A program made the translations under genes and the position numbers. DNA of 64,000 bases from Acinetobacter sp. WCHAc010034 (GTDB taxonomy: Bacteria; Pseudomonadota; Gammaproteobacteria; Pseudomonadales; Moraxellaceae), in the NCBI RefSeq assembly GCF_001696615.3, contig NZ_CP032279.1:2418001-2482000 (forward strand), written 5' to 3'. The notes below the pieces were generated by a model. That model ran no database searches, was not told where the DNA came from, and worked only from the letters and a program-made list of their open reading frames with translations. Below, in pieces: positions 1 through 64,000 of this stretch. The number at the start of each line of letters is the position of its first letter. Position 1 is the stretch's first letter.

Positions 1-338
1 ACAAAGATGTGTTCCTTCCTACCGTTGGCAAGCGCGGCGCTGCGATCATTGAAGCGCGCGGCCTGTCTTCAGCTGCGTCTGCTGCAAACGCTGCCATTGA
101 CCACATGCGCGACTGGGCGCTTGGCACCAACGGCAAATGGGTAACAATGGGTATCCCTTCTGACGGCTCTTACGGCATTCCTGAAGGCGTGATGTTCGGT
201 TTCCCTGTAACAACTGAAAACGGCGAATACAAAATCGTTCAAGGCCTTGAAATCGACGAATTCAGCCGTGAGCGCATCAACTTCACGCTGAACGAGTTGG
301 AAGAAGAACGCGCAGCGATTGCTGACATGGTTAAATAA
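1..338 (+). CDS. mdh: Malate dehydrogenase, C-terminal part
   Basis: This is the 3' end of a gene cut by the window edge. The open frame runs in from base 3 (K-D-V-F-L-P-T-V-G...) with no start codon inside the window. It reads into the C-terminal catalytic/dimer domain of NAD-dependent malate dehydrogenase of the cytosolic type, with the typical [13 protein letters not shown] segment and the [12 protein letters not shown] strand. The enzyme interconverts malate and oxaloacetate in the TCA cycle. About 110 of roughly 330 residues are present. A strong terminator follows 25 bp after the stop, so this is the last gene of its transcript. Confidence 0.93.
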
Positions 339-361
339 TTTAGTCTTTTCAGATTAAGTTG

Positions 362-392
362 AAAAAGCGCCCCATATTTGGGGCGCTTTTTT
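362..392 (+). terminator. Rho-independent terminator of mdh
   Basis: A perfect 10-bp stem (AAAGCGCCCC / GGGGCGCTTT) closes a 6-nt loop and is followed by a T run. Confidence 0.9.
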
Positions 393-534
393 ATGCCTGA
401 ATTTTTCATTTGCAGCCTGCCGCTGCCCAAGCTGAAGCTGAACAAAAAATAACATGCTGTGATGCAGGGACAGCTGACTTTTCATACGCTTCGGGCTAAT
501 TTAAAGGGAAGACTAAAGGCTTGAGGAGAATTCC

Positions 535-795
535 ATGTTTGACCAGCAGCCGACATTAGAGCTTTTATTTGAACAGCTGGGCCTCGACGCGGGCGTAGGC
601 GCAATCGACCGGTTCATAGAAACACACCAATTGACCATGGATATTCCTTTGCACAAAGCCGCATTCTGGTCGCAGGCGCAGCATGACTTCATTATCAGCC
701 ATTGGAAAAATGATGATGAATGGGCAATGGTGATAGATATCTTAAATGAGCAGCTGCATATGGAAAATCAGCTTTCCGGATCGTGCGATTTGTGA
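535..795 (+). CDS. DUF2789 family protein, copy 1
   Basis: An 86-residue cytosolic protein of the DUF2789 family, whose function is unknown. The family pattern is visible: an N-terminal LLFEQLGL helix, a central IETHQL segment, the AFWSQAQHDFI motif and a C-terminal DDEWAMVIDILNEQLHM helix. A GAGGAG ribosome site sits just upstream of the ATG. The next gene is a diverged copy of the same family, roughly half identical by eye, so the pair arose by tandem duplication. A terminator separates the two copies, so they are probably transcribed separately. Confidence 0.85.
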   Translation: MFDQQPTLELLFEQLGLDAGVGAIDRFIETHQLTMDIPLHKAAFWSQAQHDFIISHWKNDDEWAMVIDILNEQLHMENQLSGSCDL

Positions 796-812
796 ACACA
801 AATTGAAACAAC

Positions 813-840
813 AAACCTAGTTTTGCCGCTAGGTTTTTTT
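813..840 (+). terminator. Terminator after DUF2789 copy 1
   Basis: An 8-bp stem AAACCTAG / CTAGGTTT with an 8-nt loop is followed by a T run. Confidence 0.85.
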
Positions 841-900
841 AGCAATATCTTATAAGTTAATTTAATAATAAATGACAGATTAGTTGATAAGGAGGGCGTG

Positions 901-1158
901 ATGCTCAATCAGAATAAACCATCCTTAGCGTTGCTGTTTTCACAACTGGGGTTAGCCAACAGTCCGGCCGCCATTGAGCTGTATGTGCGCACGCATCAGC
1001 TTTCCGCTAGTCAGAACCTGCATGATGCGCCGTTCTGGAACAAGGCGCAGCGCGATTTCCTGATCAGCCATTTAGTGCAGGATGATGACTGGGCCATTTG
1101 GATTGACGAACTGAATCAGCAGCTGCATATGGATGCCTATAGGCTGCAGCCGGCCTGA
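901..1158 (+). CDS. DUF2789 family protein, copy 2
   Basis: An 85-residue DUF2789 protein paralogous to the gene just upstream. It shares LLFSQLGL, RTHQL, PFWNKAQRDFLISH and DDDWAIWIDELNQQLHM with copy 1. The ATG at 901 is preferred over the GTG at 898 because the ribosome site GGAGGG ends at 896, which leaves a usable spacing only for the ATG. Function unknown. A GC-rich hairpin (1283-1301) lies between this gene and the convergent rdgB. Confidence 0.83.
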   Translation: MLNQNKPSLALLFSQLGLANSPAAIELYVRTHQLSASQNLHDAPFWNKAQRDFLISHLVQDDDWAIWIDELNQQLHMDAYRLQPA

Positions 1159-1282
1159 ATCTGCAGCCTAAGCCTTACTTAATGCCGATTAAAGCTGGCC
1201 TAAACGAATTGGATCAAAGTTAATCAGCTTAAAGTGAAGAGGCGCTGCGGCTTTCAGAATACTTTTACTGCAAGGCCGCCAA

Positions 1283-1301
1283 GCGGGGGATGATCCCCCG
1301 C
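1283..1301. terminator. GC-rich hairpin between convergent genes
   Basis: A 7-bp stem GCGGGGG / CCCCCGC with a 5-nt loop lies downstream of both DUF2789 copy 2 and rdgB. It has no clear T tract on either strand, so it is a weak terminator candidate. Confidence 0.35.
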
Positions 1302-1327
1302 ATTAAGCCGCAGCTGGCATGCAGGGA

Positions 1328-1954
1328 TTACTGCGCCAGGCTGGCCTTAAACAGGCGCATGGCCTGGCCGCGGTGGCTGATTTCATTCTTTTCAGCTTTT
1401 GACAGCTCTGCGCTGGATGCATTCAGTTCAGGCAGCCAGAACAGCGGGTCGTAGCCAAAGCCATTTTCACCGCGCGCCGCTTCCAGAATTTCACCGGTCC
1501 AAATGCCTTGGAAAATCTGCGGCAGCGGGTCATCCGCATGCTGCACCAGCGCCAGCACGCAGACAAACATGCCCTCAACCGCTTCGCCGGCTTTGCGCAG
1601 CGGTTTCAGCTTCTGCAGCAGTTTTTCATTATTGGCGGCGTCATTGCCATGCTCGCCGGCAAAGCGCGCAGAGTAAATGCCCGGCGCGCCGCCCAGCAGC
1701 GGCACGCAGATCCCTGAATCATCGGCAATCGCAGGCTTGCCGGAAATCTTCGCCGCATGGCGGGCTTTAAGGATGGCGTTTTCAACAAAGCTCAGGCCGT
1801 CTTCAACCGCATCTTCAATATTCAGCTGGCCCTGCGGAACCACGTCTACAGGAAGGTTCAGCTCTGCAAACATTTTTTCAAATTCAGCAATTTTGCCTTT
1901 GTTGTTGCTGGCAAGAACCAGTGTGCCTTGGGATAGCCAATCTGCTGAAGACAT
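1328..1954 (-). CDS. rdgB: dITP/XTP pyrophosphatase (RdgB/HAM1 family)
   Basis: A 208-residue house-cleaning nucleotide pyrophosphatase that hydrolyses non-canonical purine triphosphates (ITP, dITP, XTP) to monophosphates, keeping them out of DNA and RNA. The family signatures are present in order: SNNKGK near residue 16 (phosphate binding), the metal-binding DDSG, the NNEKLL helix, GYDP and the C-terminal SHRG. The length is close to the usual 195-205 residues, with a slightly longer N-terminus. It is transcribed toward the DUF2789 genes. Confidence 0.95.
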   Translation of the reverse strand: MSSADWLSQGTLVLASNNKGKIAEFEKMFAELNLPVDVVPQGQLNIEDAVEDGLSFVENAILKARHAAKISGKPAIADDSGICVPLLGGAPGIYSARFAGEHGNDAANNEKLLQKLKPLRKAGEAVEGMFVCVLALVQHADDPLPQIFQGIWTGEILEAARGENGFGYDPLFWLPELNASSAELSKAEKNEISHRGQAMRLFKASLAQ

Positions 1955-2075
1955 GTTGATCGCCCTAAATGGAAAAAGTTGGCTTATTTTAGCTGATTTA
2001 GCGCTAAGTTAGGCTGGATAAGTTGTGCTTTAATGGCATAGCTGAGCATTATTTAGAACCGTAAGGCTGCTGTGC

Positions 2076-2654
2076 ATGCGTGTGAAAATAGAACAGGATT
2101 TTGATTATAAATATTTCATTGTTTCAACATTTAACCGGAAGATTGATGATGGCTATCAAGAGCTGGCGGATTTTCTGGCGCAGCATTTTTCAGAATGCTT
2201 TGATTTCGGCTTTTTTCTCAGCGATGCGGGCTGGCAGCAGGAGTCGCGCTTAGTCCATTATTTTAAGCTGTCTAAATAGAAGCAATATCAGGCGGTATTT
2301 TCTCAGGAGCAGATGGCGCAAAATGAAGCCTTGATCAGCCACCCGGCACAGGCGGGCCTGGTCAAATATTGCAGCCATTTCAGGCTGGAGCACGCCCAGA
2401 TTAAGTCAGCGCTTGAGCTGAATGCAAGTCAGACTCATGGCCGCAGTTTCCTGTATTTGCAAAGAAAAGCAAGCAATACAGCTGAATTTCCAGATGCCTT
2501 GACATTGTTTCAGCTCAGCGGAGCAGCTGGGCAGTATGACATTGACTGGAACAGTCTGGAGAATGCGCTGAAAACCCGGCAGATTTTTCCGCTGCAGAAA
2601 TGGCAGGGCTGCGGTGAGCTTTCAATCAGGCTGAGCAATGCGGCTGAAACTTAA
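2076..2654 (+). pseudogene. Unrecognised gene interrupted by an in-frame TAG
   Basis: Two open segments lie in exactly the same frame and are separated only by a TAG at 2277-2279. The first encodes 67 residues (2076-2279). The second stays open from 2280 to the stop at 2652-2654, with its first ATG at 2313. Read through, they would make one protein of about 191 residues plus the stop position. The stretch between the TAG and that ATG (KQYQAVFSQEQ) looks like ordinary coding sequence, which argues for one gene with a nonsense mutation rather than two small genes. I do not recognise the family. There is no signal peptide or membrane segment. A sequencing error or suppression at TAG cannot be excluded. 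Confidence 0.6.
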
Positions 2655-2669
2655 ACTTCGGCAATAAAA

Positions 2670-2687
2670 AAGCGCCTTGCGGCGCTT
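2670..2687. terminator. Bidirectional terminator
   Basis: The stem AAGCGCC / GGCGCTT with a TTGC loop has an A run on its left side. It therefore gives a T run on the minus strand, serving the sel1 gene, and also sits after the interrupted plus-strand gene. Confidence 0.75.
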
Positions 2688-2705
2688 GTTTCAGTTTGGC
2701 GCAAA

Positions 2706-3296
2706 TTACTGCGCCTGAATCCACTGGTCAGCGCGGTCACGCGCCTGGCGGATCTGGTCTTGCGTCAGGTTGGCGGCCAAAGCGGTTTTCTTGCCTTCAG
2801 ACAGGGTAATCACTTTATTGTCGAGCATGCCGTCACGGGTTGACAGCTCATACCACTGGTATGCGCCGACATAGTTTTTCTTCTGCTCTTCCATCATCGC
2901 CAGGTTAAAGCTGGCGCGGTTGTCGCCGCGGCTGGCCGCTTTCTCAAAATACTGGCGTGCCAGCACAACATCTTTTTTGGTGCCAATGCCGTCAGCCAGC
3001 ATGCGGCCCACGTTCAGCTGCGCTGCGGAAAGGCCCTGATCGGCAGCGGCTTTAAACCATGCAAAGGCCTGGCGTTCGTCCTTGCCGACATCTTTGCCGT
3101 ACTGGTATTTTGTCCCAAGGTAGAATTGCGCGCCGGCCTGTCCGGCTTTGGCGGCCTTGGCCAGGCTGTTGATATCCATGACGGAATACTGCGCTGCCTG
3201 GCTTGCAACAGAAGGCGCCGGAGCAACATAGTCTGCATGGGTCTGAATGCTGAAAAGCCCGGCAAGCAGCGTCGTGCTTAATAATAGTTTTTTCAT
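2706..3296 (-). CDS. Exported Sel1-repeat protein
   Basis: A 196-residue protein with an N-terminal signal peptide (MKKLLLSTTLLAGLFSIQTHA, probable cleavage after residue 21), followed by Sel1-like (TPR-related) repeats: a GAQFYLGTKYQYG / DERQAFAWFKAAADQG unit, an AAQLNVGRMLADG unit and an RASFNLAMMEEQ unit. Sel1 repeats mediate protein-protein contact. No catalytic motif is visible. Its ATG overlaps the metW stop as ATGA, so it is translationally coupled to metX-metW, although a periplasmic repeat protein has no obvious role in methionine synthesis. Confidence 0.85.
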   Translation of the reverse strand: MKKLLLSTTLLAGLFSIQTHADYVAPAPSVASQAAQYSVMDINSLAKAAKAGQAGAQFYLGTKYQYGKDVGKDERQAFAWFKAAADQGLSAAQLNVGRMLADGIGTKKDVVLARQYFEKAASRGDNRASFNLAMMEEQKKNYVGAYQWYELSTRDGMLDNKVITLSEGKKTALAANLTQDQIRQARDRADQWIQAQ

Positions 3297-3886
3297 AGAG
3301 CGCTCACTCGATAAATTGCGACTTCACCAAACAGATTCGGGATATGTTTACTGAGTAAACTGCCTTGCTGATCCCCATTCACGGCAAGCCGGTTAATGAT
3401 ACGGATGCTGTTCTCTGCGCACAGCGCTTCGAAGTCGCGGAAAGTACATAAATGAATATTTGGAGTGTTATACCACATATACGGCAAAGCTTCTGAAACA
3501 GGCATCATTCCCTTTAAGGCCAGGAAAGAGCGGGTCTTCCAATGCGCAAAGTTCGGAAATGTAATAATCGCCTGCTTGCCTACGCGCACCATGTCGCGCA
3601 GTAGGGCATCGGGCGCGTCTACCGCCTGCAGCGCTTGCGCCATCACCACATAGTCAAAAGACTGGTCGGCGAAACGGCTTAAACCCAAATTCAAGTCCTG
3701 CTGAATAATATTTAACCCGCGGCTGACCGCAATTGCAATCTTTTCCTGATCAATTTCCAAGCCGTAGGCGCGGATATTGTGCTTTTTGCTCATATGCGCC
3801 AGCAGTTCGCCGTCGCCGCAGCCTAAGTCCAGCACCTTGGAATCCGGCTTAATCCATGTTTCAGCTAGCTGATGATCGATACGCAT
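3293..3886 (-). CDS. metW: MetW, methionine biosynthesis methyltransferase-like protein
   Basis: A 197-residue protein with a class I SAM-binding fold. Motif I is the VLDLGCGDGELL segment near residue 20, followed by GLEID, QDLN and the YVVMAQALQ strand. MetW is encoded next to MetX in many Proteobacteria, and in reported cases it helps homoserine acylation by MetX. Its ATG overlaps the metX TAA by one base (TAATG), and its stop overlaps the following sel1 start. This marks a three-gene translationally coupled unit. Confidence 0.95.
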   Translation of the reverse strand: MRIDHQLAETWIKPDSKVLDLGCGDGELLAHMSKKHNIRAYGLEIDQEKIAIAVSRGLNIIQQDLNLGLSRFADQSFDYVVMAQALQAVDAPDALLRDMVRVGKQAIITFPNFAHWKTRSFLALKGMMPVSEALPYMWYNTPNIHLCTFRDFEALCAENSIRIINRLAVNGDQQGSLLSKHIPNLFGEVAIYRVSAL

Positions 3887-5046
3887 TACACAGCCTCCGC
3901 AGATGTCGCTTTCAGGTGCTCTTCGCCGCCTAAAAATGCGCGTAATGTTTTGACATATAAAGGAATAGGGAAGAGGAACGAATCATGCCCCTGTTCCGCG
4001 TCAATGTCCAGATAGCTGACCGGCTTATGGCTGCTGATCAGGGCGTCGACAATCTCCTGAGAGCGCTGCGGGCTGAAGCGCCAGTCGGTGGTAAATGAAA
4101 CCACCAAGAACTGGCATTTTGTATTTTCCATCGCTTTTTTCAATGACAGCTCATACTCGCGAGACGGGTCAAAGTAGTCCAAAGCTTTGGTCATAATCAA
4201 ATAGGTATTGGCGTCAAAATTCCGGCTGAACTGCTCGCCCTGATAGCGCAGGTAGCTTTCGACCTGAAATTCCACATCAAAGCCGTACATGAACTTGCCG
4301 GATTTCAGGTCGCGGCCGAATTTCTGCTTCATGGCTTCTTCGGACAGGTAGGTGATGTGGCCGACCATGCGCGCCAGAATCAGCCCGCGCTTCGGATAGC
4401 TGTCATTTTCCAGATAGCGCCCATTGTGGAAGTCCGGATCGGACAGGATTGACTGGCGCGCTACTTCGTTGAAGGCGATATTCTGCGCCGAGAGTTTCGG
4501 CGCGCTGGCGATAATCACGCATTTCTGCAGGCGATCAGGATAATCCACCGACCACTGCAGCGCCTGCATGCCGCCCAAAGAGCCGCCGATCACCGCATAC
4601 CACTGCGCAATGCCCATGCGGTCAGACAGCATGGCTTGGGTTTTGACCCAGTCGCGCACGGTGACCAGCGGGAAATCCGGACCGTAGGGGCGGTTGTCAT
4701 TTTCAGGGTTGGGCGATGTCGGGCCGGTTGAACCGCTGCAGCCGCCGATATTATTCAGGGAAACCACAAAGAATTTAGAGGTGTCAATCGCCTTGCCCGG
4801 GCCTATGCAGGCGTCCCACCAGCCGGGTTTCTTGTCATCCTGATGATGGTAGCCAGCTGCGTGATGATGTCCGGAGAGGGCATGGCAGATCAGGATGGCA
4901 TTCGACTTATCGGCATTCAGCTCGCCGTAAGTTTCCACCATGAGTTCAAAGCGCGGAAGGATCCGGTCGCATTCGAGCGCTAGCGGCTCTTCAAAAGAAA
5001 ACTTTTGCGGGGCAGCTAAGCCCACTGAATCAGCTGGAAAAGACAC
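3886..5046 (-). CDS. metX: Homoserine O-succinyltransferase (MetX family)
   Basis: A 386-residue alpha/beta-hydrolase-fold acyltransferase that activates homoserine in the first committed step of methionine synthesis. The catalytic triad is visible: the nucleophile Ser156 in GGSLGG, Asp321 in TTDW and His354 in GHDSF. Acinetobacter MetX proteins are generally annotated as using succinyl-CoA (METXS), but the acyl donor cannot be decided from the residues read here. The start is a GTG at 5046 with an AAGG ribosome site about 10 nt upstream; the product then begins [10 protein letters not shown], as in Acinetobacter homologues. A terminator-like hairpin separates it from leuA. Confidence 0.94.
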
Positions 5047-5085
5047 AGGAAATATTCGCCTTAACTCTTTGGGATCAATAAATAA

Positions 5086-5110
5086 AAGGATACCACTTGT
5101 GGGTATCCTT
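5086..5110 (-). terminator. Terminator after leuA
   Basis: The perfect 9-bp stem AAGGATACC / GGTATCCTT with a 7-nt loop is followed on the minus strand by TTTTATT. It lies between the leuA stop and the metX start, so metX probably has its own promoter or depends on readthrough. Confidence 0.75.
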
Positions 5111-5147
5111 CTAAAGTCATTTTCATGCTATGAATTATTGCTAATTC

Positions 5148-6845
5148 TTATACTGCGGCTGCAATCACCTGCTCGGTGCTGAGCACGCCCTGCTCAATCA
5201 GGCGGTTGGTGCTGGCAATAATCGCCTCAATTGAAGAGGTCACAATGTTGTCATGCACGCCGGCGCCGAATGCGGATTTGCCTGTGCCTTTGACCTGCAG
5301 CTCAATCAGCGCCAATGCTTTGGCATGCGCGCCGGAACTGATGCCGCGCTCTTCATAGTTCAGGACATCAATCGGCAGCTGCAGGGCATTCAGGATGGCG
5401 GAAATCGGGCCGTTGCCTTCGCCGCGCAAACGCTGGATTTCGCCGTTGACTTGAATATCCAGCTCAATCACCTGATTGCCGTTTTCATCGGAAAGGCGGT
5501 AATTCTGCGCTGAATAGTGCGCATCTTTGGCGGCTACATAGGTTTCCTTGAACAGTTTCCAGATTTCCTGCGCGGAAATTTCAGTGCCTTGCTCATCGGT
5601 GCGCTGCTGCACCACTTGGGAAAATTCAATCTGCAGGCGGCGCGGCAGTACAACGTTGTAGTTGGATTCCAGCAAATAGGTAATTCCGCCTTTGCCGGAC
5701 TGCGAATTGACGCGGATCACGGCGTCATAGTCGCGGCCCAAGTCTTTCGGGTCAATCGGCAAGTACGGCATGTCCCAGATTTCCTGATTTTTCTGGAACT
5801 CAAAGCCTTTTTTGATCGCATCCTGATGCGAGCCGGAGAATGCGGTGAACACCAGGTCGCCGGCATAAGGATGGCGCGGGTGCACCGGCAAGCCTGTGCA
5901 TTCTTCAACGGTGGCGATAATTTCGTTAATGTTGGAGAAGTCCAGATTTGGCGCAACGCCCTGAGTGTACATATTCAAGGCGATGGCCGCTACATCCACG
6001 TTGCCGGTGCGCTCGCCGTTGCCGAAGACGCAGCCTTCCACGCGGTCAGCGCCGGCCATGATCGCCAATTCAGAAGCCGCGATGCCGCAGCCGCGGTCAT
6101 TGTGGCAGTGCACGGAAATAATCACGCCGTCACGGCGCGCAATGTTGCGGTGCATCCATTCAATCTGGTCGGCATATACATTCGGGCCCGAAACTTCGAC
6201 TGTGGCAGGCAAGTTCAAAATGACTTTGTTTTCCGGAGAGGCTTCCCAGATTTCAGTCACCGCGTCGCAGACATCTTTCGCCACTTCCAGTTCGGTTGCG
6301 GTGAAGCATTCCGGGCTGTACTGGAAGATCCATTCAGTTTCAGGGCTTTTGGCTGCGTATTCTTTGACTTTTTCAGCCGCATTGATGGCCAGTTGCTTTG
6401 CGCCGGCGATATCCACATTCAAGACTTTTTGGCGGAAAGTCGGTGAATTTGAGTTGTAGATGTGCACGATAGCGCGCTTCGCGCCCTGCAAAGACTCAAA
6501 GGTGCGCTGAATCAAGTGGTCGCGCGCCTGCACCAGAACTTCAATATAGACGTCATCCGGGATATGATTTTCTTCAATCAATTTGCGGGTGAAGTCAAAG
6601 TCAATCTGCGATGCGGAAGGGAAGCCGATTTCAATATGCTTGAAGCCGATTTTCACCAGCATCTGGAACATCTTGAATTTCTGCTCCATGTTCATCGGCT
6701 CAAAAATCGCCTGGTTGCCGTCACGAAGGTCGGTGCTCATCCAGATTGGCGCTTGGGTAATTTCGTTATTTGGCCACTGGCGGTCAGGTAAGTCGACGCG
6801 CTGGTACATGCGGCGGTATTTTTTGCTTGGATCAGCCAACATCAT
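5148..6845 (-). CDS. leuA: 2-isopropylmalate synthase
   Basis: A 565-residue type-2 LeuA that condenses acetyl-CoA with 2-oxoisovalerate, the first step specific to leucine synthesis. The N-terminal TIM-barrel domain carries [10 protein letters not shown] (metal-binding Asp) and the SVHCHND metal-ligand HxH. The C-terminal third is the LeuA allosteric (leucine feedback) domain, with the [16 protein letters not shown] segment. A clear AAGGAG ribosome site lies 7 nt before the first of two adjacent ATGs. I saw no leucine-rich leader peptide in the upstream 260 bp, so control by attenuation is not evident. Confidence 0.96.
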
Positions 6846-7113
6846 GAGGGAACTCCTTGTGCAGCGCTGCCTGCTCGGGTCTTGGATAAAGGCAAGCGCG
6901 CTGCTGATATAGATTGTGTCTATTGTATCAATTTACAAGCATCTATCCGGAGGCCTTAGTCTAAAGCATTAAAAACCTTGATGGATTTTAGATGCCTGGC
7001 TGTACCGCAGGTCTTGCAAATCTATAACTGAATCTTAATGCACTTATTCCGGAAATATTTTCCTATTTTTGCGCCGGCTTTTTGATTGGGGAAAATCTTT
7101 TCCTGCAATTTGC

Positions 7114-8217
7114 CTATTTTTGAAAAATATATTCTTCTGTGATGTCATTCAGCGCAGCAGTTCCCATTAATGCCATGGTTATCTCAAATTCTTCTTTCAG
7201 GATTTTAACCACATGCGCCACCCCTAAAGCGCCTGCGCAGGCCAGGCCGTAAATATACGGGCGGCCGATCAGAACCGCGGATGCGCCAAGGGCGATGGCT
7301 TTAAAGACATCGGAACCGCGCCGGACGCCGCCGTCATACAGCAGCGGAAAATCCGCCGGCACGGCTTTCCTGATCAGCTGCAGCGCAGTCAGCGGGGGAA
7401 TGCCGGTGTCCAGAACCCGGCCGCCGTGATTGGAAACAATCAAGCCCCGCACGCCGTGCTGAATGGCCAGCCGGGCATCCAGCGGATGCAGCACGCCTTT
7501 CAGGATCACGGGCAGGGAAGTTTGCTGCGCAATCCAGGCGATGTCGTCCCAGGTTGGCGCAATTTTCATCAGGCCGTTGAAGACCGGATGATCGCCGGCC
7601 TTAAGCTCGGGCAGCGGAATATGCGCGGGGGTATGCGGGTGCTGCATGCCGGCCGGCAGCTGGAAAAATACCCGGCGTTCGCGGTCGCGGATGCCGGTAT
7701 GCGGGGAATCCACGGTAATCACGATGGCTTTAAAGTTCTGCTGTTCGGCCAGCTTCACCAAGGCTAAGGATTTTTCACGCCCGCCTTGCCAGTACAGCTG
7801 GAACCATTTGTAAGGGTTTTCCCGCTTCAGCGCGCGCATGTCGGTATTGCTGAAGGTGCTCAAAATCATATTGCTGCCCAGCACTTCGGCCGCCAGCGCC
7901 GAAGCCGCTTCGGCTTCAGGATGGAACTGCTGCTGGTGGCCAATCGGCGCCAGAAAGATCGGGTGCGGGAATTTCTGCCCGAAAATTTCGCATTCAGTGC
8001 TGCCGTGCGTCAGGTCTTTCAGCATGCGCGGCAGCAGCTGAATGTGCGCAAACTGCGCCAGATTGCTGCGCACGCTGATTTCATCCATAGACCCGCCCTG
8101 CAGGTATTGCCAGACCATATCGGGCAGGTGCTTCCGCGCCTGCTGCTCATAATCGGCGATGGTTTGCAGGTGGGGCGGGATCTGGGCCAGCGGCGGCAGC
8201 GGGAAGTTCTGGCTCAT
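7114..8217 (-). CDS. FMN-dependent alpha-hydroxy-acid oxidase/dehydrogenase
   Basis: A 367-residue TIM-barrel flavoprotein of the LldD/glycolate oxidase/lactate oxidase family, which oxidises L-2-hydroxy acids. Visible family features are APIG near the N-terminus, the FQLYWQ strand, VDSPHTGIRDRERR, KGVLHPLDA (FMN-phosphate Lys), the active-site His in SNHGGR and the DGGVRRGSDVFKAIALGA phosphate-binding loop. The start at 8217 is chosen because its ATG overlaps the piuC stop as ATGA; an ATG four codons upstream lies inside piuC. Substrate unknown. Its coupling to piuC suggests iron-responsive expression. Confidence 0.88.
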   Translation of the reverse strand: MSQNFPLPPLAQIPPHLQTIADYEQQARKHLPDMVWQYLQGGSMDEISVRSNLAQFAHIQLLPRMLKDLTHGSTECEIFGQKFPHPIFLAPIGHQQQFHPEAEAASALAAEVLGSNMILSTFSNTDMRALKRENPYKWFQLYWQGGREKSLALVKLAEQQNFKAIVITVDSPHTGIRDRERRVFFQLPAGMQHPHTPAHIPLPELKAGDHPVFNGLMKIAPTWDDIAWIAQQTSLPVILKGVLHPLDARLAIQHGVRGLIVSNHGGRVLDTGIPPLTALQLIRKAVPADFPLLYDGGVRRGSDVFKAIALGASAVLIGRPYIYGLACAGALGVAHVVKILKEEFEITMALMGTAALNDITEEYIFQK

Positions 8218-8897
8218 AGCTCGGCCCACTGGCGCAGCAGGTTATGGTAATGGCTGGTTAAATTCACCGTTTCTTCGCAATCGCCTAATTTCTGGCGCAA
8301 ATTAATAATAGTCATATCCAGGTTAAACAGCATGGAGCGCTGCCAGTCATCTTTGACCATGCTTTGCACCCAGGTGAAGGCGGCGATGCGCGCGCCTTGC
8401 GTCACTGGCTCCACCCGGTGCAGGCTGGTGGCCGGATAGACAACGGCATCGCCGGCATCCAGCTTGACTTCATGCGCGCCATAGGTGTCTTCAATAATCA
8501 GCTCGCCGCCGGCGTATTCATCCGGCTCCGACAGGAAAATAGTCATGGATACATCGGTTCTGACGGCTTGGTTTTTGCCCGCCATATAGTGAATGGCGTT
8601 GTCCACATGATTGCCGTAGTGGCCGCTGTCCTGATAGCAGTTGAACATCGGCGCCAATATCTCTTTCGGCAGCGCGAATGACTGCATCAGCGGGGCATGC
8701 TTGATCTGCTGGCAGACAAACTGGCTGAGCTGCTGATACAGCTCGCTGCCGGCATCAATCTGCAGGTTGTTTTTAATCTGCTGCGCCTGCCCGCCTGCGG
8801 TCGATTTCCCGGATAGCCATTGATTGTCCTGCTCCATCGCTTGGCGGATGGACTGGACTTGCTGTTTGGTCAGGAGTTCTGGAATATGCAGGATCAT
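8214..8897 (-). CDS. piuC: PKHD-type Fe(II)/2-oxoglutarate hydroxylase PiuC
   Basis: A 227-residue 2-oxoglutarate and Fe(II)-dependent dioxygenase of the PiuC/YbiX family. The iron ligands of the HxD...H triad can be read as His and Asp in NHVDNAI and the distal His in SLHRVEP, followed by an Arg in GARIAAF that would bind 2-oxoglutarate. The family is regularly found beside Fiu/PiuA-type siderophore receptors, as here. Its substrate is not firmly established. It ends in an ATGA overlap with the flavoprotein gene and starts about 100 bp after the receptor stop, so the three genes probably form one Fur-controlled unit. Confidence 0.92.
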   Translation of the reverse strand: MILHIPELLTKQQVQSIRQAMEQDNQWLSGKSTAGGQAQQIKNNLQIDAGSELYQQLSQFVCQQIKHAPLMQSFALPKEILAPMFNCYQDSGHYGNHVDNAIHYMAGKNQAVRTDVSMTIFLSEPDEYAGGELIIEDTYGAHEVKLDAGDAVVYPATSLHRVEPVTQGARIAAFTWVQSMVKDDWQRSMLFNLDMTIINLRQKLGDCEETVNLTSHYHNLLRQWAEL

Positions 8898-8945
8898 GGC
8901 TTAAATACTCGGCGAACAAAAAATGCAGCGCGCTTTAATGCAAAG

Positions 8946-8977
8946 AAGGTAATGCGCTTAACATAGCACATTACCTT
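8946..8977 (-). other. Stem-loop between receptor gene and piuC
   Basis: The arms AAGGTAATG and CATTACCTT (perfect 9 bp) enclose 14 nt and sit between the receptor stop and the piuC start. No T tract follows on the minus strand. It may attenuate or process the receptor-piuC transcript rather than end it. Confidence 0.45.
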
Positions 8978-9000
8978 GCTGGGGATTTTTAAAAAACAGC

Positions 9001-11322
9001 TTAGAATTTATAGTTGAAGGTGAGGGCTGCGGAACGCGGCTGGCCCATTACGAGGCGCGCGCCGCTGTTGTTCAGCGTGCTGATGTATTCCTTATCCGCA
9101 AGGTTGTATATATTGAGGTTCAGCGACGCTTTGTCGTTCAGGGTGTAGCCGAGCAGCGCGTCAAAAACCAGATAGCTAGGAATAGCCGGCATGTTGGCCT
9201 CTGCGGATGAACCCGGGCTGACGAAGCGCTTCTGCTCATCCATATAGCGCGCGCCCAAGCCTGCTCTGAATCCTGCTACGCTGTAGGTGCTCCACAGCGT
9301 GGCAGACCAGTCCGGAGACCAGCGCGCCGAAGTGCTTTCGGTCCAGGTTTTGCTGCTGGTGCTGTAAGTGCGCTGATTTTCCTGTTCAGTGTCCATAAAA
9401 GCCACGCCTGCCGATACATTCCATGCGCGGGTGATCTGGCCTACGGCGCCCAGTTCCAGGCCCTTAACCGTGGTTTTTCCTTCAGGAATATACTGCAGGG
9501 TAACTGGGTCTTGGGTAATCTGGTTTTCATTTTCAGTATGATAGGCCGCTGCGGTTAAGATCAGCTTGTCTTCATTGAAAGTCCACTTTGTGCCGATTTC
9601 ATAATGCTGGGTTTCCTGCGGCTTGGCCGAAGGGTCATTGGCGGCGTTTGAGGCGGAATTCGCCACCGTGCTTAAGGCAAAGGCTGCGCCCGGCGGGGTA
9701 AGGGACTTTGCATAAGACGCGTAGACGCTGCTGGCGCTGGTCGGCTTGAATACGCTGCCCAGCTTCCAGCTGACTAAAGTGCCGTTCGTGCCCAGGTTGC
9801 TCGGGGTTTTGGTCACGGCCAAAGTTGCGGAATCGGTTGCAATGGCGAGCGCATCCGCTTCGGTATCGTAATAGTCAACGCGCACGCCGCCGTTCAGCTG
9901 GAAGCGTTCGCCAAATTTGAGCGTGTCAAATAAATAGGCGGCTGCGGTATCTGTTTTGCCGTTTGCATAGGCCCCGGTAGGCGCTAGGCCAGGCATCGCT
10001 TGATAAGGGTCCGGAGCATATAGATTGGCGGATGGAACTGCCGGGGCGGCTTGTCCGGGAGCCTGTATATGCAGGGTCTTGTTAAACTGCTCTTCCCGCA
10101 GAAGCTCCAGGCCGGCGACAATATCATGCTCGACAAAGCCGGTTTTTGCATTGATGTTGAGCGTGGTTTGGTTGGCCAGAATTTTATTTTCCTGCTCTAC
10201 ACCCTGACGCGTGCGCACCACTGACCATGAATTCGGATCTTTAGGCGCAGCCAGATTGCTGATGACCAATGCATTGACGCCTGTCAGCGCGCGCTCCATT
10301 TCAGTTTTGCCGAATCTGGAAATATTGGTCAGTTTGACATTCCTGCTCAGGTCGCTTTCAACTTTTGCCGTGAACAGGTTTGCATCAACATCTTCATGGT
10401 CATTAATATTGCCGTAAAAATTTTCGCGGTTTACCGGTTCGGCAGCGTTGACTGCGGTGTTAATGATGTCGCGCTGCGCCTGCGTCAGCTTGGCATCGGT
10501 ATTGTTGTAATAAAAGCCTTTCATGCCGATGGTCGGAATGCCGCCGTCAGGAATATTGCGCTGGCGCACATGCTGCGAATACAGGTAAAAGCGCGTATCG
10601 CTGTCCAGGCCGAATGCAATTGAAGGGGCGACGGCATAGCTGTTATTTTCGACATAATCACGGCCGTCTACACCGCCTTCCTGGCCCATCACGTTTAAGC
10701 GGACTGCAGTTCCTGCAGACAGCGCCTGATTGATGTCTGCGGTCAGGCGCGCATGTTCTGCGGTGTTGTAGGTGGCGGAAACTTCCTGGCTGCTCTCTGA
10801 ATGCGGCAGCTTGCTGACCAGATTGATGTAGCCGCCCGCGCCGCCGCGGCCCGCTTCTGCGCCGGAAGGGCCTTTGACCACTTCAACCTGCTCCAGATTG
10901 AAAATGTCGCGGCTGATGGCGCCGATATCGCGGATGCCGTCAAGGTAAATTGAATTTTTCGTGTCAAAGCCGCGCATCTGGAAAGAATCTCCAGCGCTGG
11001 TGTTGCCGTTTTCACCCAATTGCAGGGTAATTCCCGGGGTATTGCGCAGCGCCTCGGTTAAAGAGGTGGCGCCTTGTTCTTTTAATAATTCTTTTTTAAT
11101 CACCGAAATGGTTTGCGGCGTATCGGCCAAGGGCTGAGTGTATTTTGCTGAACTGACCTTGTCTGCTTTATATTTATTTTCGGCTTCAGACTTGACAGTA
11201 ATTGTCGGTAATTGCGTTGCCTGCTGCTCAGTGTCGGCTGCCTGGGCGGCCAGCGGCAGCGCGGCGGCCAATGCAACAATTGAAGCTGTTCTGCTGTGTT
11301 TGCGGCTTTTGATCTGTGCCAT
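9001..11322 (-). CDS. piuA: TonB-dependent catecholate siderophore receptor (PiuA/Fiu type)
   Basis: A 773-residue outer-membrane receptor. It has a signal peptide ending near AAQA (about residue 28), a TonB-box-like LPTITVKSE, and a plug domain with SVIKKELL, NTPGITLQLGENG, FQMRGFD, IYLDGIRD and VEVVKGPSGAEAGRGGAGGYIN. The 22-strand barrel ends in the C-terminal aromatic ALTFNYKF. Siderophore-type receptors of this class import iron-catecholate complexes; in A. baumannii PiuA is also linked to entry of siderophore-antibiotic conjugates. The adjacent piuC supports the assignment. A Fur-box-like site is present 114 bp upstream. Confidence 0.9.
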   Translation of the reverse strand: MAQIKSRKHSRTASIVALAAALPLAAQAADTEQQATQLPTITVKSEAENKYKADKVSSAKYTQPLADTPQTISVIKKELLKEQGATSLTEALRNTPGITLQLGENGNTSAGDSFQMRGFDTKNSIYLDGIRDIGAISRDIFNLEQVEVVKGPSGAEAGRGGAGGYINLVSKLPHSESSQEVSATYNTAEHARLTADINQALSAGTAVRLNVMGQEGGVDGRDYVENNSYAVAPSIAFGLDSDTRFYLYSQHVRQRNIPDGGIPTIGMKGFYYNNTDAKLTQAQRDIINTAVNAAEPVNRENFYGNINDHEDVDANLFTAKVESDLSRNVKLTNISRFGKTEMERALTGVNALVISNLAAPKDPNSWSVVRTRQGVEQENKILANQTTLNINAKTGFVEHDIVAGLELLREEQFNKTLHIQAPGQAAPAVPSANLYAPDPYQAMPGLAPTGAYANGKTDTAAAYLFDTLKFGERFQLNGGVRVDYYDTEADALAIATDSATLAVTKTPSNLGTNGTLVSWKLGSVFKPTSASSVYASYAKSLTPPGAAFALSTVANSASNAANDPSAKPQETQHYEIGTKWTFNEDKLILTAAAYHTENENQITQDPVTLQYIPEGKTTVKGLELGAVGQITRAWNVSAGVAFMDTEQENQRTYSTSSKTWTESTSARWSPDWSATLWSTYSVAGFRAGLGARYMDEQKRFVSPGSSAEANMPAIPSYLVFDALLGYTLNDKASLNLNIYNLADKEYISTLNNSGARLVMGQPRSAALTFNYKF

Positions 11323-11435
11323 GTCGAAGTCCTGAAGTCGTTAGGAGGGAACAATTGCTGCTTCGATGTTCACAACTCCATGAAGCGGCAATGGATTAAT
11401 TGTTATGGCTTGTAACAATTGATGCGAATTCTATT

Positions 11436-11454
11436 GATAATAATTATCGTTAAC
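11436..11454 (-). promoter_or_regulatory. Putative Fur box upstream of piuA
   Basis: GATAATAATTATCGTTAAC matches 15 of 19 positions of the classical Fur box and lies 114 bp before the receptor start, which predicts repression by iron. Confidence 0.7.
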
Positions 11455-11773
11455 AATACTGAAATTATTCATTTCTGGTCTTTTATTGCAGGAAATATTG
11501 TTTAATTAAAGTTAATTGATTTGGAAAAACTATTAAAAAATCAGCAGAAAATGGCTGTTTATTCAGTTTTTTTACTTAAAGGTATAATTTTGAGGCGTCC
11601 GGAAGCGCGCTGGCGCTGCTGTTCGCCGGAATGCGCAGGGGCGGGCGCTGCATTTTACTTTTCTGCTGCCCTGCTGCACGGTTCAGCTTCAGGGCTGCTG
11701 AGGCTAAGAGTATTTGGGCGATGGAAAATTGCGGTATCCATATGCAAAACTCTAACCTTTGCCGTGGCCTTGA
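11455..11773. other. Intergenic stretch without a convincing gene
   Basis: The region between the piuA Fur box and the terminator of the next receptor holds no reading frame with a ribosome site or family match. The one long frame begins with TTG and runs antisense into the receptor 3' end, so it was not annotated. Confidence 0.5.
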
Positions 11774-11806
11774 TAAAAAATAGCCTCTATCCAGAGGCTA
11801 TTTTTC
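11774..11806 (-). terminator. Terminator of the second TonB-dependent receptor
   Basis: The stem TAGCCTCT / AGAGGCTA is flanked by A6 and T5, extending the duplex, and lies 44 bp after the receptor stop on the minus strand. It can act in both directions. Confidence 0.85.
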
Positions 11807-11849
11807 AGATTAAATCCTATACATTGAATACAGGATTTAAGCGCAGAAC

Positions 11850-14183
11850 TCAGTATTTGAAGTTTACAGACAATACTGCGCTGCGGCCTTCAGCTTCAGT
11901 GGCATAGTGAGATGCATAGGCTTTAGTGAAGTAGCGTTCATCAGACAGGTTGTTGACGTTCAGTTGCAGATCAACATTTTTGTTGACGTTGTAGCGCGCC
12001 ATTGCGTCATAGCGGACATAGCCCGGAACGTATTTAGTATTGGCTAAATCTCCATAGACTTTGTCCATTGCTACTGCGCCAGCGCCAAGCTGCAATTGTG
12101 GAAGCACTTGGTAAGTAGTCCAAAGCGTTGCGCTGTTTTTCGGCACGTTAGGCATGGCGTTGCCGTTGAAAACTGTTTGATCGGTGCATGTTGCGCCGCG
12201 GCAGCTTACGCCGTTTTTAGTCGCTTCACTGTCTAAATAGGTATAGCCTGCTGAGATGCCCCATTTGTCAGTAATCTTGCCGTTTAAGCCTAATTCAAGG
12301 CCATTCACTTTGCTTTCACCAATATTGCTGTAAGTCGTTGGCGTTAATTGAATGCGGGCATTTTGCTTTTCTGTACGGAAAATGGCGGCGGTTAAATTCA
12401 AGCGGTCGCTCAGCAGATCCCATTTGGTGCCAATTTCAAAGGTGCGGCTTTCTTCCGGGTCTAAATTGCTGTAAGCAGCGCCAATGCCTTCAGAACCGTC
12501 ACCGGCATCTACACCCACTGGGTTTGCTGAGGTAGCATAGCTGGCATAGATTGAGCCGTTTTCTGCCGGTTTAAACGTGACGCCTGCCTGATAAGTGAAA
12601 AAGTCTGTATCACTTTCAGCTTTTACTTTATCGCCGGCTTTTGCAGTAGGCGCAGCTGTTGCTGAACCTAAAACTGCACTGTTGCGAGCGCCATAAGTCA
12701 TCGTCTGTTCTGTATCAAACTTATCCCAGCGCAGGCCCAAGTCTAAGATCCATTGCGGGCTGAATTCAATGCTGTCCAGGAAGTAAACAGAAGTGGACTT
12801 TGTTTGCGTATTGTATTGGTCAGCGCCATCTGTACTGATTGAACCGTTCCATGGCCCGCGGTTTGGATTCTGTACAGAGGTACACCAGCCTGAAGCAATA
12901 TCGGCCGGCTTGCATGCGCTGGATGCACTGCCTGTAGTATCTAAACCATCAATGATGTATTGCGTGCGGTCAGTTTCCTGATCTGAATATTCCGCACCCA
13001 AGTTGAAACTGTGCTTTAAGTTGCCGGTGTTGAATTTACCTGTTAAAGCCAGCTGGTCAGTAAAGGTTTCGGTATCAGCCACGCGGGAGTTGACACGAGC
13101 CCAAACACTTCCTGTTAGTGCGCCTGTGGTTTTGTCATAGATGTTGCCTTTGGAATCATCCGGGTTGGTCCAGAGGTAATCATTTTTCGAGTTGTTGTAA
13201 ACTGCAGTATTAGAAATCGTCAGATTATCAGTTAAGTCATGCTCTAACTTAATTGTGCCGATCTGGTTTTCCTGTTTTTGGAAATCGCGGTCTTTCCAGC
13301 CGTAATAGACACCCTGTTTTACATCAATCGGCTTGCCGTTGCCATTTAAATGAGTAAAGTCTTTAGTAGGGTCAGCATTTTTGGAAAAAGGATTATTGTA
13401 TGGAACACCGGAATCTGGTGTATCGTCAGACTTCAGGTAGTAATAGCTTAATGTTGCGCGGGTTGGAGTATCCAAGCCGAAAGTAATGCTTGGTGCAATG
13501 CCGGCGCGCGCGTATTCGGCGCCATCAGCTTGGCCGGCTTTTTCATTCTTATGCCCCAGCACAGCGACACGGGCAGCAATGCCGTTGCCGAAATCTTTGT
13601 TGCCGTCCAAGGTAATGCGCTGGTAATTGTCTGTGCCTGCGCCAACCGAGCCTTCTAAAAAGTCGCCTTTTTTAGCCACTTTGGAAATCATGTTGATGCT
13701 GCCGCCGGTTGTTCCTGCGCCGCCCATTGCGGAAGCGGAACCTTTGGTCACTTCAACCTGTTCCACCGCGAACATTTCACGGTTTTGCGATGTCACATTG
13801 CGCACGCCATCGATATACATTGAGCTTTCAGAGTTGTAGCCGCGGATAAATGGACGGTCGCCGTTCGGGTTGCCGCCTTCACCGGCGCCCAGAGTAATGC
13901 CGGGAACGGTACGCAGGGCATCGCTTAAAGTCGTTACTTGCGTGTCTTCAATCAGCTGCTTGGAAATAACAGACACAGATTTTGGCGTATCCAATAACGG
14001 CGCAACAAACTTGGCATTTGCAGATTTATCAACTTTTAAGCTTTGCTGTTCTGCTGCAACATCCTGATGGATGGTTTTAAGCTGCGTGACTTGGTCTTCA
14101 GCAAATGCATTGACTGCAATCATTGAAAGGGAAGAAGCAATTGCAGAGGATACAATTTTCTTGCGTGTTTTGATGAAGGCCAT
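11850..14183 (-). CDS. TonB-dependent siderophore receptor (Fiu-like, second)
   Basis: A 777-residue outer-membrane receptor of the siderophore type. It has a signal peptide (cleavage near NAFA, residue 28), plug motifs SVISKQLIED, VPGITLGAGEGGNPNGDRPFIRG, MYIDGVRN and VEVTKGSASAMGGAGTTGGSIN, and a barrel ending in AVLSVNFKY. It resembles the Fiu/PiuA class more than the FepA class. Two Cys pairs in the mid-barrel (SSACKPADIASGWC and SCRGATC) look like extracellular-loop disulfides. It is expressed separately from piuA: it has its own terminator and its own Fur-box-like site 36 bp upstream. The exact siderophore cannot be read from the sequence. Confidence 0.9.
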   Translation of the reverse strand: MAFIKTRKKIVSSAIASSLSMIAVNAFAEDQVTQLKTIHQDVAAEQQSLKVDKSANAKFVAPLLDTPKSVSVISKQLIEDTQVTTLSDALRTVPGITLGAGEGGNPNGDRPFIRGYNSESSMYIDGVRNVTSQNREMFAVEQVEVTKGSASAMGGAGTTGGSINMISKVAKKGDFLEGSVGAGTDNYQRITLDGNKDFGNGIAARVAVLGHKNEKAGQADGAEYARAGIAPSITFGLDTPTRATLSYYYLKSDDTPDSGVPYNNPFSKNADPTKDFTHLNGNGKPIDVKQGVYYGWKDRDFQKQENQIGTIKLEHDLTDNLTISNTAVYNNSKNDYLWTNPDDSKGNIYDKTTGALTGSVWARVNSRVADTETFTDQLALTGKFNTGNLKHSFNLGAEYSDQETDRTQYIIDGLDTTGSASSACKPADIASGWCTSVQNPNRGPWNGSISTDGADQYNTQTKSTSVYFLDSIEFSPQWILDLGLRWDKFDTEQTMTYGARNSAVLGSATAAPTAKAGDKVKAESDTDFFTYQAGVTFKPAENGSIYASYATSANPVGVDAGDGSEGIGAAYSNLDPEESRTFEIGTKWDLLSDRLNLTAAIFRTEKQNARIQLTPTTYSNIGESKVNGLELGLNGKITDKWGISAGYTYLDSEATKNGVSCRGATCTDQTVFNGNAMPNVPKNSATLWTTYQVLPQLQLGAGAVAMDKVYGDLANTKYVPGYVRYDAMARYNVNKNVDLQLNVNNLSDERYFTKAYASHYATEAEGRSAVLSVNFKY

Positions 14184-14218
14184 TTCAAACCTGAGAATGT
14201 GTTGTGAATTTGTATGCG

Positions 14219-14237
14219 AATAATAATAATTCTTATT
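14219..14237 (-). promoter_or_regulatory. Putative Fur box upstream of the second receptor
   Basis: AATAATAATAATTCTTATT matches 14 of 19 Fur-box positions and lies 36 bp before the start codon, overlapping the expected promoter. Confidence 0.6.
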
Positions 14238-14472
14238 TTTTATTACATCTGTATTTTATTGCAATTGCCGATTTTAAAATAAATAAAAAGAGAAAATATG
14301 AATGTAACTGTATAACATTTCTTATGTATGGTTATGTTTTTTTTATATATTGATAAAATTAAGAATAACTTAATGTTTGATTGGGATTATTAATTTAATG
14401 CTTTAGCCGCAGTAAATATGAAGTTTTGATGGATAAGCTGTTCTTTCTGCGGCAACAGTTCAGCGCGGCAGG

Positions 14473-14496
14473 GAAACCCTGCCGGAGCAGGGTTTC
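14473..14496 (-). terminator. Hairpin after the third receptor
   Basis: The perfect 9-bp stem GAAACCCTG / CAGGGTTTC with a 6-nt loop lies 18 bp after the receptor stop. The T tract is poor, so termination is likely but not certain. Confidence 0.5.
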
Positions 14497-14513
14497 TTCT
14501 AACGGCTTGTCAA

Positions 14514-16757
14514 TTAAAAATTATATGAGATTGATAGCCAGTAGTTGCGGTCTGGAATGTAGGTGCCAGCGGAAGAACTCGTTGTTTTTGTATACAGGAA
14601 TGCATTCGTTGGCGTGCCGTTAGTTGCTGTAAAGGTTTTATATTCGCCAAAATCTTTGTTCAGCAAATTATTGACGCGGGCAGTAAGCTGAACTTGGTCG
14701 TTGACTTGGTAAGATGCACCAAGATTGAATAATTCATAGCCTTTTAGCTCATTGCCTGTTACCGCTACTTCGCGTTCAGTGTCTGTACTGTCGTGAGGGT
14801 CTGTAAAGCGGGTCCGCTTAGATTTGTATTCCGCTTCTAGCCATGTTGTGAATTGATCATTCACAGCCCAAGTCGTTGTTAAGTTGGCGGCATGGCGTGG
14901 CGTATTTTCAATTGACTGGCCTTTTTTCTTGCCTTTGGTAATCTCTGATTCTAGCCATGTATATCCAGCTTTCAGGGACACACTTGGAGAAATGTCATAT
15001 TTTGATGAAAGTTCTACACCGTAGCTTTCTGCTTCATCCGCATTGCCGCTAAACGTAAAGTTCTGCTGTGTTGAAAAGTTGCCTACAGTCATGCAGTTTG
15101 CTGCTGGGGCTTGTCCCGCAGGGCGGTCTTGCCATAAGCAGTTTTCATACGATGTAACACCGCTGGTGATAAGGTCGGTGAATTCTGTATAAAAGGCAGT
15201 TGCTGTAACTGAGAAATTATTCAAGTTGTCAAAAATAAAGCCCAGTTCATAGTTGGTCGTCTTTTCCGGTTTTAAATCGGGATTTCCAAGCGTAACGTTT
15301 TTCCCTTGATTGCTGAAACCATTAATCCCTGAATGCAGGTCATTTGCAGTTGGCACTTTATAGCCGGTGCTGACCCCGCCTTTTAAAGTCAAATTATCGT
15401 TTGTATTCCATACTAAGTAGGCGCGCGGGGTGAAGTGGCCGCCAAATGCGCTGTGGTCTTCGTAGCGCCCGCCGAATGAGAATGCTAATGCTTCAGTCAG
15501 TTTCCATTCATCTTCTGCAAAGACTGACCATGAATCCTGCTGGAATTTGTTGCCCTGACCGGCAGCGCCATCAATCGTTTCATTATCTTTGAATTCTAAG
15601 CCGCTGGTGATTTTATGATTTTGAATTGTGCTGACAAGGCGGCTGTCGATTGTAAGATCAGTGTTTTTCAGTTGGCGTGCAGGTGTGCCGTCAGAAAAAT
15701 AGTTCATGCTGGGCGCATTTCCGATAGGCAGGCGCCGGCCTTCTTGCTCAGTTGTCACTTGGCTGGCGAACGTGGTCCATTGCCCTAACGCAGTGTCCAC
15801 ATCAAGGCCGGCGCTGAGGCGTTCGCGGATGAATTTGAGTTCGTCCGCATAGCTGCCAATATTGGCGATGCCTCCATTGCGGTTGTAGTCATACAGTTCA
15901 CCTAGGCGGGCATCTGAGTTGTCATAGCGCTGTTCAGCATGGTCATAATCAATCCATGCGCTGGCTGCATCATTGATTTGATAGCTGAGCTTGGTTCCTA
16001 CAGAGTAATTGTTGGCTTCTACTGTACGCGGGTCGCGGCCCTGGCGGCTCTGTTCGATAGATTTTGCCGGCGCAGCTAAGCGTGCAGAGTTGGCGCGCTG
16101 ATAAAAATCGCCACGCAATTGCAGTCCGAGAACATCTTGAATCAGCGGGCCATTAACGACAGCGCTAGTTTTCCAGCTGTCGCCAATATTACGGTTTTCT
16201 TGTACAGTGCGGTCTACAGAAAGATTTCCTGACCAGCTGTCTCCAACTTTTTTGGTAATAATATTGATGACGCCGCCCATAGCGTCTGAGCCATACAGTG
16301 TTGACATTGGGCCTTTAATTACTTCAATGCGCTCAATTGAGGCCAGTGGCGGTAAAAAGCTGCTCGAAAATTCCCCAAAACCATTCGGGCTGATTGTGCC
16401 GGAAGTATTCTGACGCTGACCATCAATTAAGATTAATGTGTAATCTTGACCGAGACCGCGCATTTGAATGTTTAATCCGCCTGTTTTACCTTGACCATTG
16501 CGGACATCCACACCAGGTACATCTGTTAGAGCATCAGCAATGCTGGTCACGCCTTTTTTCTGCAATTCTTCTGCGGTAATTACGCTGATGGATGCCGGCG
16601 CATCTGTAATTTTCTGTTCATATCCAGCTGCTGAAACCACAATCGTGGAAAGCTGCTGCGCCTGATTAGGAGCTGTTTCCGTACTCGCGATAAGGGATGG
16701 CGCTGCAAATGCCCCAAGCAAGGCAGCGTACAAAGGATGAGGGTTGAACTTACTCAT
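14514..16757 (-). CDS. TonB-dependent receptor of the FepA/PirA type
   Basis: A 747-residue outer-membrane receptor. It has a short signal region, a TonB-box-like LSTIVVSA, and the plug motifs ISVITAEELQKKGV, ALTDVPGVDVRNGQGKTGG, QMRGLG, TLILIDGQRQN and IERIEVIKGPMSTLYGSDAMGGVINIITKK, the last being the FepA/BtuB-like signature. The barrel ends YWLSISYNF. It is less related to the two upstream receptors than they are to each other. A perfect palindromic Fur-like site lies 84 bp upstream. FepA/PirA-class receptors take up catecholates such as enterobactin; the ligand here is inferred only. Confidence 0.88.
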   Translation of the reverse strand: MSKFNPHPLYAALLGAFAAPSLIASTETAPNQAQQLSTIVVSAAGYEQKITDAPASISVITAEELQKKGVTSIADALTDVPGVDVRNGQGKTGGLNIQMRGLGQDYTLILIDGQRQNTSGTISPNGFGEFSSSFLPPLASIERIEVIKGPMSTLYGSDAMGGVINIITKKVGDSWSGNLSVDRTVQENRNIGDSWKTSAVVNGPLIQDVLGLQLRGDFYQRANSARLAAPAKSIEQSRQGRDPRTVEANNYSVGTKLSYQINDAASAWIDYDHAEQRYDNSDARLGELYDYNRNGGIANIGSYADELKFIRERLSAGLDVDTALGQWTTFASQVTTEQEGRRLPIGNAPSMNYFSDGTPARQLKNTDLTIDSRLVSTIQNHKITSGLEFKDNETIDGAAGQGNKFQQDSWSVFAEDEWKLTEALAFSFGGRYEDHSAFGGHFTPRAYLVWNTNDNLTLKGGVSTGYKVPTANDLHSGINGFSNQGKNVTLGNPDLKPEKTTNYELGFIFDNLNNFSVTATAFYTEFTDLITSGVTSYENCLWQDRPAGQAPAANCMTVGNFSTQQNFTFSGNADEAESYGVELSSKYDISPSVSLKAGYTWLESEITKGKKKGQSIENTPRHAANLTTTWAVNDQFTTWLEAEYKSKRTRFTDPHDSTDTEREVAVTGNELKGYELFNLGASYQVNDQVQLTARVNNLLNKDFGEYKTFTATNGTPTNAFLYTKTTSSSAGTYIPDRNYWLSISYNF

Positions 16758-16840
16758 AAAAGAATTCCAAAGTGGACGAGATAAACAAGAAGGGGTAAAC
16801 AGTTGAAAATGAAAATAAATTTAAAAATTGCATAAATAGT

Positions 16841-16859
16841 AATGATAAAACTTATCATT
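16841..16859 (-). promoter_or_regulatory. Palindromic Fur-like operator
   Basis: AATGATAA-AAC-TTATCATT is a perfect 8-3-8 palindrome located 84 bp upstream of the third receptor, consistent with Fur control. Confidence 0.65.
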
Positions 16860-16969
16860 TGCAATAAAAAACAAACAAAAGCTGTAAAAATAGAATTGAT
16901 TATGAATTCAGGCCCATGCCCGCCAGCAGGAAAAAAACAAGAGGAAAAAGAGGTGCTATAATGCTATTT

Positions 16970-16998
16970 TTGTATATCTTTAAATGTTGTCATATAAT
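16970..16998 (+). promoter_or_regulatory. Sigma-70 promoter of tig
   Basis: A -35 TTGTAT (16970-16975), a 17-bp spacer and a perfect -10 TATAAT (16993-16998) lie about 45 bp before the trigger factor ATG. Confidence 0.65.
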
Positions 16999-17044
16999 AT
17001 GGCACTTTTTTTAAAACTGTTATTAACACAATATCGAGGAAGCC

Positions 17045-18376
17045 ATGCAAGTTACTTCTGAAGCGGTTTCGGGCGTTGCCCGTCGTTTAAATGTATCTGT
17101 ACCGACGAGCCGTATTAACGAGCAATTTGAAGCCCGTTTGAAACGCACTGCCAAAACTGCGAAGATCAACGGCTTCCGTCCAGGTAAAGTGCCTGTAAAC
17201 GTAGTTCGCCGCGAATACGGCGCCGGCATTTATCAGGAAGTTGTCAACGACATCATCCGCGACACAGTTTTTGAAGCGATCCAGCAGGAAAAAATCAATG
17301 CTGTAGGCATGCCGAACATTGAAAAAACTGAAATGAAAGATGACGCTTTGGTTTATGAAGCCACTGTAGAAGTTTATCCGGAAGTTGAAGTTAAATTCGA
17401 AGGCCTGGAAGTTGAACGCAAAGCGTCTGAAGTGAACGACAAAGACGTAGAGAAGATGATTGAAAATCTTCAAAAGCAGCGCGCTTCTTGGGCTGAAACC
17501 AAAGGCATGGCGAAAAAAGACATGCAGGTTACTTTCGACTTCGAAGGCTCAATTGACGGCGAAAAATTCGAAGGCGGTTCTGCAGAAGACTTTAAGCTTG
17601 TTTTAGGTTCTGGCCGCATGATCCCTGGCTTCGAAGACGGCATCGTCGGCATGAAGAAAGGCGAAGAGAAAGTTATCGATGTAACTTTCCCTGAAGACTA
17701 TCAGGCTGAAAACTTGGCTGGCAAAACAGCGCAGTTCAAAATCACGGTTAAGCTTGTTGAAAAGCAAAAGCTTCCAGAAATTGATGCTGAATTCCTGAAA
17801 GTATTCGGCTTGACTGAAGAAGAAGGCATTGAAAAGCTGAAAGCTGACGTTCGCAAAAACATGGAACGCGAAGTGAAAAATGGCCTGCGCAACCAAGTGA
17901 AAGGCGCAGCTTTTGACGCGCTGGCAGCGGCGAACGAAGTTGAACTTCCAGAAGCTATGCTTGCTCAGGAAATTGACCGTCAGCGCCAGCAAATGATCCA
18001 GCAGTTCACGCAGCAGTTCGGTGCTCAAGGCGCTAAAGCGTTTGACAGCAGCATGCTTCCAGACGACCTGTTCAAAGAGCAGGCTGAAAAATCAGTTAAG
18101 CTGGGCGTACTGGTCAGCAAAGTACTGGCTGACGCCAAGCTTGAAGTAGATCAGGCGCGTGTTGACGCTTACATCGAAGAAATGGCGTCTTCTTACGAAG
18201 ACCCTAAAGAAGTAATTGAATACTTCAACAACGACAAGCAGCAGCGCGCTCAAATCGAATCCGTAATTTTAGAAGACCAAGTTGTAGACCACATCTTAGC
18301 TTCTGCAAAAGTTACTGATACTTCAGTAAGCTATGAAGACTTACTGAAAGAGCAGCAAGCCCGTCAGCAAGGCTGA
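17045..18376 (+). CDS. tig: Trigger factor (ribosome-bound chaperone/PPIase)
   Basis: A 443-residue trigger factor that binds at the ribosome exit tunnel and shields nascent chains. The N-terminal ribosome-binding domain carries the signature GFRPGKVP around residue 42-49 (classical G-F-R-x-G-K-x-P). The central FKBP-type PPIase domain contains [17 protein letters not shown] and [18 protein letters not shown]. The remainder is the helical C-terminal substrate-binding domain. GAGGAAG lies just before the ATG. It precedes clpP and clpX in the widely conserved tig-clpP-clpX order, with a terminator after tig. Confidence 0.97.
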
Positions 18377-18396
18377 TCTTCAGCTCAGTGAAAAAA

Positions 18397-18418
18397 GGCG
18401 CGTTAAGCGCCTTTTTTT
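18397..18418 (+). terminator. Terminator of tig
   Basis: The stem GGCGC / GCGCC with a GTTAA loop is flanked by A6 and T7, extending the duplex. Confidence 0.85.
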
Positions 18419-18497
18419 ATCGGCGCAGCCGGGCCATAAACTGGCCCGAATCCACACAGCTTATGCAAAAAATATCTGCTATTTAATTGGGAATCTT

Positions 18498-18526
18498 TTG
18501 CAATTTCGTCAAATATCCCTCATATT
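18498..18526 (+). promoter_or_regulatory. Possible clpP promoter
   Basis: TTGCAA and CATATT are separated by 17 bp, each matching 4 of 6 consensus bases, and end about 45 bp before the clpP ATG. It is a plausible but weak promoter. Confidence 0.35.
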
Positions 18527-18571
18527 GTGAATATGGGTTGAGTCACAAAAAATTTAGGAATAAATAAGCGT

Positions 18572-19177
18572 ATGTATGTTCCAACAATTGAAAACGCACT
18601 AGTGCCAATGGTGGTTGAGCAGTCTTCTCGCGGCGAGCGTTCTTTTGATATTTATTCACGCCTTTTGCGTGAACGCGTAATTTTCTTGACCGGCGAAGTA
18701 GAAGACAACATGGCGAACTTAATTGTCGCGCAAATGCTGTTTTTAGAAGCCGAAAACCCAGATAAAGATATTCATTTGTATATCAATTCACCGGGCGGCT
18801 CGGTGACTGCAGGCATGGCGATTTACGACACCATGCAGTTCATCAAGCCCGACGTAGTGACTTACTGCATGGGTCAGGCGGCGTCCATGGGCGCGTTCCT
18901 GCTGAACGCCGGAGCCAAGGGCAAGCGCTATTGCCTGGAAAATGCCCGCGTCATGATCCACCAGCCTTTGGGCGGTTTCCGCGGCCAGGCATCGGATATT
19001 GAAATCCATGCGCGCGAAATCCTGTTTATTAAAGAGCGCCTGAACCGCCTGATGGCGGAGCACAGCGGCCAAGACTATGAACGTCTGGCAAAAGATACTG
19101 ACCGCGACAACTTTATGACTGCGCAGCAGGCGAAAGAATACGGTCTTGTGGACGAAGTTTTATCTAAGCGTCCCTAA
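18572..19177 (+). CDS. clpP: ClpP protease, proteolytic subunit
   Basis: A 201-residue serine peptidase that forms the double-heptamer chamber of ClpXP and ClpAP. The catalytic triad is visible: Ser105 in GQAASMGAF, His130 in VMIHQP and Asp179 in TDRDNF. The N-terminal propeptide region is short. It is followed 29 bp later by clpX, so protease and unfoldase are co-transcribed. Confidence 0.97.
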
Positions 19178-19206
19178 GTTTTAAAGATTAGTTTATTGGA
19201 GTGAAT

Positions 19207-20520
19207 ATGTCCGAACATCCTCAAGGACAAAAGCATTGTTCATTTTGCGGTAAAACGCAGTCTGAAGTCGGGAAACTGATTGCAGGCGAGGACGCGTACA
19301 TCTGTAATGAATGCGTGGACGTATGCCTGGATTTGGTGCAGACCAGTCAGCAGGTTGAATCCGGCGACTGGGCATCCCGCCCGCTGCCGAAGCCTCACGA
19401 AATCCGCGCAGCGCTGGACCAGTATGTCATTGGCCAAGATGTCGCGAAAAAAACCTTATCTGTAGCGGTTTATAACCATTACAAGCGCTTGAAAGTGACC
19501 ACCAGCGGCAAAAAGCCGGAAGACGGTGTGGAAATTTCAAAAAGCAACATCATGCTGGTTGGCCCGACCGGTTCGGGCAAAACCCTGCTGGCGCAAACCC
19601 TTGCGCGCCTTTTGGATGTGCCGTTCGCCATGGCGGATGCGACAACTCTAACTGAAGCGGGCTATGTCGGCGAAGACGTAGAGAACATTGTTCAGAAGCT
19701 GCTGCAGAAAGCCGATTACGATGTAGAGAAAGCGCAAAAAGGCATTATCTACATTGATGAAATTGACAAGATTACCCGCAAATCTGAAAACCCGTCGATT
19801 ACCCGCGATGTGTCGGGCGAAGGCGTGCAGCAGGCCCTGCTGAAAATGATTGAAGGCACGGTTGCCTCGATTCCGCCGCAGGGCGGGCGCAAGCATCCGC
19901 AGCAGGAATTCATTCAGATTGACACCTCAAATATCCTGTTCATCTGCGGCGGCGCATTCTCCGGCCTGGAGAAAATTGTGCAGCAGCGTCAGGAAAAAGG
20001 CGGCATCGGCTTTACCGCCGAAGTGCGCAAGAAAGATGAAAGCAAGAAGCTGTCTGACCTGTTCCGTCAGGTTGAAGCCACCGATCTGGTGAAATTCGGC
20101 TTGATTCCGGAGTTCATTGGCCGCTTGCCGGTGATTGCGACCTTGGATGAGCTGGATGAAGAAGCGTTGATGCAGATTCTGACCGAGCCTAAGAATGCCT
20201 TGACCCGCCAGTACCAGTACCTGTTCGGCATGGAAAATGTGGATCTGGTGTTTGAGCCGGGCGCGCTGCGCGCAGTGGCGAAAAAGGCGCTGGACCGGAA
20301 TACCGGCGCGCGCGGCTTGCGTTCAATTCTGGAAAATTCTCTGCTGGAAACCATGTATGATTTGCCGAGCCGCACCGATGTCGGCACGGTGGTGGTGACC
20401 GAAGCTGTGATTAACGGCGAGGCGAAGCCTGAATTTCAGCCGGAGCGCCAGCCTCAGGAAAAAAAGGATGATGATGCGCCGAAAGCGGATTTGAAAGTGA
20501 TCAACTCCAAGTCCGCATAA
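19207..20520 (+). CDS. clpX: ClpX ATPase, unfoldase subunit of ClpXP
   Basis: A 437-residue AAA+ unfoldase. The N-terminal C4 zinc finger uses Cys11, Cys14, Cys33 and Cys36. Then come Walker A GPTGSGKT, the GYVG pore loop, Walker [11 protein letters not shown], the RKH loop in GGRKHPQQ and the IGF loop in GGIGF that docks on ClpP. The ATG at 19207 is preferred over the GTG at 19201 because the ribosome site GGAG immediately precedes that GTG and is correctly spaced for the ATG. A strong terminator follows. Confidence 0.97.
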
Positions 20521-20540
20521 GCCGGCGCTGTTCGTCAGAA

Positions 20541-20575
20541 ACGCGCGCAAATCCAGAGTTTGCGCGCGTTTTTTT
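20541..20575 (+). terminator. Terminator of clpPX
   Basis: The perfect 11-bp stem ACGCGCGCAAA / TTTGCGCGCGT with a 7-nt loop is followed by a T run. Confidence 0.9.
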
Positions 20576-20685
20576 ATTTAAAAAAAGCAGGCTGAATGCT
20601 AATCTCAGCAGGATGGCTTGGATGGCCATCCGTTAAAACTTAAAACAATCAATGAAAATAAGAAAATACGCAGTGAGGGATGATC

Positions 20686-21402
20686 ATGCGCGGTGCATAT
20701 ATTTTACTGCTCAGCAGCGCAGCGCTGCTGGGCTGCCATGGAAAATCCGTAATTGAGCAGGAGCCGCAGCTGGCTTCGACTTTAAAAGATGTCAATTTTG
20801 CGCATGAGCCGGGCATCATGGAGCAGTACCGCATAGGCGTGTTCACCATTGGCGGCTGGGTCAACCAAACGCAGGGCAATTATTTCCAGCCGGTGAAGCC
20901 GCAGCATGACCAGGCGGCCGTGGTGTATCTGTACCGACCGGACAGCAAATGGAACCGTCAGGAAATTGTCGCCAGCAGCCTGTTTTTAAACAGCGAGCGC
21001 ATTCCCAGCCTGCTGAACAACCATTATTACTGGGTGGAGCTGCCTGCCGGGCAGTACCGCCTTTCCAGCAGCCGGCCTTTGGGCATTAACCATTTTCAGA
21101 AGCCGAAATATCTGGATTTCACCGTGGAGGCAGGGCAGTCCTACTTTATCAAGTATGATGAGGAAAACCTCAGCGCGCGCCGCGCGGTTTCTGGCCCGCT
21201 GATGCTGATGCCGGACAGCCTGGGCAAAAATGAAATTGCCTTTACCCGGCTGAAGTCTTCCAGCTTCAATTTTGTCGCAGAGAATCAGCAGACGGGCAAG
21301 ATGCGCAAAAGCGCGCAGAAAATCAAGCGGTCAGAGTATGACCCCGCCGCGGATGTGCAGCTGACCAAGCCGTTTAAGCCGTGGGACCCGCGGACCTGGT
21401 AG
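20686..21402 (+). CDS. Predicted lipoprotein of unknown function
   Basis: A 238-residue protein with a lipoprotein signal peptide: MRGAYILLLSSAALLGC, lipobox LLGC with the acylated Cys at residue 17. The ATG at 20686 is chosen over the one at 20680 because GAGGG ends immediately before 20680. The mature part looks like a small beta-rich domain (VVYLYRPDSKWN, YYWVELPAGQYRL, YLDFTVEAGQSYFIKYD), reminiscent of DUF2846-like lipoproteins, but that assignment is tentative. The C-terminus is basic. It converges with the DUF2059 gene, with only 5 bp between stops. Confidence 0.75.
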   Translation: MRGAYILLLSSAALLGCHGKSVIEQEPQLASTLKDVNFAHEPGIMEQYRIGVFTIGGWVNQTQGNYFQPVKPQHDQAAVVYLYRPDSKWNRQEIVASSLFLNSERIPSLLNNHYYWVELPAGQYRLSSSRPLGINHFQKPKYLDFTVEAGQSYFIKYDEENLSARRAVSGPLMLMPDSLGKNEIAFTRLKSSSFNFVAENQQTGKMRKSAQKIKRSEYDPAADVQLTKPFKPWDPRTW

Positions 21403-21407
21403 CCCGG

Positions 21408-21953
21408 CTATTGGGCGCTGTCCGCCTGCAGCAATGGCTTCAGGATTTTCTCAATTTTCCGGTTCATTTCCCGCTGCACAGCGGGATCCTGCATCAGCTG
21501 CGCCGACATGGTGATGCTGTTGCGCATGATTTCACTCATCATTTTGCTGCTTTTCTTATTGATGGACTGGCCAAGGGGCGTTTCCAGAAATTGAATATTG
21601 GCCAAGACTTCTTCTTCGCTAAACGTCTGCATATAGACAGCCTTGATCATCTGCATAAACTTAGGGTCTGAAATCAGCTGATTGCTGAATGACCCCATGA
21701 CCTCCGCAATCTGTCTGGCGGCTTTCTGCTGCTCGGCGTTCAGGGCCGGTGTTTTGAAGATGTTTTTAAGCATTTCTTCCGCCTGAAGGTCATATACCGG
21801 GCGCATATCCTGCTGGGACTGCGCCAGAGCGCCGCGAATGTCGCTGAGCTTGAGGGCTTTTTCTACCGATGCTTCGGTCGCGGGTTTTGCAAAAGAAGCT
21901 GCGCTGAGGGCAGATAAGGTGATAGCGTAAAGGATGTGATTTAAATTTTTCAT
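21408..21953 (-). CDS. Exported DUF2059 protein
   Basis: A 181-residue protein beginning at the ATG at 21953, where a clear signal peptide starts (MKNLNHILYAITLSALSAASFA). An upstream in-frame ATG would put 21 unlikely residues in front and lies inside the fumarase terminator. The mature protein is all-helical and carries the DUF2059 signature in its second half (AVYMQTFSEEEVLANIQFLETPLGQSI). DUF2059 proteins are periplasmic and poorly characterised. No enzymatic residues are evident. Confidence 0.82.
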   Translation of the reverse strand: MKNLNHILYAITLSALSAASFAKPATEASVEKALKLSDIRGALAQSQQDMRPVYDLQAEEMLKNIFKTPALNAEQQKAARQIAEVMGSFSNQLISDPKFMQMIKAVYMQTFSEEEVLANIQFLETPLGQSINKKSSKMMSEIMRNSITMSAQLMQDPAVQREMNRKIEKILKPLLQADSAQ

Positions 21954-21999
21954 TATATTGCCAGTAGCGGTTAATTCAGGAAGATGAAAGCGCGGGCAA

Positions 22000-22037
22000 A
22001 AAAACACCCTTAACATGACCTTAGCATGTTAAGGGTG
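22000..22037 (-). terminator. Terminator of the fumarase gene
   Basis: The perfect 13-bp stem CACCCTTAACATG / CATGTTAAGGGTG with a 7-nt loop is followed by T7 on the minus strand, 24 bp after the fumarase stop. Confidence 0.9.
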
Positions 22038-22061
22038 CGGAAAAACAGCAGAACTTATGGC

Positions 22062-23588
22062 TTAGCCGGCAGCAGCGTCAAGCACTGGAATTTTGCCAAT
22101 CTTCGCCTGCCAGATTTTCGGCGCTGTGGCGTGAATGGAAGTGCCGTTGACATCTACAGCGACAGATACAGGCATGTCCTGCACGTTGAATTTGTAGATC
22201 GCTTCCATGCCCAGGTCAGCAAATGCCACCACTTCCGCTTCGCGGATGGCCTTAGACACAAGGTAAGCCGCGCCGCCCACAGCCATCAGGTAAGTGGCTT
22301 TGTTGTCTTTGATGGCTTCAACCGCAGCCGGGCCGCGGTCGGCTTTGCCGATCATGCCGTACAGGCCAGTCGCTTCCAGCACTTGACGGGTGAATTTGTC
22401 CATGCGGGTTGCGGTTGTCGGGCCGGCAGGGCCAACCACTTCGTCGCCGACCGGGTCGACCGGGCCCACGTAGTAAATGAACTTGCCTTTCAGATCGACC
22501 GGAAGCTCTTCGCCGTTATTCAGCATGTCCACCATGCGCTTATGGGCAGCGTCACGGCCGGTATAGATTGTGCCGTTCAGCAGCAGCGTATCGCCCGGCT
22601 GCCAGGAATTCATTTCTTCTTGCGTAATGGTATCCAAGTCAACACGCTTAGATGTTGATGAGTCCCAAGTCACTTCCGGATAGTCAGAAAGCTTAGGCGC
22701 CTGAATGTGCGCAACGCCCGAACCATCCAGCTGGAAATGCGCGTGGCGGGTAGCGGCGCAGTTCGGAATCATGCCGACTGGCTTGCCTGCCGCGTGGCAA
22801 GGGTAGTCTTTGATTTTAATGTCCAGCACTGTGGTTAAGCCGCCAAGGCCTTGCGCGCCAATGCCCAAAGCATTGACTTTTTCGAAGATTTCGATGCGCA
22901 GCTCTTCCATTTTGCTTTGCGGGCCGCGGCGCAGCAGCTCGTCCATGTTGATTTCTTCCATGAGCGCTTCTTTGGCAAGCATCATGGCTTTTTCTGCCGT
23001 GCCGCCAATGCCGATGCCCAGCATGCCCGGAGGACACCAGCCTGCGCCCATCGTCGGCACAGTTTTCAATACCCAGTCCACAATTGAATCTGAAGGGTTC
23101 AGCATGGCCAGTTTAGATTTGTTTTCTGAACCGCCGCCCTTGGCCGCTACAGTGATATCGACTTTATTGCCCGGAACAAGCTTGTGGTAGATCACAGCAG
23201 GGGTGTTGTCTTTGGTGTTCTTGCGGCCAAAAGCAGGGTCTGCCAATACAGATGCGCGCAGCACGTTGGTGTTTTCCAAATAGCCTTGGCGCACGCCTTC
23301 GTTGATCGCGTCGTCCAAGCTCATGGTTAAATCAAATTTAACATCCATGCCCACTTCAACGAATACGTTGACGATACCTGTATCCTGGCAGATCGGGCGG
23401 TGGCCCTCTGCGCACATGCGTGAGTTAATTAAAATCTGCGCGATCGCATCTTTAGCGGCTTTGTTTTCTTCACGGTCATACGCGCGGCTCATCGCTTGGA
23501 TGAAGTCCTGCGGGTGATAGTAGGAAATGAACTGAAGCGCATCTTTAACCGATGTGATCAAGTCATCTTGCTTGATAATAGTTGTCAT
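22062..23588 (-). CDS. fumA: Class I fumarate hydratase (4Fe-4S)
   Basis: A 508-residue iron-sulfur fumarase that interconverts fumarate and malate. Both domains of the single-chain type are present: an N-terminal alpha domain with cluster cysteines in ICQDTG, GAGWCPPG and IPNCAATRH, and a C-terminal beta domain with YVGPVDPVGDEVVGPAGPTTATRMD and the GKADRGP loop. Class I enzymes are oxygen-sensitive, in contrast to FumC. It is monocistronic with its own terminator. Whether to call it fumA or fumB is only a naming choice. Confidence 0.94.
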   Translation of the reverse strand: MTTIIKQDDLITSVKDALQFISYYHPQDFIQAMSRAYDREENKAAKDAIAQILINSRMCAEGHRPICQDTGIVNVFVEVGMDVKFDLTMSLDDAINEGVRQGYLENTNVLRASVLADPAFGRKNTKDNTPAVIYHKLVPGNKVDITVAAKGGGSENKSKLAMLNPSDSIVDWVLKTVPTMGAGWCPPGMLGIGIGGTAEKAMMLAKEALMEEINMDELLRRGPQSKMEELRIEIFEKVNALGIGAQGLGGLTTVLDIKIKDYPCHAAGKPVGMIPNCAATRHAHFQLDGSGVAHIQAPKLSDYPEVTWDSSTSKRVDLDTITQEEMNSWQPGDTLLLNGTIYTGRDAAHKRMVDMLNNGEELPVDLKGKFIYYVGPVDPVGDEVVGPAGPTTATRMDKFTRQVLEATGLYGMIGKADRGPAAVEAIKDNKATYLMAVGGAAYLVSKAIREAEVVAFADLGMEAIYKFNVQDMPVSVAVDVNGTSIHATAPKIWQAKIGKIPVLDAAAG

Positions 23589-23747
23589 ACAAATATCTCT
23601 TGAGCGGGCTGATAGCTAGCGGGCTAAATTATAAGGCAAAATGCCGAGTTTGTGGGCGTTTTAGAGCGCATGTTGGCTAAAGGTATAAAGGGCGGGAAAA
23701 TACTGGATAAAAATGAAGCCTGTGGCTGAAAGGCTCAGGCCCGGCAT

Positions 23748-24608
23748 TCAGCTTTTCCCCATCTGCGAGGGCGGATAGCCGAAGCGCTGTTTAAAGCGCC
23801 GGCTGAAATGGCTGCTGGAGCTGAAGCCGTATTTGGCGGCAATTTCAGTGATATTGGCCGCTGCGGAGCGCAGGGCCTGATGCGCCAGTTCCAGGCGGCG
23901 CTGCATCACATACTGGTGCGGCGCCATCTGCATGGACTGCTTAAACATATGCGCAAAGTGGTATTCGCTCAGCTGCGCCTGCCGGGCCAAGTCAGACAGG
24001 GTCAGGCTGAGGTGCAGATGCAGGTCAATCCATTCCAGAAGCTGCTTTAGCACATAGGGCGAAAGCCCGCCTTTTACTATGGGCGCCTGCCAATGGCTGT
24101 AGCTGTAATTTTTGATGAGGTGATTCAGCAGCAGGGTGGCGGCCGTGCTCATCTGCAGATGGTTTTCACGGTGCTGCCAAGCGCCGCTTAATAGAAAATT
24201 CCGGTAAATCATGGCGATTTGCGGATCAGCGACAAAGCTTTGCGGGTTTAAGGAAATCTGGCCGGGCTCACGGTCCCAAACCTGCTCAGCCACGCGCCGC
24301 AGATGCTGCTCAGTATAGTAAAGATGCACAAAAGTCAGCGGGTCGCGCAGGTCCCAGGTCGATTCAAAATCCTGCGGCATCAGGCACATGCGGTCAGGCC
24401 CGCCGCCGTTATGCCAGCCGCGCGCGGTTTTCTGATAGCTTTGGTAGCCGCCTTGAATATACAGGCTTAAGGTGTGGTGGTTGCTGCAGACGCTGACGCG
24501 GTCCTGATTGTTCTGCCACATGGCGAGCTGCATGCCTGAACCCAGCTCCACCGAGTCCAGCAATTGAGTCTTATGCTGCTGTAATTGATCTAGAATCTGA
24601 TATTTCAT
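23748..24608 (-). CDS. AraC-family transcriptional regulator
   Basis: A 286-residue regulator. The N-terminal about 170 residues form a ligand or cupin-like domain; the C-terminal about 100 residues are the double helix-turn-helix AraC/XylS domain (LSLTLSDLARQAQLSEYHFAHMF and the ITEIAAKYGFSSSSHFSRRFKQRFGYPPSQM signature). It is divergent from an EamA transporter, with 174 bp between start codons, so it probably controls that transporter and itself. The inducer is unknown. Confidence 0.9.
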   Translation of the reverse strand: MKYQILDQLQQHKTQLLDSVELGSGMQLAMWQNNQDRVSVCSNHHTLSLYIQGGYQSYQKTARGWHNGGGPDRMCLMPQDFESTWDLRDPLTFVHLYYTEQHLRRVAEQVWDREPGQISLNPQSFVADPQIAMIYRNFLLSGAWQHRENHLQMSTAATLLLNHLIKNYSYSHWQAPIVKGGLSPYVLKQLLEWIDLHLHLSLTLSDLARQAQLSEYHFAHMFKQSMQMAPHQYVMQRRLELAHQALRSAAANITEIAAKYGFSSSSHFSRRFKQRFGYPPSQMGKS

Positions 24609-24782
24609 CTGCCGCGCGCAGTGCCAAATAGATGGCTTAGTGTAGGGCTTTCACTAAATATTGTCATCTTGCAGAACAGCGCAAGCCAAAAACCGCAAGC
24701 GGGTGACAGCGGCCGCAAGATGGTGCAAGCGCTGCCGCCTGAAACAGCGCAGAATACAGCAAATTCAGTGGGGGTGAATGCA

Positions 24783-25688
24783 ATGAATGCGCTGTTATAT
24801 GCTGCGGTGGTGGTGATCTGGGGCACAACCTGGATTGCAATCAGCCTGCAGCAGCAAAGCGGAATATCCGCCAGTGTGGCTGTGTTTTGGCGCTTTTTCA
24901 TTTCCGCGCTTGTGCTGTTCGCCTTTGCGGCGGTGAGCGGGAAACTGCAGAAGCTGAACCGCAAAGACCATCTGTTCTGCATGCTGCAGGCCTGCTGCAT
25001 CTTCGGCTTCAACTTTGTTTGCTTCTACTCTGCCGTGCAGTATGTCAGCAGCGGACTGGAGGCGGTGATTTTTTCCATGGCGGTGATTTTCAATACAATC
25101 AATGCCAAGCTATTCTTTGCGCAGCAAGTCTCCGCGCGCTTTTATCCCGCGGCTCTGCTTGGGCTGCTCGGCATCACCGCGCTGTTCTGGCATGACGTGC
25201 TGGGAACGGCTTTAAACCGCAATACCCTCACTGGCATCGCGCTGTGCGTGCTGGGCACTTACGGTTTTTCGCTGGGGAATATGATCAGCGCCCGGCATCA
25301 AAGGCAGGGGCTGGATATTTTCAGCACCAATGCTTACGGCATGCTGTACGGCGCCATGCTGATGGCGTTAATTTCAGGGTTCAGGCAGGATGATTTTTTC
25401 CCCGGCATGCAGTTCAGCGCAATGGCGGCCTTGCTGTATTTGGCGCTCTTCGGTTCGGTGATCGGGTTTACGGCTTATTTCTATCTGGCCGGGCGGATTG
25501 GCGCAGGGAAGGCGGCTTACAGCACCTTGCTGTTTCCTTTGGTGGCCTTGCTGATTTCAACTTTGTGGGAAGGCTATCAGTGGCAGCCCAATGCGGTCAT
25601 CGGGGTGATTTTAATTCTCTGCGGCAATGCGGTGTTCTTTATCAAAGGCCCGCGGGCGGGCGCGGCCAAGGCTGAAAAAAAGGCCTGA
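24783..25688 (+). CDS. EamA/DMT-family transporter
   Basis: A 301-residue drug/metabolite transporter with ten predicted membrane helices in two EamA repeats. The start at 24783 is chosen because GTGGGGG lies about 8 nt upstream and the first helix (LLYAAVVVIWGTTWIAI) begins at once; the open frame extends 54 codons further upstream but with no membrane segment. It is divergent from an AraC regulator. The last codons lie directly against a repeat element (element A). Substrate unknown. Confidence 0.88.
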   Translation: MNALLYAAVVVIWGTTWIAISLQQQSGISASVAVFWRFFISALVLFAFAAVSGKLQKLNRKDHLFCMLQACCIFGFNFVCFYSAVQYVSSGLEAVIFSMAVIFNTINAKLFFAQQVSARFYPAALLGLLGITALFWHDVLGTALNRNTLTGIALCVLGTYGFSLGNMISARHQRQGLDIFSTNAYGMLYGAMLMALISGFRQDDFFPGMQFSAMAALLYLALFGSVIGFTAYFYLAGRIGAGKAAYSTLLFPLVALLISTLWEGYQWQPNAVIGVILILCGNAVFFIKGPRAGAAKAEKKA

Positions 25689-25697
25689 GGAGGAGGT

Positions 25698-25871
25698 AAT
25701 GTCAGTCAGTTAAGCATTTTTAATCCTCCCCAACCCTCCTTTTTCAAAGGAGGGAGCGTTTCGAAATTCAATACGGTATTGAATTCAAGGGGGTTCCCCT
25801 CTTTTTCAAAGAGGGGTTAGGGGAGATTTATCAATTTGTAACAATGAAGTTGCGCTTAATTGATCAGCATT
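25698..25871 (+). repeat. Intergenic repeat element A (about 174 bp)
   Basis: It begins AATGTCAGTCAGTTAAG and ends CTTAATTGATCAGCATT, the terminal pair shared with elements B and C. The interior is a nest of palindromes: CCCTCCTTT-TTC-AAAGGAGGG (25734-25754), AATTCAATAC-G-GTATTGAATT (25765-25785) and CCCCTCTTT-TTC-AAAGAGGGG (25796-25816). All are enclosed by an outer inverted pair AATCCTCCCCAACCC / GGGTTAGGGGAGATT. It starts 9 bp after the transporter stop. Flanks show only a weak repeat (CTGAGGAGGAGG before, CTGAGCGGAGG after). Confidence 0.7.
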
Positions 25872-25978
25872 ACTGAGCGGAGGCGGCCTTATAAAGCGCA
25901 GGGCAATCAAATTGCTGGAGCATGCCGGTTTGAGCGCAGGCTTAATTTGGCGGTTTTTGCTTTAGTTTTCAGTTTAAA

Positions 25979-25997
25979 AATTATTATAATCATTGGC
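25979..25997 (+). promoter_or_regulatory. Possible Fur-like site
   Basis: AATTATTATAATCATTGGC matches 14 of 19 Fur-box positions, 38 bp before the start of the small exported protein. AT-rich promoter sequence could give this by chance. Confidence 0.35.
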
Positions 25998-26034
25998 TTA
26001 TATTTATAAGTATATTTCAAGATCAGAGGGTGAC

Positions 26035-26574
26035 ATGAAAAAGATATTGGCTGCGTGCAGCCTGCTGCTGGCTTCATCTGCATACGCTGCGGACTGGACG
26101 CCGGTGTTTAAGGACTTTGAAAAAAGCTGCTTTGGCGATAATAAAGCGCTGCAGGCGGTAGATAAAAAGCTGATCGACTTTAAGCATACCAAGACTTCCG
26201 CCGAAGTGGTGGCGCATAAGGATGCGAAAGCCGGCAATTACGCGCATGTGCCTTTGCCTTACCGCAAGGACATGCAGCCTGCGGTAGCGAAGCCCTTAAC
26301 AGTGGATGAGGACTTTTATTCAGGCTATACGCAGGTTTATATCGGCTTGAATAATGCAACGGCCTACGGCTTGCCAATTTCCGGATACAGCCGCTATTCC
26401 GGCGCGGACAATGGCGTCAGCGGGCGCATTGTCCACTTTAAGCCGATGGCGGCGAAAAGCTTTAATCAGCTGAAAAAAATCCGCTTTCAGGAAGACGAGG
26501 AAATGGGCTTTCAGGGGGCAATCACCCGCAATAAAAAGGGCGAAGTTTTTTTAATCTGTGACCAGAGCACCTGA
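26035..26574 (+). CDS. Small exported protein of unknown function
   Basis: A 179-residue protein starting at the ATG at 26035, which has GAGGG upstream and opens a good signal peptide (MKKILAACSLLLASSAYAA). The mature part has two cysteines (SCFGDNK and the C-terminal LICDQ) that could form a disulfide, plus a glycine- and tyrosine-rich middle (FYSGYTQVYIGLNNATAYG). I do not recognise the family. Iron control is possible if the Fur-like site upstream is real. Confidence 0.72.
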   Translation: MKKILAACSLLLASSAYAADWTPVFKDFEKSCFGDNKALQAVDKKLIDFKHTKTSAEVVAHKDAKAGNYAHVPLPYRKDMQPAVAKPLTVDEDFYSGYTQVYIGLNNATAYGLPISGYSRYSGADNGVSGRIVHFKPMAAKSFNQLKKIRFQEDEEMGFQGAITRNKKGEVFLICDQST

Positions 26575-26594
26575 GCAAAAGCAGGCGCTGAAAA

Positions 26595-26624
26595 AGCCAA
26601 GACACCCCGGAAGGTGTCTTGGCT
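26595..26624. terminator. Terminator of kup (convergent)
   Basis: The perfect 12-bp stem AGCCAAGACACC / GGTGTCTTGGCT with a 6-nt loop is followed by T5 on the minus strand. It lies between two convergent genes. Confidence 0.88.
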
Positions 26625-26646
26625 GCGCATCTATCCAAAGCCGGCT

Positions 26647-28524
26647 TCAGATTTCAATCTGGCTGCCTAACTCAACCACCCGGTTGGTCGGAATCTGGTA
26701 GAAATCGCTGACCGGGCTGGTATTTTTCTGCATCGCAGCAAACAGCTTGTCGCGCCATGTATCCACTTTATGGGTCATATTCGGAATCAGCCTTTCCCGT
26801 GAAACAAAGAAGCTGATGTCCATTAAGTTGTACTCCAGCCCTAAGCTGTCAAAGGCCTTGCGCAATGCTCTAGGCAAATTCGGCTGTTCTTTAAAGCCGT
26901 AATTCAGGCGGATCCGGTAAAAGCCCTTATCCAGCGCCTCTGTTTCAAAGCGCATTTCTTCGCTGATGTAAGGCACTTCAGCAAAGTTTACCGTCACCAG
27001 CAGGTTGCGCTCATGCAGGACTTTGTTGTGCTTTAAATTATGCAGCAGCGCATGCGGCACCACATTCGGGGTTCCGGTGAGGAATACCGCATTGCCGCTG
27101 ACAGTCTGCGCGGTATCGCCCAGATATTCAATAAAGGTGACCAGCGGCAGGGTATCCTGCTGCAGTTTCGCCTGCAGCTTTTCCTTGCCTTTTTTCCAGA
27201 TCATCATCAGGCTGAACACGGTAATGGCGATGACCACCGGCACCCAGCCGCCAATCAGGATTTTCAGCATGTTTGAGCTGAGCAGAATCAGGTCAATGAA
27301 AATGAACGGCACAATAAACAGCAGGACTTTCCAGGTTTTCCACTTCCAGTAGCTGTAAGCCAGGAAGCCGACCAGCAGGGTGTCGCAGAACATGGTCACG
27401 GTCACGGCCAGGCCGTAAGCTCCGGCGAGGCGGCTGCTGCTTTCAAACAGCAGCACCAGAATAATAATCGAGATGAACAGCAGCCAGTTCAGGAGAGGAA
27501 TATAGATCTGGCCAATTTCAGAGTCAGAGGTGTGCTGAATGTTCAGGCGCGGCAGATAGCCCAGCTGAATGGCCTGCTTCGCCATGGAAAATACCCCGCT
27601 GATCAGCGCCTGTGAGGCAATGACGGCGGCTGCGGTCGCCAGCGCAATCATCGGATAGAGCAGGGCGGAAGGAACCAGCAGGTAAAAGGGGTTGGCAATC
27701 GCCGCCGGGTCGCGCAGCAGCAGCGCGCCCTGTCCGGCATAGTTCAGAATCAGGCAGGGCAGAACAATCAGGAACCAGCCCAGACGGATCGGGAATACGC
27801 CGAAATGCCCCATGTCCGCATACAGGGCTTCGCCGCCGGTCACGGTTAAAACCACAGCGCCCATGACAAAAAAGGAAATCAGCGGATTATTGACCACGAA
27901 CAGGATGGCCCAGTGCGGGCTGATCAGGGCCAAAATAAACGGGCTTTGAATAATGCTGCTGATGCCGAGCGCGCCGATGGACAGGAACCAGACCAGGGTG
28001 ACCGGGCCGAAAAACTTGCCCATAACTGCAGAGCCGTGCTTCTGCACAACAAACAGGCCAGTCAGAATGCCGATGCTGATGGGAATGATGAAGCGGTCAA
28101 AAGCCGCCGTGGCAATCGACAGGCCCTCCACCGCAGACAGCACGGATATCGCAGGGGTGATGATGCCGTCGCCGAAAAACAGAGATGCTCCGACAAAGCC
28201 GAGAACCACAATGGTCAGCTTTCTTCTGCTGGACAGCCCTTCCTGACGCAGGTTCAGCGCCAGCAAAGCCATGATCCCGCCTTCACCGTTGTTGTCGGCG
28301 CGCATAATGACGGTGACGTATTTCAGGGAAACGATCAGCATGATGGTCCAGAAGATTAAGGACAGAATGCCTAAAACATTGGCCTCATTAATCGGCATGC
28401 CGTGAGTCGCATGAAAGCTTTCCTTCAGCGCATATAGGGGACTGGTTCCGATATCCCCGAATACGACCCCCAGCGCGGCTAAAGTCATTGCCGGCAAGGC
28501 GGGCTTATAGGTGTTATTTTGCAT
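26647..28524 (-). CDS. kup: Low-affinity potassium transporter Kup
   Basis: A 625-residue K+/H+ symporter of the KUP/HAK/KT family. The N-terminal signature [17 protein letters not shown] is near residue 18. About 12 membrane helices follow (including [19 protein letters not shown] and [13 protein letters not shown]), then a cytosolic C-terminal domain of about 160 residues. Kup imports potassium at the inner membrane. It is monocistronic, with a terminator shared with the convergent gene. Confidence 0.95.
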
Positions 28525-28722
28525 GACATGAAAATCATAAGTGGAAGTATGCTTGGAATTTTAGCATTAGCGCAGGGGGGAAAGCGGTTGTGCGTAAAAA
28601 ACCATGATTTCCATAAACTTAATAGTTTTTGTTGCTTATTTGTTAATAAAAAAATAATCAAAATCATCGGCTTGCTTCGGCGCTTGAAAATGCGCAGATG
28701 GCGGATGGAAAGCCGGCGAAAA

Positions 28723-28750
28723 AAAACCACCCGGCCTTGCGGCCGGATGG
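28723..28750 (-). terminator. Terminator of ackA-pta
   Basis: The stem CCacCCGGCC / GGCCGGatGG with a TTGC loop is followed on the minus strand by T8, 20 bp after the pta stop. Confidence 0.85.
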
Positions 28751-28769
28751 CGAGTATAAGCGGAAATTA

Positions 28770-30911
28770 TTATTGTGCGCTCTGCTGCTCAGACTGAATG
28801 GCGGTCAGGGCAATGGTGAACACAATGTCATCGACCAGCGCGCCGCGCGACAGGTCATTCACCGGCTTGTTCAGGCCCTGCAGCATCGGGCCGACGCTGA
28901 CGACGTCGGCTGCGCGCTGCACCGCTTTATAAGTGGTGTTGCCGGTGTTCAGGTCAGGGAAAATAAACACATTGGCGCGGCCGGCGACTTTGGAGTCCGG
29001 CGCCTTAGAGCGGCCGACGCTTTCCACAGACGCTGCGTCATACTGCAATGGGCCGTCAATCAGCAGGTCAGGGCGGCGCGCCTGAGCGATGCGGGTCGCT
29101 TCAGCGACTTTCTCGACTTCTGCGCCAGCGCCTGAAGTGCCGGTTGAATAGGAAATCATCGCGATGCGCGGGTCAATGCCGAAGGCCTTGGCGGAGTCTG
29201 CAGACTGGATGGCGATTTCCGCCAGCTGCTCAGCGTCCGGGTCCGGGTTGATCGCGCAGTCGCCGTATACATAGACTTCATCCGGCAGCAGCATGAAGAA
29301 CACTGAAGAAACCAGCGAATATTCAGGCGCAGTCTTAATCAGCTGGAACGCCGGGCGCACGGTATTGGCTGTGGTATGCACCGCACCGGACACCAGTCCG
29401 TCGACTTGATCCAAAGCCAGCATCATCGTGCCTAAAACGACGGTATCCTGCAGCTGCTCGCGCGCCTGAAGCTCATTGATTTTGCCTTTGCGCAGCTCCA
29501 CCATTTTTTCAACATAGTTGCCGCGGATCAGGTCAGGGTCAATGATTTCCAGGTCATACGGCAGTTCAATGCCACGCGCCTTCGCTACTTCAACCACCGC
29601 TTCCGGCTTGGCCAGCAGCACGCACTGCGCAATGCCGCGGGACTGGCAGATGGCCGCAGCCTGCACCGTGCGCGGCTCATCGCCTTCAGGCAGCACAATG
29701 CGCTTTTTGGCCGCAATGGATTTCTGCACCAGTTCATGGCGGAATGCGGAAGGCGACAGGCGCGGCTTGTAAGAGCCGTTGATCAGCTGGGTCAGCCAAG
29801 CTGGATCGATGTGGCTGGAAACAAAGCGCGTCACCTGTTCGGCGCGCTCGGTATCATCCACAGGAATTTCGTTGCTTAAATTGGCCAGTTCCTGCGCGGT
29901 TTCAAAGGTGCTCAGCGGCGTGTGCACAATCGGCAGGCCCTGCTTAATTGCGGTCTGGCAGAAGTCCAGCACCTGCTCATTCGGCTGATGGTGCTCGGTC
30001 AGCACCAGTCCGGCCAGCGGAATGCCGTTGCTGTTGGCCAGGCTGCTGGCCAGCAGCACGTCAATGCGGTCAGAGGCGCTGATGATCAGTTCGCCAGCGA
30101 CAAATTTATGCAGCTCATGCTCAATATTTGAGGCGATCAGGCTGCTGTGCAGCACGCGGCGCTGCTTGGCTTCGCCTTCATTGATCCAGTGCGCGGAAAT
30201 ATGCGCGGCCAGATCCGACATGCGCGGCACGCTCAGCGTGTTGCTGAACGGCACCAAGCCAATGACCGGGAAAGCTTCAGTGCCGATATTGGCATTATGC
30301 TTTTTCAGTTCCGCGGTAAAGCTGTTGATGTCGCTGATCAGGCGCAGGTTCGGATCAAGCGTCACAGGAACCTGCGCAGCGCCTTCCGGCAAGCCTTTAG
30401 TGCGCATGAACAGCGCGCCTGCAGTGCGCGCATTGCAGGCGCCGCCGAAATGGCGCAGCTGCGTTTCAATTTTTTCAGCTGCCGCTGCCGGGTTGCGGAT
30501 ATCAGCGGTGCTGACAATCAGCACTTTGGCGTCCAGCGCTTTGGCCAGATCGGCATTCAATTGAGAAGCAAAGGCGTCGCGGCTGGTCGGAACCAGGCCT
30601 TCAACAATAATTAAGTCGTGCTTTTTGGCGATTTCGCGGTGCAGGCGCACGGCATCTTCCAGCAGCTCGTCATTTTCATCATGGCTCAGGCGCCGCGTGA
30701 CGGCTGCATGGCTGATCGGTTCAACCGTTTCATTGCTGAATAAATGGCGGTACAGGGCGGTGGTGCGGTCTGCTGCGGCCTGCGGCTCTTGCGAAAAAGG
30801 CTTCACAAACCCAGCTTTAATGCCCTGGCAGTCCAGCGCGTAAATCAAGCCCAGGCATGCAGATGTCAAGCCTACGCTTTCCCCAGTTGGCACGAGTAAA
30901 ATTGTTTTCAT
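28770..30911 (-). CDS. pta: Phosphate acetyltransferase, long form
   Basis: A 713-residue enzyme that converts acetyl-CoA and phosphate to acetyl-phosphate and back. It is the long proteobacterial form: an N-terminal P-loop-like/BioD-related domain (VPTGESVGLTS at the start), a middle DRTGG domain, and the C-terminal catalytic PTA domain (from about residue 390, with VLPEGDEPRTVQAA, GAVHTTANTVRPAFQ and SYSTGTSGAG). It follows ackA by 59 bp on the same strand, the usual acetate node order. Confidence 0.95.
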   Translation of the reverse strand: MKTILLVPTGESVGLTSACLGLIYALDCQGIKAGFVKPFSQEPQAAADRTTALYRHLFSNETVEPISHAAVTRRLSHDENDELLEDAVRLHREIAKKHDLIIVEGLVPTSRDAFASQLNADLAKALDAKVLIVSTADIRNPAAAAEKIETQLRHFGGACNARTAGALFMRTKGLPEGAAQVPVTLDPNLRLISDINSFTAELKKHNANIGTEAFPVIGLVPFSNTLSVPRMSDLAAHISAHWINEGEAKQRRVLHSSLIASNIEHELHKFVAGELIISASDRIDVLLASSLANSNGIPLAGLVLTEHHQPNEQVLDFCQTAIKQGLPIVHTPLSTFETAQELANLSNEIPVDDTERAEQVTRFVSSHIDPAWLTQLINGSYKPRLSPSAFRHELVQKSIAAKKRIVLPEGDEPRTVQAAAICQSRGIAQCVLLAKPEAVVEVAKARGIELPYDLEIIDPDLIRGNYVEKMVELRKGKINELQAREQLQDTVVLGTMMLALDQVDGLVSGAVHTTANTVRPAFQLIKTAPEYSLVSSVFFMLLPDEVYVYGDCAINPDPDAEQLAEIAIQSADSAKAFGIDPRIAMISYSTGTSGAGAEVEKVAEATRIAQARRPDLLIDGPLQYDAASVESVGRSKAPDSKVAGRANVFIFPDLNTGNTTYKAVQRAADVVSVGPMLQGLNKPVNDLSRGALVDDIVFTIALTAIQSEQQSAQ

Positions 30912-30970
30912 AATGCATCTAAATTAAAAAATAAAATGTACAACTCAATGGCGTGCTGGAAGCCGCTGCC

Positions 30971-32194
30971 TTAGGCAACCGCTTCCTGCTCCGCGTCAGA
31001 CTTTTTTGCAGCAGCGGCAGCCTCTTGCTCCACAACATGCTGGGTTTCTTTGGCAATGCGGCCTTCTTCGTCAGTCGGCACTACCCAGATTTGCGGGCCG
31101 GTGCCGGCATCGATGCGGCCTTCGGTGCCGCGCTTCAGGCCGTCATTTTTCTCTTTGCTTAAGCTGAAGCCGAAGTGCGGCAGGTATGCCATGGTTTTTT
31201 CACGGATGAAAGCCGAATTTTCGCCAATGCCGCCGGTGAAGAACAGGCCGTCCAGGCGCGGCAGGCCGCAGCTGAGGGCAGCCAGCGATTTCGCCAGGCG
31301 GTAGCAGAACACTTCAATCGCCAGCGCAGCATCTTCGTTGCCCTGTTCAGAGGCTTCAATCAGCGTGCGCATGTCATTCGACAGGTTGTCCGACAGGCCC
31401 AGCAGGCCGCTGTCCTTATTCAGCATCCGGTCAATTTTATAGACATCCCAGCCCAAGTTGGACGCAAGGAAGCTGTGCAGGCTCGGGTCAACATCGCCGC
31501 TGCGCGTGCCCATGACAATGCCTTCCAGCGGGGTCAGGCCCATTGAGGTGTCAACGCTTTGGCCGTTCCAGATGGCGCAGGTTGAGCTGCCGTTGCCTAA
31601 GTGCGCAGTCAGCCAGCCGCCCTGCTTCAGGCTGCCCGCCAGCTCTGAGCCGCGCTCAGAAACATAGGCATGGCTGGTGCCGTGGAAGCCGTAGCGGCGC
31701 ACATTGTGTTCGGTGTACAGGAATTTCGGCACCGCATAGCGGTAGGCATGCGCCGGCATGGTTTGGTGGAATGCGGTGTCAAATACTGCAACTTGCGGCA
31801 GCTCCGGGAACAGGCGCATGGTCGCATCAATGCCGACCAGATGCGCAGGGTTGTGCAGCGGCGCCAGCGGCGTCGCTTCGCGGATGCGCGCAATAATTTC
31901 AGGGGTCAGCAGTTCCGCTTTGGTCAGCGTGCCGCCGTGCACCACGCGGTGGCCAATGGCCTGCGGGTTGTAGTGGGATAAGCGCTCAAGAATGGTTTCC
32001 AGCGCTTTTTCATGGCCGGCATTCGGAATCGCCAGTTCCAGCGCTTCGCCGCCAGCGGTGATGCCTTTAATTCGGGCCTCAGCTGAACCTAGGTTCTCCG
32101 CCAAGCCAAAGATACGGTCTTCACGACGTTCAGAAACCAACGCATATTTAATTGAAGAAGACCCGCAGTTAATTACCAATACTGATGTAGACAC
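30971..32194 (-). CDS. ackA: Acetate kinase
   Basis: A 407-residue acetate kinase that makes ATP and acetate from acetyl-phosphate. The ASKHA-fold motifs are clear: [13 protein letters not shown] at the N-terminus, HRVVHGG, the FDTAFH loop, [22 protein letters not shown] and [13 protein letters not shown]. The C-terminus carries an Ala/Glu/Lys-rich tail (about 18 residues) beyond the usual end. With pta it sets the acetyl-phosphate pool. The upstream 300 bp holds no other gene. Confidence 0.96.
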
Positions 32195-32475
32195 GTTTTC
32201 TTACCCGAATTCTAATTAAATTATTTGTCCATGATGTGATCTGAACGCTGTGCTTCTTGGCGCAATTTAGATCAGTGGCTATAGTTTTAACACGTGCTGT
32301 TTTTCTGTCCTAGATAGACTTTAGCAGATTAGACTTAAGCACTATCGACCCATTTGGCAACAATAATTAAAATTTATCAGTTTCGAATTTCCATTTATTA
32401 ATGAAATAGTACTCTAGGCTTCAATGCTTTGAAGCCCCGCATTCAACATAGCATGCTTCACTGCGCTGTACACTG

Positions 32476-32502
32476 AAAAACCATAAAAAAATTATGGTTT
32501 TT
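32476..32502 (-). terminator. Terminator overlapping a stop codon
   Basis: The perfect 11-bp stem AAAAACCATAA / TTATGGTTTTT with a 5-nt loop overlaps the stop codon of the small membrane protein (minus strand) and gives a T run on either strand. Confidence 0.8.
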
Positions 32503-32896
32503 GATATTTAATTTCTGACCAGCGCACAATTACATAGGCAATCAGCGCCACCATGAAAAACACCAGCATCATCCAGACCAGGCCCTGCAGGGTTTCAATC
32601 ACCGTCCGGTAAGTTTCCAGAACCCAGCGCTCGGGCGTCAGCTCAATCACAATTTTTCTATCATTGCCGGCATAGGTCAGCGGGGTGATGTATTTTTCCA
32701 TGTCATAGATGCGGATGCCGGAAGACGTGCCCACCACCATGCCGGCAAACTTGGTGTATTTGGCCCATGCGTCATGAATCGGGTCGTGAATGATGCGCGC
32801 CAGAATGGCCTGAATCGAGCCGGAAAATACGCGCATCACCAAAAAGGATACGCCCAAGGCCAAGGCAAATGTGCTGATCATCAGATAATAAAACAT
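32492..32896 (-). CDS. Small inner-membrane protein of unknown function
   Basis: A 134-residue protein with one hydrophobic helix at each end (MFYYLMISTFALALGVSFLVMRVF and LVWMMLVFFMVALIAYVIVRW) and a soluble middle of about 80 residues containing WAKYTKFAGMVVGTSSG and VIELTPERWVLETY. The start at 32896 is chosen for the AGGAGC ribosome site just upstream; the frame stays open 29 codons further. I do not recognise the family. It lies downstream of proA on the same strand. Confidence 0.72.
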   Translation of the reverse strand: MFYYLMISTFALALGVSFLVMRVFSGSIQAILARIIHDPIHDAWAKYTKFAGMVVGTSSGIRIYDMEKYITPLTYAGNDRKIVIELTPERWVLETYRTVIETLQGLVWMMLVFFMVALIAYVIVRWSEIKYQKP

Positions 32897-32985
32897 AGAA
32901 GCTCCTGAGCTGTTGTTATTGTTGAGCGCAAGCATGAGTTCAGTTTTAATTGAATCAGATTTTGAAGGGAATTTCTGCAGCAAAT

Positions 32986-33013
32986 CCGTTCAGCCCCGCG
33001 CGGGACTGAACGG
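32986..33013 (-). terminator. Long hairpin after proA
   Basis: The arms CCGTTCAG / CTGAACGG continue inward as CCCGC / GCGGG with one bulge. The structure lies 33 bp after the proA stop and lacks a clean T tract. Confidence 0.5.
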
Positions 33014-33046
33014 CTTCTATTTTTCAGGAGAATAATAGGGGAGCAA

Positions 33047-34312
33047 TTACTGGCGGATTTGACCGTCGCCGAACACCACCCATTTCTGCGAAGTTAAGCC
33101 TTCCAGCCCGACTGGGCCGCGGGCGTGGATTTTATCGGTTGAAATGCCGATTTCAGCGCCCAGGCCGTATTCAAAGCCGTCGGCAAAACGGGTGGAGGCG
33201 TTGATCATCACCGAGCTGGAATCCACGCCGGCGAGGAATTTGCGCGCCAGCGTGTAGTTTTCGGTAATGATGGCATCGGTATGATGCGAGCCGTACTGAT
33301 TAATGTGCGCAACCGCTTCATCAATGCCGCTGACCACTTTAACCGCCAGAATTGGACCAAGGTATTCGGTATACCAGTCTTCTTCTGTGGCCGGCACAAC
33401 GCTGCTGCCGAGAATGCGCCGGGTTTCCGCGCAGCCGCGCAGCTCCACCTGCTTTTCCGCATACAGTTCGGCAATGCTCGGCAGGAATTCTTCCGCTACT
33501 TTTTCATCGACCAGCAGGGTTTCCATGGCGTTGCATACGCCATAGCGGTGGGTTTTGGCATTCAGCGCAATCGGCAGGGCTTTCTGCAGGTCGGCCTGCG
33601 CTTCAACATACACATGGCAGTTGCCGTCCAGATGCTTAATCACCGGCACGCGCGCTTCATTGCTGATGCGCTCGATCAGGCCCTTGCCGCCGCGCGGAAC
33701 AATCACATCCACATATTCAGACATGGTGATCAGCTGGCCGACGGCAGCGCGGTCAGTGGTATTGATGACCTGCACCGAGGTTTCAGGCAGGCCCGCCGCT
33801 TTCAGGCCATGCTGAACCGCTGCCGCAATCGCCCGGTTTGACTCAATCGCTTCCGAACCGCCGCGCAGGATAATCGCATTGCCGGATTTCAGCGCCAGAG
33901 AAGCGGCTTCCAAAGTCACGTTCGGGCGCGATTCATAAATCATTCCGACCACGCCCAGCGGCACGCGCATTTTGCCGAGCTGAATGCCGGAGGGGCGGTA
34001 GGCCATATCGGTAATTTCGCCAATCGGGTCAGTCAGGCCGATGACGTCCCGCAGGCCCTGCAGCATGCCTTTAAAGCGTGCGGGGCTGAGTTCTAAGCGG
34101 TCAAGCAGCGCGCTGTCCAGATTATTGCTGTGCGCCTTCGCCATATCAATCTGGTTGGCTGCAGCAATGGCAGCCTCGCTGTTCTGCAGCGCCGTGTAGA
34201 TGGCGGAAAGCGCATTGTTTTTGGTCTGGGTAGAAGCGCTGGCTAACACGCGGGATGCTTGGCGCGCCTGCTGTCCTACCGTTTGCATGTATTGTTCAAT
34301 AGACTGTTGCAT
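33047..34312 (-). CDS. proA: Gamma-glutamyl phosphate reductase
   Basis: A 421-residue NADPH-dependent reductase of the aldehyde-dehydrogenase superfamily, the second step of proline synthesis from glutamate. It shows [12 protein letters not shown], the ILRGGSEA loop, VPRGGKGLI, and the catalytic Cys in [11 protein letters not shown] followed by [17 protein letters not shown] and [17 protein letters not shown]. The ATG at 34312 is preferred to an upstream TTG, and the product then starts [13 protein letters not shown]. It is not adjacent to proB in this window. Confidence 0.95.
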
Positions 34313-34615
34313 AGCGGTTTGATCACTTAGAAATTTCAATTTGATATTAACAGCCTATAACTGCACAATGAAGCAGCAGGATTGAATTTCAGGCAGAAAA
34401 TGAAAATCTTATTAACAATTTGAAATCGTTTTCTGCGCTAAAAGCGGATGAGTGGCAGCATTAGCAGTTGCTTGTAAAAACCTCTCCTGTATAGAATGAA
34501 ACGCAGCTGACATTGACGTCATGCAAATAACAACGAAAGAGCAGGATGCTTGCCGCAGGCAGCTCTCATTACTTTTCTGCACAATAAAAATAAGGCAGGA
34601 ATGGAGGAAAGGAAC

Positions 34616-35944
34616 ATGAATTCCATTATCCAAATGGACCCGGACATGCAGGACGCAAGTACGCATTGCAATTTTTTTGACCTATACGATAAAAACAGCT
34701 TCAAGCAGCCTGCGCGCACCGCGTGGATTGACGGCTGGAAAATTGAATACATGGCGATCGCCCGGCCGGACACACTGCATATGACGCCGATGGTGATTAT
34801 CGGCGGCGCATTCCAGAACTTCAATTCCTACAAATACTGCGTTGAGCAGCTGTTCGCTGCCGGCCCGATCATCCTGATTGACTTGCCGTCCATGGGCGCC
34901 AACCAGCAGATCAGCAATGTCGATACCGGCGCATCCGCAGGCGTGCTGGAGCTGGAAGACCTGGCCGGCATGCTGGGCGCGTGGCTGGACATGGCCGGCC
35001 TGCGCAAGGTTGCGGTTTTGGGCATGTCTTTGGGTTCGGTGGTGGCGTCCTGCCTGGCGCATCAGCGCCCGGAGCTGGTGGAGCGCATGATTTTGATGGG
35101 CGTGATGCAGAAGACCCGCAAAAGCTGGCGCATGCTGCTGGAGGAGTCGCTGCACTTAATGAAAGAGCAGCGCATGGATGAATTCGGCCAGGCGGTGATC
35201 CTGTATCTGGTCAATCACGCCAAAATGGATCTGACCCGCATGTCGCCGACGGCCAAGCGCCTGTTCTTCCGGCAGATGGCGGAGTTTAGCGCGACCGAGC
35301 AGGAGCGCTATGAGATTAACTGCAGCCGCCTGCTGCGCCTGACCAATGTGCCGATTCCGGCATGCGATGTGCTGGTGGCGTGCGGGCAGTATGACAGCTT
35401 TACCCTGCCGCATGAAAACGCCAATTTCGCCCTGCAGTGCCCGAATATGCAGTTTGCGATGATCGCCAATGCCGACCATGTGCCGCAGTTGCAGCGCCGC
35501 AAGGAAACCATGAATCTGTTCGCGACCTATTTGCGCGGCGAATCCATTCAGGCGCTGGACGGCATTATTGCCATGAGCCGTGAGCAGATGGCGAAAATTG
35601 AGCGCCGCGGCGAAGAGCGCATTGGCGTGCAGCAGCCGTTCAGCCAGTTAAGCCACCGCCATTCAGACTTAAGCATTAAAGTTGAAATTGAGGATATGAA
35701 CTATTTCGGCGTGCTGCTGCAGGTGCAGGAAGCGGGGCGGGCGCACCTGGCGGCGCAGCATCCGCGGGATCTGGCGCTGCATTTGGCCGATGAGGAAGGC
35801 GTCTTTAAAATTGAGTGCCTGATTTTTGAAAATTCCGCGCATCAGCTGCGCGCGCTGTTCAAGCATGGCAGTTTTGACGTGGCGGAGCGCCTGCTGCGGT
35901 TTGTGCAGCGCCAAAAAGAGCAGACGCTGCTGGAAGCGGTATAG
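34616..35944 (+). CDS. Alpha/beta hydrolase with a C-terminal extension
   Basis: A 442-residue protein. Residues about 40-300 are an alpha/beta hydrolase: oxyanion region IIGGAFQNFNSY, nucleophile elbow GMSLGS, a possible acid in GQYDSF and a possible His in NADHVPQ. The last about 100 residues (from SDLSIKVEIEDMNYFG to the end) are a separate beta-rich module that could be PilZ-like, though the canonical PilZ arginines are not obvious. The start is at 34616, with AGGAAAGG upstream. Substrate unknown. It is divergent from proA and ends in a bidirectional terminator. Confidence 0.75.
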   Translation: MNSIIQMDPDMQDASTHCNFFDLYDKNSFKQPARTAWIDGWKIEYMAIARPDTLHMTPMVIIGGAFQNFNSYKYCVEQLFAAGPIILIDLPSMGANQQISNVDTGASAGVLELEDLAGMLGAWLDMAGLRKVAVLGMSLGSVVASCLAHQRPELVERMILMGVMQKTRKSWRMLLEESLHLMKEQRMDEFGQAVILYLVNHAKMDLTRMSPTAKRLFFRQMAEFSATEQERYEINCSRLLRLTNVPIPACDVLVACGQYDSFTLPHENANFALQCPNMQFAMIANADHVPQLQRRKETMNLFATYLRGESIQALDGIIAMSREQMAKIERRGEERIGVQQPFSQLSHRHSDLSIKVEIEDMNYFGVLLQVQEAGRAHLAAQHPRDLALHLADEEGVFKIECLIFENSAHQLRALFKHGSFDVAERLLRFVQRQKEQTLLEAV

Positions 35945-35972
35945 CTTTGTCAGCATCAATCCGCTTTACAGC

Positions 35973-36003
35973 AAAAAAACAGCGCTAAGCCCGCTGTTTT
36001 TTT
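35973..36003. terminator. Bidirectional terminator
   Basis: A7-CAGCG / CGCTG-T7 with a 7-nt loop lies between convergent genes and overlaps the methyltransferase stop codon. Confidence 0.88.
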
Positions 36004-36857
36004 ACGGCCGCATGAATCACCCAGACGAGATCGCCGCTGTGCTCATCAGGGTTCTGAAAGGCAATCAGGTTGCTGCCGTCATTGTTCTGAAAAAACGCCG
36101 TTGGCTGAATCACTTCAACGCTGCTGAAGCCGGCATTGCCGAAAAAGGTCTGCACTTCCTGCGGATTGATGAAATGAAAGGTGAAAGAGCTGCGCGACAT
36201 GACTTTCAGCAGCTTGCTGCTGGTCCAGATGAAGTTTGCCAGCTTATTCTTCACCGGTTCAGGGTAAATGTCGGTCAGGTAATGCAGCGCCTTAAAGTCC
36301 TGAGCGTATTCGGTAATGCCCTGCAGCAGCTTATTCAGCAGGGTTTTATCAAAGTAGTTGATCAGGCCCTCGCTGATCACCGCCAGCGGGCGGCCGGGGT
36401 CAAAGCCCTGAAAAATCCTTTCAAAGTCCTGCGTGAAAATATCCGCCGTCAGCACCTGCGGCGCCTGCTGGTCCAGCTGCTGCAGGGCCTTGGTTTTAAT
36501 CTCCGCCATTTCCGGCAGATCCAGCTCGCGGTAGTCCAGCTGCGGAAATTTCTGCCGGAAGTTCCAGCTGCGCGGCGACAGCCCGCAGGCGATTTCCAGA
36601 ATCTGCAAATCCGGCTGCTGCTGAATCAGCTGGGTCAGCTGATTGTCAATAATGCGGTGGCGCTGCCTGAGCGTGGTGCGCATGCTGCCGCCGACATGCT
36701 TTTCCGCCCAGCTTTCCAGCGGATGCAGCAGCTTGGCCAGCATTTTTCCCTTGCCGGTGGCGAATACCGGATGGGAAATGCCCATGCTGTACCAGATATA
36801 GCCGGTATAGTGCGCAGTAAACGAAATATGGCGGTGTTCGGACAGGTTTTGAGTCAT
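35985..36857 (-). CDS. Class I SAM-dependent methyltransferase (LCM-like)
   Basis: A 290-residue protein resembling the leucine carboxyl methyltransferase / polyketide O-methyltransferase (Ppm-like) group. It shows RRIIDNQL-type helices (here RHRIIDNQLTQ), motif I as ILEIACGLSPRSW, motif II YRELDLPEM, VISEGLINYFDK, and the late FHFINPQEVQTFFGNAGF segment. No partner or substrate is evident. It is transcribed after nagZ, with a terminator between them. Confidence 0.78.
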   Translation of the reverse strand: MTQNLSEHRHISFTAHYTGYIWYSMGISHPVFATGKGKMLAKLLHPLESWAEKHVGGSMRTTLRQRHRIIDNQLTQLIQQQPDLQILEIACGLSPRSWNFRQKFPQLDYRELDLPEMAEIKTKALQQLDQQAPQVLTADIFTQDFERIFQGFDPGRPLAVISEGLINYFDKTLLNKLLQGITEYAQDFKALHYLTDIYPEPVKNKLANFIWTSSKLLKVMSRSSFTFHFINPQEVQTFFGNAGFSSVEVIQPTAFFQNNDGSNLIAFQNPDEHSGDLVWVIHAAVKKQRA

Positions 36858-36931
36858 GAAGGCTGAACCTTGGATATTATTTTAGTTTTGAGATTGGCGC
36901 AGTAAAACCGCTGTTTTAATCATCATAATGA

Positions 36932-36959
36932 AAAAGGAACACCTTGTCGTGTTCCTTTT
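36932..36959 (-). terminator. Terminator of nagZ
   Basis: The perfect 11-bp stem AAAAGGAACAC / GTGTTCCTTTT with a 6-nt loop lies 25 bp after the nagZ stop on the minus strand. Confidence 0.88.
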
Positions 36960-36983
36960 AAGCCGATCAGCGCATTTATTTAA

Positions 36984-38009
36984 TCAGGCGCTGTATTGAT
37001 GCTTAAAGTCCAGAATGCGGTCGCGGGTTTGCGCCCATTCATCGCCCAGCTCCAGCGCTGCGCCAATGCTGCGCTGCGGAATGCACCCGCGCATGCGCTC
37101 CAGGCGCTGCTGATTCGGCATCGGAAAATCCGCAATGCCGGCCAGCGCGGCGCAGGCCGATTCGCGGCTGTTGCAGACCAGGCCCATGTCGCAGCCGGCA
37201 TTCAATGCCGCCTGAATGCGGGCATCGGCGCCGCCGGCCACGCAGGCAGCCTGCATGCTCAGGTCATCGGAAAATAAAACGCCGTCAAACTTCAGCTCCT
37301 GGCGCAGGATGTTCTGAATCCAGTGCGCAGAGAAGCCTGCAGGGTTCGGATCAACCTGATCATAAATCACATGCGCCGGCATCAGCGCATCCAGCTGCGG
37401 CATCAGCTGTATAAAGCTCTGCATGTCTTTTTGGTAGATTTCATCATAAGGGCGCGAATCGACGGCGGCCGCCACATGCGAGTCGGCTTTGACTGAACCG
37501 TGGCCGGGGAAGTGCTTGCCGGTTGATGCCATGCCGGCGCGCTTCATGCCTTTCAGGAAAGCGCTGGCCAGCGGAATAATGTCCTGCATGTTTTTGGCAA
37601 AACTGCGGTCGCCAATCACATCGCTGACATCATTCAGGTCCAAAACCGGCGCAAAGCTGAAGTCGATGCCGGCCGCCAGAACTTCGGCCGCCATCAGCCA
37701 GCCGCACTGTTCAGCCAGCTCAGCCGCTTTTTCCGGTTCAGTTAAGTAAAGCTCGCCAAAGCGCCCCATGGCCGGCAGCAGGGTAAAGCCGTTTTTCAGG
37801 CGCTGCACGCGGCCGCCTTCCTGATCTACGGCAATTAAAATATCCGGGCGGACTTGGCGCATATGGTCGGTTAAGGCGCGCACCTGCTCAGGAGATTCGA
37901 TATTGCGGCCAAATAAAATCATCCCGCCGACTTGCGGCGCCTGCAATAGTTCAATATCTTCTTGAGTCAGTTCTGTGCCAGCAATGTCGAGCATTAATGC
38001 GCCAATCAT
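36984..38009 (-). CDS. nagZ: Beta-N-acetylhexosaminidase NagZ
   Basis: A 341-residue family 3 glycoside hydrolase that removes GlcNAc from anhydro-muropeptides during cytosolic peptidoglycan recycling. It shows the N-terminal MLDIAG, GGMILFGRN and VDQEGGRVQR, the catalytic loop KHFPGHGSVKADSH (general acid/base His) and the nucleophile Asp in FSDDLSM. The ATG at 38009 gives MIGALMLDIAGTEL; the frame extends 12 codons further upstream without support. It is divergent from prc. Where an inducible AmpC exists, NagZ products can signal its induction; no ampC is seen here. Confidence 0.94.
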   Translation of the reverse strand: MIGALMLDIAGTELTQEDIELLQAPQVGGMILFGRNIESPEQVRALTDHMRQVRPDILIAVDQEGGRVQRLKNGFTLLPAMGRFGELYLTEPEKAAELAEQCGWLMAAEVLAAGIDFSFAPVLDLNDVSDVIGDRSFAKNMQDIIPLASAFLKGMKRAGMASTGKHFPGHGSVKADSHVAAAVDSRPYDEIYQKDMQSFIQLMPQLDALMPAHVIYDQVDPNPAGFSAHWIQNILRQELKFDGVLFSDDLSMQAACVAGGADARIQAALNAGCDMGLVCNSRESACAALAGIADFPMPNQQRLERMRGCIPQRSIGAALELGDEWAQTRDRILDFKHQYSA

Positions 38010-38207
38010 ATTCGGGGTCCGTATTCGAATTTTAGGGAAAAACAATACCTGAATTCTGCAATGTTTTGCTACACTTTGTCAGCACAGATTATGATAAAAC
38101 TACACGACATAAACAGATTAAGTCATTTAAGATTCTGAAAATATTCACATCAAATTGAAAAGTGACAAGGTTATTTGGTTCACAGACCAAGGAAGCGCGA
38201 CATATTT

Positions 38208-40406
38208 ATGAAACTTCAAACGATAGCTTGCGCCGTTGCACTGGCAACCGGCGGCTTATTTTTTACCCATGTTGTAAATGAAGCGGCTGCTGCGGAAAAC
38301 GCCGCTGCTGTTTCAAATGCGATTCAGCCCACACAGGCGCAAGCGTTGGTTTCCCGTCAGTTGGCAACTTTGGTGGACCGTCAGCATTATTTGAATCAGC
38401 GCCTGGATGCCAATACCTCAAACCGCATTCTGGACTTTTATTTAGACAGCCTGGACCCGGAGCATGCGCTGTTTCTGGCCACTGAAGTGGCGGATTATAA
38501 AAAGCGTTTCGGCTCCAGCTTCGGCGCGAACTTAAAGGCCGGAAATTTGTCCGGCCCCTATGAAATTCATGCGCAGTACCGCGCGCGCCTGAAGCAGTTC
38601 TACAGCCACATGCTGGCAGAGCTGAAAAAGCCGCAGAATTTAAGCCAGCCGGACGCTTTTATTGAAACTGACCGCGAAAAAGCGCCGTTCTTTAAAACCG
38701 AGGCGGAGCAGCGCGCGCACTGGAACAAGATGCTGGTGTCGCAGCTGATCAATTTAACCATCAGCAAAGAAGAAGAGCTGGCCAAGCAGAAAGCCCTGAA
38801 AGCCAATCCGGAGCTGGCGAACGGGCAGGATTTGACCGGCCCTGAAGACTTGACGCCGGTTCAGACCCTGACCAAGCGCTATACCCGCCAGCTGGAGCGC
38901 ATCAGCCGCCTGAAAAGCGATGACGTGCTGGACAAAACCCTGAATGCGATGATGCTGACTTACGATCCGCACAGCAATTATTTCCCGCCTGTAGACGCGA
39001 TGGAGCTGAACCGCCAGACCACGCTGCAGCTGGAAGGGATTGGCGTATCGATCCGCCCTGAACGCGGCAATGAAGACTACACCAAAATTGAGACCATTGT
39101 TGAAGGCGGCCCCGCCAGCAAATCCGGCCAGGTCAAATCCGGCGACCGGATTATTGGCGTAGCGCAGGACGGCGACAAAATGGTCGATGTAATTGGCTGG
39201 CCAAGCAATGAAATTGTTGGCCTGATCCGCGGCAAGCGCGGCACCAAAGTGACGCTGCGCCTTTTGGGCGCGGGCGCTGCCATGAGCCAGGCGCGCAATG
39301 TCGCGATTGTGCGCGACGTGATTCAGGAAGAGGACGCCGGCGTGCGTTCCCGCACAGTGGAAATTGAGCGCGGCGGCAAAAATCATAAATTCGGCGTGAT
39401 TGAAATTCCGTCCTTCTACCTGAACTACCGCGCGCGCCGCGCCGGAACCGATTACCGCTCAGTGTCTGAAGACACCAACAAGGCGCTGAAAGCGCTGTCG
39501 GCGCAGAAGGTTGAAGGCATTATTGTTGACCTGCGCAACAACCCGGGCGGCTCGCTGGAAGAAGTGGCGCGCATGCTGGGCCAGGTCATCAAGTCCGGCC
39601 CTGTGGTGCAGATCCGCGACGGCAACGGCAATGTCAGCGTCTTTGAGGACGATGACGGCGGCGCGCAAACCTATGCAGGGCCAATGGCGGTGCTGATTAA
39701 TCTGGCATCGGCATCTGCCAGCGAAATTTACTCCGCAGCCATTCAGGATTATGAGCGCGGCATTGTGATCGGCAGCACCACCACAGGCAAGGGCACAGCG
39801 CAGGTGCAGCTGGACTCTCTGGCCTATGGCCAGGCGACGCTGACGCAGCGCAAATTCTACCGCGTGACCGGCGGCAGCACCCAGAACAAAGGCGTGGTGC
39901 CGGACATTAAGCTGGTGGACATTTACAATGAGGAATTCGGCGAGCGCAAGGCAAAAAATGCCCTGAAATGGGACACCATTCCGACCGCGCCGTTTAAGCG
40001 TGAAGGCTCCATTCAGAACTATGTGCCGGATCTGGTGCAATCCTCGCAGCAGCGCGTCAGCGTTGACCCGCAGTTTAAATATCTGGAGCAGCGCACCGCT
40101 TTGCTGAAAAAGGCCGATGAGCAGAAGCAGCTGGTGCTGGACCTGCAGCAGCGCAAGGCGGAATTGCTGGATATGGAGCAGAAAACCCTAGATTCGGAAA
40201 ATGCGCGCCGCCAGACCATGGGCCTGAAGCCGTATGCCAACTGGGAAAGCTATCAGGCTTCACTGGACGCGCTGGTTGAGTCGCGCGCCAAAATGAAGGC
40301 CAATCAGCGCCCGGCGCTGCCTGAAGATGAAGCTTTTGTTGCGGAAGCTGCCGGCGTGCTGCTGGATTATGCTGCGCTGCAGGGCAAGGTGAAGGCCGCG
40401 TCTTAA
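38208..40406 (+). CDS. prc: Carboxy-terminal processing protease Prc (Tsp)
   Basis: A 732-residue periplasmic protease that degrades proteins with nonpolar C-termini and trims cell-envelope proteins. It has a signal peptide (residues 1 to about 30), an N-terminal helical Tsp domain, a PDZ domain (GIGVSIRPERGNEDYTKIE ... VKSGDRIIGVAQ), the S41 peptidase domain (VDLRNNPGGSLEE, Ser in ASASASEIYSAA, Lys in STTTGKGTAQ) and a C-terminal DUF3340-type helical region. The start at 38208 is where the signal peptide begins. A strong terminator follows. Confidence 0.94.
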   Translation: MKLQTIACAVALATGGLFFTHVVNEAAAAENAAAVSNAIQPTQAQALVSRQLATLVDRQHYLNQRLDANTSNRILDFYLDSLDPEHALFLATEVADYKKRFGSSFGANLKAGNLSGPYEIHAQYRARLKQFYSHMLAELKKPQNLSQPDAFIETDREKAPFFKTEAEQRAHWNKMLVSQLINLTISKEEELAKQKALKANPELANGQDLTGPEDLTPVQTLTKRYTRQLERISRLKSDDVLDKTLNAMMLTYDPHSNYFPPVDAMELNRQTTLQLEGIGVSIRPERGNEDYTKIETIVEGGPASKSGQVKSGDRIIGVAQDGDKMVDVIGWPSNEIVGLIRGKRGTKVTLRLLGAGAAMSQARNVAIVRDVIQEEDAGVRSRTVEIERGGKNHKFGVIEIPSFYLNYRARRAGTDYRSVSEDTNKALKALSAQKVEGIIVDLRNNPGGSLEEVARMLGQVIKSGPVVQIRDGNGNVSVFEDDDGGAQTYAGPMAVLINLASASASEIYSAAIQDYERGIVIGSTTTGKGTAQVQLDSLAYGQATLTQRKFYRVTGGSTQNKGVVPDIKLVDIYNEEFGERKAKNALKWDTIPTAPFKREGSIQNYVPDLVQSSQQRVSVDPQFKYLEQRTALLKKADEQKQLVLDLQQRKAELLDMEQKTLDSENARRQTMGLKPYANWESYQASLDALVESRAKMKANQRPALPEDEAFVAEAAGVLLDYAALQGKVKAAS

Positions 40407-40430
40407 GCCTGTCCGGCGCCATCCATAAAA

Positions 40431-40463
40431 AAACCAGTGAGCTCCGGCTGACTGGTTTTTTTT
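40431..40463 (+). terminator. Terminator of prc
   Basis: The stem AAACCAGT / ACTGGTTT with an inner AGC / GCT pair is followed by a T run. Confidence 0.85.
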
Positions 40464-40738
40464 ATCTCTGCAGCGCCAGCATGATGCAGATAAGCATTTG
40501 AAGCGATGGCAGTTTTCAGCAGTTTTGCGGCTGGGTTCAGGTTTTTTCCCGCAAAACCGCCGAGCTGCGGCAAAACCGGGAATAAATGCTTGACCAAAGG
40601 GAAAGAGTATTAGATTCTAAGTTGATGATTTATTTTGCCGGAAAATCCGCTTTTGCCTTTTTAAGGCTGCAAACTTGAAAATACCGGCCATCTCAATACG
40701 GATAAAATAACAGCAATAGCTTATGCGGAACTCTTTTT

Positions 40739-42820
40739 ATGACTCAGATGCCATATGACTACAGTCTTGTATCCGGTTCAGTCATTGCCGCATTGCTTGC
40801 ATGCTATTTCGCTGTTTCCCTTGAGCAGCTTTTATTCCGCGGCGCGCGGCCGAAATATGAAAAGCTGATCCTGATTTTAAGCGGCGCCCTGTTAGGCGCA
40901 GCCATCTGGAGCATGCATTTTATAGAGGTGCTGGCCAGCCAGATGCCGGGCGAGAAATCCTTTGATTACGGCCTGGTCTTTGCCTCCTACCTGATCGCTT
41001 TCGCAGCTTCGGCCACGGCCGTCTGGCTGACCACACGCTTTACCCTGCCTTTGCCCCGGCTGATTCTCGGCGCTGTGCTGATGGGGGCCGGGATTGCCGG
41101 CATGCATTATGCCGGCATGCTGGGAATGCAGGTTGAGGGCTATGCGCTGCGCTATGATCCGCTGATCGCCGCCTGTTCGGTGCTGATCGCCATCGCGGGT
41201 TCAGGGCTGACCTTCCTGCTGGCCTTCCGCACCAAGCAGGTGCGCAAATACCGCGCGGCCGTCAAGTTCGCTGTTGCGCTGATTCTGACGCTGACCATTG
41301 TCGCCATGCACTATACCGGCATGGCCGGCATCAGCTTTGTTCCTATGGATACGGCGCATCTGCAGCTGAAGCTGGAGTCCGGCAGCGACCTGAGGCTGCT
41401 AACCGTGCTGTTTGTCACCGGGCTGGTGCTGGCGGTTGCATTTTGCGTGGCCCTGCTGGAGCGGCGCCTGGAAGAGCGCAGCCGGCAGCTGTCCAAGGCC
41501 AACAGGGAACTGGCGAATCAGGCCGTGCAGGACAATTTAACCAAGCTGCCGAACCGGCTGTTTCTGGCGGAATACGCGCACTTTCTGTTTACCGGCCGCG
41601 GCAGCGGGCAGGATCCGGCAGCCTTCATTTATATTGATTTGGACCGCTTCAAGGCGGTGAATGATGTCTTTGGCCATCATATCGGCGATCAGCTGCTGAT
41701 TCAGCTGGCAAACCGCCTGCACCGGCTGCTGGATGACCAGTCCAAGCTGCTGCGGATTGGCGGCGATGAATTCCTGATGGTGCTGGAAAGCGCCAGCGCG
41801 GAACAGGCGGCTTCGGCTGCCGAAAAAATCCTGGCCTTGATACAGGACAGCTTTCAGATTGCAGGCAAGGAGATCAATGTCTCAGCGAGCATCGGCATTG
41901 CCATGTATCCTGAGCATGGCAATAACCTGCAGGATCTGCTGATTAATGCGGATGCGGCCATGCTGACCTCCAAATATCAGGGGCGCAATACCTATTCGGT
42001 GTTCTGCTATACCGCCGACCAGCAAGAGGCGAAGAGCCAAACCAAGCTGATCAATGACCTGTATAAAGCGGTGGAAGATCAGCAGTTTGTGCTGGTTTAT
42101 CAGCCCAAATTCAAGGCCGAAGGCCTTCAGGCCTGCGGCGTGGAGGCGCTGATCCGCTGGAGGCATCCGGTTCTGGGCCTGCTGATGCCGAGTATGTTTA
42201 TCCGCGGCGCGGAAAAAACCGGGCTGATTATCCGCATGGGCTACTGGGCGCTGGAGGAAGCCTGCAGGCAGATTAAGCTGTGGGAAAAAACCCATCCGCA
42301 GTTCCTGCCGGTTTCCGTCAATCTCTCGGCGATACAGTTTGAGCATAAGCACCTGTTTTCGACCCTGGAAGAGCTGCTGAAAAAGCATCAGGCCGACCCC
42401 AGCCATTTGATGATCGAAATTACCGAATCCACCGCCATGCACCATATTGAAAACAGCATCCGCACCCTGCAGCGCCTGCGCCAGATGGGCATTAAACTGG
42501 CGATTGATGATTTCGGCACCGGGCATTCCAGCTTCCTGTATTTGAAAAACCTGCCTGTCGATGAGCTAAAAATTGACAAGGAATTCATTCATGACCTGAC
42601 GCCTCAGTCCAAAGAAGAAATGATTCTGGAAAGCATTGTGCAGCTGGCGATCAAGCTCGGACTGATGGTGACTGCGGAAGGCATTGAAACGCCGCTGCAG
42701 GCCGAGATCCTGACCCGCCTCGGCTGCCAGCAGCTGCAGGGCTACCTGCTGGGGCTGCCCGTGGATGCCCGGCGGCTGGAAAAGGCCGCATCCGGCTACG
42801 CGGTTCAGGCATTCAACTGA
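40739..42820 (+). CDS. MHYT-GGDEF-EAL cyclic-di-GMP signalling protein
   Basis: A 693-residue inner-membrane protein. The N-terminal about 240 residues form an MHYT sensor with seven helices and the repeated SMHF, GMHY and AMHY motifs, thought to bind a metal and sense a diatomic gas. A GGDEF domain follows (LTKLPNR ... IYIDLDRFKAVND ... LRIGGDEF), with the active-site motif intact. The inhibitory I-site is absent: the position before the motif reads DDQS instead of RxxD. The C-terminal EAL domain is also intact (GVEALIRW, NLS, EITES, DDFGTG, KIDKEF, AEGIE). Both synthesis and hydrolysis of c-di-GMP are therefore possible. Confidence 0.92.
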   Translation: MTQMPYDYSLVSGSVIAALLACYFAVSLEQLLFRGARPKYEKLILILSGALLGAAIWSMHFIEVLASQMPGEKSFDYGLVFASYLIAFAASATAVWLTTRFTLPLPRLILGAVLMGAGIAGMHYAGMLGMQVEGYALRYDPLIAACSVLIAIAGSGLTFLLAFRTKQVRKYRAAVKFAVALILTLTIVAMHYTGMAGISFVPMDTAHLQLKLESGSDLRLLTVLFVTGLVLAVAFCVALLERRLEERSRQLSKANRELANQAVQDNLTKLPNRLFLAEYAHFLFTGRGSGQDPAAFIYIDLDRFKAVNDVFGHHIGDQLLIQLANRLHRLLDDQSKLLRIGGDEFLMVLESASAEQAASAAEKILALIQDSFQIAGKEINVSASIGIAMYPEHGNNLQDLLINADAAMLTSKYQGRNTYSVFCYTADQQEAKSQTKLINDLYKAVEDQQFVLVYQPKFKAEGLQACGVEALIRWRHPVLGLLMPSMFIRGAEKTGLIIRMGYWALEEACRQIKLWEKTHPQFLPVSVNLSAIQFEHKHLFSTLEELLKKHQADPSHLMIEITESTAMHHIENSIRTLQRLRQMGIKLAIDDFGTGHSSFLYLKNLPVDELKIDKEFIHDLTPQSKEEMILESIVQLAIKLGLMVTAEGIETPLQAEILTRLGCQQLQGYLLGLPVDARRLEKAASGYAVQAFN

Positions 42821-42984
42821 CAGGCAGCGCATCTGAAAGCGCGGGGCATACCTGCGCCATCCTGATCTTTCAGGCTGCGATTTCAGTCGGAAAATCTGCG
42901 CAGAATTCTGCTACAATACCGCCAATTTTTTATATTGATCAGATTTGATCTTTTGCACTGCGGGTCTGCAGTAGGTGTCTTTCC

Positions 42985-44577
42985 ATGAGTTTTAAGCAAG
43001 AATTGGCGGCGCAGGTCGCTCAGCGGCGTACATTCGCGATCATTTCCCACCCCGATGCCGGTAAAACCACCATGACGGAAAAGCTGCTGCTGTGGGGGCA
43101 GGCCATTCAGATCGCAGGGATGGTGAAAAGCCGCAAGTCAGACCGCGCTGCGACTTCTGACTGGATGGAAATGGAAAAAGAGCGCGGCATCTCGATCACC
43201 ACTTCCGTGATGCAGTTTCCGTTCAAGGACAAAATGATCAACCTGCTGGATACCCCGGGGCATGAAGATTTCTCGGAAGATACCTACCGCACCTTGACGG
43301 CGGTGGACTCAGCCCTGATGGTGATTGACGGCGCCAAAGGCGTCGAAGACCGCACCGTGAAGCTGATGGAAGTCTGCCGCATGCGCGACACGCCGATCAT
43401 TTCATTTGTCAACAAAATGGACCGTGAAATCCGCGAGCCTTTAGAGCTGCTGGATGAAATTGAAAACGTGCTGAAAATCAAATGCGTGCCGATTACCTGG
43501 CCGCTGGGCGCCGGGCGCGATTTTGCCGGCGTATTCAATCTGATTGAAGAAAAATTTTACGTTTATAAAGCCGGTTTTGGCTCAACCATCACCGAAATGG
43601 AAGTGCGCGACGGCTACGACTATCCGGATTTGCGTGAAAAAGTCGGCGAGCTGGCCTGGGCAGCTTTTGAAGAGTCGCTTGAGCTGGTGCAGCTGGCCAA
43701 TGAGCCTCTGGACCGCGCGGAGTTTTTGGCCGGGCGCCAGACGCCGGTGCTGTTCGGCACCGCCTTGGGCAACTTCGGAGTTGACCATGTGCTGGATGCA
43801 TTCAGCAATTATGCGCCGCCGCCGAAAGCGCATCCGACTGAAGTGCGCAAAGTTGAAGCGACCGAAGAGGGCTTCACCGGCTTTGTATTTAAGATTCAGG
43901 CCAATATGGACCCGAAGCACCGCGACCGCATCGCGTTCATGCGCATCTGTTCAGGCAAATATGAAAAAGGCCTGAAAATGAAGCATGTGCGCCTGAATAA
44001 GGACGTGCGCATCAGCGATGCCTTAACCTTCCTGGCCGGCGACCGCCAGCATCTGGAAGAAGCATGGCCGGGCGATATTATCGGCCTGCATAATCACGGC
44101 ACCATTCAGATTGGCGATACTTTCACTTCAGGCGAAAGCCTGCAGTTTACCGGCATTCCGCATTTTGCGCCGGAAATGTTCCGCCGCGTGCGCCTGAAGG
44201 ATCCGCTGAAATCCAAGCAGCTGCAGAAAGGCCTGAAAGAGCTGTCTGAAGAGGGCGCGACGCAGGTCTTCATGCCGCAGAACAGCAATGACCTGATTGT
44301 CGGCGCGGTCGGCGTGCTGCAGTTTGAAGTGGTGGCCTACCGCCTGAAAGAAGAATACAAAGTTGACTGCATTTACGAGCCGGTCAGCATCAACACCGTG
44401 CGCTGGGTTTCCTGCAGTGACGAAAAGAAATTCAACGAGTTCAAGAAAAAAGCCCATGACCAGCTGTCTGTGGACGGCGGAGGCCATCTGACTTATCTGG
44501 CGCCGAGCCGGGTAAACCTGCAGCTGATGCAGGAGCGCTATCCGGATATTCAATTCCGCAATACCCGCGAGCACTGA
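42985..44577 (+). CDS. prfC: Peptide chain release factor 3
   Basis: A 530-residue translational GTPase that removes RF1/RF2 from the ribosome after peptide release. G-domain motifs: G1 [12 protein letters not shown], the G2 region [10 protein letters not shown]3 [14 protein letters not shown] and G4 NKMDRE. Domains II and III follow, with the typical [21 protein letters not shown] and [11 protein letters not shown] near the C-terminus. The start is at 42985. It ends before a strong terminator. Confidence 0.96.
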
Positions 44578-44600
44578 GCCGGCGGCGCAGCAGAAAAATA

Positions 44601-44630
44601 AAACAGCTTCAGATGAAGCTGTTTTATTTT
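44601..44630 (+). terminator. Terminator of prfC
   Basis: The perfect 11-bp stem AAACAGCTTCA / TGAAGCTGTTT is followed by TATTTT. Confidence 0.88.
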
Positions 44631-44673
44631 GTGGTAAATTTATGGCAATTTAAGCCAGTGCATTAACAACATT

Positions 44674-45495
44674 ATGACCTTGATCAAGGGCGCAGCTGCG
44701 CTTTCACTGGCCGGCATGGCGCTGCTGAGCGCCTGTGACAATTCTAAAAAACCGCAGCCGCCGGAAGCCGAACAGAAACCTTCAATTTTTGCATCTGAAA
44801 AAGCCGATGTGCTGCCTTATCTGAATATTCAGGAGCAGCCGGCCAAAATTGCTGTGCCGTTCTGCGAAAATAAAAACTGCATCGATCTGGAGATTCAAAC
44901 CGTGCATACCGCAGATGCATGGCTGAATGCGTGGATTGAGCGCAATCAGGCGCTGGTGGTGCAGGATCAGATCGGGCAGAAGCAGCAGATGAGCCTGCAG
45001 CAGGCCATTGACGCCTATGTGAAAAAATCCGATGCCTGGCAGGATGAGCTTCAAGCCAACCGGCCGTATGCCCTGACGATGTATACCCGCGTTCCCTATC
45101 AGCGCAATCAGTATGTGCTGCTGCAGCTTGGGGTGGATGCTGCGCAGGAAAACCGCAAAGTCAAAGACCGCCATTACTTTTTTGTCGCCGACCGGCGCGC
45201 GCAGAAAAATGTCATGCTGCTGGAGATTATTGATGCTGGGCAGCAGCTGAACATGGATGCCATCGTGCAGCAGGCCTATGCCAAATGGCTGAAAGCGCAG
45301 GATGAAGCGGTGCGCGCGGCGGCGCCGAAAAAGCTCTACTGGGGGCAGGCGGACTGGTTTTTTGATCAGGAGGGCATCGGCCTGCATTACCGCACGCATG
45401 AAATCGCCAAAGACGGCAGGCAGCTGGACATCTATTTAACCAAGGCGCAAACACAGCAGGTCTTGAAAGCTGCCGTATATCAGCATATGTTCTAA
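44674..45495 (+). CDS. Predicted lipoprotein, RsiV/DUF3298-like, copy 1
   Basis: A 273-residue protein with a lipobox LSAC (Cys21). It shares an architecture with the next gene: a short Pro/Glu/Lys-rich linker, a CENKNCIDLEI-type segment with a Cys pair, and a C-terminal DWFFDQEGIGLHYRTHEIA segment that matches the late strand pattern of DUF3298 / RsiV-like domains. The function is unknown; RsiV-type domains can bind extracellular ligands such as lysozyme in Firmicutes, but this cannot be carried over. It lies 69 bp before its paralogue. Confidence 0.75.
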   Translation: MTLIKGAAALSLAGMALLSACDNSKKPQPPEAEQKPSIFASEKADVLPYLNIQEQPAKIAVPFCENKNCIDLEIQTVHTADAWLNAWIERNQALVVQDQIGQKQQMSLQQAIDAYVKKSDAWQDELQANRPYALTMYTRVPYQRNQYVLLQLGVDAAQENRKVKDRHYFFVADRRAQKNVMLLEIIDAGQQLNMDAIVQQAYAKWLKAQDEAVRAAAPKKLYWGQADWFFDQEGIGLHYRTHEIAKDGRQLDIYLTKAQTQQVLKAAVYQHMF

Positions 45496-45564
45496 GCCTA
45501 GGGCATTGAATATGGATGGCTTATGCTGCAAGCAGCAGGCCGGATCTGAGAAACAGGTAAATTA

Positions 45565-46518
45565 ATGTTAAAGCAGAAGAAGATTGGGATGATCGGCGCG
45601 CTGGCTGCGGCCATTGCATTGAGCGCCTGCCAGCCGCAGAAAGCGGAACCGCAGCCTGAAGCGAAGCCGGCGAAAACTGAGGCGCCGGATCAGCGCCTGA
45701 AACTGGCGGGCGATACGGAAAAGCTCAGCCTGAAGATGCCGGACTGCGACGGCAACAGCTGCCCGGAAATTTCCATTGAGCGCTTAAGCAGCAATCAAAG
45801 CTTTATTGACGCCTATATTGATCAGGAAATTTTAAAGCAGCTGAGCCTGATTTTATCCGTCGAGCCGGAACAGGAGCAGGCGCAAACCGCAGCCAGCGAA
45901 GCCGCCGCCGCTTCTGAAGCCAAGTCTAAGCTGGCAGCGGTGGAAACGCCCAAGCTGAAGCTGGAAAAGCAGGCCGAACCGTATATGCAGGCCTTTATCA
46001 GGCTGGACAAAGAGCTGAAAGCCTTAAGTTCGGCGCAGCAGATCAGCCTGATGATTAAGCCGAAAATACTGAATGCTGACCTGCCGCTGGCGACCGTGGT
46101 CCTGAACAGCAGCAATTATCTGGGCGGCGCGCACGGCGCTTCCGCGCAGCAGTATTTCAATTTTGACCTGCAGCATAAAAAGCTGATGCAGCTGGAAGAT
46201 ATTATTGCGCCTCAGCAGAAGGCCGCGCTGGAGCGCAAAGCGCATGAGGCCTTTAAAGCCTGGGTAATGGAGGCCAAACTGGCGGACAGCGTGGAAGAAT
46301 ATGAGCAGGCCTGGAAATTCAAGCTGTCGGAGAACTATTATCTGGGCAAGGACGGACTGATTCTGCAGTATGCCGAATATGAGATTGGGCCTTATGTGGT
46401 GGGGCTGCCGCGCCTAACCATTGCCTATGATCAGCTGCAGGGCATCTTAAAGCCGCAGTATTTCCCCGCCGGCGCTGAAGCGCCAGCTTCTGAAGCCAAA
46501 GCCAAAGCGGCGTCCTGA
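45565..46518 (+). CDS. Predicted lipoprotein, RsiV/DUF3298-like, copy 2
   Basis: A 317-residue lipoprotein (lipobox LSAC, Cys22) related to the preceding gene by layout and by the CDGNSCPEISIERL segment. It contains an Ala/Glu-rich low-complexity insert at about residues 107-128 (QTAASEAAAASEAKS). The DUF3298-like C-terminus reads GLILQYAEYEIGPYVVGLPRLTIAYDQLQGIL. It ends with another Ala/Lys-rich tail. Its TGA overlaps the ATG of the TatD-family gene (TGATG), so translation is coupled. Confidence 0.77.
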   Translation: MLKQKKIGMIGALAAAIALSACQPQKAEPQPEAKPAKTEAPDQRLKLAGDTEKLSLKMPDCDGNSCPEISIERLSSNQSFIDAYIDQEILKQLSLILSVEPEQEQAQTAASEAAAASEAKSKLAAVETPKLKLEKQAEPYMQAFIRLDKELKALSSAQQISLMIKPKILNADLPLATVVLNSSNYLGGAHGASAQQYFNFDLQHKKLMQLEDIIAPQQKAALERKAHEAFKAWVMEAKLADSVEEYEQAWKFKLSENYYLGKDGLILQYAEYEIGPYVVGLPRLTIAYDQLQGILKPQYFPAGAEAPASEAKAKAAS

Positions 46519-47345
46519 TGCTTAAAGCGCCCGCCTTGCTGGACACCCATACGCATTTTGACGTGCCGGATTTTGATCCGGACCGCGAAGCGCTGGCGCA
46601 TGCTGCCCGGCAGGCCGGGGTCGAAGGGCTGGTGCTGATCGGCTTTGTGCAGGAGCGCTTTGCGGACTTAATCCGCACCCATCATTTTTTAAACAGCCTG
46701 GACCATGCGCCGAAGAGTTATCTGGCGCCCGGCCTGCATCCGTTTTATATTGAACAGCATCAGGACAGCCACCTGCAGGATTTGGAACAGATTCTGCAGT
46801 CTGAAGCATGCGCGGCCATCGGCGAAATCGGCCTGGACACTTTCCTGCCGCAGCATAAGCAGCCGCAAGCCCTGGCCAGGCAGCGGCGGTTTTTCGCGGC
46901 TCAGCTGGAGCTGGCCAGCCGGCATCAGAAGCCGGTGCTGCTGCATATCCGCAAGGCGCATGCCGAGGCGCTGCAGATGCTGAAAGCGCAGCGCTTTGCG
47001 CTGGGCGGGATTGCGCATGCCTTCAGCGGCGGGGTGGAGGAAGCCAAGGCTTTTGTCAAACTGGGCTTTAAAATCGGCGTGACCGGGCAAATTACCAATC
47101 CCAACGCCAAAAAGCTGCATGCGGCGGTGCAGGCGCTGGGCGCGGCGCATCTGGTGCTGGAAACCGACTGCCCGGACATGACGCCCTTATGCTGCCAGCG
47201 CGGCGCTGAGCAGCGCACGCGCAATACGCCGGCAAATTTGCCCTATGTGCTGCAGGGCCTGGCGCACAGCCTGCAAATGGATGAAAGGCTGCTGGCGCGC
47301 CAGCTGTGGCAAAATTCGCTGGATGCGCTGCGCTTGACGGCCTAA
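46518..47345 (+). CDS. TatD-family metal-dependent hydrolase
   Basis: A 275-residue TIM-barrel hydrolase with the TatD metal-site motifs in order: DTHTHFD, GLHPFY, the Glu in IGEIGLD, the His in VLLHIRKAH, IAHAFSGG and the Asp in LETDCPDM. Family members such as TatD and YcfH/YjjV are metal-dependent nucleases or deacylases; the substrate here is not defined. It is translationally coupled to the lipoprotein before it by a one-base overlap, which is an odd pairing of a cytosolic enzyme with an envelope lipoprotein. Confidence 0.88.
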   Translation: MLKAPALLDTHTHFDVPDFDPDREALAHAARQAGVEGLVLIGFVQERFADLIRTHHFLNSLDHAPKSYLAPGLHPFYIEQHQDSHLQDLEQILQSEACAAIGEIGLDTFLPQHKQPQALARQRRFFAAQLELASRHQKPVLLHIRKAHAEALQMLKAQRFALGGIAHAFSGGVEEAKAFVKLGFKIGVTGQITNPNAKKLHAAVQALGAAHLVLETDCPDMTPLCCQRGAEQRTRNTPANLPYVLQGLAHSLQMDERLLARQLWQNSLDALRLTA

Positions 47346-47446
47346 ATTCCGCATTTTCGATTTGCCCTAAAAAAGGCGCATTATGCAATTTCTAAAATGC
47401 TTCAGACTTGGCATTATGCTGTTAAATTTTATCGAGTGAGATTCTC

Positions 47447-48253
47447 ATGGCACAAGGACTATTGGCGGGTAAGCGCTTTTTAATTGCGGGCATTGCAAGT
47501 AAGTTATCCATTGCATTCGGTATTGCTCAGGCGCTGCACCGCGAAGGCGCTGAGCTGGCATTTACTTATCCTAATGAAAAATTAAAAAAACGTGTCGATG
47601 ATTTTGCTGCGCAGTTCGGCTCAACTCTGGTTTTCCCATGCGATGTCGCTGTAGATGCGGAAATTGACACTGCATTTGCTGAACTGGCAAAACACTGGGA
47701 CGGCTTGGACGGCGTAGTGCATTCTATCGGCTTTGCGCCGGCGCATACGCTGGATGGCGACTTCACTGAAATTACCGATCGCGAAGGCTTTAAGGTTGCG
47801 CATGACATCAGCGCTTACAGCTTTATCGCGATGGCCCGCGCCGCCAAGCCGCTGCTGGCTGCGCGCCAAGGCTGCCTGCTGACCCTGACTTATCAGGGTT
47901 CTGAGCGCGTCATGCCGAACTACAACGTTATGGGCATGGCGAAAGCTTCTCTGGAAGCCGGCGTGCGCTATTTAGCTTCAAGCCTTGGCGCCGAAGGCAT
48001 CCGCGTCAATGCAATCTCTGCCGGCCCAATCCGCACTTTGGCCGCTTCAGGCATTAAATCTTTCCGCAAGATGCTCGACCTGAATGAAAAAGTTGCGCCG
48101 TTGAAGCGCAATGTCACCATTGAAGATGTCGGCAATGCCGCGCTGTTCCTGTGCTCGCCTTGGGCCAACGGCATTACCGGTGAAATCATGTATGTGGATG
48201 CCGGCTTCAACACCGTAGGCATGAGCGCAGACCTGATGCTGGACACTGAATAA
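47447..48253 (+). CDS. fabI: Enoyl-ACP reductase FabI (NADH)
   Basis: A 268-residue short-chain dehydrogenase-like enzyme that performs the last reduction in each cycle of fatty-acid elongation. It shows [16 protein letters not shown] (cofactor loop of the FabI type), HSIGFAP, and the catalytic Tyr-x6-Lys in YNVMGMAK, then [11 protein letters not shown]. The Gly of HSIGFAP, a position where triclosan-resistance changes occur, is unchanged. It is followed by a hairpin that resembles the left end of the window's repeat family. Confidence 0.96.
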
Positions 48254-48274
48254 TCCAGCCCGGCATTGTATCCG

Positions 48275-48313
48275 AATGCCAGTCAGCCAAGCGGCTGGCT
48301 GGCATTTTTTTGG
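48275..48313 (+). terminator. Terminator of fabI, similar to a repeat-element left end
   Basis: The stem AATGCCAGTCAGCC / GGCTGGCTGGCATT (one G-T pair) with a 4-nt loop is followed by T7. The left arm continues as AATGCCAGTCAGCCAAG, 15 of 17 identical to the left end of elements B and C. No right end was found nearby. Confidence 0.85.
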
Positions 48314-48501
48314 AGCATTGCGCAGCTTGATGCGCGCAGCCGGCAAGCGCTGCCGATGCCTGCATCAGCCACATCTCCGCTGAAACTGCGCCGCCGCATT
48401 TTCCTGAGTGCCCGAAGCGCCAATATTTTTCTTTCCGCGTAAATCTTCTATAATTCAAGCCGCTTTAATTTTTGCATCTGCAGTTTTATCTCCTGAGTTT
48501 T

Positions 48502-49902
48502 ATGCCCCAATTTTCTGACTGCCTGCAGCAGCGCAAGTTCTGCGTACTGCTGGAATATTTGACCACGGCCAAAAACGCCGCGCCGGCGCGCGCCTCATTT
48601 GCCAGCTGGCCGGCCTTCATGACGCTGGCCGACCGCGTGCAGGCCGATGACGACCCTGCGCCTTTAGCTGCCGCCGCGGCTTATCCTGAAGCTGCTGATC
48701 AGCTGCTGCATTACTCCGGCAAGGGCCGCGATATTGCCGATTTTGAGCAATTTCTGGCGCAGGCGAAAGCGCGGGGCCTGCGCAGCCTGCTGCTGCTGAC
48801 TGGCGATAAGCTGAAGCAGCACAATGACGGCCGCCTGCAGCCGGAACTGCGCAGCCGCTATCTGGAGTCGGTCAATATGGTGATGGCGGCGCGCCGCGAT
48901 CCGGATTTCAACATAGGCGTGGCTTTCAATCCTTTTAAATACGCCGAGGCGGAGCACGATGCGCAGTATTTCAAGCTGCAGAAAAAGCTCAAAGCCGGCG
49001 CAGACTATATGATTACGCAGCTGGGTTTTGATCTGGATGCGCTGAAGCAGGCGCAGGATTTTTTAGCTCAGGGGCATTATCATCAGCCGATTTTAGCCTG
49101 CGTCATGCCTCTAACCTTGGCGCGCGCGCAGTTTATGCACCGGCAGAAAGTCGCCGGCATTGTGCTGACGCCGCATCTGCTGCAGCTGCTGGAGCGGGAG
49201 CAGCGGCAGGACCCGCTGCAGGCGGAGCGCAATGCCTATTTGCGCGCGGCCTTGCAGATCCTGATTTGCCGGCACTGGGGCTTTGCCGGCGTGCATGTGT
49301 CGGCCTGCCATAAAGCCTCTGAACAGCGCAAACTGGAAGATGCGCTGCAGCAGCTGCAGGCCCTGAGCCTGGAAGAGTGCCTGCAGCGCTGGCATGCCTT
49401 ATGGCAGCTGCGGACAGGGCAGGAGCTGCAGCCGGAGGTGGCGGTATTTTCCAGGCGCGCGCCGGTTGCGCAGGTGCTGAAATATAAAAACCTGCATGCC
49501 ATGCATGAACTGTTTTTCAGCTCCAGAGCGGCCAAAGGCATTGGCGGCTTGATTTTCAATGCGCCGCTGTGGAATAAGCCGGGGGCCGAAGACGCCTTGC
49601 TGAAAACTGAATTCATCAGCAAGCATGGCGCGCTGGGCTGTGAAAGCTGCGGGCAGTGCCGGATTGGCGAAACTTTGTATATTTGCCCTGAAACCTGCCC
49701 CAAAGGCTTGGCCAATGGCCCCTGCGGCGGCTCAAGCCTGGACCGCTGTGAATTCGGCGACCGTGAATGCATTCATTCGGTCAAGGCGCGCTTGGCTAAA
49801 AGCGTGGCGCAAACTGAAATTTTAAAAGCCGAACTGATTCCAACGGTGGCGATTGAAACCCGTAGCACCAGCTCATGGAAAAACTGGTTTAAGGCGCCGT
49901 AG
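48502..49902 (+). CDS. MTHFR-like protein with a cysteine-rich C-terminal domain
   Basis: A 466-residue protein. The N-terminal about 290 residues follow the methylenetetrahydrofolate reductase barrel (FCVLLEYLTT, LLLLTGDK, FNIGVAFNPFKYAE, ADYMITQLGFDLDAL, PILACVMPL). The C-terminal about 90 residues form the MTHFR C-terminal (DUF5981-like) domain with eight or more Cys: CESCGQC, CPETCPKGLANGPCGG and DRCEFGDREC, likely binding zinc or an Fe-S cluster. In other bacteria this second domain is linked to corrinoid or electron-transfer variants of MTHFR. No partner methyltransferase is nearby. The ATG at 48502 is preferred over an upstream TTG. Confidence 0.82.
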   Translation: MPQFSDCLQQRKFCVLLEYLTTAKNAAPARASFASWPAFMTLADRVQADDDPAPLAAAAAYPEAADQLLHYSGKGRDIADFEQFLAQAKARGLRSLLLLTGDKLKQHNDGRLQPELRSRYLESVNMVMAARRDPDFNIGVAFNPFKYAEAEHDAQYFKLQKKLKAGADYMITQLGFDLDALKQAQDFLAQGHYHQPILACVMPLTLARAQFMHRQKVAGIVLTPHLLQLLEREQRQDPLQAERNAYLRAALQILICRHWGFAGVHVSACHKASEQRKLEDALQQLQALSLEECLQRWHALWQLRTGQELQPEVAVFSRRAPVAQVLKYKNLHAMHELFFSSRAAKGIGGLIFNAPLWNKPGAEDALLKTEFISKHGALGCESCGQCRIGETLYICPETCPKGLANGPCGGSSLDRCEFGDRECIHSVKARLAKSVAQTEILKAELIPTVAIETRSTSSWKNWFKAP

Positions 49903-49931
49903 TTTCAACTCAATGGCTGGATGAAAATGAA

Positions 49932-49957
49932 CTTGGGCTGGGAAAATTCAGCCCAAG
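49932..49957. terminator. Hairpin between convergent genes
   Basis: The perfect 9-bp stem CTTGGGCTG / CAGCCCAAG with an 8-nt loop lies 30 bp after the MTHFR-like gene and before the convergent exported protein. The T tract is weak on both strands. Confidence 0.5.
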
Positions 49958-50010
49958 CCTCAGCCGGCAGGCGCAATGCCTGCGGCTTAAGGGCCGGATC
50001 AGCTTGGATA

Positions 50011-50499
50011 TTAGCGGTTCAGGCCGCCTTGACCATCGCACTTATAGATTGGGGCTTTTTCAATTGCGATATTGTCCAGCGCGATTTTTGCCGTATTGCC
50101 GTCAGTATCGTAATGATTTGCCCATTCTTCCAATTCAATAATTTCCAGCTGCGCCCTGCCTTTAAAGTGGCAGCCGGAATCCAGGCTGGCTTTGCTGATT
50201 CCCAGTTTTTTCAGCATTTTCCTGAATTCCGCGGCATCATCTTCTGCCATCGGACTGTGCGGAACAGCTCCGAATACCTTGCCTGTAAGCTGATTCGGCC
50301 GGTTTGGCCCCAGCAGCTTGATCTGTAAAGCTTCCCCTTCCATATCATCATAAAAATATGAATATTCAACATGAGACTTGGAGCCGTCCTGCAGCGATTC
50401 ATACCGCACCATTTTAGCGCCGTCCGCAAAGTTTTGAGCTGCGGCAAAAGAGCTCATGACAGAAAGTGATGCGAACAGCAGGGTATTTAAAATTTTCAT
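50011..50499 (-). CDS. Small exported protein of unknown function
   Basis: A 162-residue protein with a signal peptide (MKILNTLLFASLSVMSSFAAA, cleavage near residue 21). The mature part has two Cys (DSGCHFKG and the C-terminal YKCDGQ) that could pair. I do not recognise the family. It stands alone between the MTHFR-like gene and repeat element F. Confidence 0.7.
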   Translation of the reverse strand: MKILNTLLFASLSVMSSFAAAQNFADGAKMVRYESLQDGSKSHVEYSYFYDDMEGEALQIKLLGPNRPNQLTGKVFGAVPHSPMAEDDAAEFRKMLKKLGISKASLDSGCHFKGRAQLEIIELEEWANHYDTDGNTAKIALDNIAIEKAPIYKCDGQGGLNR

Positions 50500-50606
50500 T
50501 GATGTTTCTCGTGTTTTATCGGGCTGATAATATTTATATTGTTGAATTTAATCAATTGCTTATTTTTATTTATTGCTGAAAGTGGCTTTTGCTGCGCTGA
50601 AGCGCT

Positions 50607-50709
50607 AATGCGCCGGCTTCAGCTTTTTGATTTTAAAAGGCAAGGCTCCGCAGTGACGGGCTGGAAAGTTCAGGCGCTTAGAGAAAAACGCTTAAAGTGA
50701 TCGGCATTA
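50607..50709 (+). repeat. Intergenic repeat element F (short, degenerate)
   Basis: A remnant of the repeat family seen at A-D. The left end AATGCGCCGGCTTCAGCTTTTT is degenerate. The internal block GGCAAGGCTCCGCAGTGA matches the block GGTAAGACTCCGCCGTGA of element B, and the right end reads CTTAAAGTGATCGGCATT against CTTAACTGATCAGCATT. Confidence 0.5.
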
Positions 50710-50740
50710 AGCCATCCTTTTTAAGCCCAGGCTTCAAAGT

Positions 50741-51157
50741 TCAATGAGTGATTTTAATGATTTTAGATTCAGCCAATTGCGGATTGCGCTGGCGGTCATA
50801 ATAGTCAAAGCAGATTTTCTGCTGCGCGCTGAAGCGCTGCAGGCCGGCTTCAAAGCTGAAATGGCGGACATAGCGTGAGCTGTCCAGCTGCACGGCAATG
50901 CGTTCAAAGCTTTTGGAATGGCGGCTTTTTTGCACGGTATAGCGCTGTACGGTGCCGCAGGCGGAAGAAAGCGTCAGTGGCTTGGGCTGTTCCAGATACA
51001 TGGCCATGCCAAAAAGCGCAAAGCTGGGGAGCAGGCAAAGGTAGGGGACAGTTTCCGCGGTTTGCGGATTCTGAATTTTAGGTGAAATATAGAAATAGCC
51101 GTATAAAGGCAAGCTGAACAGGCAGAGCAAAGCGGTGAGCGTCAAGGCTGCGGTCAT
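50741..51157 (-). CDS. Small membrane protein of unknown function
   Basis: A 138-residue protein with two N-terminal membrane helices (residues about 4-24 and 39-56), followed by a soluble C-terminal part with TVQRYTVQKS and KICFDYYDRQRNPQL. I do not recognise the family. It lies between repeat elements F and B, so both flanks are repeat-bearing. Confidence 0.65.
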   Translation of the reverse strand: MTAALTLTALLCLFSLPLYGYFYISPKIQNPQTAETVPYLCLLPSFALFGMAMYLEQPKPLTLSSACGTVQRYTVQKSRHSKSFERIAVQLDSSRYVRHFSFEAGLQRFSAQQKICFDYYDRQRNPQLAESKIIKITH

Positions 51158-51230
51158 TGCGGTATCGCTATGAATAATTCAATAAAGAGTTCAATTTAAG
51201 CATTTTTTTATTGTTTCAGCATAAAAAAGC

Positions 51231-51241
51231 AGCCCCGCTTC
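51231..51241 (+). repeat. Left copy of the direct repeat flanking element B
   Basis: AGCCCCGCTTC is repeated exactly at 51541-51551. The pair looks like a target-site duplication of 11 bp. Confidence 0.65.
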
Positions 51242-51243
51242 CT

Positions 51244-51540
51244 AATGCCAGTCAGTTAAGAAATTGACTGGCATTTTCTTTTTAAATTCTAGAATTTATT
51301 TGATACGCGGAAGAGTCATCCGCAACCTATCTGGTCTTTGAAATGGACTGTTTTTGCAACAAAATTATTTAAATGCAGAAAGTGAACAGGTTTCGCGGAT
51401 GACAAATGCTTTTGGTTCTTTTGGCGAAACAAAAGAACAAAACGAGCTCCAAAAATTCGATTTAAAAACGGTAAGACTCCGCCGTGAATAGCCCCAAAAA
51501 TTAAGAAGTTTATAGTGAAACTTCTTAACTGATCAGCATT
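51244..51540 (+). mobile_element. Repeat element B (297 bp), MITE-like
   Basis: It begins AATGCCAGTCAGTTAAG and ends CTTAACTGATCAGCATT (14 of 17 inverted matches). The left hairpin TGCCAGTCA / TGACTGGCA (51246-51273) is followed by TTTTCTTTTT. The right hairpin TTAAGAAGTTT / AAACTTCTTAA (51501-51528) precedes the right end. The interior has further palindromic segments, such as GTTCTTTTG / CAAAAGAAC, but no reading frame worth annotating. Exact 11-bp direct repeats flank it, and the two arms of an older hairpin (CAGCCCC at 51230-51236 and GGGGCTG at 51553-51559) sit on either side. Confidence 0.72.
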
Positions 51541-51558
51541 AGCCCCGCTTCTGGGGCT
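51541..51558. terminator. Terminator-like hairpin right of element B
   Basis: AGCCCC-GCTTCT-GGGGCT is a full hairpin whose left arm is the right copy of the direct repeat. Before insertion it would have been followed on the minus strand by CTTTTTTATG, which now lies on the far side of element B. Confidence 0.55.
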
Positions 51559-51870
51559 GTGCGCAGCTTTCTATTTCAGGTTTTTTTATTTATTCATCTG
51601 ATCAGCCCCTAATTAAATAATCTTCATGATGAGGAGGGTTAATTAACTTAATTTTTTAGTGAAATATATTCACTTTAAACACATTGGCCCATTTCTTGCT
51701 GTGCAAGGCAGCCGGCGGCTTGCAGCGCAGTGCTGTTCAAGCCAATGAAATAATTCAGTAAATTAAATTCTTCTGGGCTTTTTACCCGGCTCAGTACGCT
51801 GTTTTAGATTGAGCATTGCGCATAAATTGGTTAAGCTGCAGAAGAAGAAAAATAAACACATTCGGGGGAA
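51559..51870. other. AT-rich intergenic stretch before the HEPN-like gene
   Basis: Apart from the ribosome site GGGGGAA at 51864-51870, I see no gene, no clear promoter and no further copy of the repeat family here. Confidence 0.5.
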
Positions 51871-51873
51871 ATG

Positions 51874-52515
51874 ATGCTGCTCGAGGAAATATTCAAAAGC
51901 AAGAAAGCTGAAAATACCGACGCATTCAATTTGCGCATTCACCGCGGCTTAAGCTGGCTGAGAAAAGCCGGCGATCTTGATGCGGATCTGGACATGCAGT
52001 TCATCAGCCTGTGGATTGCATTCAATGCGATTTATGCGCAGGACTTAACCGTTTCTCAGGATAAGCAAAGCCTGCGCCAGTTTCTGCACATGATTTGCCG
52101 GAAAGATGCAGACGGCAAAATTTACGGAATTTTATGGGAAAAGTTCAGCCAGCCGGTGCGGGTGCTGCTGGATAATCAGTACGTTTATCAGGGCTTCTGG
52201 GATTACCAGAATCAGAAAATCAGCGCCGCTGCCTGCAGGGAAGGCCTGGAACAGGAAAAGCGCAAAGTGCATCTGGCGCTGAAAAATAAAGAATCTGCCG
52301 ATATCCTGCTGGTGCTGTTCAGCCGGCTGTATACGCTGCGCAATCAGCTGGTGCATGGCGGCGCAACCTACAGCAGCTCGGTGAACCGCAAGCAGCTGCA
52401 GGACGGCTGCCGGATTCTCAGCGCGCTGCTGCCGGTGTTTATTCTGGTGCTGCTGGAAAACGCGCAGACTCTGGATTTGGGCAAGCCGTTTTATCCTGTG
52501 GTGCAGGTCTGCTGA
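51874..52515 (+). CDS. HEPN-like protein, orphan
   Basis: A 213-residue all-helical protein. The motif RNQLVHGG fits the R-x4-H signature of HEPN RNase domains (Arg157 and His162 counted from the ATG at 51871). An N-terminal helical part reads FISLWIAFNAIY, which recalls Apea-like HEPN proteins. The second ATG (51874) is better spaced from GGGGG than the first. HEPN proteins are often toxin or defence nucleases paired with a nucleotidyltransferase antitoxin, but no such partner lies on either side. The next gene is convergent and unrelated (MFS). RNase activity is an inference from the motif only. Confidence 0.7.
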   Translation: MLLEEIFKSKKAENTDAFNLRIHRGLSWLRKAGDLDADLDMQFISLWIAFNAIYAQDLTVSQDKQSLRQFLHMICRKDADGKIYGILWEKFSQPVRVLLDNQYVYQGFWDYQNQKISAAACREGLEQEKRKVHLALKNKESADILLVLFSRLYTLRNQLVHGGATYSSSVNRKQLQDGCRILSALLPVFILVLLENAQTLDLGKPFYPVVQVC

Positions 52516-52540
52516 ACGGCAGCCGCTTCATTAAGGAATG

Positions 52541-53731
52541 CTAGCCTTGCACCTGCCTTAAATGATAGCGCTGATCCAGCAGGGTGAAAAACGCCGCCGC
52601 AATCACCAGCGCTAAACCGCTGAGGCAGGCGGCCGTCCAGCCGCCGTGATGCCATGCATACACGCCCAGCGCGGAACCGCAGGCGCCGCCGATAAAATAC
52701 AGGGTCATGTAAATCGAGTTGATGCGCGAGCGGGCCGCCGGGTTGAGCTGGAAAATAATATTCTGATTGCAGCTGTGCACCATGGCTAAGCCCAGGCTGA
52801 TGGCGCCGTAGCCCAAGGCATAGCTGAGCAGCGAGTGCCCGCCGATATACAGCAGCAGCCAGCTGCAGGCCAAAATCAGGCAGCCGGCCCACGTCAGCCT
52901 GGCGTTATAGCCGCGGTCTGCCCATTTGCCAATCCACTGCGTGGACAGCGCGCCGAAAACTCCGGCTAAAGTCAGCACGCCAACCCAGACATCGGCCAAA
53001 GAAAACGGCGGCGCAGTCAGCAGCATGGCAATGGTCGAAAACAGAATGCTCATGGCTGCGAATACGCATCCGCCAATCAGCGCGCGGTACACCAGCCGGC
53101 GTTCATGGCGCAGCAGCTGCGCCATGGATTTAAAGATGCTGCCGTAGCTCATGCGGCTGGTGCTGACGGCCGGCAGCCGGCGCATTAAGATGCCTGCAAG
53201 CGCAAGCATTAATGCGGCGCTGACGATATAAATCACCTTCCAGTGGATTAAATTGGAAAACAGTCCAGACAGGCTGGTGGACAGCAGGATGCCGACCAGC
53301 AGGCCGCTCATCAGGAAGCCGACCACCTGGCCGATTTTTTCCGGGCGCACGGCCAAGGTCACTAAAGGGATCAGCACTTGCGCCGCCACGGAAAACAGGC
53401 CGGCAATGATGGTGCCGGCCCACAGCATCGGCAGGTTGACTGACAGGGCGCAGATGCCTAAGCCGGCGGCGGCGCCCAGCATCAGCAGGGGAATAAACTT
53501 GGTTTTATTGACAATATCGCCCAAAGGCACAATGAACAGCAGGCCCAGCGCATAAGACACCTGCGCAAAAGTCACGGTCAGCGCAACTTGCGATTGCGGC
53601 GCGCCGAAAGACTGCTGAATCGAGCTGATCAGCGGCTGGCAGTAATAGTTGGCGCCGGCGCACAGGCCGCAAGCAATCGCCATCAGCCAAAGCAAAGTTT
53701 TATCTGAGCTGATATCGGTTGGGGAATTCAT
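52541..53731 (-). CDS. MFS transporter, SoxR-linked
   Basis: A 396-residue major facilitator superfamily transporter with 12 predicted helices. It shows the motif-A-like VPLGDIVNKTKFIP after helix 2 and a second half starting with VYRALIGGCVFAAMS. The start at 53731 has AAGGA in good spacing; the frame extends 17 codons upstream. It follows the RidA-like gene by 19 bp in one operon, whose promoter carries a SoxR box. It is probably an efflux pump for redox-cycling compounds, by inference from that control. Confidence 0.88.
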   Translation of the reverse strand: MNSPTDISSDKTLLWLMAIACGLCAGANYYCQPLISSIQQSFGAPQSQVALTVTFAQVSYALGLLFIVPLGDIVNKTKFIPLLMLGAAAGLGICALSVNLPMLWAGTIIAGLFSVAAQVLIPLVTLAVRPEKIGQVVGFLMSGLLVGILLSTSLSGLFSNLIHWKVIYIVSAALMLALAGILMRRLPAVSTSRMSYGSIFKSMAQLLRHERRLVYRALIGGCVFAAMSILFSTIAMLLTAPPFSLADVWVGVLTLAGVFGALSTQWIGKWADRGYNARLTWAGCLILACSWLLLYIGGHSLLSYALGYGAISLGLAMVHSCNQNIIFQLNPAARSRINSIYMTLYFIGGACGSALGVYAWHHGGWTAACLSGLALVIAAAFFTLLDQRYHLRQVQG

Positions 53732-53750
53732 AGTGATCCTTGCTGAGGGG

Positions 53751-54182
53751 TTAAGCGCAATAAGCCGCTGCTTCAATTTCAATCTGCATGCCGGCTAAAG
53801 CAAGGCAGGGCACAGGAATCAGCGTGCATGCCGGAAAAGCGCTATTTTTCCACAAATCCTGCATGTGCTGAATCAGCATTTGATGTTTTTCCGGGCTGTG
53901 TCCGGCAATTAAAATCCGCAGCGTGGCGATATCCGGCAGCGCGGCGTCCGCAGCCTGCAGCGCCAGCTGCAGATTGGCAAAAGCCTGCTGCAGCTGCTGT
54001 GCGAAATCATTGCACAGCAGGCCCTGCTGGTTTTCACCGCCTTGGCCTGAAATATGCACGATTCTGCGGAAATTGCGGGCAATTGCGATATGGCTGTATG
54101 CGTACGGTTCCGGATTATACAGGGTATTCGGGCTGAATAGCTGTATGCAGGGGTGCGGCGCAGAGGCCTCATGGTGCGGCAT
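53751..54182 (-). CDS. RidA-family protein lacking the canonical Arg
   Basis: A 143-residue RidA/YjgF/UK114-fold protein (SHIAIARNFRRIVHISGQGG, QAFANLQLALQAADAALPDIATLRI, IEIEAAAYC). Canonical imine deaminases carry a conserved Arg in a PAR(S/T) motif before the last strand; here that segment reads FPACTLIPVP, with Cys instead of Arg. It therefore probably belongs to a Rid subgroup without 2-iminoacid deaminase activity. It is first in an operon with the MFS gene and lies downstream of the SoxR-type promoter. Confidence 0.85.
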   Translation of the reverse strand: MPHHEASAPHPCIQLFSPNTLYNPEPYAYSHIAIARNFRRIVHISGQGGENQQGLLCNDFAQQLQQAFANLQLALQAADAALPDIATLRILIAGHSPEKHQMLIQHMQDLWKNSAFPACTLIPVPCLALAGMQIEIEAAAYCA

Positions 54183-54214
54183 GGTTTATCCTGAGCAGAT
54201 GTGGAATTTCTGCT

Positions 54215-54245
54215 AGTATCAAAGCTCAAGTTAACTTGAGGTCAA
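54215..54245 (-). promoter_or_regulatory. SoxR-type promoter of the RidA-MFS operon
   Basis: On the minus strand a -35 TTGACC (54240-54245) and a -10 GATACT (54215-54220) are separated by 19 bp, the over-long spacer typical of MerR-family targets. The SoxR box lies in this spacer. Confidence 0.85.
54224..54241. promoter_or_regulatory. SoxR box
   Basis: GCTCAAGTTAACTTGAGG matches the enterobacterial soxS operator (CCTCAAGTTAACTTGAGG) at 17 of 18 positions and ends 11 bp before the soxR ATG. Confidence 0.9.
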
Positions 54246-54252
54246 CAGCAAA

Positions 54253-54750
54253 ATGCAGGAAAAAATAAATTCTTGGCTCAGCATCGGCGATTTAGCCGCC
54301 CGCAGCGGGGTCAGCGCGGCGGCGCTCAGGTTTTATGAGGAAAAGCAGCTGATCTGGAGCACCCGCACTTCCGGCAACCAGCGCCGCTACCCGCGCGCGA
54401 TGCTGCGCCGCATCGCCATCATCAAGATAGCGCAGCAGGTCGGCATCAGCCTGCAGCAGGTGCATGAGGCCTTTGCTGCCCTGCCGGAACAGAAAACTCC
54501 GGCCCAATCAGACTGGCGCAGCATGTCGCAGCGCTGGCAGCAGCAGCTGGATCAGCAGATTATTCATTTGCTGCAATTGCGCCAGCAGCTGGATCAATGC
54601 ATCGGCTGCGGCTGCCTGTCACTGCAGCAGTGCCCGCTGCGCAACCCGGAAGATCAGCTGGGGCTGGAGTCGGCCGGCGCGCATTTTCAGGAGGTGCTGA
54701 TGAGCTTAAAGGAACTGGCGCCGAAGCAGCCGGATGATGGCCAGGATTGA
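54253..54750 (+). CDS. soxR: Redox-sensing activator SoxR
   Basis: A 165-residue MerR-family regulator. The N-terminal winged helix (LSIGDLAARSGVSAAALRFYEEKQLI, then the RTSGNQRRY wing) is followed by a dimerisation helix and the 2Fe-2S-binding cluster Cys116, Cys119, Cys121 and Cys127 (CIGCGCLSLQQC), the exact SoxR spacing. It is divergent from the RidA-like/MFS operon and shares the promoter region containing the SoxR box. No soxS is present, so SoxR probably acts directly on the efflux operon, as in most non-enteric bacteria. Confidence 0.95.
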   Translation: MQEKINSWLSIGDLAARSGVSAAALRFYEEKQLIWSTRTSGNQRRYPRAMLRRIAIIKIAQQVGISLQQVHEAFAALPEQKTPAQSDWRSMSQRWQQQLDQQIIHLLQLRQQLDQCIGCGCLSLQQCPLRNPEDQLGLESAGAHFQEVLMSLKELAPKQPDDGQD

Positions 54751-54762
54751 ATTTTTCCAGGC

Positions 54763-54785
54763 AGCCGCGCGCCAGCGGCTTTAAT
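54763..54785. terminator. Short hairpin between soxR and an EamA gene
   Basis: The stem AGCCGC / GCGGCT with a 6-nt loop, then TTAAT, overlaps the end of the convergent transporter gene. It is weak. Confidence 0.4.
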
Positions 54786-55713
54786 CCGCACGGGCCAGCT
54801 TGTTTTTGGAGAGGCTGATCATCAGCACGCCAATGATGTTTAACAGGCAGCCGAACCATTGCCAGCCGTTCAAATGCTCATCTAAAAAAGCCACGGCCAG
54901 CAGAATGGTTAAGACCGGGCCAACCGAGGCGATCATCGCCGACTGGGCCGCGCCTAAGCGGGCAATGCCCTGCATCAGCAGCACTGTCGGCAGCACCGTG
55001 ACAAAAAGCCCCAGCGCAGCGCCGTAAGCGAAAACGCTCAGCGGCAGCTGCTGCATCAGCTGCAGCGGCGCCGGCACGGCCAAAGCGAAATGCGCCAAAG
55101 TGCCAATGCAGGCGATGCTCAGCGCCAGGCCGGTAAAATGCCAGGAGCCGAATTTCAGCATCAGCCTTGGCGCCGTCAGCAGATAGGCCGCAAAGGCCAC
55201 CGCGCTGGCGAAGACCAGGCTTGCACCCAGCCAGAAATTGCTGCCGTGCGGGCTGCTGCTTTGCTCCTGCAGCATCACGATGAGCGTGCCGCCGTAGCTC
55301 AGCGCAATCGCAAAAATGCTGGCCCAGCGCAGCTTCTGCTTATAAAGGATGCTGGAGGCTAAAACCGTCAGGGTCGGATATAAAAACAGGATGATCCGTT
55401 CCAGTGAGGCGCTGATATGCATCAGCCCCTGAAAATCCAGCCAGCTGGCCAGATAATAGCCCATGAGGCCGGACAGGATCAGCAGGCCCCAGTCCTTGGC
55501 CTGAACTGCGCTGTAGTCCCTGCGGCTGAGCCAGCTGATCAGCAGGAAAAACGGCAGCGCGCTGGCCATGCGCAGCGCCATCAGCACCGTGGCGTCGACC
55601 TGCGGCGACAGCGCGTAGGCCTGCTTGATGAAAATCGCCTTGGTGCTGAATAAGAACGCGGCGCAGATTGCGCAAAGCGAACCTGTCTGCGTGCGGGTCA
55701 GGAGGAGCTGCAT
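54781..55713 (-). CDS. EamA/DMT-family transporter, second
   Basis: A 310-residue drug/metabolite transporter with ten predicted helices and two EamA repeats (first helix LCAICAAFLFSTKAIFI; second repeat from SLVFASAVAFAAYLL; late helix ILLAVAFLDEHLNGWQWFGCLLNIIG). It converges with soxR. It is not closely similar to the transporter at 24.8 kb by eye. Substrate unknown; the context gives no further clue. Confidence 0.87.
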   Translation of the reverse strand: MQLLLTRTQTGSLCAICAAFLFSTKAIFIKQAYALSPQVDATVLMALRMASALPFFLLISWLSRRDYSAVQAKDWGLLILSGLMGYYLASWLDFQGLMHISASLERIILFLYPTLTVLASSILYKQKLRWASIFAIALSYGGTLIVMLQEQSSSPHGSNFWLGASLVFASAVAFAAYLLTAPRLMLKFGSWHFTGLALSIACIGTLAHFALAVPAPLQLMQQLPLSVFAYGAALGLFVTVLPTVLLMQGIARLGAAQSAMIASVGPVLTILLAVAFLDEHLNGWQWFGCLLNIIGVLMISLSKNKLARAD

Positions 55714-56634
55714 GGCCGGGTCATTCCTGCAGAAGCGTCAATAAGATGGCAAGATTATAGAAAGCATGGCTTAAAACTTGAAATGTAAAATAAGAATAGG
55801 GGCTATTCCTAAAAGGCATGCTGTATTATTGGCGGTTATTTAAGCTAATAAACGCGCATTCAGCCGGTTTTTTTCATGCCTGCCTGCCGGCTTGACTTTT
55901 TTAAGCGCGCTGCAGCGCAGCCGCCAGCCAGTTTTCAGCATCAGCGCGCCGTTTTCTGCACTAAAAAGATGCGTAATCAGCCATTTGAGGCCAAACGGCG
56001 CCGGGTTCATCATGGTGCAAAATATTCAAAAAAATATTTTTTAATTAATTTTTCTGCAGATCTGGCTGAATCCGCAGATAAAGAATGCGGATGAAGCGCG
56101 CCAAAGCAGCCCGCCGGGCGCAAAATTCCGCCGCCGAATCTGACTGGCTGAAATGACTCAAAGCCTGAAATTTCCGGCCAACTGTATGCGGATGCAGGCA
56201 AATGCATTTTGTCAGTGCAGCCAATGCCTGTTTTGACGGTTTTAAAATACACTGAATTGCGCGGGAATCCGCGGCATTTCCGGCTGGATTCAGCCTGCGC
56301 GCTGCGCCGGCGCCTGCTGTCAGAAAGATCAACCGCTACCTGCAAGACAGCCGCTTCCCAGCGCAGAAGGAGCGGCCCAAGCTTGAAATTCGGCTGAAGA
56401 GGCGGATTATGCATAAAAAATATTCATAGCATTAGAAATAAAAATGAATAAGTTGAATATCTCATCATATTTTTTATGAATCATCAGTTCAAAATGTGGG
56501 TATTTATTAAATAAATATTGGGTGGTAATTTAAAACAGTTCAATTAGAATCCAAAAATTCAACAAGAACTCATCCTGAGGGGAAGCATCGTTTCAACGCT
56601 GCTTGCTGAAGAACAACTAGCTTGAGGAACGCTC
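55714..56634. other. Long intergenic region upstream of pntAA
   Basis: About 920 bp without a convincing gene; the open frames on both strands lack ribosome sites and family resemblance. A perfect 12-bp inverted pair, CATAAAAAATAT (56412-56423) and ATATTTTTTATG (56467-56478), is separated by 43 bp and lies about 160 bp before the pntAA start. The last 100 bp are AT-rich and probably hold the pnt promoter. No copy of the repeat family was found here. Confidence 0.5.
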
Positions 56635-57762
56635 ATGCAGATCGGAATTCCAACCGAAACTGTCGTCGGTGAAAATCGCGTCGCTGCGACGCCTGAGACA
56701 GTAAAGAAGTTGATCAGCGCTGGTCATAATGTGGTTATTGAAGGTGGAGCTGGGCTTAAGGCTGCCTACATCGATAGCGCTTATGAGCAGGTTGGCGCCA
56801 AAATTACAGATGACGCCTATGCCGGCAGTCAAATTATTTTGAAAGTCCGCGCCCCGAAGGGTGAGGAAATTCAAAAGCTTGCACCGAATACCGCAGTCAT
56901 CGCAATGTTTGACCCCTACCGCAATCCCGAGCTGGACCAGTTTGCTGCGCAGCAGGTATCGGCATTTGCGCTGGAACTGCTGCCGCGCACCCTGTCGCGC
57001 GCGCAGAATATGGACGTGCTGTCTTCTCAGGCCAATCTGTCAGGCTATAAATCTGTACTGCTGGCGGCTGCGGAATATCAGCGCATGTTCCCGATGCTGA
57101 TGACCGCTGCCGGCACGGTAAAGCCTGCCCGCGTGGTGATTATGGGCGTGGGCGTAGCCGGCCTGCAGGCGATTGCAACCGCCAAGCGCCTGGGCGCCGT
57201 GGTTGAAGCCACCGATTTGCGCCCGACTGCGCGCGATCAGGTGGAATCGCTGGGCGGCAAATGGCTGGACGTGCCGATGTCTGATGAAGAAAAGCAGAAA
57301 GCTGCCGACGCCGCCAAAAACGGCTACGGCTGGATGCCGGGCGAACAGTACATCAAAGATCAGGCCATCATTGTTGATAAAGCGGTCGCCAATGCCGATA
57401 TCGTGATTACCACAGCCTTGCTGCCGGGCCGCGATGCGCCGCGCCTGATTAAGGCGGAAACGGTAGCCAAAATGAAGCCGGGTTCTGTGATTTTAGACAT
57501 GGCGGTGGAAACCGGCGGCAACGTGGAAGGCTCTAAATGCGGTGAAACCGTCATGACCGGCAACGGCGTGAAAATCCTCGGCATTCCGAATATCCCTTCG
57601 ACTGTTTCGACCGAAGCTTCGGCGCTGTATGCGCGCAATGTTTTGAACTTCCTGGATACGCTGTTCGATGCAGAGAAAAAATTCGCATTGAACCCGGAAG
57701 AGGAAATTCAGAAAGCCCTATTGGTCACTCACGGCGGCCAAGTGCTGCTGAAGCGCGGTTAA
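56635..57762 (+). CDS. pntAA: NAD(P) transhydrogenase subunit alpha part 1
   Basis: A 375-residue soluble NAD(H)-binding subunit (domain I) of proton-translocating transhydrogenase, which moves hydride from NADH to NADP+ using the proton gradient. It shows [17 protein letters not shown] at the start, [21 protein letters not shown], the Rossmann [21 protein letters not shown] and the mobile-loop-like [10 protein letters not shown]. The start has GAGGAA in good spacing. In the split form found here, the membrane part of alpha is a separate gene (next), as in Rhodospirillum. Confidence 0.95.
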
Positions 57763-57773
57763 GGAGCATCATC

Positions 57774-58094
57774 ATGGTTGAAACTATTACTATTTTCGTC
57801 TTAGCCATCTTTGTGGGCTATTACGTGGTTTGGGGCGTAACGCCTGCCTTGCATACCCCGCTTATGGCGGTGACCAATGCCTTATCATCGATCATCGTGG
57901 TCGGCGCAATGATTCAAACCGTAGGCATTCCAGGCATTGTGGATGCAAGTGTGCAATTTCAAAGCGTCAATGTGGTGAGCATCTTAGGCGCGGTTGCGGT
58001 GTTCTTAGCAAGTATCAACATTTTCGGCGGCTTCGCGGTAACTGCGCGCATGCTTGAAATGTTCAAGCCAAAGCAAAAGAAAAAAGAGGGCTAA
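57774..58094 (+). CDS. pntAB: NAD(P) transhydrogenase subunit alpha part 2
   Basis: A 106-residue membrane subunit with three or four helices ([55 protein letters not shown]). The conserved [16 protein letters not shown] segment lines the proton path of domain II. It sits 11 bp after pntAA and 3 bp before pntB. Confidence 0.95.
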
Positions 58095-58097
58095 TAC

Positions 58098-59552
58098 ATG
58101 GAATTCATTCGAGACTATGCGGATTGGTTCTACCTGATCGGTGCTGTCCTCTTTATTTTAACCTTGCGCGGTTTGTCGGGGCCTAAGACGGCAATTCAAG
58201 GCAACCGCTACGGCATGATCGCCATGGCGATTGCTGTCGTGACCACCTTCTTTGTAGCGGATCATCCGGTGATTTGGATGATTGGCGGCGCGATGGTGCT
58301 GGGCGCAATTGTGGGCATTGCCCGCGCGCGCACTGTACCTATGACACAAATGCCGGAAACTGTGGCTTTAATGCACTCATTGGTGGGCTTAGCTGCGGTG
58401 CTGATTGCGATTGCCGCCATTCTGCATAACAACCAGCTCACCGCTTTATTTGCGCAAAATGAAGCAGCCTTAACCGCTGCCGGCGTGCAGCATGCGCATA
58501 TGAGCAAGGTGCATTTATTTGAACTGTTTGTGGGCTGTTTTGTCGGTGCGATTACCTTTACTGCATCTGTATTTGCCTATGGCAAGCTGGCTGCGAAAAA
58601 ATGGGCAAAAACCATTTCCGGCGCATGGGTTAAACCGGTTCAGGCGCTGATTTTCCTTGCCATGCTGGCCTGCGGTGTGTACTTCTTCACCACAGGCAAC
58701 ATGAATGCATTCTGGGCCATGACTGTACTGGCATTGGCATTCGGCTGGGTGTGGATTGCGCCAGTCGGCGGCGGCGACATGCCGGTAGTGGTATCGCTTC
58801 TGAACTCTTTCTCTGGCTGGGCTGCGGCGGGCATCGGTTTCACCCTTGAAAACAATATGCTGATCGTTGCCGGTTCACTGGTGGGTTCTTCAGGCGCAAT
58901 TCTGTCCTACATCATGTGCAAAGCCATGAACCGTTCAATCATCAATGTTTTGTTTGGCGGCGCAATGGGCGGTACTGCGGTTGCTGCTGCGGACAAAGGC
59001 GAACAGGCGCAGCGCAACCACCGTTCCGGTTCAGCAGATGACGCAGGCTTCCTGATGTCAAATGCAGACAGCGTTGTGATTGTGCCGGGTTACGGCATGG
59101 CGCAAGGCCGCGCGCAAAATGCCGTGAAAGAACTGTGTGAAATCTTGAAAGAGCAGGGCGTAAAAGTCCGCTTCGCGATTCACCCGGTTGCTGGCCGCAT
59201 GCCGGGCCACATGAACGTACTGTTGGCTGAAGCAGACGTGGCTTATGAAGACATCTTGGAAATGGATGAGATTAACTCTGACTTCCCTGCAACAGATGTG
59301 GTGCTGGTGATTGGCGCAAATGACGTGGTCAACCCTGCAGCTAAAGATGACCCAGCATCTCCGATCTATGGCATGCCGATTCTTGAAGCGCATAAGGCGC
59401 GCACCATTATGGTGATCAAGCGCTCTATGGCGACAGGTTATGCAGGTCTAGACAACGATTTGTTCTATAACGAAAAAACCATGATGATTTTCGGTGATGC
59501 GAAGAAAGTGGTTGAAGACATGACCAAAGCAATCAATGGTGGTGGGCACTAA
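58098..59552 (+). CDS. pntB: NAD(P) transhydrogenase subunit beta
   Basis: A 484-residue subunit: an N-terminal membrane domain of about nine helices, then the soluble NADP(H)-binding domain III (SVVIVPGYGMAQGRAQNAV, IHPVAGRMPGHMNVLLAEADV, VLVIGANDVVNPAA, VIKRSMATGYAG). It is last in the pnt operon. Its probable terminator appears to be split by repeat element C: the left arm at 59569-59576 and the right arm at 59916-59923. Confidence 0.95.
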   Translation: MEFIRDYADWFYLIGAVLFILTLRGLSGPKTAIQGNRYGMIAMAIAVVTTFFVADHPVIWMIGGAMVLGAIVGIARARTVPMTQMPETVALMHSLVGLAAVLIAIAAILHNNQLTALFAQNEAALTAAGVQHAHMSKVHLFELFVGCFVGAITFTASVFAYGKLAAKKWAKTISGAWVKPVQALIFLAMLACGVYFFTTGNMNAFWAMTVLALAFGWVWIAPVGGGDMPVVVSLLNSFSGWAAAGIGFTLENNMLIVAGSLVGSSGAILSYIMCKAMNRSIINVLFGGAMGGTAVAAADKGEQAQRNHRSGSADDAGFLMSNADSVVIVPGYGMAQGRAQNAVKELCEILKEQGVKVRFAIHPVAGRMPGHMNVLLAEADVAYEDILEMDEINSDFPATDVVLVIGANDVVNPAAKDDPASPIYGMPILEAHKARTIMVIKRSMATGYAGLDNDLFYNEKTMMIFGDAKKVVEDMTKAINGGGH

Positions 59553-59568
59553 GATCTGAAAAGTATTT

Positions 59569-59586
59569 AAAACCATTCTCCGGGAT
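59569..59586 (+). terminator. Left arm of a split pntB terminator
   Basis: AAAACCAT followed by the loop TCTCCGGG and AT. The matching right arm ATGGTTTT with its T run is at 59916-59925, beyond element C. Confidence 0.6.
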
Positions 59587-59904
59587 AATGCCAGTCAGTT
59601 AAGAAATTGACTGGCTTTTTCTTTTTAAATTCTAGAGCCATTCAAATAGATCTGTTTCATAAGTCAATAAATGATCATTAATTGGCAGTAAAATTAATAT
59701 TGAAAGTTCCTTCTCCCTTTGGGAGAAGGTTAGGATGAGGGGATTTTTTCAATAAAATCCTCACCCTGAGCGGTATTCCGCGCAAGTCTCCTTAAAAAGG
59801 AGAGGGAATTTCCATTGTGAATTAAATGCTGTTTAAAAAAAATTGTATAGCTTGTATTTTTGGTAAAAGTCTTTTATTGAAAAACTCCTTAGCTGATCAG
59901 CATT
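59587..59904 (+). mobile_element. Repeat element C (318 bp), MITE-like
   Basis: It begins AATGCCAGTCAGTTAAG and ends CTTAGCTGATCAGCATT. The first 43 bp are nearly identical to element B, including the hairpin CCAGTCA / TGACTGG, its T-rich tail and TTTTTAAATTCTAGA. The interior differs from B: it carries a palindromic CCTTCTCCC / GGGAGAAGG block (59708-59730) and a TCTCC...GGAGA block, a style resembling element A. Flanks ATTCTCCGGGAT (59575-59586) and ATCCTTCGGGAT (59906-59917) agree at 10 of 12 positions, suggesting an old target duplication. Confidence 0.72.
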
Positions 59905-60319
59905 AATCCTTCGGGATGGTTTTTTGTTTATGGCAATCCAATATCCGAAAGGCCGTGAAATTTTTATCTGAGTACGCTCCAAAGCGCTGAGATATTGTGT
60001 ACTTTTATAAAAAAAATTAATTTTTGATTCAATATATATTCTTGCTGATGCTGGCTTTTAAGGCACTGTATTTAATGTGCTTTTAAGTTGGTTAAGCGGC
60101 TTTTAGCTGTGTTTTCTTGATGCAGAATGGCCAAATTTAAAGAGTGTGCGTATCAAAATATAATCAAAATACAGCTGAACTATAATAAAGATAAAGCAGA
60201 AAAATTGTCAGAATAGCGGTATCGCATGGCTGATATATCGCTGTGACTGAATGCGCGGGTTGGCTGCGCTTCTGCATGGCTGTAGGCCAGGTGCGCTAAT
60301 CAGCAGCGGGAGATGGCTT
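59905..60319. other. AT-rich intergenic region
   Basis: It opens with the right half of the pntB terminator (ATCC-TTCG-GGAT, then GGTTTTTTG). The rest is AT-rich, with no gene recognised on either strand. The promoter of the DUF3303 gene is probably in the last 150 bp. Confidence 0.5.
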
Positions 60320-60610
60320 ATGTTATTTATTGTTAGGTACACTATCTGCTCAGGGAACCGCAATGCGGCGATGGAGCGCTTTCTGCAGACTGGAGGGAAA
60401 GCGCCTGCCGGTGTGGAAATGCTGGGAAGATGGCATGCTGTAGCGCAGCGCTCAGGCTTTGCAGTCATTGAGGCGAATGATGCAGAGCTGATACAGCAGT
60501 GGGCAATGGAGTGGAACGATCTGCTTTCTATGGAGATTTGTCCTGCTTTAACTGATGATCAAATGGGGCCGCTGATGTTCGCCACGCTCGCAAAGAAAGA
60601 GCATACTTAA
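60320..60610 (+). CDS. DUF3303-like protein
   Basis: A 96-residue protein with the DUF3303 pattern: an N-terminal strand MLFIVRYTI, then FLQTGGKAPAGVEMLGRWHA, GFAVIEANDAELIQQW and WNDLLSMEICPALTD. The fold is probably a ferredoxin-like dimeric alpha/beta barrel. Function unknown. The start at 60320 has GGGAG upstream; an open frame extends 23 codons further without a family match. Confidence 0.8.
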   Translation: MLFIVRYTICSGNRNAAMERFLQTGGKAPAGVEMLGRWHAVAQRSGFAVIEANDAELIQQWAMEWNDLLSMEICPALTDDQMGPLMFATLAKKEHT

Positions 60611-60680
60611 GGAATCTGAATTGCTTTGCGAAGCAGCAGCCTACTAAGATTGCCAGCGCTGAAAATCCATCCTTCAGAAT

Positions 60681-60776
60681 AATGCCGGCCAGTTAAGCAA
60701 TTGGCTGGCTTTTTCTTGGCGGATTTAAAAATGCTGAGCCTGCGCCGTGAATGGCCAAGCAGTTAAGGCGAATGCT
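60681..60776 (+). repeat. Intergenic repeat element D (short form, about 96 bp)
   Basis: The left end AATGCCGGCCAGTTAAG is followed by the compensated hairpin GCCGGCCA / TGGCTGGC and TTTTTC. The internal block GCGCCGTGAATGGCC matches CCGCCGTGAATAGCC of element B. The right end (GTTAAGGCGAATGCTAA) is degenerate, so the end coordinate is approximate. Confidence 0.55.
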
Positions 60777-60796
60777 AAAGCTGCTTGGCAGGCAAT

Positions 60797-60820
60797 AAAA
60801 AAGCGGCCGCCATGGCCGCT
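60797..60820 (-). terminator. Terminator of rsfS
   Basis: The perfect 7-bp stem AGCGGCC / GGCCGCT with a 5-nt loop is followed by T6 on the minus strand, 18 bp after the rsfS stop. Confidence 0.88.
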
Positions 60821-60838
60821 TCTTTGTCAATCCTGCGC

Positions 60839-61267
60839 TTAAGCGACAGACTCCGGCGCGGTGCGCCAAAGGCTTTCAAGATCATAGAATTTGCGCGCTG
60901 TCGGCAGCATCACGTGCACCACGACAAGGCCTAGGTCAATCAGAATCCACTCAGCATCACGTTCACCTTCAACACCAATCGGGCGGAAGCCGGCTTTGCG
61001 GGCTTCTTCAGCAACATTGTCTGCAAGAGATTTGATGTGGCGGGTAGATGTGCCGCTGGCAATGACAATGGCGTCTGACACATTGCTGATTGCGCTGACA
61101 TCCAGCTCAACGATTTCTTTCGCTTTTACATCTTCAAGTGCTTCACGCACAGTTTCAAGGCAAGCCTGTACGTCTTTCTTTTGGGTGTTGATCAGATCGT
61201 GAGAATTAGAAGCGCTGGGCGATGGTTCTAAATTCATGGAGGGTATGATTTCCTGAAAATTATTCAT
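60839..61267 (-). CDS. rsfS: Ribosomal silencing factor RsfS
   Basis: A 142-residue RsfS/Iojap protein that binds uL14 on the 50S subunit and blocks subunit joining under starvation. It shows KAKEIVELDVSAIS, the VIASGTSTRHIKSLADNV helix, GERDAEWILIDLGLVVVHVM and FYDLESLW. The N-terminus is about 25 residues longer than in many homologues; a start at the second ATG (residue 11) is also possible. No nadD is found next to it in this window. Confidence 0.93.
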   Translation of the reverse strand: MNNFQEIIPSMNLEPSPSASNSHDLINTQKKDVQACLETVREALEDVKAKEIVELDVSAISNVSDAIVIASGTSTRHIKSLADNVAEEARKAGFRPIGVEGERDAEWILIDLGLVVVHVMLPTARKFYDLESLWRTAPESVA

Positions 61268-61328
61268 GTTCTAATATAGCGGTTTTGCCGCCGGATTTCA
61301 AATCAGCAGCAGGTGCGTTTAGTCCAAT

Positions 61329-62108
61329 TTATGCAAAGTATTTGTCTTTCCACGCAAAAGTTTTTTCAGAGGCCTGGCTGGGGCGGTATTCGGCAGCGGT
61401 GTAGCCGGCATAGGCGCTTTGCTTCAGCCATGCAAATAACTGGGCATAATCAATTTTTCCTGTATCCGGCTCATGGCGCCCCGGGCAGTCAGCGAACTGA
61501 ATATGGCCGATAGATTCAATATTTTCCTGCAGGCCTTCCAGCACGTCTTCGCCCATCATCGCCATATGGTAGCAGTCATACTGCATTTTCAGCGCAGGGT
61601 GCTGCACGGCTTCCAGCATTTCCTGCGCCTGGGCGATGTTCTGCACCAGAAAGCGTGGCATGTCCGTGCCGTTGATCATTTCAAAAACCGGCTGTATGCC
61701 GTGCCCGCCCAGCATGCTGCAGGCCAGCTTGAAATTGGCGGACAGGGTGTTGAGGCAGGGCAGCAGGTCGGCGTCCAGCGGCTGGCGGCCGGCCAGAATA
61801 TTCACGCTGGGCACATTCAGGCCTTTGGCGTAGGCAATGGCTTTTTCCAGCGCCTGATGAAAGGCGGCTTCCTGGCCGGGCACGCCGGCCAGGCCGTCGC
61901 CGCCCTGCATTAAGTCGCCGGCCGGCGCATTGATCAGGCACAGGCTCAAATCATGCAGTGTCAGCTGGGTTTGAATCTGCTCAATGCTCAGCTCATAGGG
62001 AAACTGGATTTCGACATGATCAAAGCCCTGCGCGCGCGCCAAGGCAAAGCGCTCAATCAGCGGCGCTTCGGTAAAGATCATGGACAGGTTGACGGCAAGC
62101 TTGATCAT
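61329..62108 (-). CDS. hyi: Hydroxypyruvate isomerase-like TIM-barrel protein
   Basis: A 259-residue protein of the hydroxypyruvate isomerase / OtnI group (xylose-isomerase-like barrel). It shows NLSMIFTEAPLIERF, VEIQFPYE, INAPAGD, a metal-ligand Glu in FEMING, DCYHMAMM and IQFADCPGRHEPDTGKIDY. It interconverts hydroxypyruvate and tartronate semialdehyde in the glyoxylate-glycerate route. It is last of a three-gene operon after the GlxR-like and crotonase genes; gcl is not present here, so the gene name is tentative. Confidence 0.87.
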   Translation of the reverse strand: MIKLAVNLSMIFTEAPLIERFALARAQGFDHVEIQFPYELSIEQIQTQLTLHDLSLCLINAPAGDLMQGGDGLAGVPGQEAAFHQALEKAIAYAKGLNVPSVNILAGRQPLDADLLPCLNTLSANFKLACSMLGGHGIQPVFEMINGTDMPRFLVQNIAQAQEMLEAVQHPALKMQYDCYHMAMMGEDVLEGLQENIESIGHIQFADCPGRHEPDTGKIDYAQLFAWLKQSAYAGYTAAEYRPSQASEKTFAWKDKYFA

Positions 62109-62156
62109 GCGGATGCTCCATGCATTTTGGGGACTGACGGGCTGAGCGGGGCAGGG

Positions 62157-63026
62157 TTACTGCGCTTCAACATGCTGAATCACCGTCGCTAAATCTTTTT
62201 CGGAAAAGCCGCTGGCCTGATGCGCCTGCAGCTGGCGCAGCGCCTGCTGCGCCACCGGAATCTGCAGCGCAAATTCAGCCGCCAGCTGCACGGCATTGTT
62301 CAGGTCTTTGGACAGGGTCTGGACTTTCCACTGCACCGGTTCAAAGCTGTGCGCCGCCATGCGCGGCGCCAGAATCTGAAAGGGCTTGGAGTCGGCGAAA
62401 CCGCCCGCCAGCGCCGGCGCCAGCAGCCGGGTGTCTACGCCGGCTTTTCCGGCCAAGGCAACCGCTTCGGCAATTAAGGCGCTGTTGGCGGCTACAATCA
62501 GCTGATTGCAGATTTTGGTCGCTTGCCCGGCGCCAGTCGCCCCCATGCGGGTCACGCGCTGCGACAGCACATTGTAAATCAGGGCCAGGCCATCAATGGC
62601 CTGCGCATCGCCGCCGGCAAAAATCACCAAAGTGCCTTGTTCCGCGCCCGCCGTGCCGCCGGAAATCGGGGAGTCAATCCATGTGGTCTGGCGGCTGGCA
62701 GCCTGCGCGGCCAGCTGCTGGGTTTGCGCCACGGACAGGCTGGAAAAATCCGCAATCACCTGGCCGGCCTGCAGATGCGGTTCAATCTGCGCATACACCG
62801 CCGCTGCCGCCTGATCATCCGCCAGGCAGGTTAAAATCACCGGATACTGGCCGATCTGCTGCAGCTGCAGCGCGCTTGCGCCCATATCCAGCAGCTCGTT
62901 GCAGGCGCTGGCGGTGCGGTTCCAGACGGCAACTTCAAAGCCGGCCTGAATCAGCCGGCCTGCCATGCGGCTGCCCATCAGCCCGATGCCTAAAAATGCG
63001 ATTTTGCTGTGACGGTCAAAACTCAT
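62157..63026 (-). CDS. NAD(P)-dependent beta-hydroxyacid dehydrogenase (GlxR-like)
   Basis: A 289-residue dehydrogenase of the 3-hydroxyisobutyrate dehydrogenase / tartronate semialdehyde reductase family. The N-terminal Rossmann loop reads IAFLGIGLMGSRMAGRLIQAG, the substrate loop DSPISGGTAGAEQGTL, and the catalytic Lys is in GQATKICNQL. Next to a hydroxypyruvate isomerase gene, tartronate semialdehyde reductase is the likelier role, but 3-hydroxyisobutyrate dehydrogenase is not excluded, given the crotonase upstream. Confidence 0.87.
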   Translation of the reverse strand: MSFDRHSKIAFLGIGLMGSRMAGRLIQAGFEVAVWNRTASACNELLDMGASALQLQQIGQYPVILTCLADDQAAAAVYAQIEPHLQAGQVIADFSSLSVAQTQQLAAQAASRQTTWIDSPISGGTAGAEQGTLVIFAGGDAQAIDGLALIYNVLSQRVTRMGATGAGQATKICNQLIVAANSALIAEAVALAGKAGVDTRLLAPALAGGFADSKPFQILAPRMAAHSFEPVQWKVQTLSKDLNNAVQLAAEFALQIPVAQQALRQLQAHQASGFSEKDLATVIQHVEAQ

Positions 63027-63061
63027 GCGCTTTCCCTGCCTTATCCGTATAGATCTAAAGT

Positions 63062-63850
63062 TTACTGATATTGCCGCGGCAAAAACTGAACTTCGGGGTT
63101 CTTGTCCTTTTTGCGCGCCAGCTTGCTGTTCTTGCCTAAAAGCAGCTTCAGCTGCCAGATTTTTTCCAGGCGCAGCGATTTCGCCGGATCATGCTCCATG
63201 GCGTCCAGCACGCGCTTGGCGGCGGCCAGCGCATCCGGCGAGCGGCTCAGCATTTCTTCCGCCAAGGCCTGCGCCCGGCTGAGCGGAGATTCGTCTAGAT
63301 GCGTCACCAGTCCGATTTCCTTGGCATAGCCGGCATCAAAAATGCGCGCGGTCAGCGTCAGCTCCTTGGCCAAATCCAGCCCGATCACGCCTTTCAGCGA
63401 GCGGCTCAGGCCCATGTCCGGTACTAGGCCCCAGCGGCTTTCCATAATCGACATTTGCGTTTTGGGATGGGCGATCCGCACGTCCGCCGCCAGCGCCAGC
63501 TGCATGCCGGCGCCAAAGCAGAAGCCTTCCATGGCGGCAATGACCGGAACCGGCAGCTCCTGCCAAATTAAAAAGGCTTTCTGAAACAGGCTTTGCCCCG
63601 GCTTAATCAGCTCCCAGGCCGCATAGGCGGTATTTTTCGGATTGTTTAAGTCGGACAGGTCAATGCCGGCGCTGAAGACCTGCGCTTCGCCGGTTAAAAT
63701 CACGCAGCGGATGGAGCGGTCTTTTTTAATCAGATTGGCGGTGCGCACCAAGTCCTTCAGCAGGGCAAAGCTCATGGCATTGCGCTTCTCAGGGCGGTTT
63801 AAGGTTACCGTGGCGATGCCGTTATTTTTTTCAAATTTTACCAGTGTCAT
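63062..63850 (-). CDS. Crotonase/enoyl-CoA hydratase-family protein
   Basis: A 262-residue crotonase-fold protein: TVTLNRPEKRNAMS, the oxyanion-hole segment FSAGIDLSDL, IAAMEGFCFGAGMQLALAADVRIAH and MSIMESRWGLVPDMG. In classical hydratases two Glu act in the second half; here one candidate is the Glu in MESRWGL, while the position equivalent to the other is not clear, so dehydrated-substrate isomerase or hydrolase roles remain open. It starts the operon with the GlxR-like and Hyi-like genes (35 bp gap). Confidence 0.86.
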   Translation of the reverse strand: MTLVKFEKNNGIATVTLNRPEKRNAMSFALLKDLVRTANLIKKDRSIRCVILTGEAQVFSAGIDLSDLNNPKNTAYAAWELIKPGQSLFQKAFLIWQELPVPVIAAMEGFCFGAGMQLALAADVRIAHPKTQMSIMESRWGLVPDMGLSRSLKGVIGLDLAKELTLTARIFDAGYAKEIGLVTHLDESPLSRAQALAEEMLSRSPDALAAAKRVLDAMEHDPAKSLRLEKIWQLKLLLGKNSKLARKKDKNPEVQFLPRQYQ

Positions 63851-63928
63851 GCTTGAAACTCTTATTCTGTTTGCGCTTGGAGCATAGCATGCGCGGCTGC
63901 GGCATTCATGACAGCCCAGTCACGAATT

Positions 63929-63946
63929 GCAGGCCGCGCGGCCTGC
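63929..63946 (-). terminator. Hairpin downstream of the edge gene
   Basis: The stem GCAGGCC / GGCCTGC with a 4-nt loop follows the stop codon of the partial gene at the window edge. It has no T tract. Confidence 0.4.
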
Positions 63947-63951
63947 CGGAG

Positions 63952-64000
63952 CTACTGTTCATACTTGCTTAAAATCTGCCGGGCGGCCTGCTTCACCTGC
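63952..64000 (-). CDS. Partial gene at the window edge
   Basis: The minus-strand frame read from the window end gives ...QVKQAARQILSKYEQ and a TAG at 63952-63954, followed by a hairpin. It looks like the extreme C-terminus of a protein-coding gene, but 15 residues are too few to name it. Confidence 0.4.
   Translation of the reverse strand, partial: QVKQAARQILSKYEQ

Follow-up and report, generated by a model that had tools for sequence, protein, structure and literature searches.

What are the short non-coding elements with shared inverted termini that recur between genes of Acinetobacter sp. WCHAc010034? The window, that is, the whole stretch of 64,000 nucleotides analyzed here, holds three such elements (A, B, and C), two shorter relatives (D and F), and a single end located 3’ of fabI. 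The preliminary description considered them a mobile family that it could not assign to any named element. We are highly confident that A, B, and C, together with the degenerate copies D and F and the fabI end, belong to a family of MITEs, presumably moved in trans by a DDE transposase of the IS4 subgroup into the cores of hairpins.

A repeat family with paired termini

The following features were located in the window:

25697..25872, + strand: element A, type A MITE, with ends TAATGTCAGTCAGTTAAG ... CTTAATTGATCAGCATTA
within 25697..25872, + strand: interior hairpins of A, CCTCCTTT/AAAGGAGG and CCCCTCTTT/AAAGAGGGG
25685..25696, + strand: left flank of A, CTGAGGAGGAGG, inside an AAGGCC...GGCCTT stem
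25873..25883, + strand: right flank of A, CTGAGCGGAGG
48275..48310, + strand: solo left end 3’ of fabI, a 14-15 bp hairpin and T7
50626..50709, + strand: element F, decayed B-type copy, right part only
51231..51241, + strand: target duplication of B, left copy AGCCCCGCTTC
51243..51541, + strand: element B, type B MITE (AATG through CATT, 297 bp)
51243..51284, + strand: left end of B, 18-bp terminal inverted repeat (TIR) and its inner inverted copy
51499..51541, + strand: right end of B, hairpin extending into the right TIR, GTTAAGRAGTTT/AAACTYCTTAAC in this type
51541..51551, + strand: target duplication of B, right copy AGCCCCGCTTC
59575..59586, + strand: target duplication of C, left copy ATTCTCCGGGAT, 10/12 as the right copy
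59586..59905, + strand: element C, type C MITE
59587..59625, + strand: left end of C, hairpin and T tract, terminator-like at 59590-59615, fold -16.6 kcal/mol
59767..59786, + strand: micro-palindrome TGAG-CGGTATTCCG-CGCAAG nested in C
59906..59917, + strand: target duplication of C, right copy ATCCTTCGGGAT, followed by GGTTTTTT
60680..60756, + strand: element D, degenerate B-type copy with an internal deletion, left end at 60680-60717, internal block at 60722-60756

Elements A, B, and C lie where the preliminary description placed them and carry the ends it reported, the true ends being one base longer than first described (TAATG...CATTA). With up to three mismatches, the left pattern matches seven times in the window and the right pattern six times (0.12 and 0.79 expected, respectively), counts that take in left ends matching the reversed right pattern and vice versa. 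Genome-wide, 127 left ends (up to three mismatches) compare with 11 matches of the reversed control, and 62 right ends (up to two mismatches) with none. The termini also pair as the preliminary description proposed: 53 left-right pairs lie within 1.5 kb of each other, 51 of them spanning 152-465 bp and the remaining two holding another IS. Several lengths recur, namely 174-175 bp (11 times), 188-189 bp (four times), 201 bp (twice), and 296-300 bp (15 times), and the other pairs measure 152, 213, 291, 312-465, 1138, and 1243 bp; a 54th pair of 2.1 kb contains other inserted sequence. The 1138- and 1243-bp pairs were rejected as autonomous copies, since their ORFs match DUF4096 and DDE_Tnp_1 and not Nterm_IS4; they hold foreign IS5-type transposase fragments at CTAG inside a MITE. 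Left and right MITE ends are complementary at 15 of 18 positions. A further 24 left ends have no partner and were counted as 'solo', which overstates the true number because several, judged by eye, are internal inverted duplicates of the left end of the same element. At Rfam gathering scores, six element-bearing loci gave no match.

Folding revealed that the left end of B forms a 14-pair hairpin followed by a T-rich tract, a terminator-like structure (51244-51275) that faces inward (-19.5 kcal/mol, z -6.3). The hairpin at its right end is weaker (-9.8 kcal/mol); 90% of the cells in its alignment are paired, with weak covariation and slid controls that score equally. Type A left ends have no hairpin (-0.2 kcal/mol), and a hairpin-free version of C has TAGCCC at the position of the micro-palindrome. 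Elements D and F share an internal block, as was correctly noted before, both being decayed or internally deleted B-type copies. Under permissive blastn scoring, the 38-nt left end of D is 87% and its 35-nt internal block 83% like B, and F is 69% like the final 86 nt of B; a right end was looked for in D and not found.

An autonomous parent in the genus

A congener (G047; loci L074/L136) harbors a 1390-bp IS with both 18-bp MITE ends exact (0 mismatches) and a 12-bp duplication, CTGCCATTGCAG. It encodes an intact 434-aa transposase with Pfam matches to Nterm_IS4 and DDE_Tnp_1, which is 38% identical over 415 aa to InsG of E. coli IS4; comparison of its sequence with solved structures gave no match. 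In the source consulted, the IS4 subgroup is listed with -AATR ends, direct repeats of 10-13 bp, a Y-(2)-R-(3)-E-(6)-K motif, and a typical size of 1400-1650 bp (PMC2266710). The parent IS begins with TAATGCC..., its translation contains the motif (YIQRWEIEMCYREIK), and 20 of 22 copies are flanked by duplications of 10-12 bp, the other two having none. IS-length copies of 1389-1393 bp (n=20) and 1423 bp (n=2) fall at or just below the quoted size.

The window family has the hallmarks of MITEs: its members are short, carry terminal inverted repeats and no transposase ORF of their own, are flanked by target site duplications, and have in the G047 IS an autonomous relative with the same ends. What was initially an element without a recognized name can be sharpened to MITEs of the IS4 subgroup. 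The anticipated transposase gene bordered by the same ends is present in G047 and absent from WCHAc010034, where a genome-wide search for such a transposase found none. Given that this genome keeps the MITEs without the gene, they probably do not transpose there at present, or do so only upon arrival of an IS4-type element. Among 175 genus genomes searched, WCHAc010034 included, 21 encode an IS4-type transposase. Paired ends, at one locus per genome, were found in 24 of the 29 other genus genomes holding an exact right end, as expected from the preliminary description. Right end and transposase co-occur in eight genomes (3.6 expected, P 0.012, uncorrected for relatedness), and in seven (3.5 expected, P 0.036, likewise uncorrected) when G047, in which the right ends are those of the resident IS copies, is left out.

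Insertion into the cores of terminator hairpins

Target duplications of the MITEs are 10-13 bp long. The duplication score was passed by 37 of the 53 true pairs compared to 21 of 2756 mismatched pairs, and perfect duplications of at least 10 bp flank 18 true pairs and none of the mismatched ones. At B, the right copy lies within the hairpin CAGCCCC-GCTTCT-GGGGCTG. At C, the empty orthologous site that the preliminary description proposed to look for is present in a relative (G137) and constitutes an intact terminator, CCATCCTTCGGGATGGTTTTTTT. A good duplication is missing from 16 of the 53 pairs, and a clear stem from several sites; element A is among them, its flanks agreeing at 7/11 in the best register. 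The 29 relatives read at the site of A are too diverged to show an empty site, and good relative matches at the site of B start at least 259 nt inside the query; of the three sites, C alone yielded an empty one.

These data bear on two accounts of the repeats that dispense with a DDE transposase. A coincidental or purely structural family of terminator motifs that was never mobile would fit with the left end itself being a hairpin followed by a T tract in several types, but the pairing of the ends, the target duplications, the IS with identical ends, and the empty site render it extremely improbable. The outcome 'simply a terminator motif', named beforehand as one that would refute the family, holds insofar as the left-end hairpins of B, C, D, and the fabI copy resemble terminators and insertion occurs into terminators, and fails on these same four observations; the view of a mobile family, non-coding and sharing inverted termini, is supported. 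Likewise, the abundance of hairpins in ends and interiors might point to hairpins being the substrate of an HUH/REP-type transposase or of a site-specific recombinase, a route we consider very unlikely in light of the 10-13 bp duplications and of ends identical to those of an IS4-subgroup DDE element. HUH elements are not known to make target duplications.

The preference for terminators is most evident for the IS-length copies. Thirty loci were fetched of 104 matches, and each of the 22 readable copies lies in the hairpin of an intrinsic terminator, with the hairpin core duplicated (not all 22 are independent, as L129 and L146 appear to be the same site in two species). Each of these sites has its hairpin centred on the duplication (mean fold -15.0 kcal/mol), and A4 to the left plus T4 to the right was found at 21 of 22 sites compared to 27 of 1760 random positions from the same loci. 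MITE copies also use terminator hairpins, albeit less cleanly. A stem with a tract is present at 33/53 MITE sites (56/1872 controls), and A and T tracts are both present at 20/53 (1.05% of controls), with a mean fold of -9.95 kcal/mol compared to -6.2 and -6.9 kcal/mol in controls. The stem score, with its nearly fixed centre, missed clear terminators (e.g. L018), and a folding test was therefore added: 46/53 MITE sites have a centred hairpin compared to 273/525 local and 454/869 random control windows, a lenient test that 52% of control windows pass. Genes are avoided, as an ORF of at least 100 aa spans 11 of 51 MITE sites and 431 of 510 random positions.

This avoidance of genes, and the fact that three of nine distinct E. 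coli IS4 insertions lie inside genes, would also be expected if the transposase inserted widely and only harmless insertions at terminators survived. We regard such survivorship as unlikely, because selection alone would accept harmless intergenic DNA beside a terminator equally well, whereas the hairpin is centred on the duplication in 22/22 IS sites and REP-like palindromes, too, are entered at their centre.

Left ends as possible terminators of host genes

The solo left end downstream of fabI lies 20 nt past the stop codon, is terminator-like (-26.7 kcal/mol), and is absent from 29/29 relatives read at this locus. Its left-end match and hairpin fold agree with the earlier impression that the fabI terminator resembles a solo left end, which probably now acts as the fabI terminator. 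All four left ends, at B, C, D, and fabI, score as terminators, and one could argue that a present need of host genes for these hairpins keeps the repeats in place. As a general explanation we consider this doubtful, though less so than survivorship: type A copies have no left hairpin, and the duplications show that spread by transposition came first. For single copies, such domestication may hold alongside transposition by the IS4-type enzyme.

A model for terminator-seeking MITEs

In our favored model, an IS4-subgroup DDE transposase would move the MITEs in trans. Insertion is at the core of palindromic hairpins, which in Acinetobacter are intrinsic terminators for all 22 IS-length copies read and for most MITE copies. 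What the enzyme recognizes is presumably not termination as such but the palindromic core, in the form of a DNA dyad or an extruded hairpin, because REP-like palindromes without A/T tracts are used in Pseudomonas as well. Insertion would cost little: since it is the hairpin core that is duplicated, a stem remains on either side next to that side's A or T tract, and in types B, C, and E the left end contributes a terminator-like hairpin that faces inward. The variety of interiors between the same ends is explained by recombination, nested insertion, and deletion, all of which can change internal sequence. Landing in hairpins may be how about 50 copies could build up with little damage to genes, and the folds suggest that the host could use the elements as terminators.

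We lean, with some reservation, toward a broader proposal: the IS4 subgroup might be a lineage targeting hairpin cores, with intrinsic terminators as its main niche in Acinetobacter. With the core duplicated, both half-sites would still terminate, the element would add its own inward terminator, and near-neutral orphan MITEs would accumulate, rewire gene 3’ ends, and offer landing sites to a second tier of replacing palindromes of about 20 nt.

An anonymous repeat family gains a name as IS4-subgroup MITEs, the origin of many gene 3’ ends in WCHAc010034 is shown, and a simple landing rule for IS4-type elements emerges, with the hairpin core entered and 10-13 bp duplicated. With so many orphan copies, the consequences of splitting a terminator can be tested, and a transposase seeking terminators or palindromes, if true, would allow DNA to be inserted beside genes without breaking them. 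Among the matches listed in a literature search of titles and abstract openings, whose scope took in few subscription journals, neither a description of the family nor a statement of terminator targeting by IS4 was found.

Comparison with known elements

Other Acinetobacter MITEs share general features with the window family. MITEAba12, in the parts consulted of its description, has TIRs, a length of 111-114 bp, 9-bp duplications, and ISAba12 (16-bp TIR) as proposed parent, and a terminator preference is not mentioned there (PMC6382973). Identity with MITEAba12 was rejected, as length and duplication size differ from its 113 bp and 9 bp. The same parts place MITE-297 and the integron-flanking MITE (502 and 439 bp) on Acinetobacter plasmids only (PMC6382973); both are set apart by description, and identity with MITE-297 was rejected on length. 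The R0/R2 MITE-like repeats of Pseudomonas fluorescens, likened here by description, are also short and intergenic with inverted ends, and the sections consulted report 89 and 110 bp, inverted repeats of 24 and 43 bp, and a bias toward gene 3’ ends (PMC2718517). REP/BIME units, a 20-40 bp palindrome with a GTAG tag at one end in the part of the source consulted (PMC3733652), differ from our units of at least 150 bp with ends TAATG...CATTA.

ISRm22, an IS4-family element of Sinorhizobium meliloti, inserts into a repeated hairpin at its palindromy axis according to the consulted parts of its report, in whose main text 'terminator' is used a single time, not as a target (PMC1525189). While ISRm22 makes 6-bp duplications in REP targets, the window family makes duplications of 10-13 bp, mainly in terminators. 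The Pseudomonas elements found here insert at the palindrome centre as ISRm22 does, REP-like palindromes included. Of 39 non-redundant exact-TIR pairs from named genomes, 33 have a centred hairpin and 12 a REP-like core.

A further close system is E. coli IS4, which has a homologous transposase, -AATR ends, and 10-13 bp repeats, and whose left end (TAATGCCAGTCAGTTAAG) is identical over 18 bp to that of the window family; unlike the window elements, it carries its transposase. Nine distinct E. coli insertions were read, five at terminators and four elsewhere (three inside genes, namely yicI, ygeA, and a Tn3-family transposase gene), compared to 22/22 IS-length copies at terminators in Acinetobacter. 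Both the IS4 target consensus AAA-N20-TTT and the IS4 insertion in the pheST attenuator are in line with terminators as targets.

Elements with shared ends

The preliminary description held that the short intergenic elements A, B and C form a family with common inverted termini. Reading the window bears out their existence and form, and the termini recur above chance both within the window and across the host genome (G000, 3.84 Mb, in which the window lies at C13:2418001-2482000), where the left end has 127 matches (control, 11) and the right end 62 (control, 0). The features concerned are:

25697-25872: element A, intergenic MITE
48275-48310: lone left end 3' of fabI (fabI solo end)
51243-51541: element B, intergenic MITE
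59586-59905: element C, intergenic MITE
59767-59786: micro-palindrome TGAG-stem-loop-stem-CGCAAG within element C

Left-right pairs at most 1.5 kb apart were taken from 70 loci and the window, giving 53 pairs; a 54th, 2.1 kb long, is left out of all counts based on these 53. The full ends, TAATGCCAGTCAGTTAAG and CTTAACTGATCAGCATTA, are complementary at 15 of 18 positions and common to all interior types, which have little else in common. By motif, the pairs comprise 25 of type B, 18 of type A, three each of types C and E, one A+C chimera and three unassigned, which by eye resemble type C (L043) or type B (L042 and L055). Direct repeats of 10-13 bp give the best fit in 45/53 pairs. A duplication score was passed by 37/53 true pairs, compared with 21/2756 mixed pairs, in which the left flank of one element was set against the right flank of another, and perfect repeats of at least 10 bp flank 18/53 true and 0/2756 mixed pairs. 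That the remaining 16/53 failed the score fits old copies.

Several individual copies deserve mention. Internal deletion has its extreme at L007 (1500-1522; G000:C13:1374123), where the diverged target duplicates, which lie within a terminator, are separated by only 23 bp, the left terminal inverted repeat (TIR) plus the last five bases; this remnant is either the footprint of an excision or the result of an almost total internal deletion. The B-type element at L111 (G110:C7 98730-99036) carries the right-end variant TAATGCTGATCAGTTAAG at both ends, as though conversion had altered one of them. Two MITEs of G000 (L029 and L054) each contain a different insertion with IS5-type transposase fragments (DUF4096, DDE_Tnp_1), and since both lie at the same CTAG in the left part of the MITE, they suggest that MITEs serve as targets for a second IS group with a site preference. 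The interior of element B has 71% identity over 192 bp to an A. baumannii locus (L345, NZ_CP064203.1 3020511-3021502), where no MITE ends were seen by eye in 481 bases, and may therefore have a life of its own.

An autonomous partner

The exact right end is present in 30/175 genomes of the genus, own genome counted, with 0 control matches. One locus was read from each of the other 29, and the left end (at most three mismatches) was found at 24, delimiting elements of 174-363 bp. The remaining five comprise three without a left end (one at a contig start), one doubtful case with five mismatches, and L074 of the congener G047, which spans 1390 bp from end to end. It is here that a transposase gene bordered by the same ends, whose existence the preliminary description had allowed for, was found: the minus strand encodes a 434-aa protein with its stop codon within the left TIR, the domains Nterm_IS4 and DDE_Tnp_1, and 38% identity over 415 aa to E. 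coli InsG. Nterm_IS4 has 104 matches, some partial, in 21/175 genomes (up to 22 per genome) and none in G000. Both ends were readable at 22 of 30 IS loci fetched, seven having no two ends and one running off a contig edge. Twenty of these 22 copies carry the TAATGCCAGTCAGTTAAG end and measure 1389-1393 bp, and two, in G105, have diverged ends and measure 1423 bp; among the 22, L124 carries an in-frame stop. Given that the left 38 bp of some IS copies are letter-for-letter the left end of element B, type B looks to have arisen from an IS end of this kind. The repeat family is real, mobile in origin, and consists of IS4-subgroup MITEs.

Insertion into terminators

With one duplication removed, every one of the 22 IS sites folds into a hairpin that has the duplicated stretch at its centre, with a mean of -15.0 kcal/mol, and 21/22 have AAAA on the left and TTTT on the right, compared with 27/1760 random positions in the same loci. 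These target sites are intrinsic terminators, typically of the form AAAAAGCC-CTCAATTGAG-GGCTTTTTT. The duplications are perfect in 19/22, have one mismatch in one and are absent in two, whose flanks still hold the terminator halves; the sites are nearly, not wholly, independent (L129 and L146 are alike in two species).

Among MITE sites, a stem with an A or T tract occurs at 33/53 (56/1872 random positions) and both tracts at 20/53 (1.05% of random positions), while the centred hairpin alone, a lenient test, occurs at 46/53 compared with 273/525 local and 454/869 random windows. An ORF of at least 100 aa crosses 11/51 sites, two having too little flank, versus 431/510 random positions. The 3' region of pntB, where element C resides, was matched in 171/175 genomes, and element C was not found in the stretch read from each of 29 relatives. 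By eye, 27 of these have a complete hairpin and T tract; in two the stretch is too short. G137, the only one matching through the whole query, reads AAACCATCCTTCGGGATGGTTTTTTT, an empty orthologous site of the kind the preliminary description had looked to relatives for.

The elements themselves form hairpins. At the left end of types B and C, an inner inverted TIR copy creates a hairpin of 11-14 bp with a T-rich tract after it, and a second hairpin is formed by the right end of B. The left ends of B, C, the decayed B-type copy D and the fabI copy, with folding energies of -16.6 to -26.7 kcal/mol, scored as terminator-like and are among 31 such sites in the stretch scanned, versus 19.7 in shuffles; folding gave no hairpin for the left end of A (-0.2 kcal/mol). 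The fabI solo end, seen in G000 only among 30 genomes read of 169 matching, is the best candidate for a remnant serving as terminator, a putative role. In several relatives (L377-L405), other palindromic blocks similar to type A/C interiors stand alone 3' of fabI, for example in CTCCCTTTTTTAAAGGGAGG and CTCCCTTTGGGAGAGGG forms; this gene end thus gathers unrelated palindromic repeats.

Nested micro-palindromes

Micro-palindromes of 20-21 nt, with longer forms of 39-40 nt, were counted 62 times inside MITE interiors. They lie in 37 elements out of 95 different ones read (53 from G000 and 42 from relatives), at many positions and in either orientation; their stems vary in sequence and keep complementarity. 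For 43/62 copies a counterpart without the palindrome exists, in which 6 nt (22), 7 nt (12), 8 nt (2) or 11 nt (7) stand instead, the seven 11-nt stretches being themselves TGAG..CGCAAG. The pattern exceeds its control in G000 (85 vs 7), G064 (107 vs 5) and G174 (109 vs 9), and is at control level in some genomes, e.g. G006. Reminiscent of the tiny mobile repeats known in Nostoc, these palindromes may be a more unusual observation than the MITE family.

Mechanism and relation to IS4

For the elements with a DDE transposase gene, insertion is seen to duplicate a hairpin core. The palindromic core is probably the feature recognised, since REP-like sites without tracts are also used, and the MITEs would be mobilised in trans by an IS4-type enzyme. 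Insertion may cost little, because both duplicates would still have a stem next to an A or T tract of their own and because, in types B, C and E, the left end could stop read-through.

Named genomes contain at least 119 stretches with the exact 18-mer; most of the 80 titles among the matches listed are Gammaproteobacteria and some are Betaproteobacteria. Pseudomonas, Aeromonas popoffii and others have short elements, 78-223 bp long. A centred hairpin is present at 33/39 non-redundant pairs with duplications, some of them near copies of one site (e.g. L218 and L244). Non-REP sites with an A or T tract account for 23/39, and 12/39 have the GGCTTGCC/GGCAAGCC core, which is typical of Pseudomonas REPs; 10 of these 12 lack tracts.

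In E. coli, the left 600 bp of IS4 are matched in 2574/5426 genomes, and in 1756 of them the match covers 80% or more of this stretch. Fourteen loci of 60 matches listed, plus K-12, gave 13/15 readable sites and nine distinct insertions, five in terminators (adhE in both orientations, eno, bamD and the typA side) and four elsewhere (the K-12 site, yicI, ygeA and a Tn3-family transposase gene). Judged by the share of terminators among the IS sites read, Acinetobacter shows a strong preference and E. coli a partial one. IS4 follows an AAA-N20-TTT target rule, and an IS4 insertion is known in the pheST attenuator. The terminator-seeking habit of IS4-subgroup MITEs is worth testing. The main text of an IS4-family survey (PMC2266710) does not contain the words terminator, MITE or Acinetobacter, and PMC1525189 describes IS elements, among them an IS4-family member, inserted in REP palindromes.
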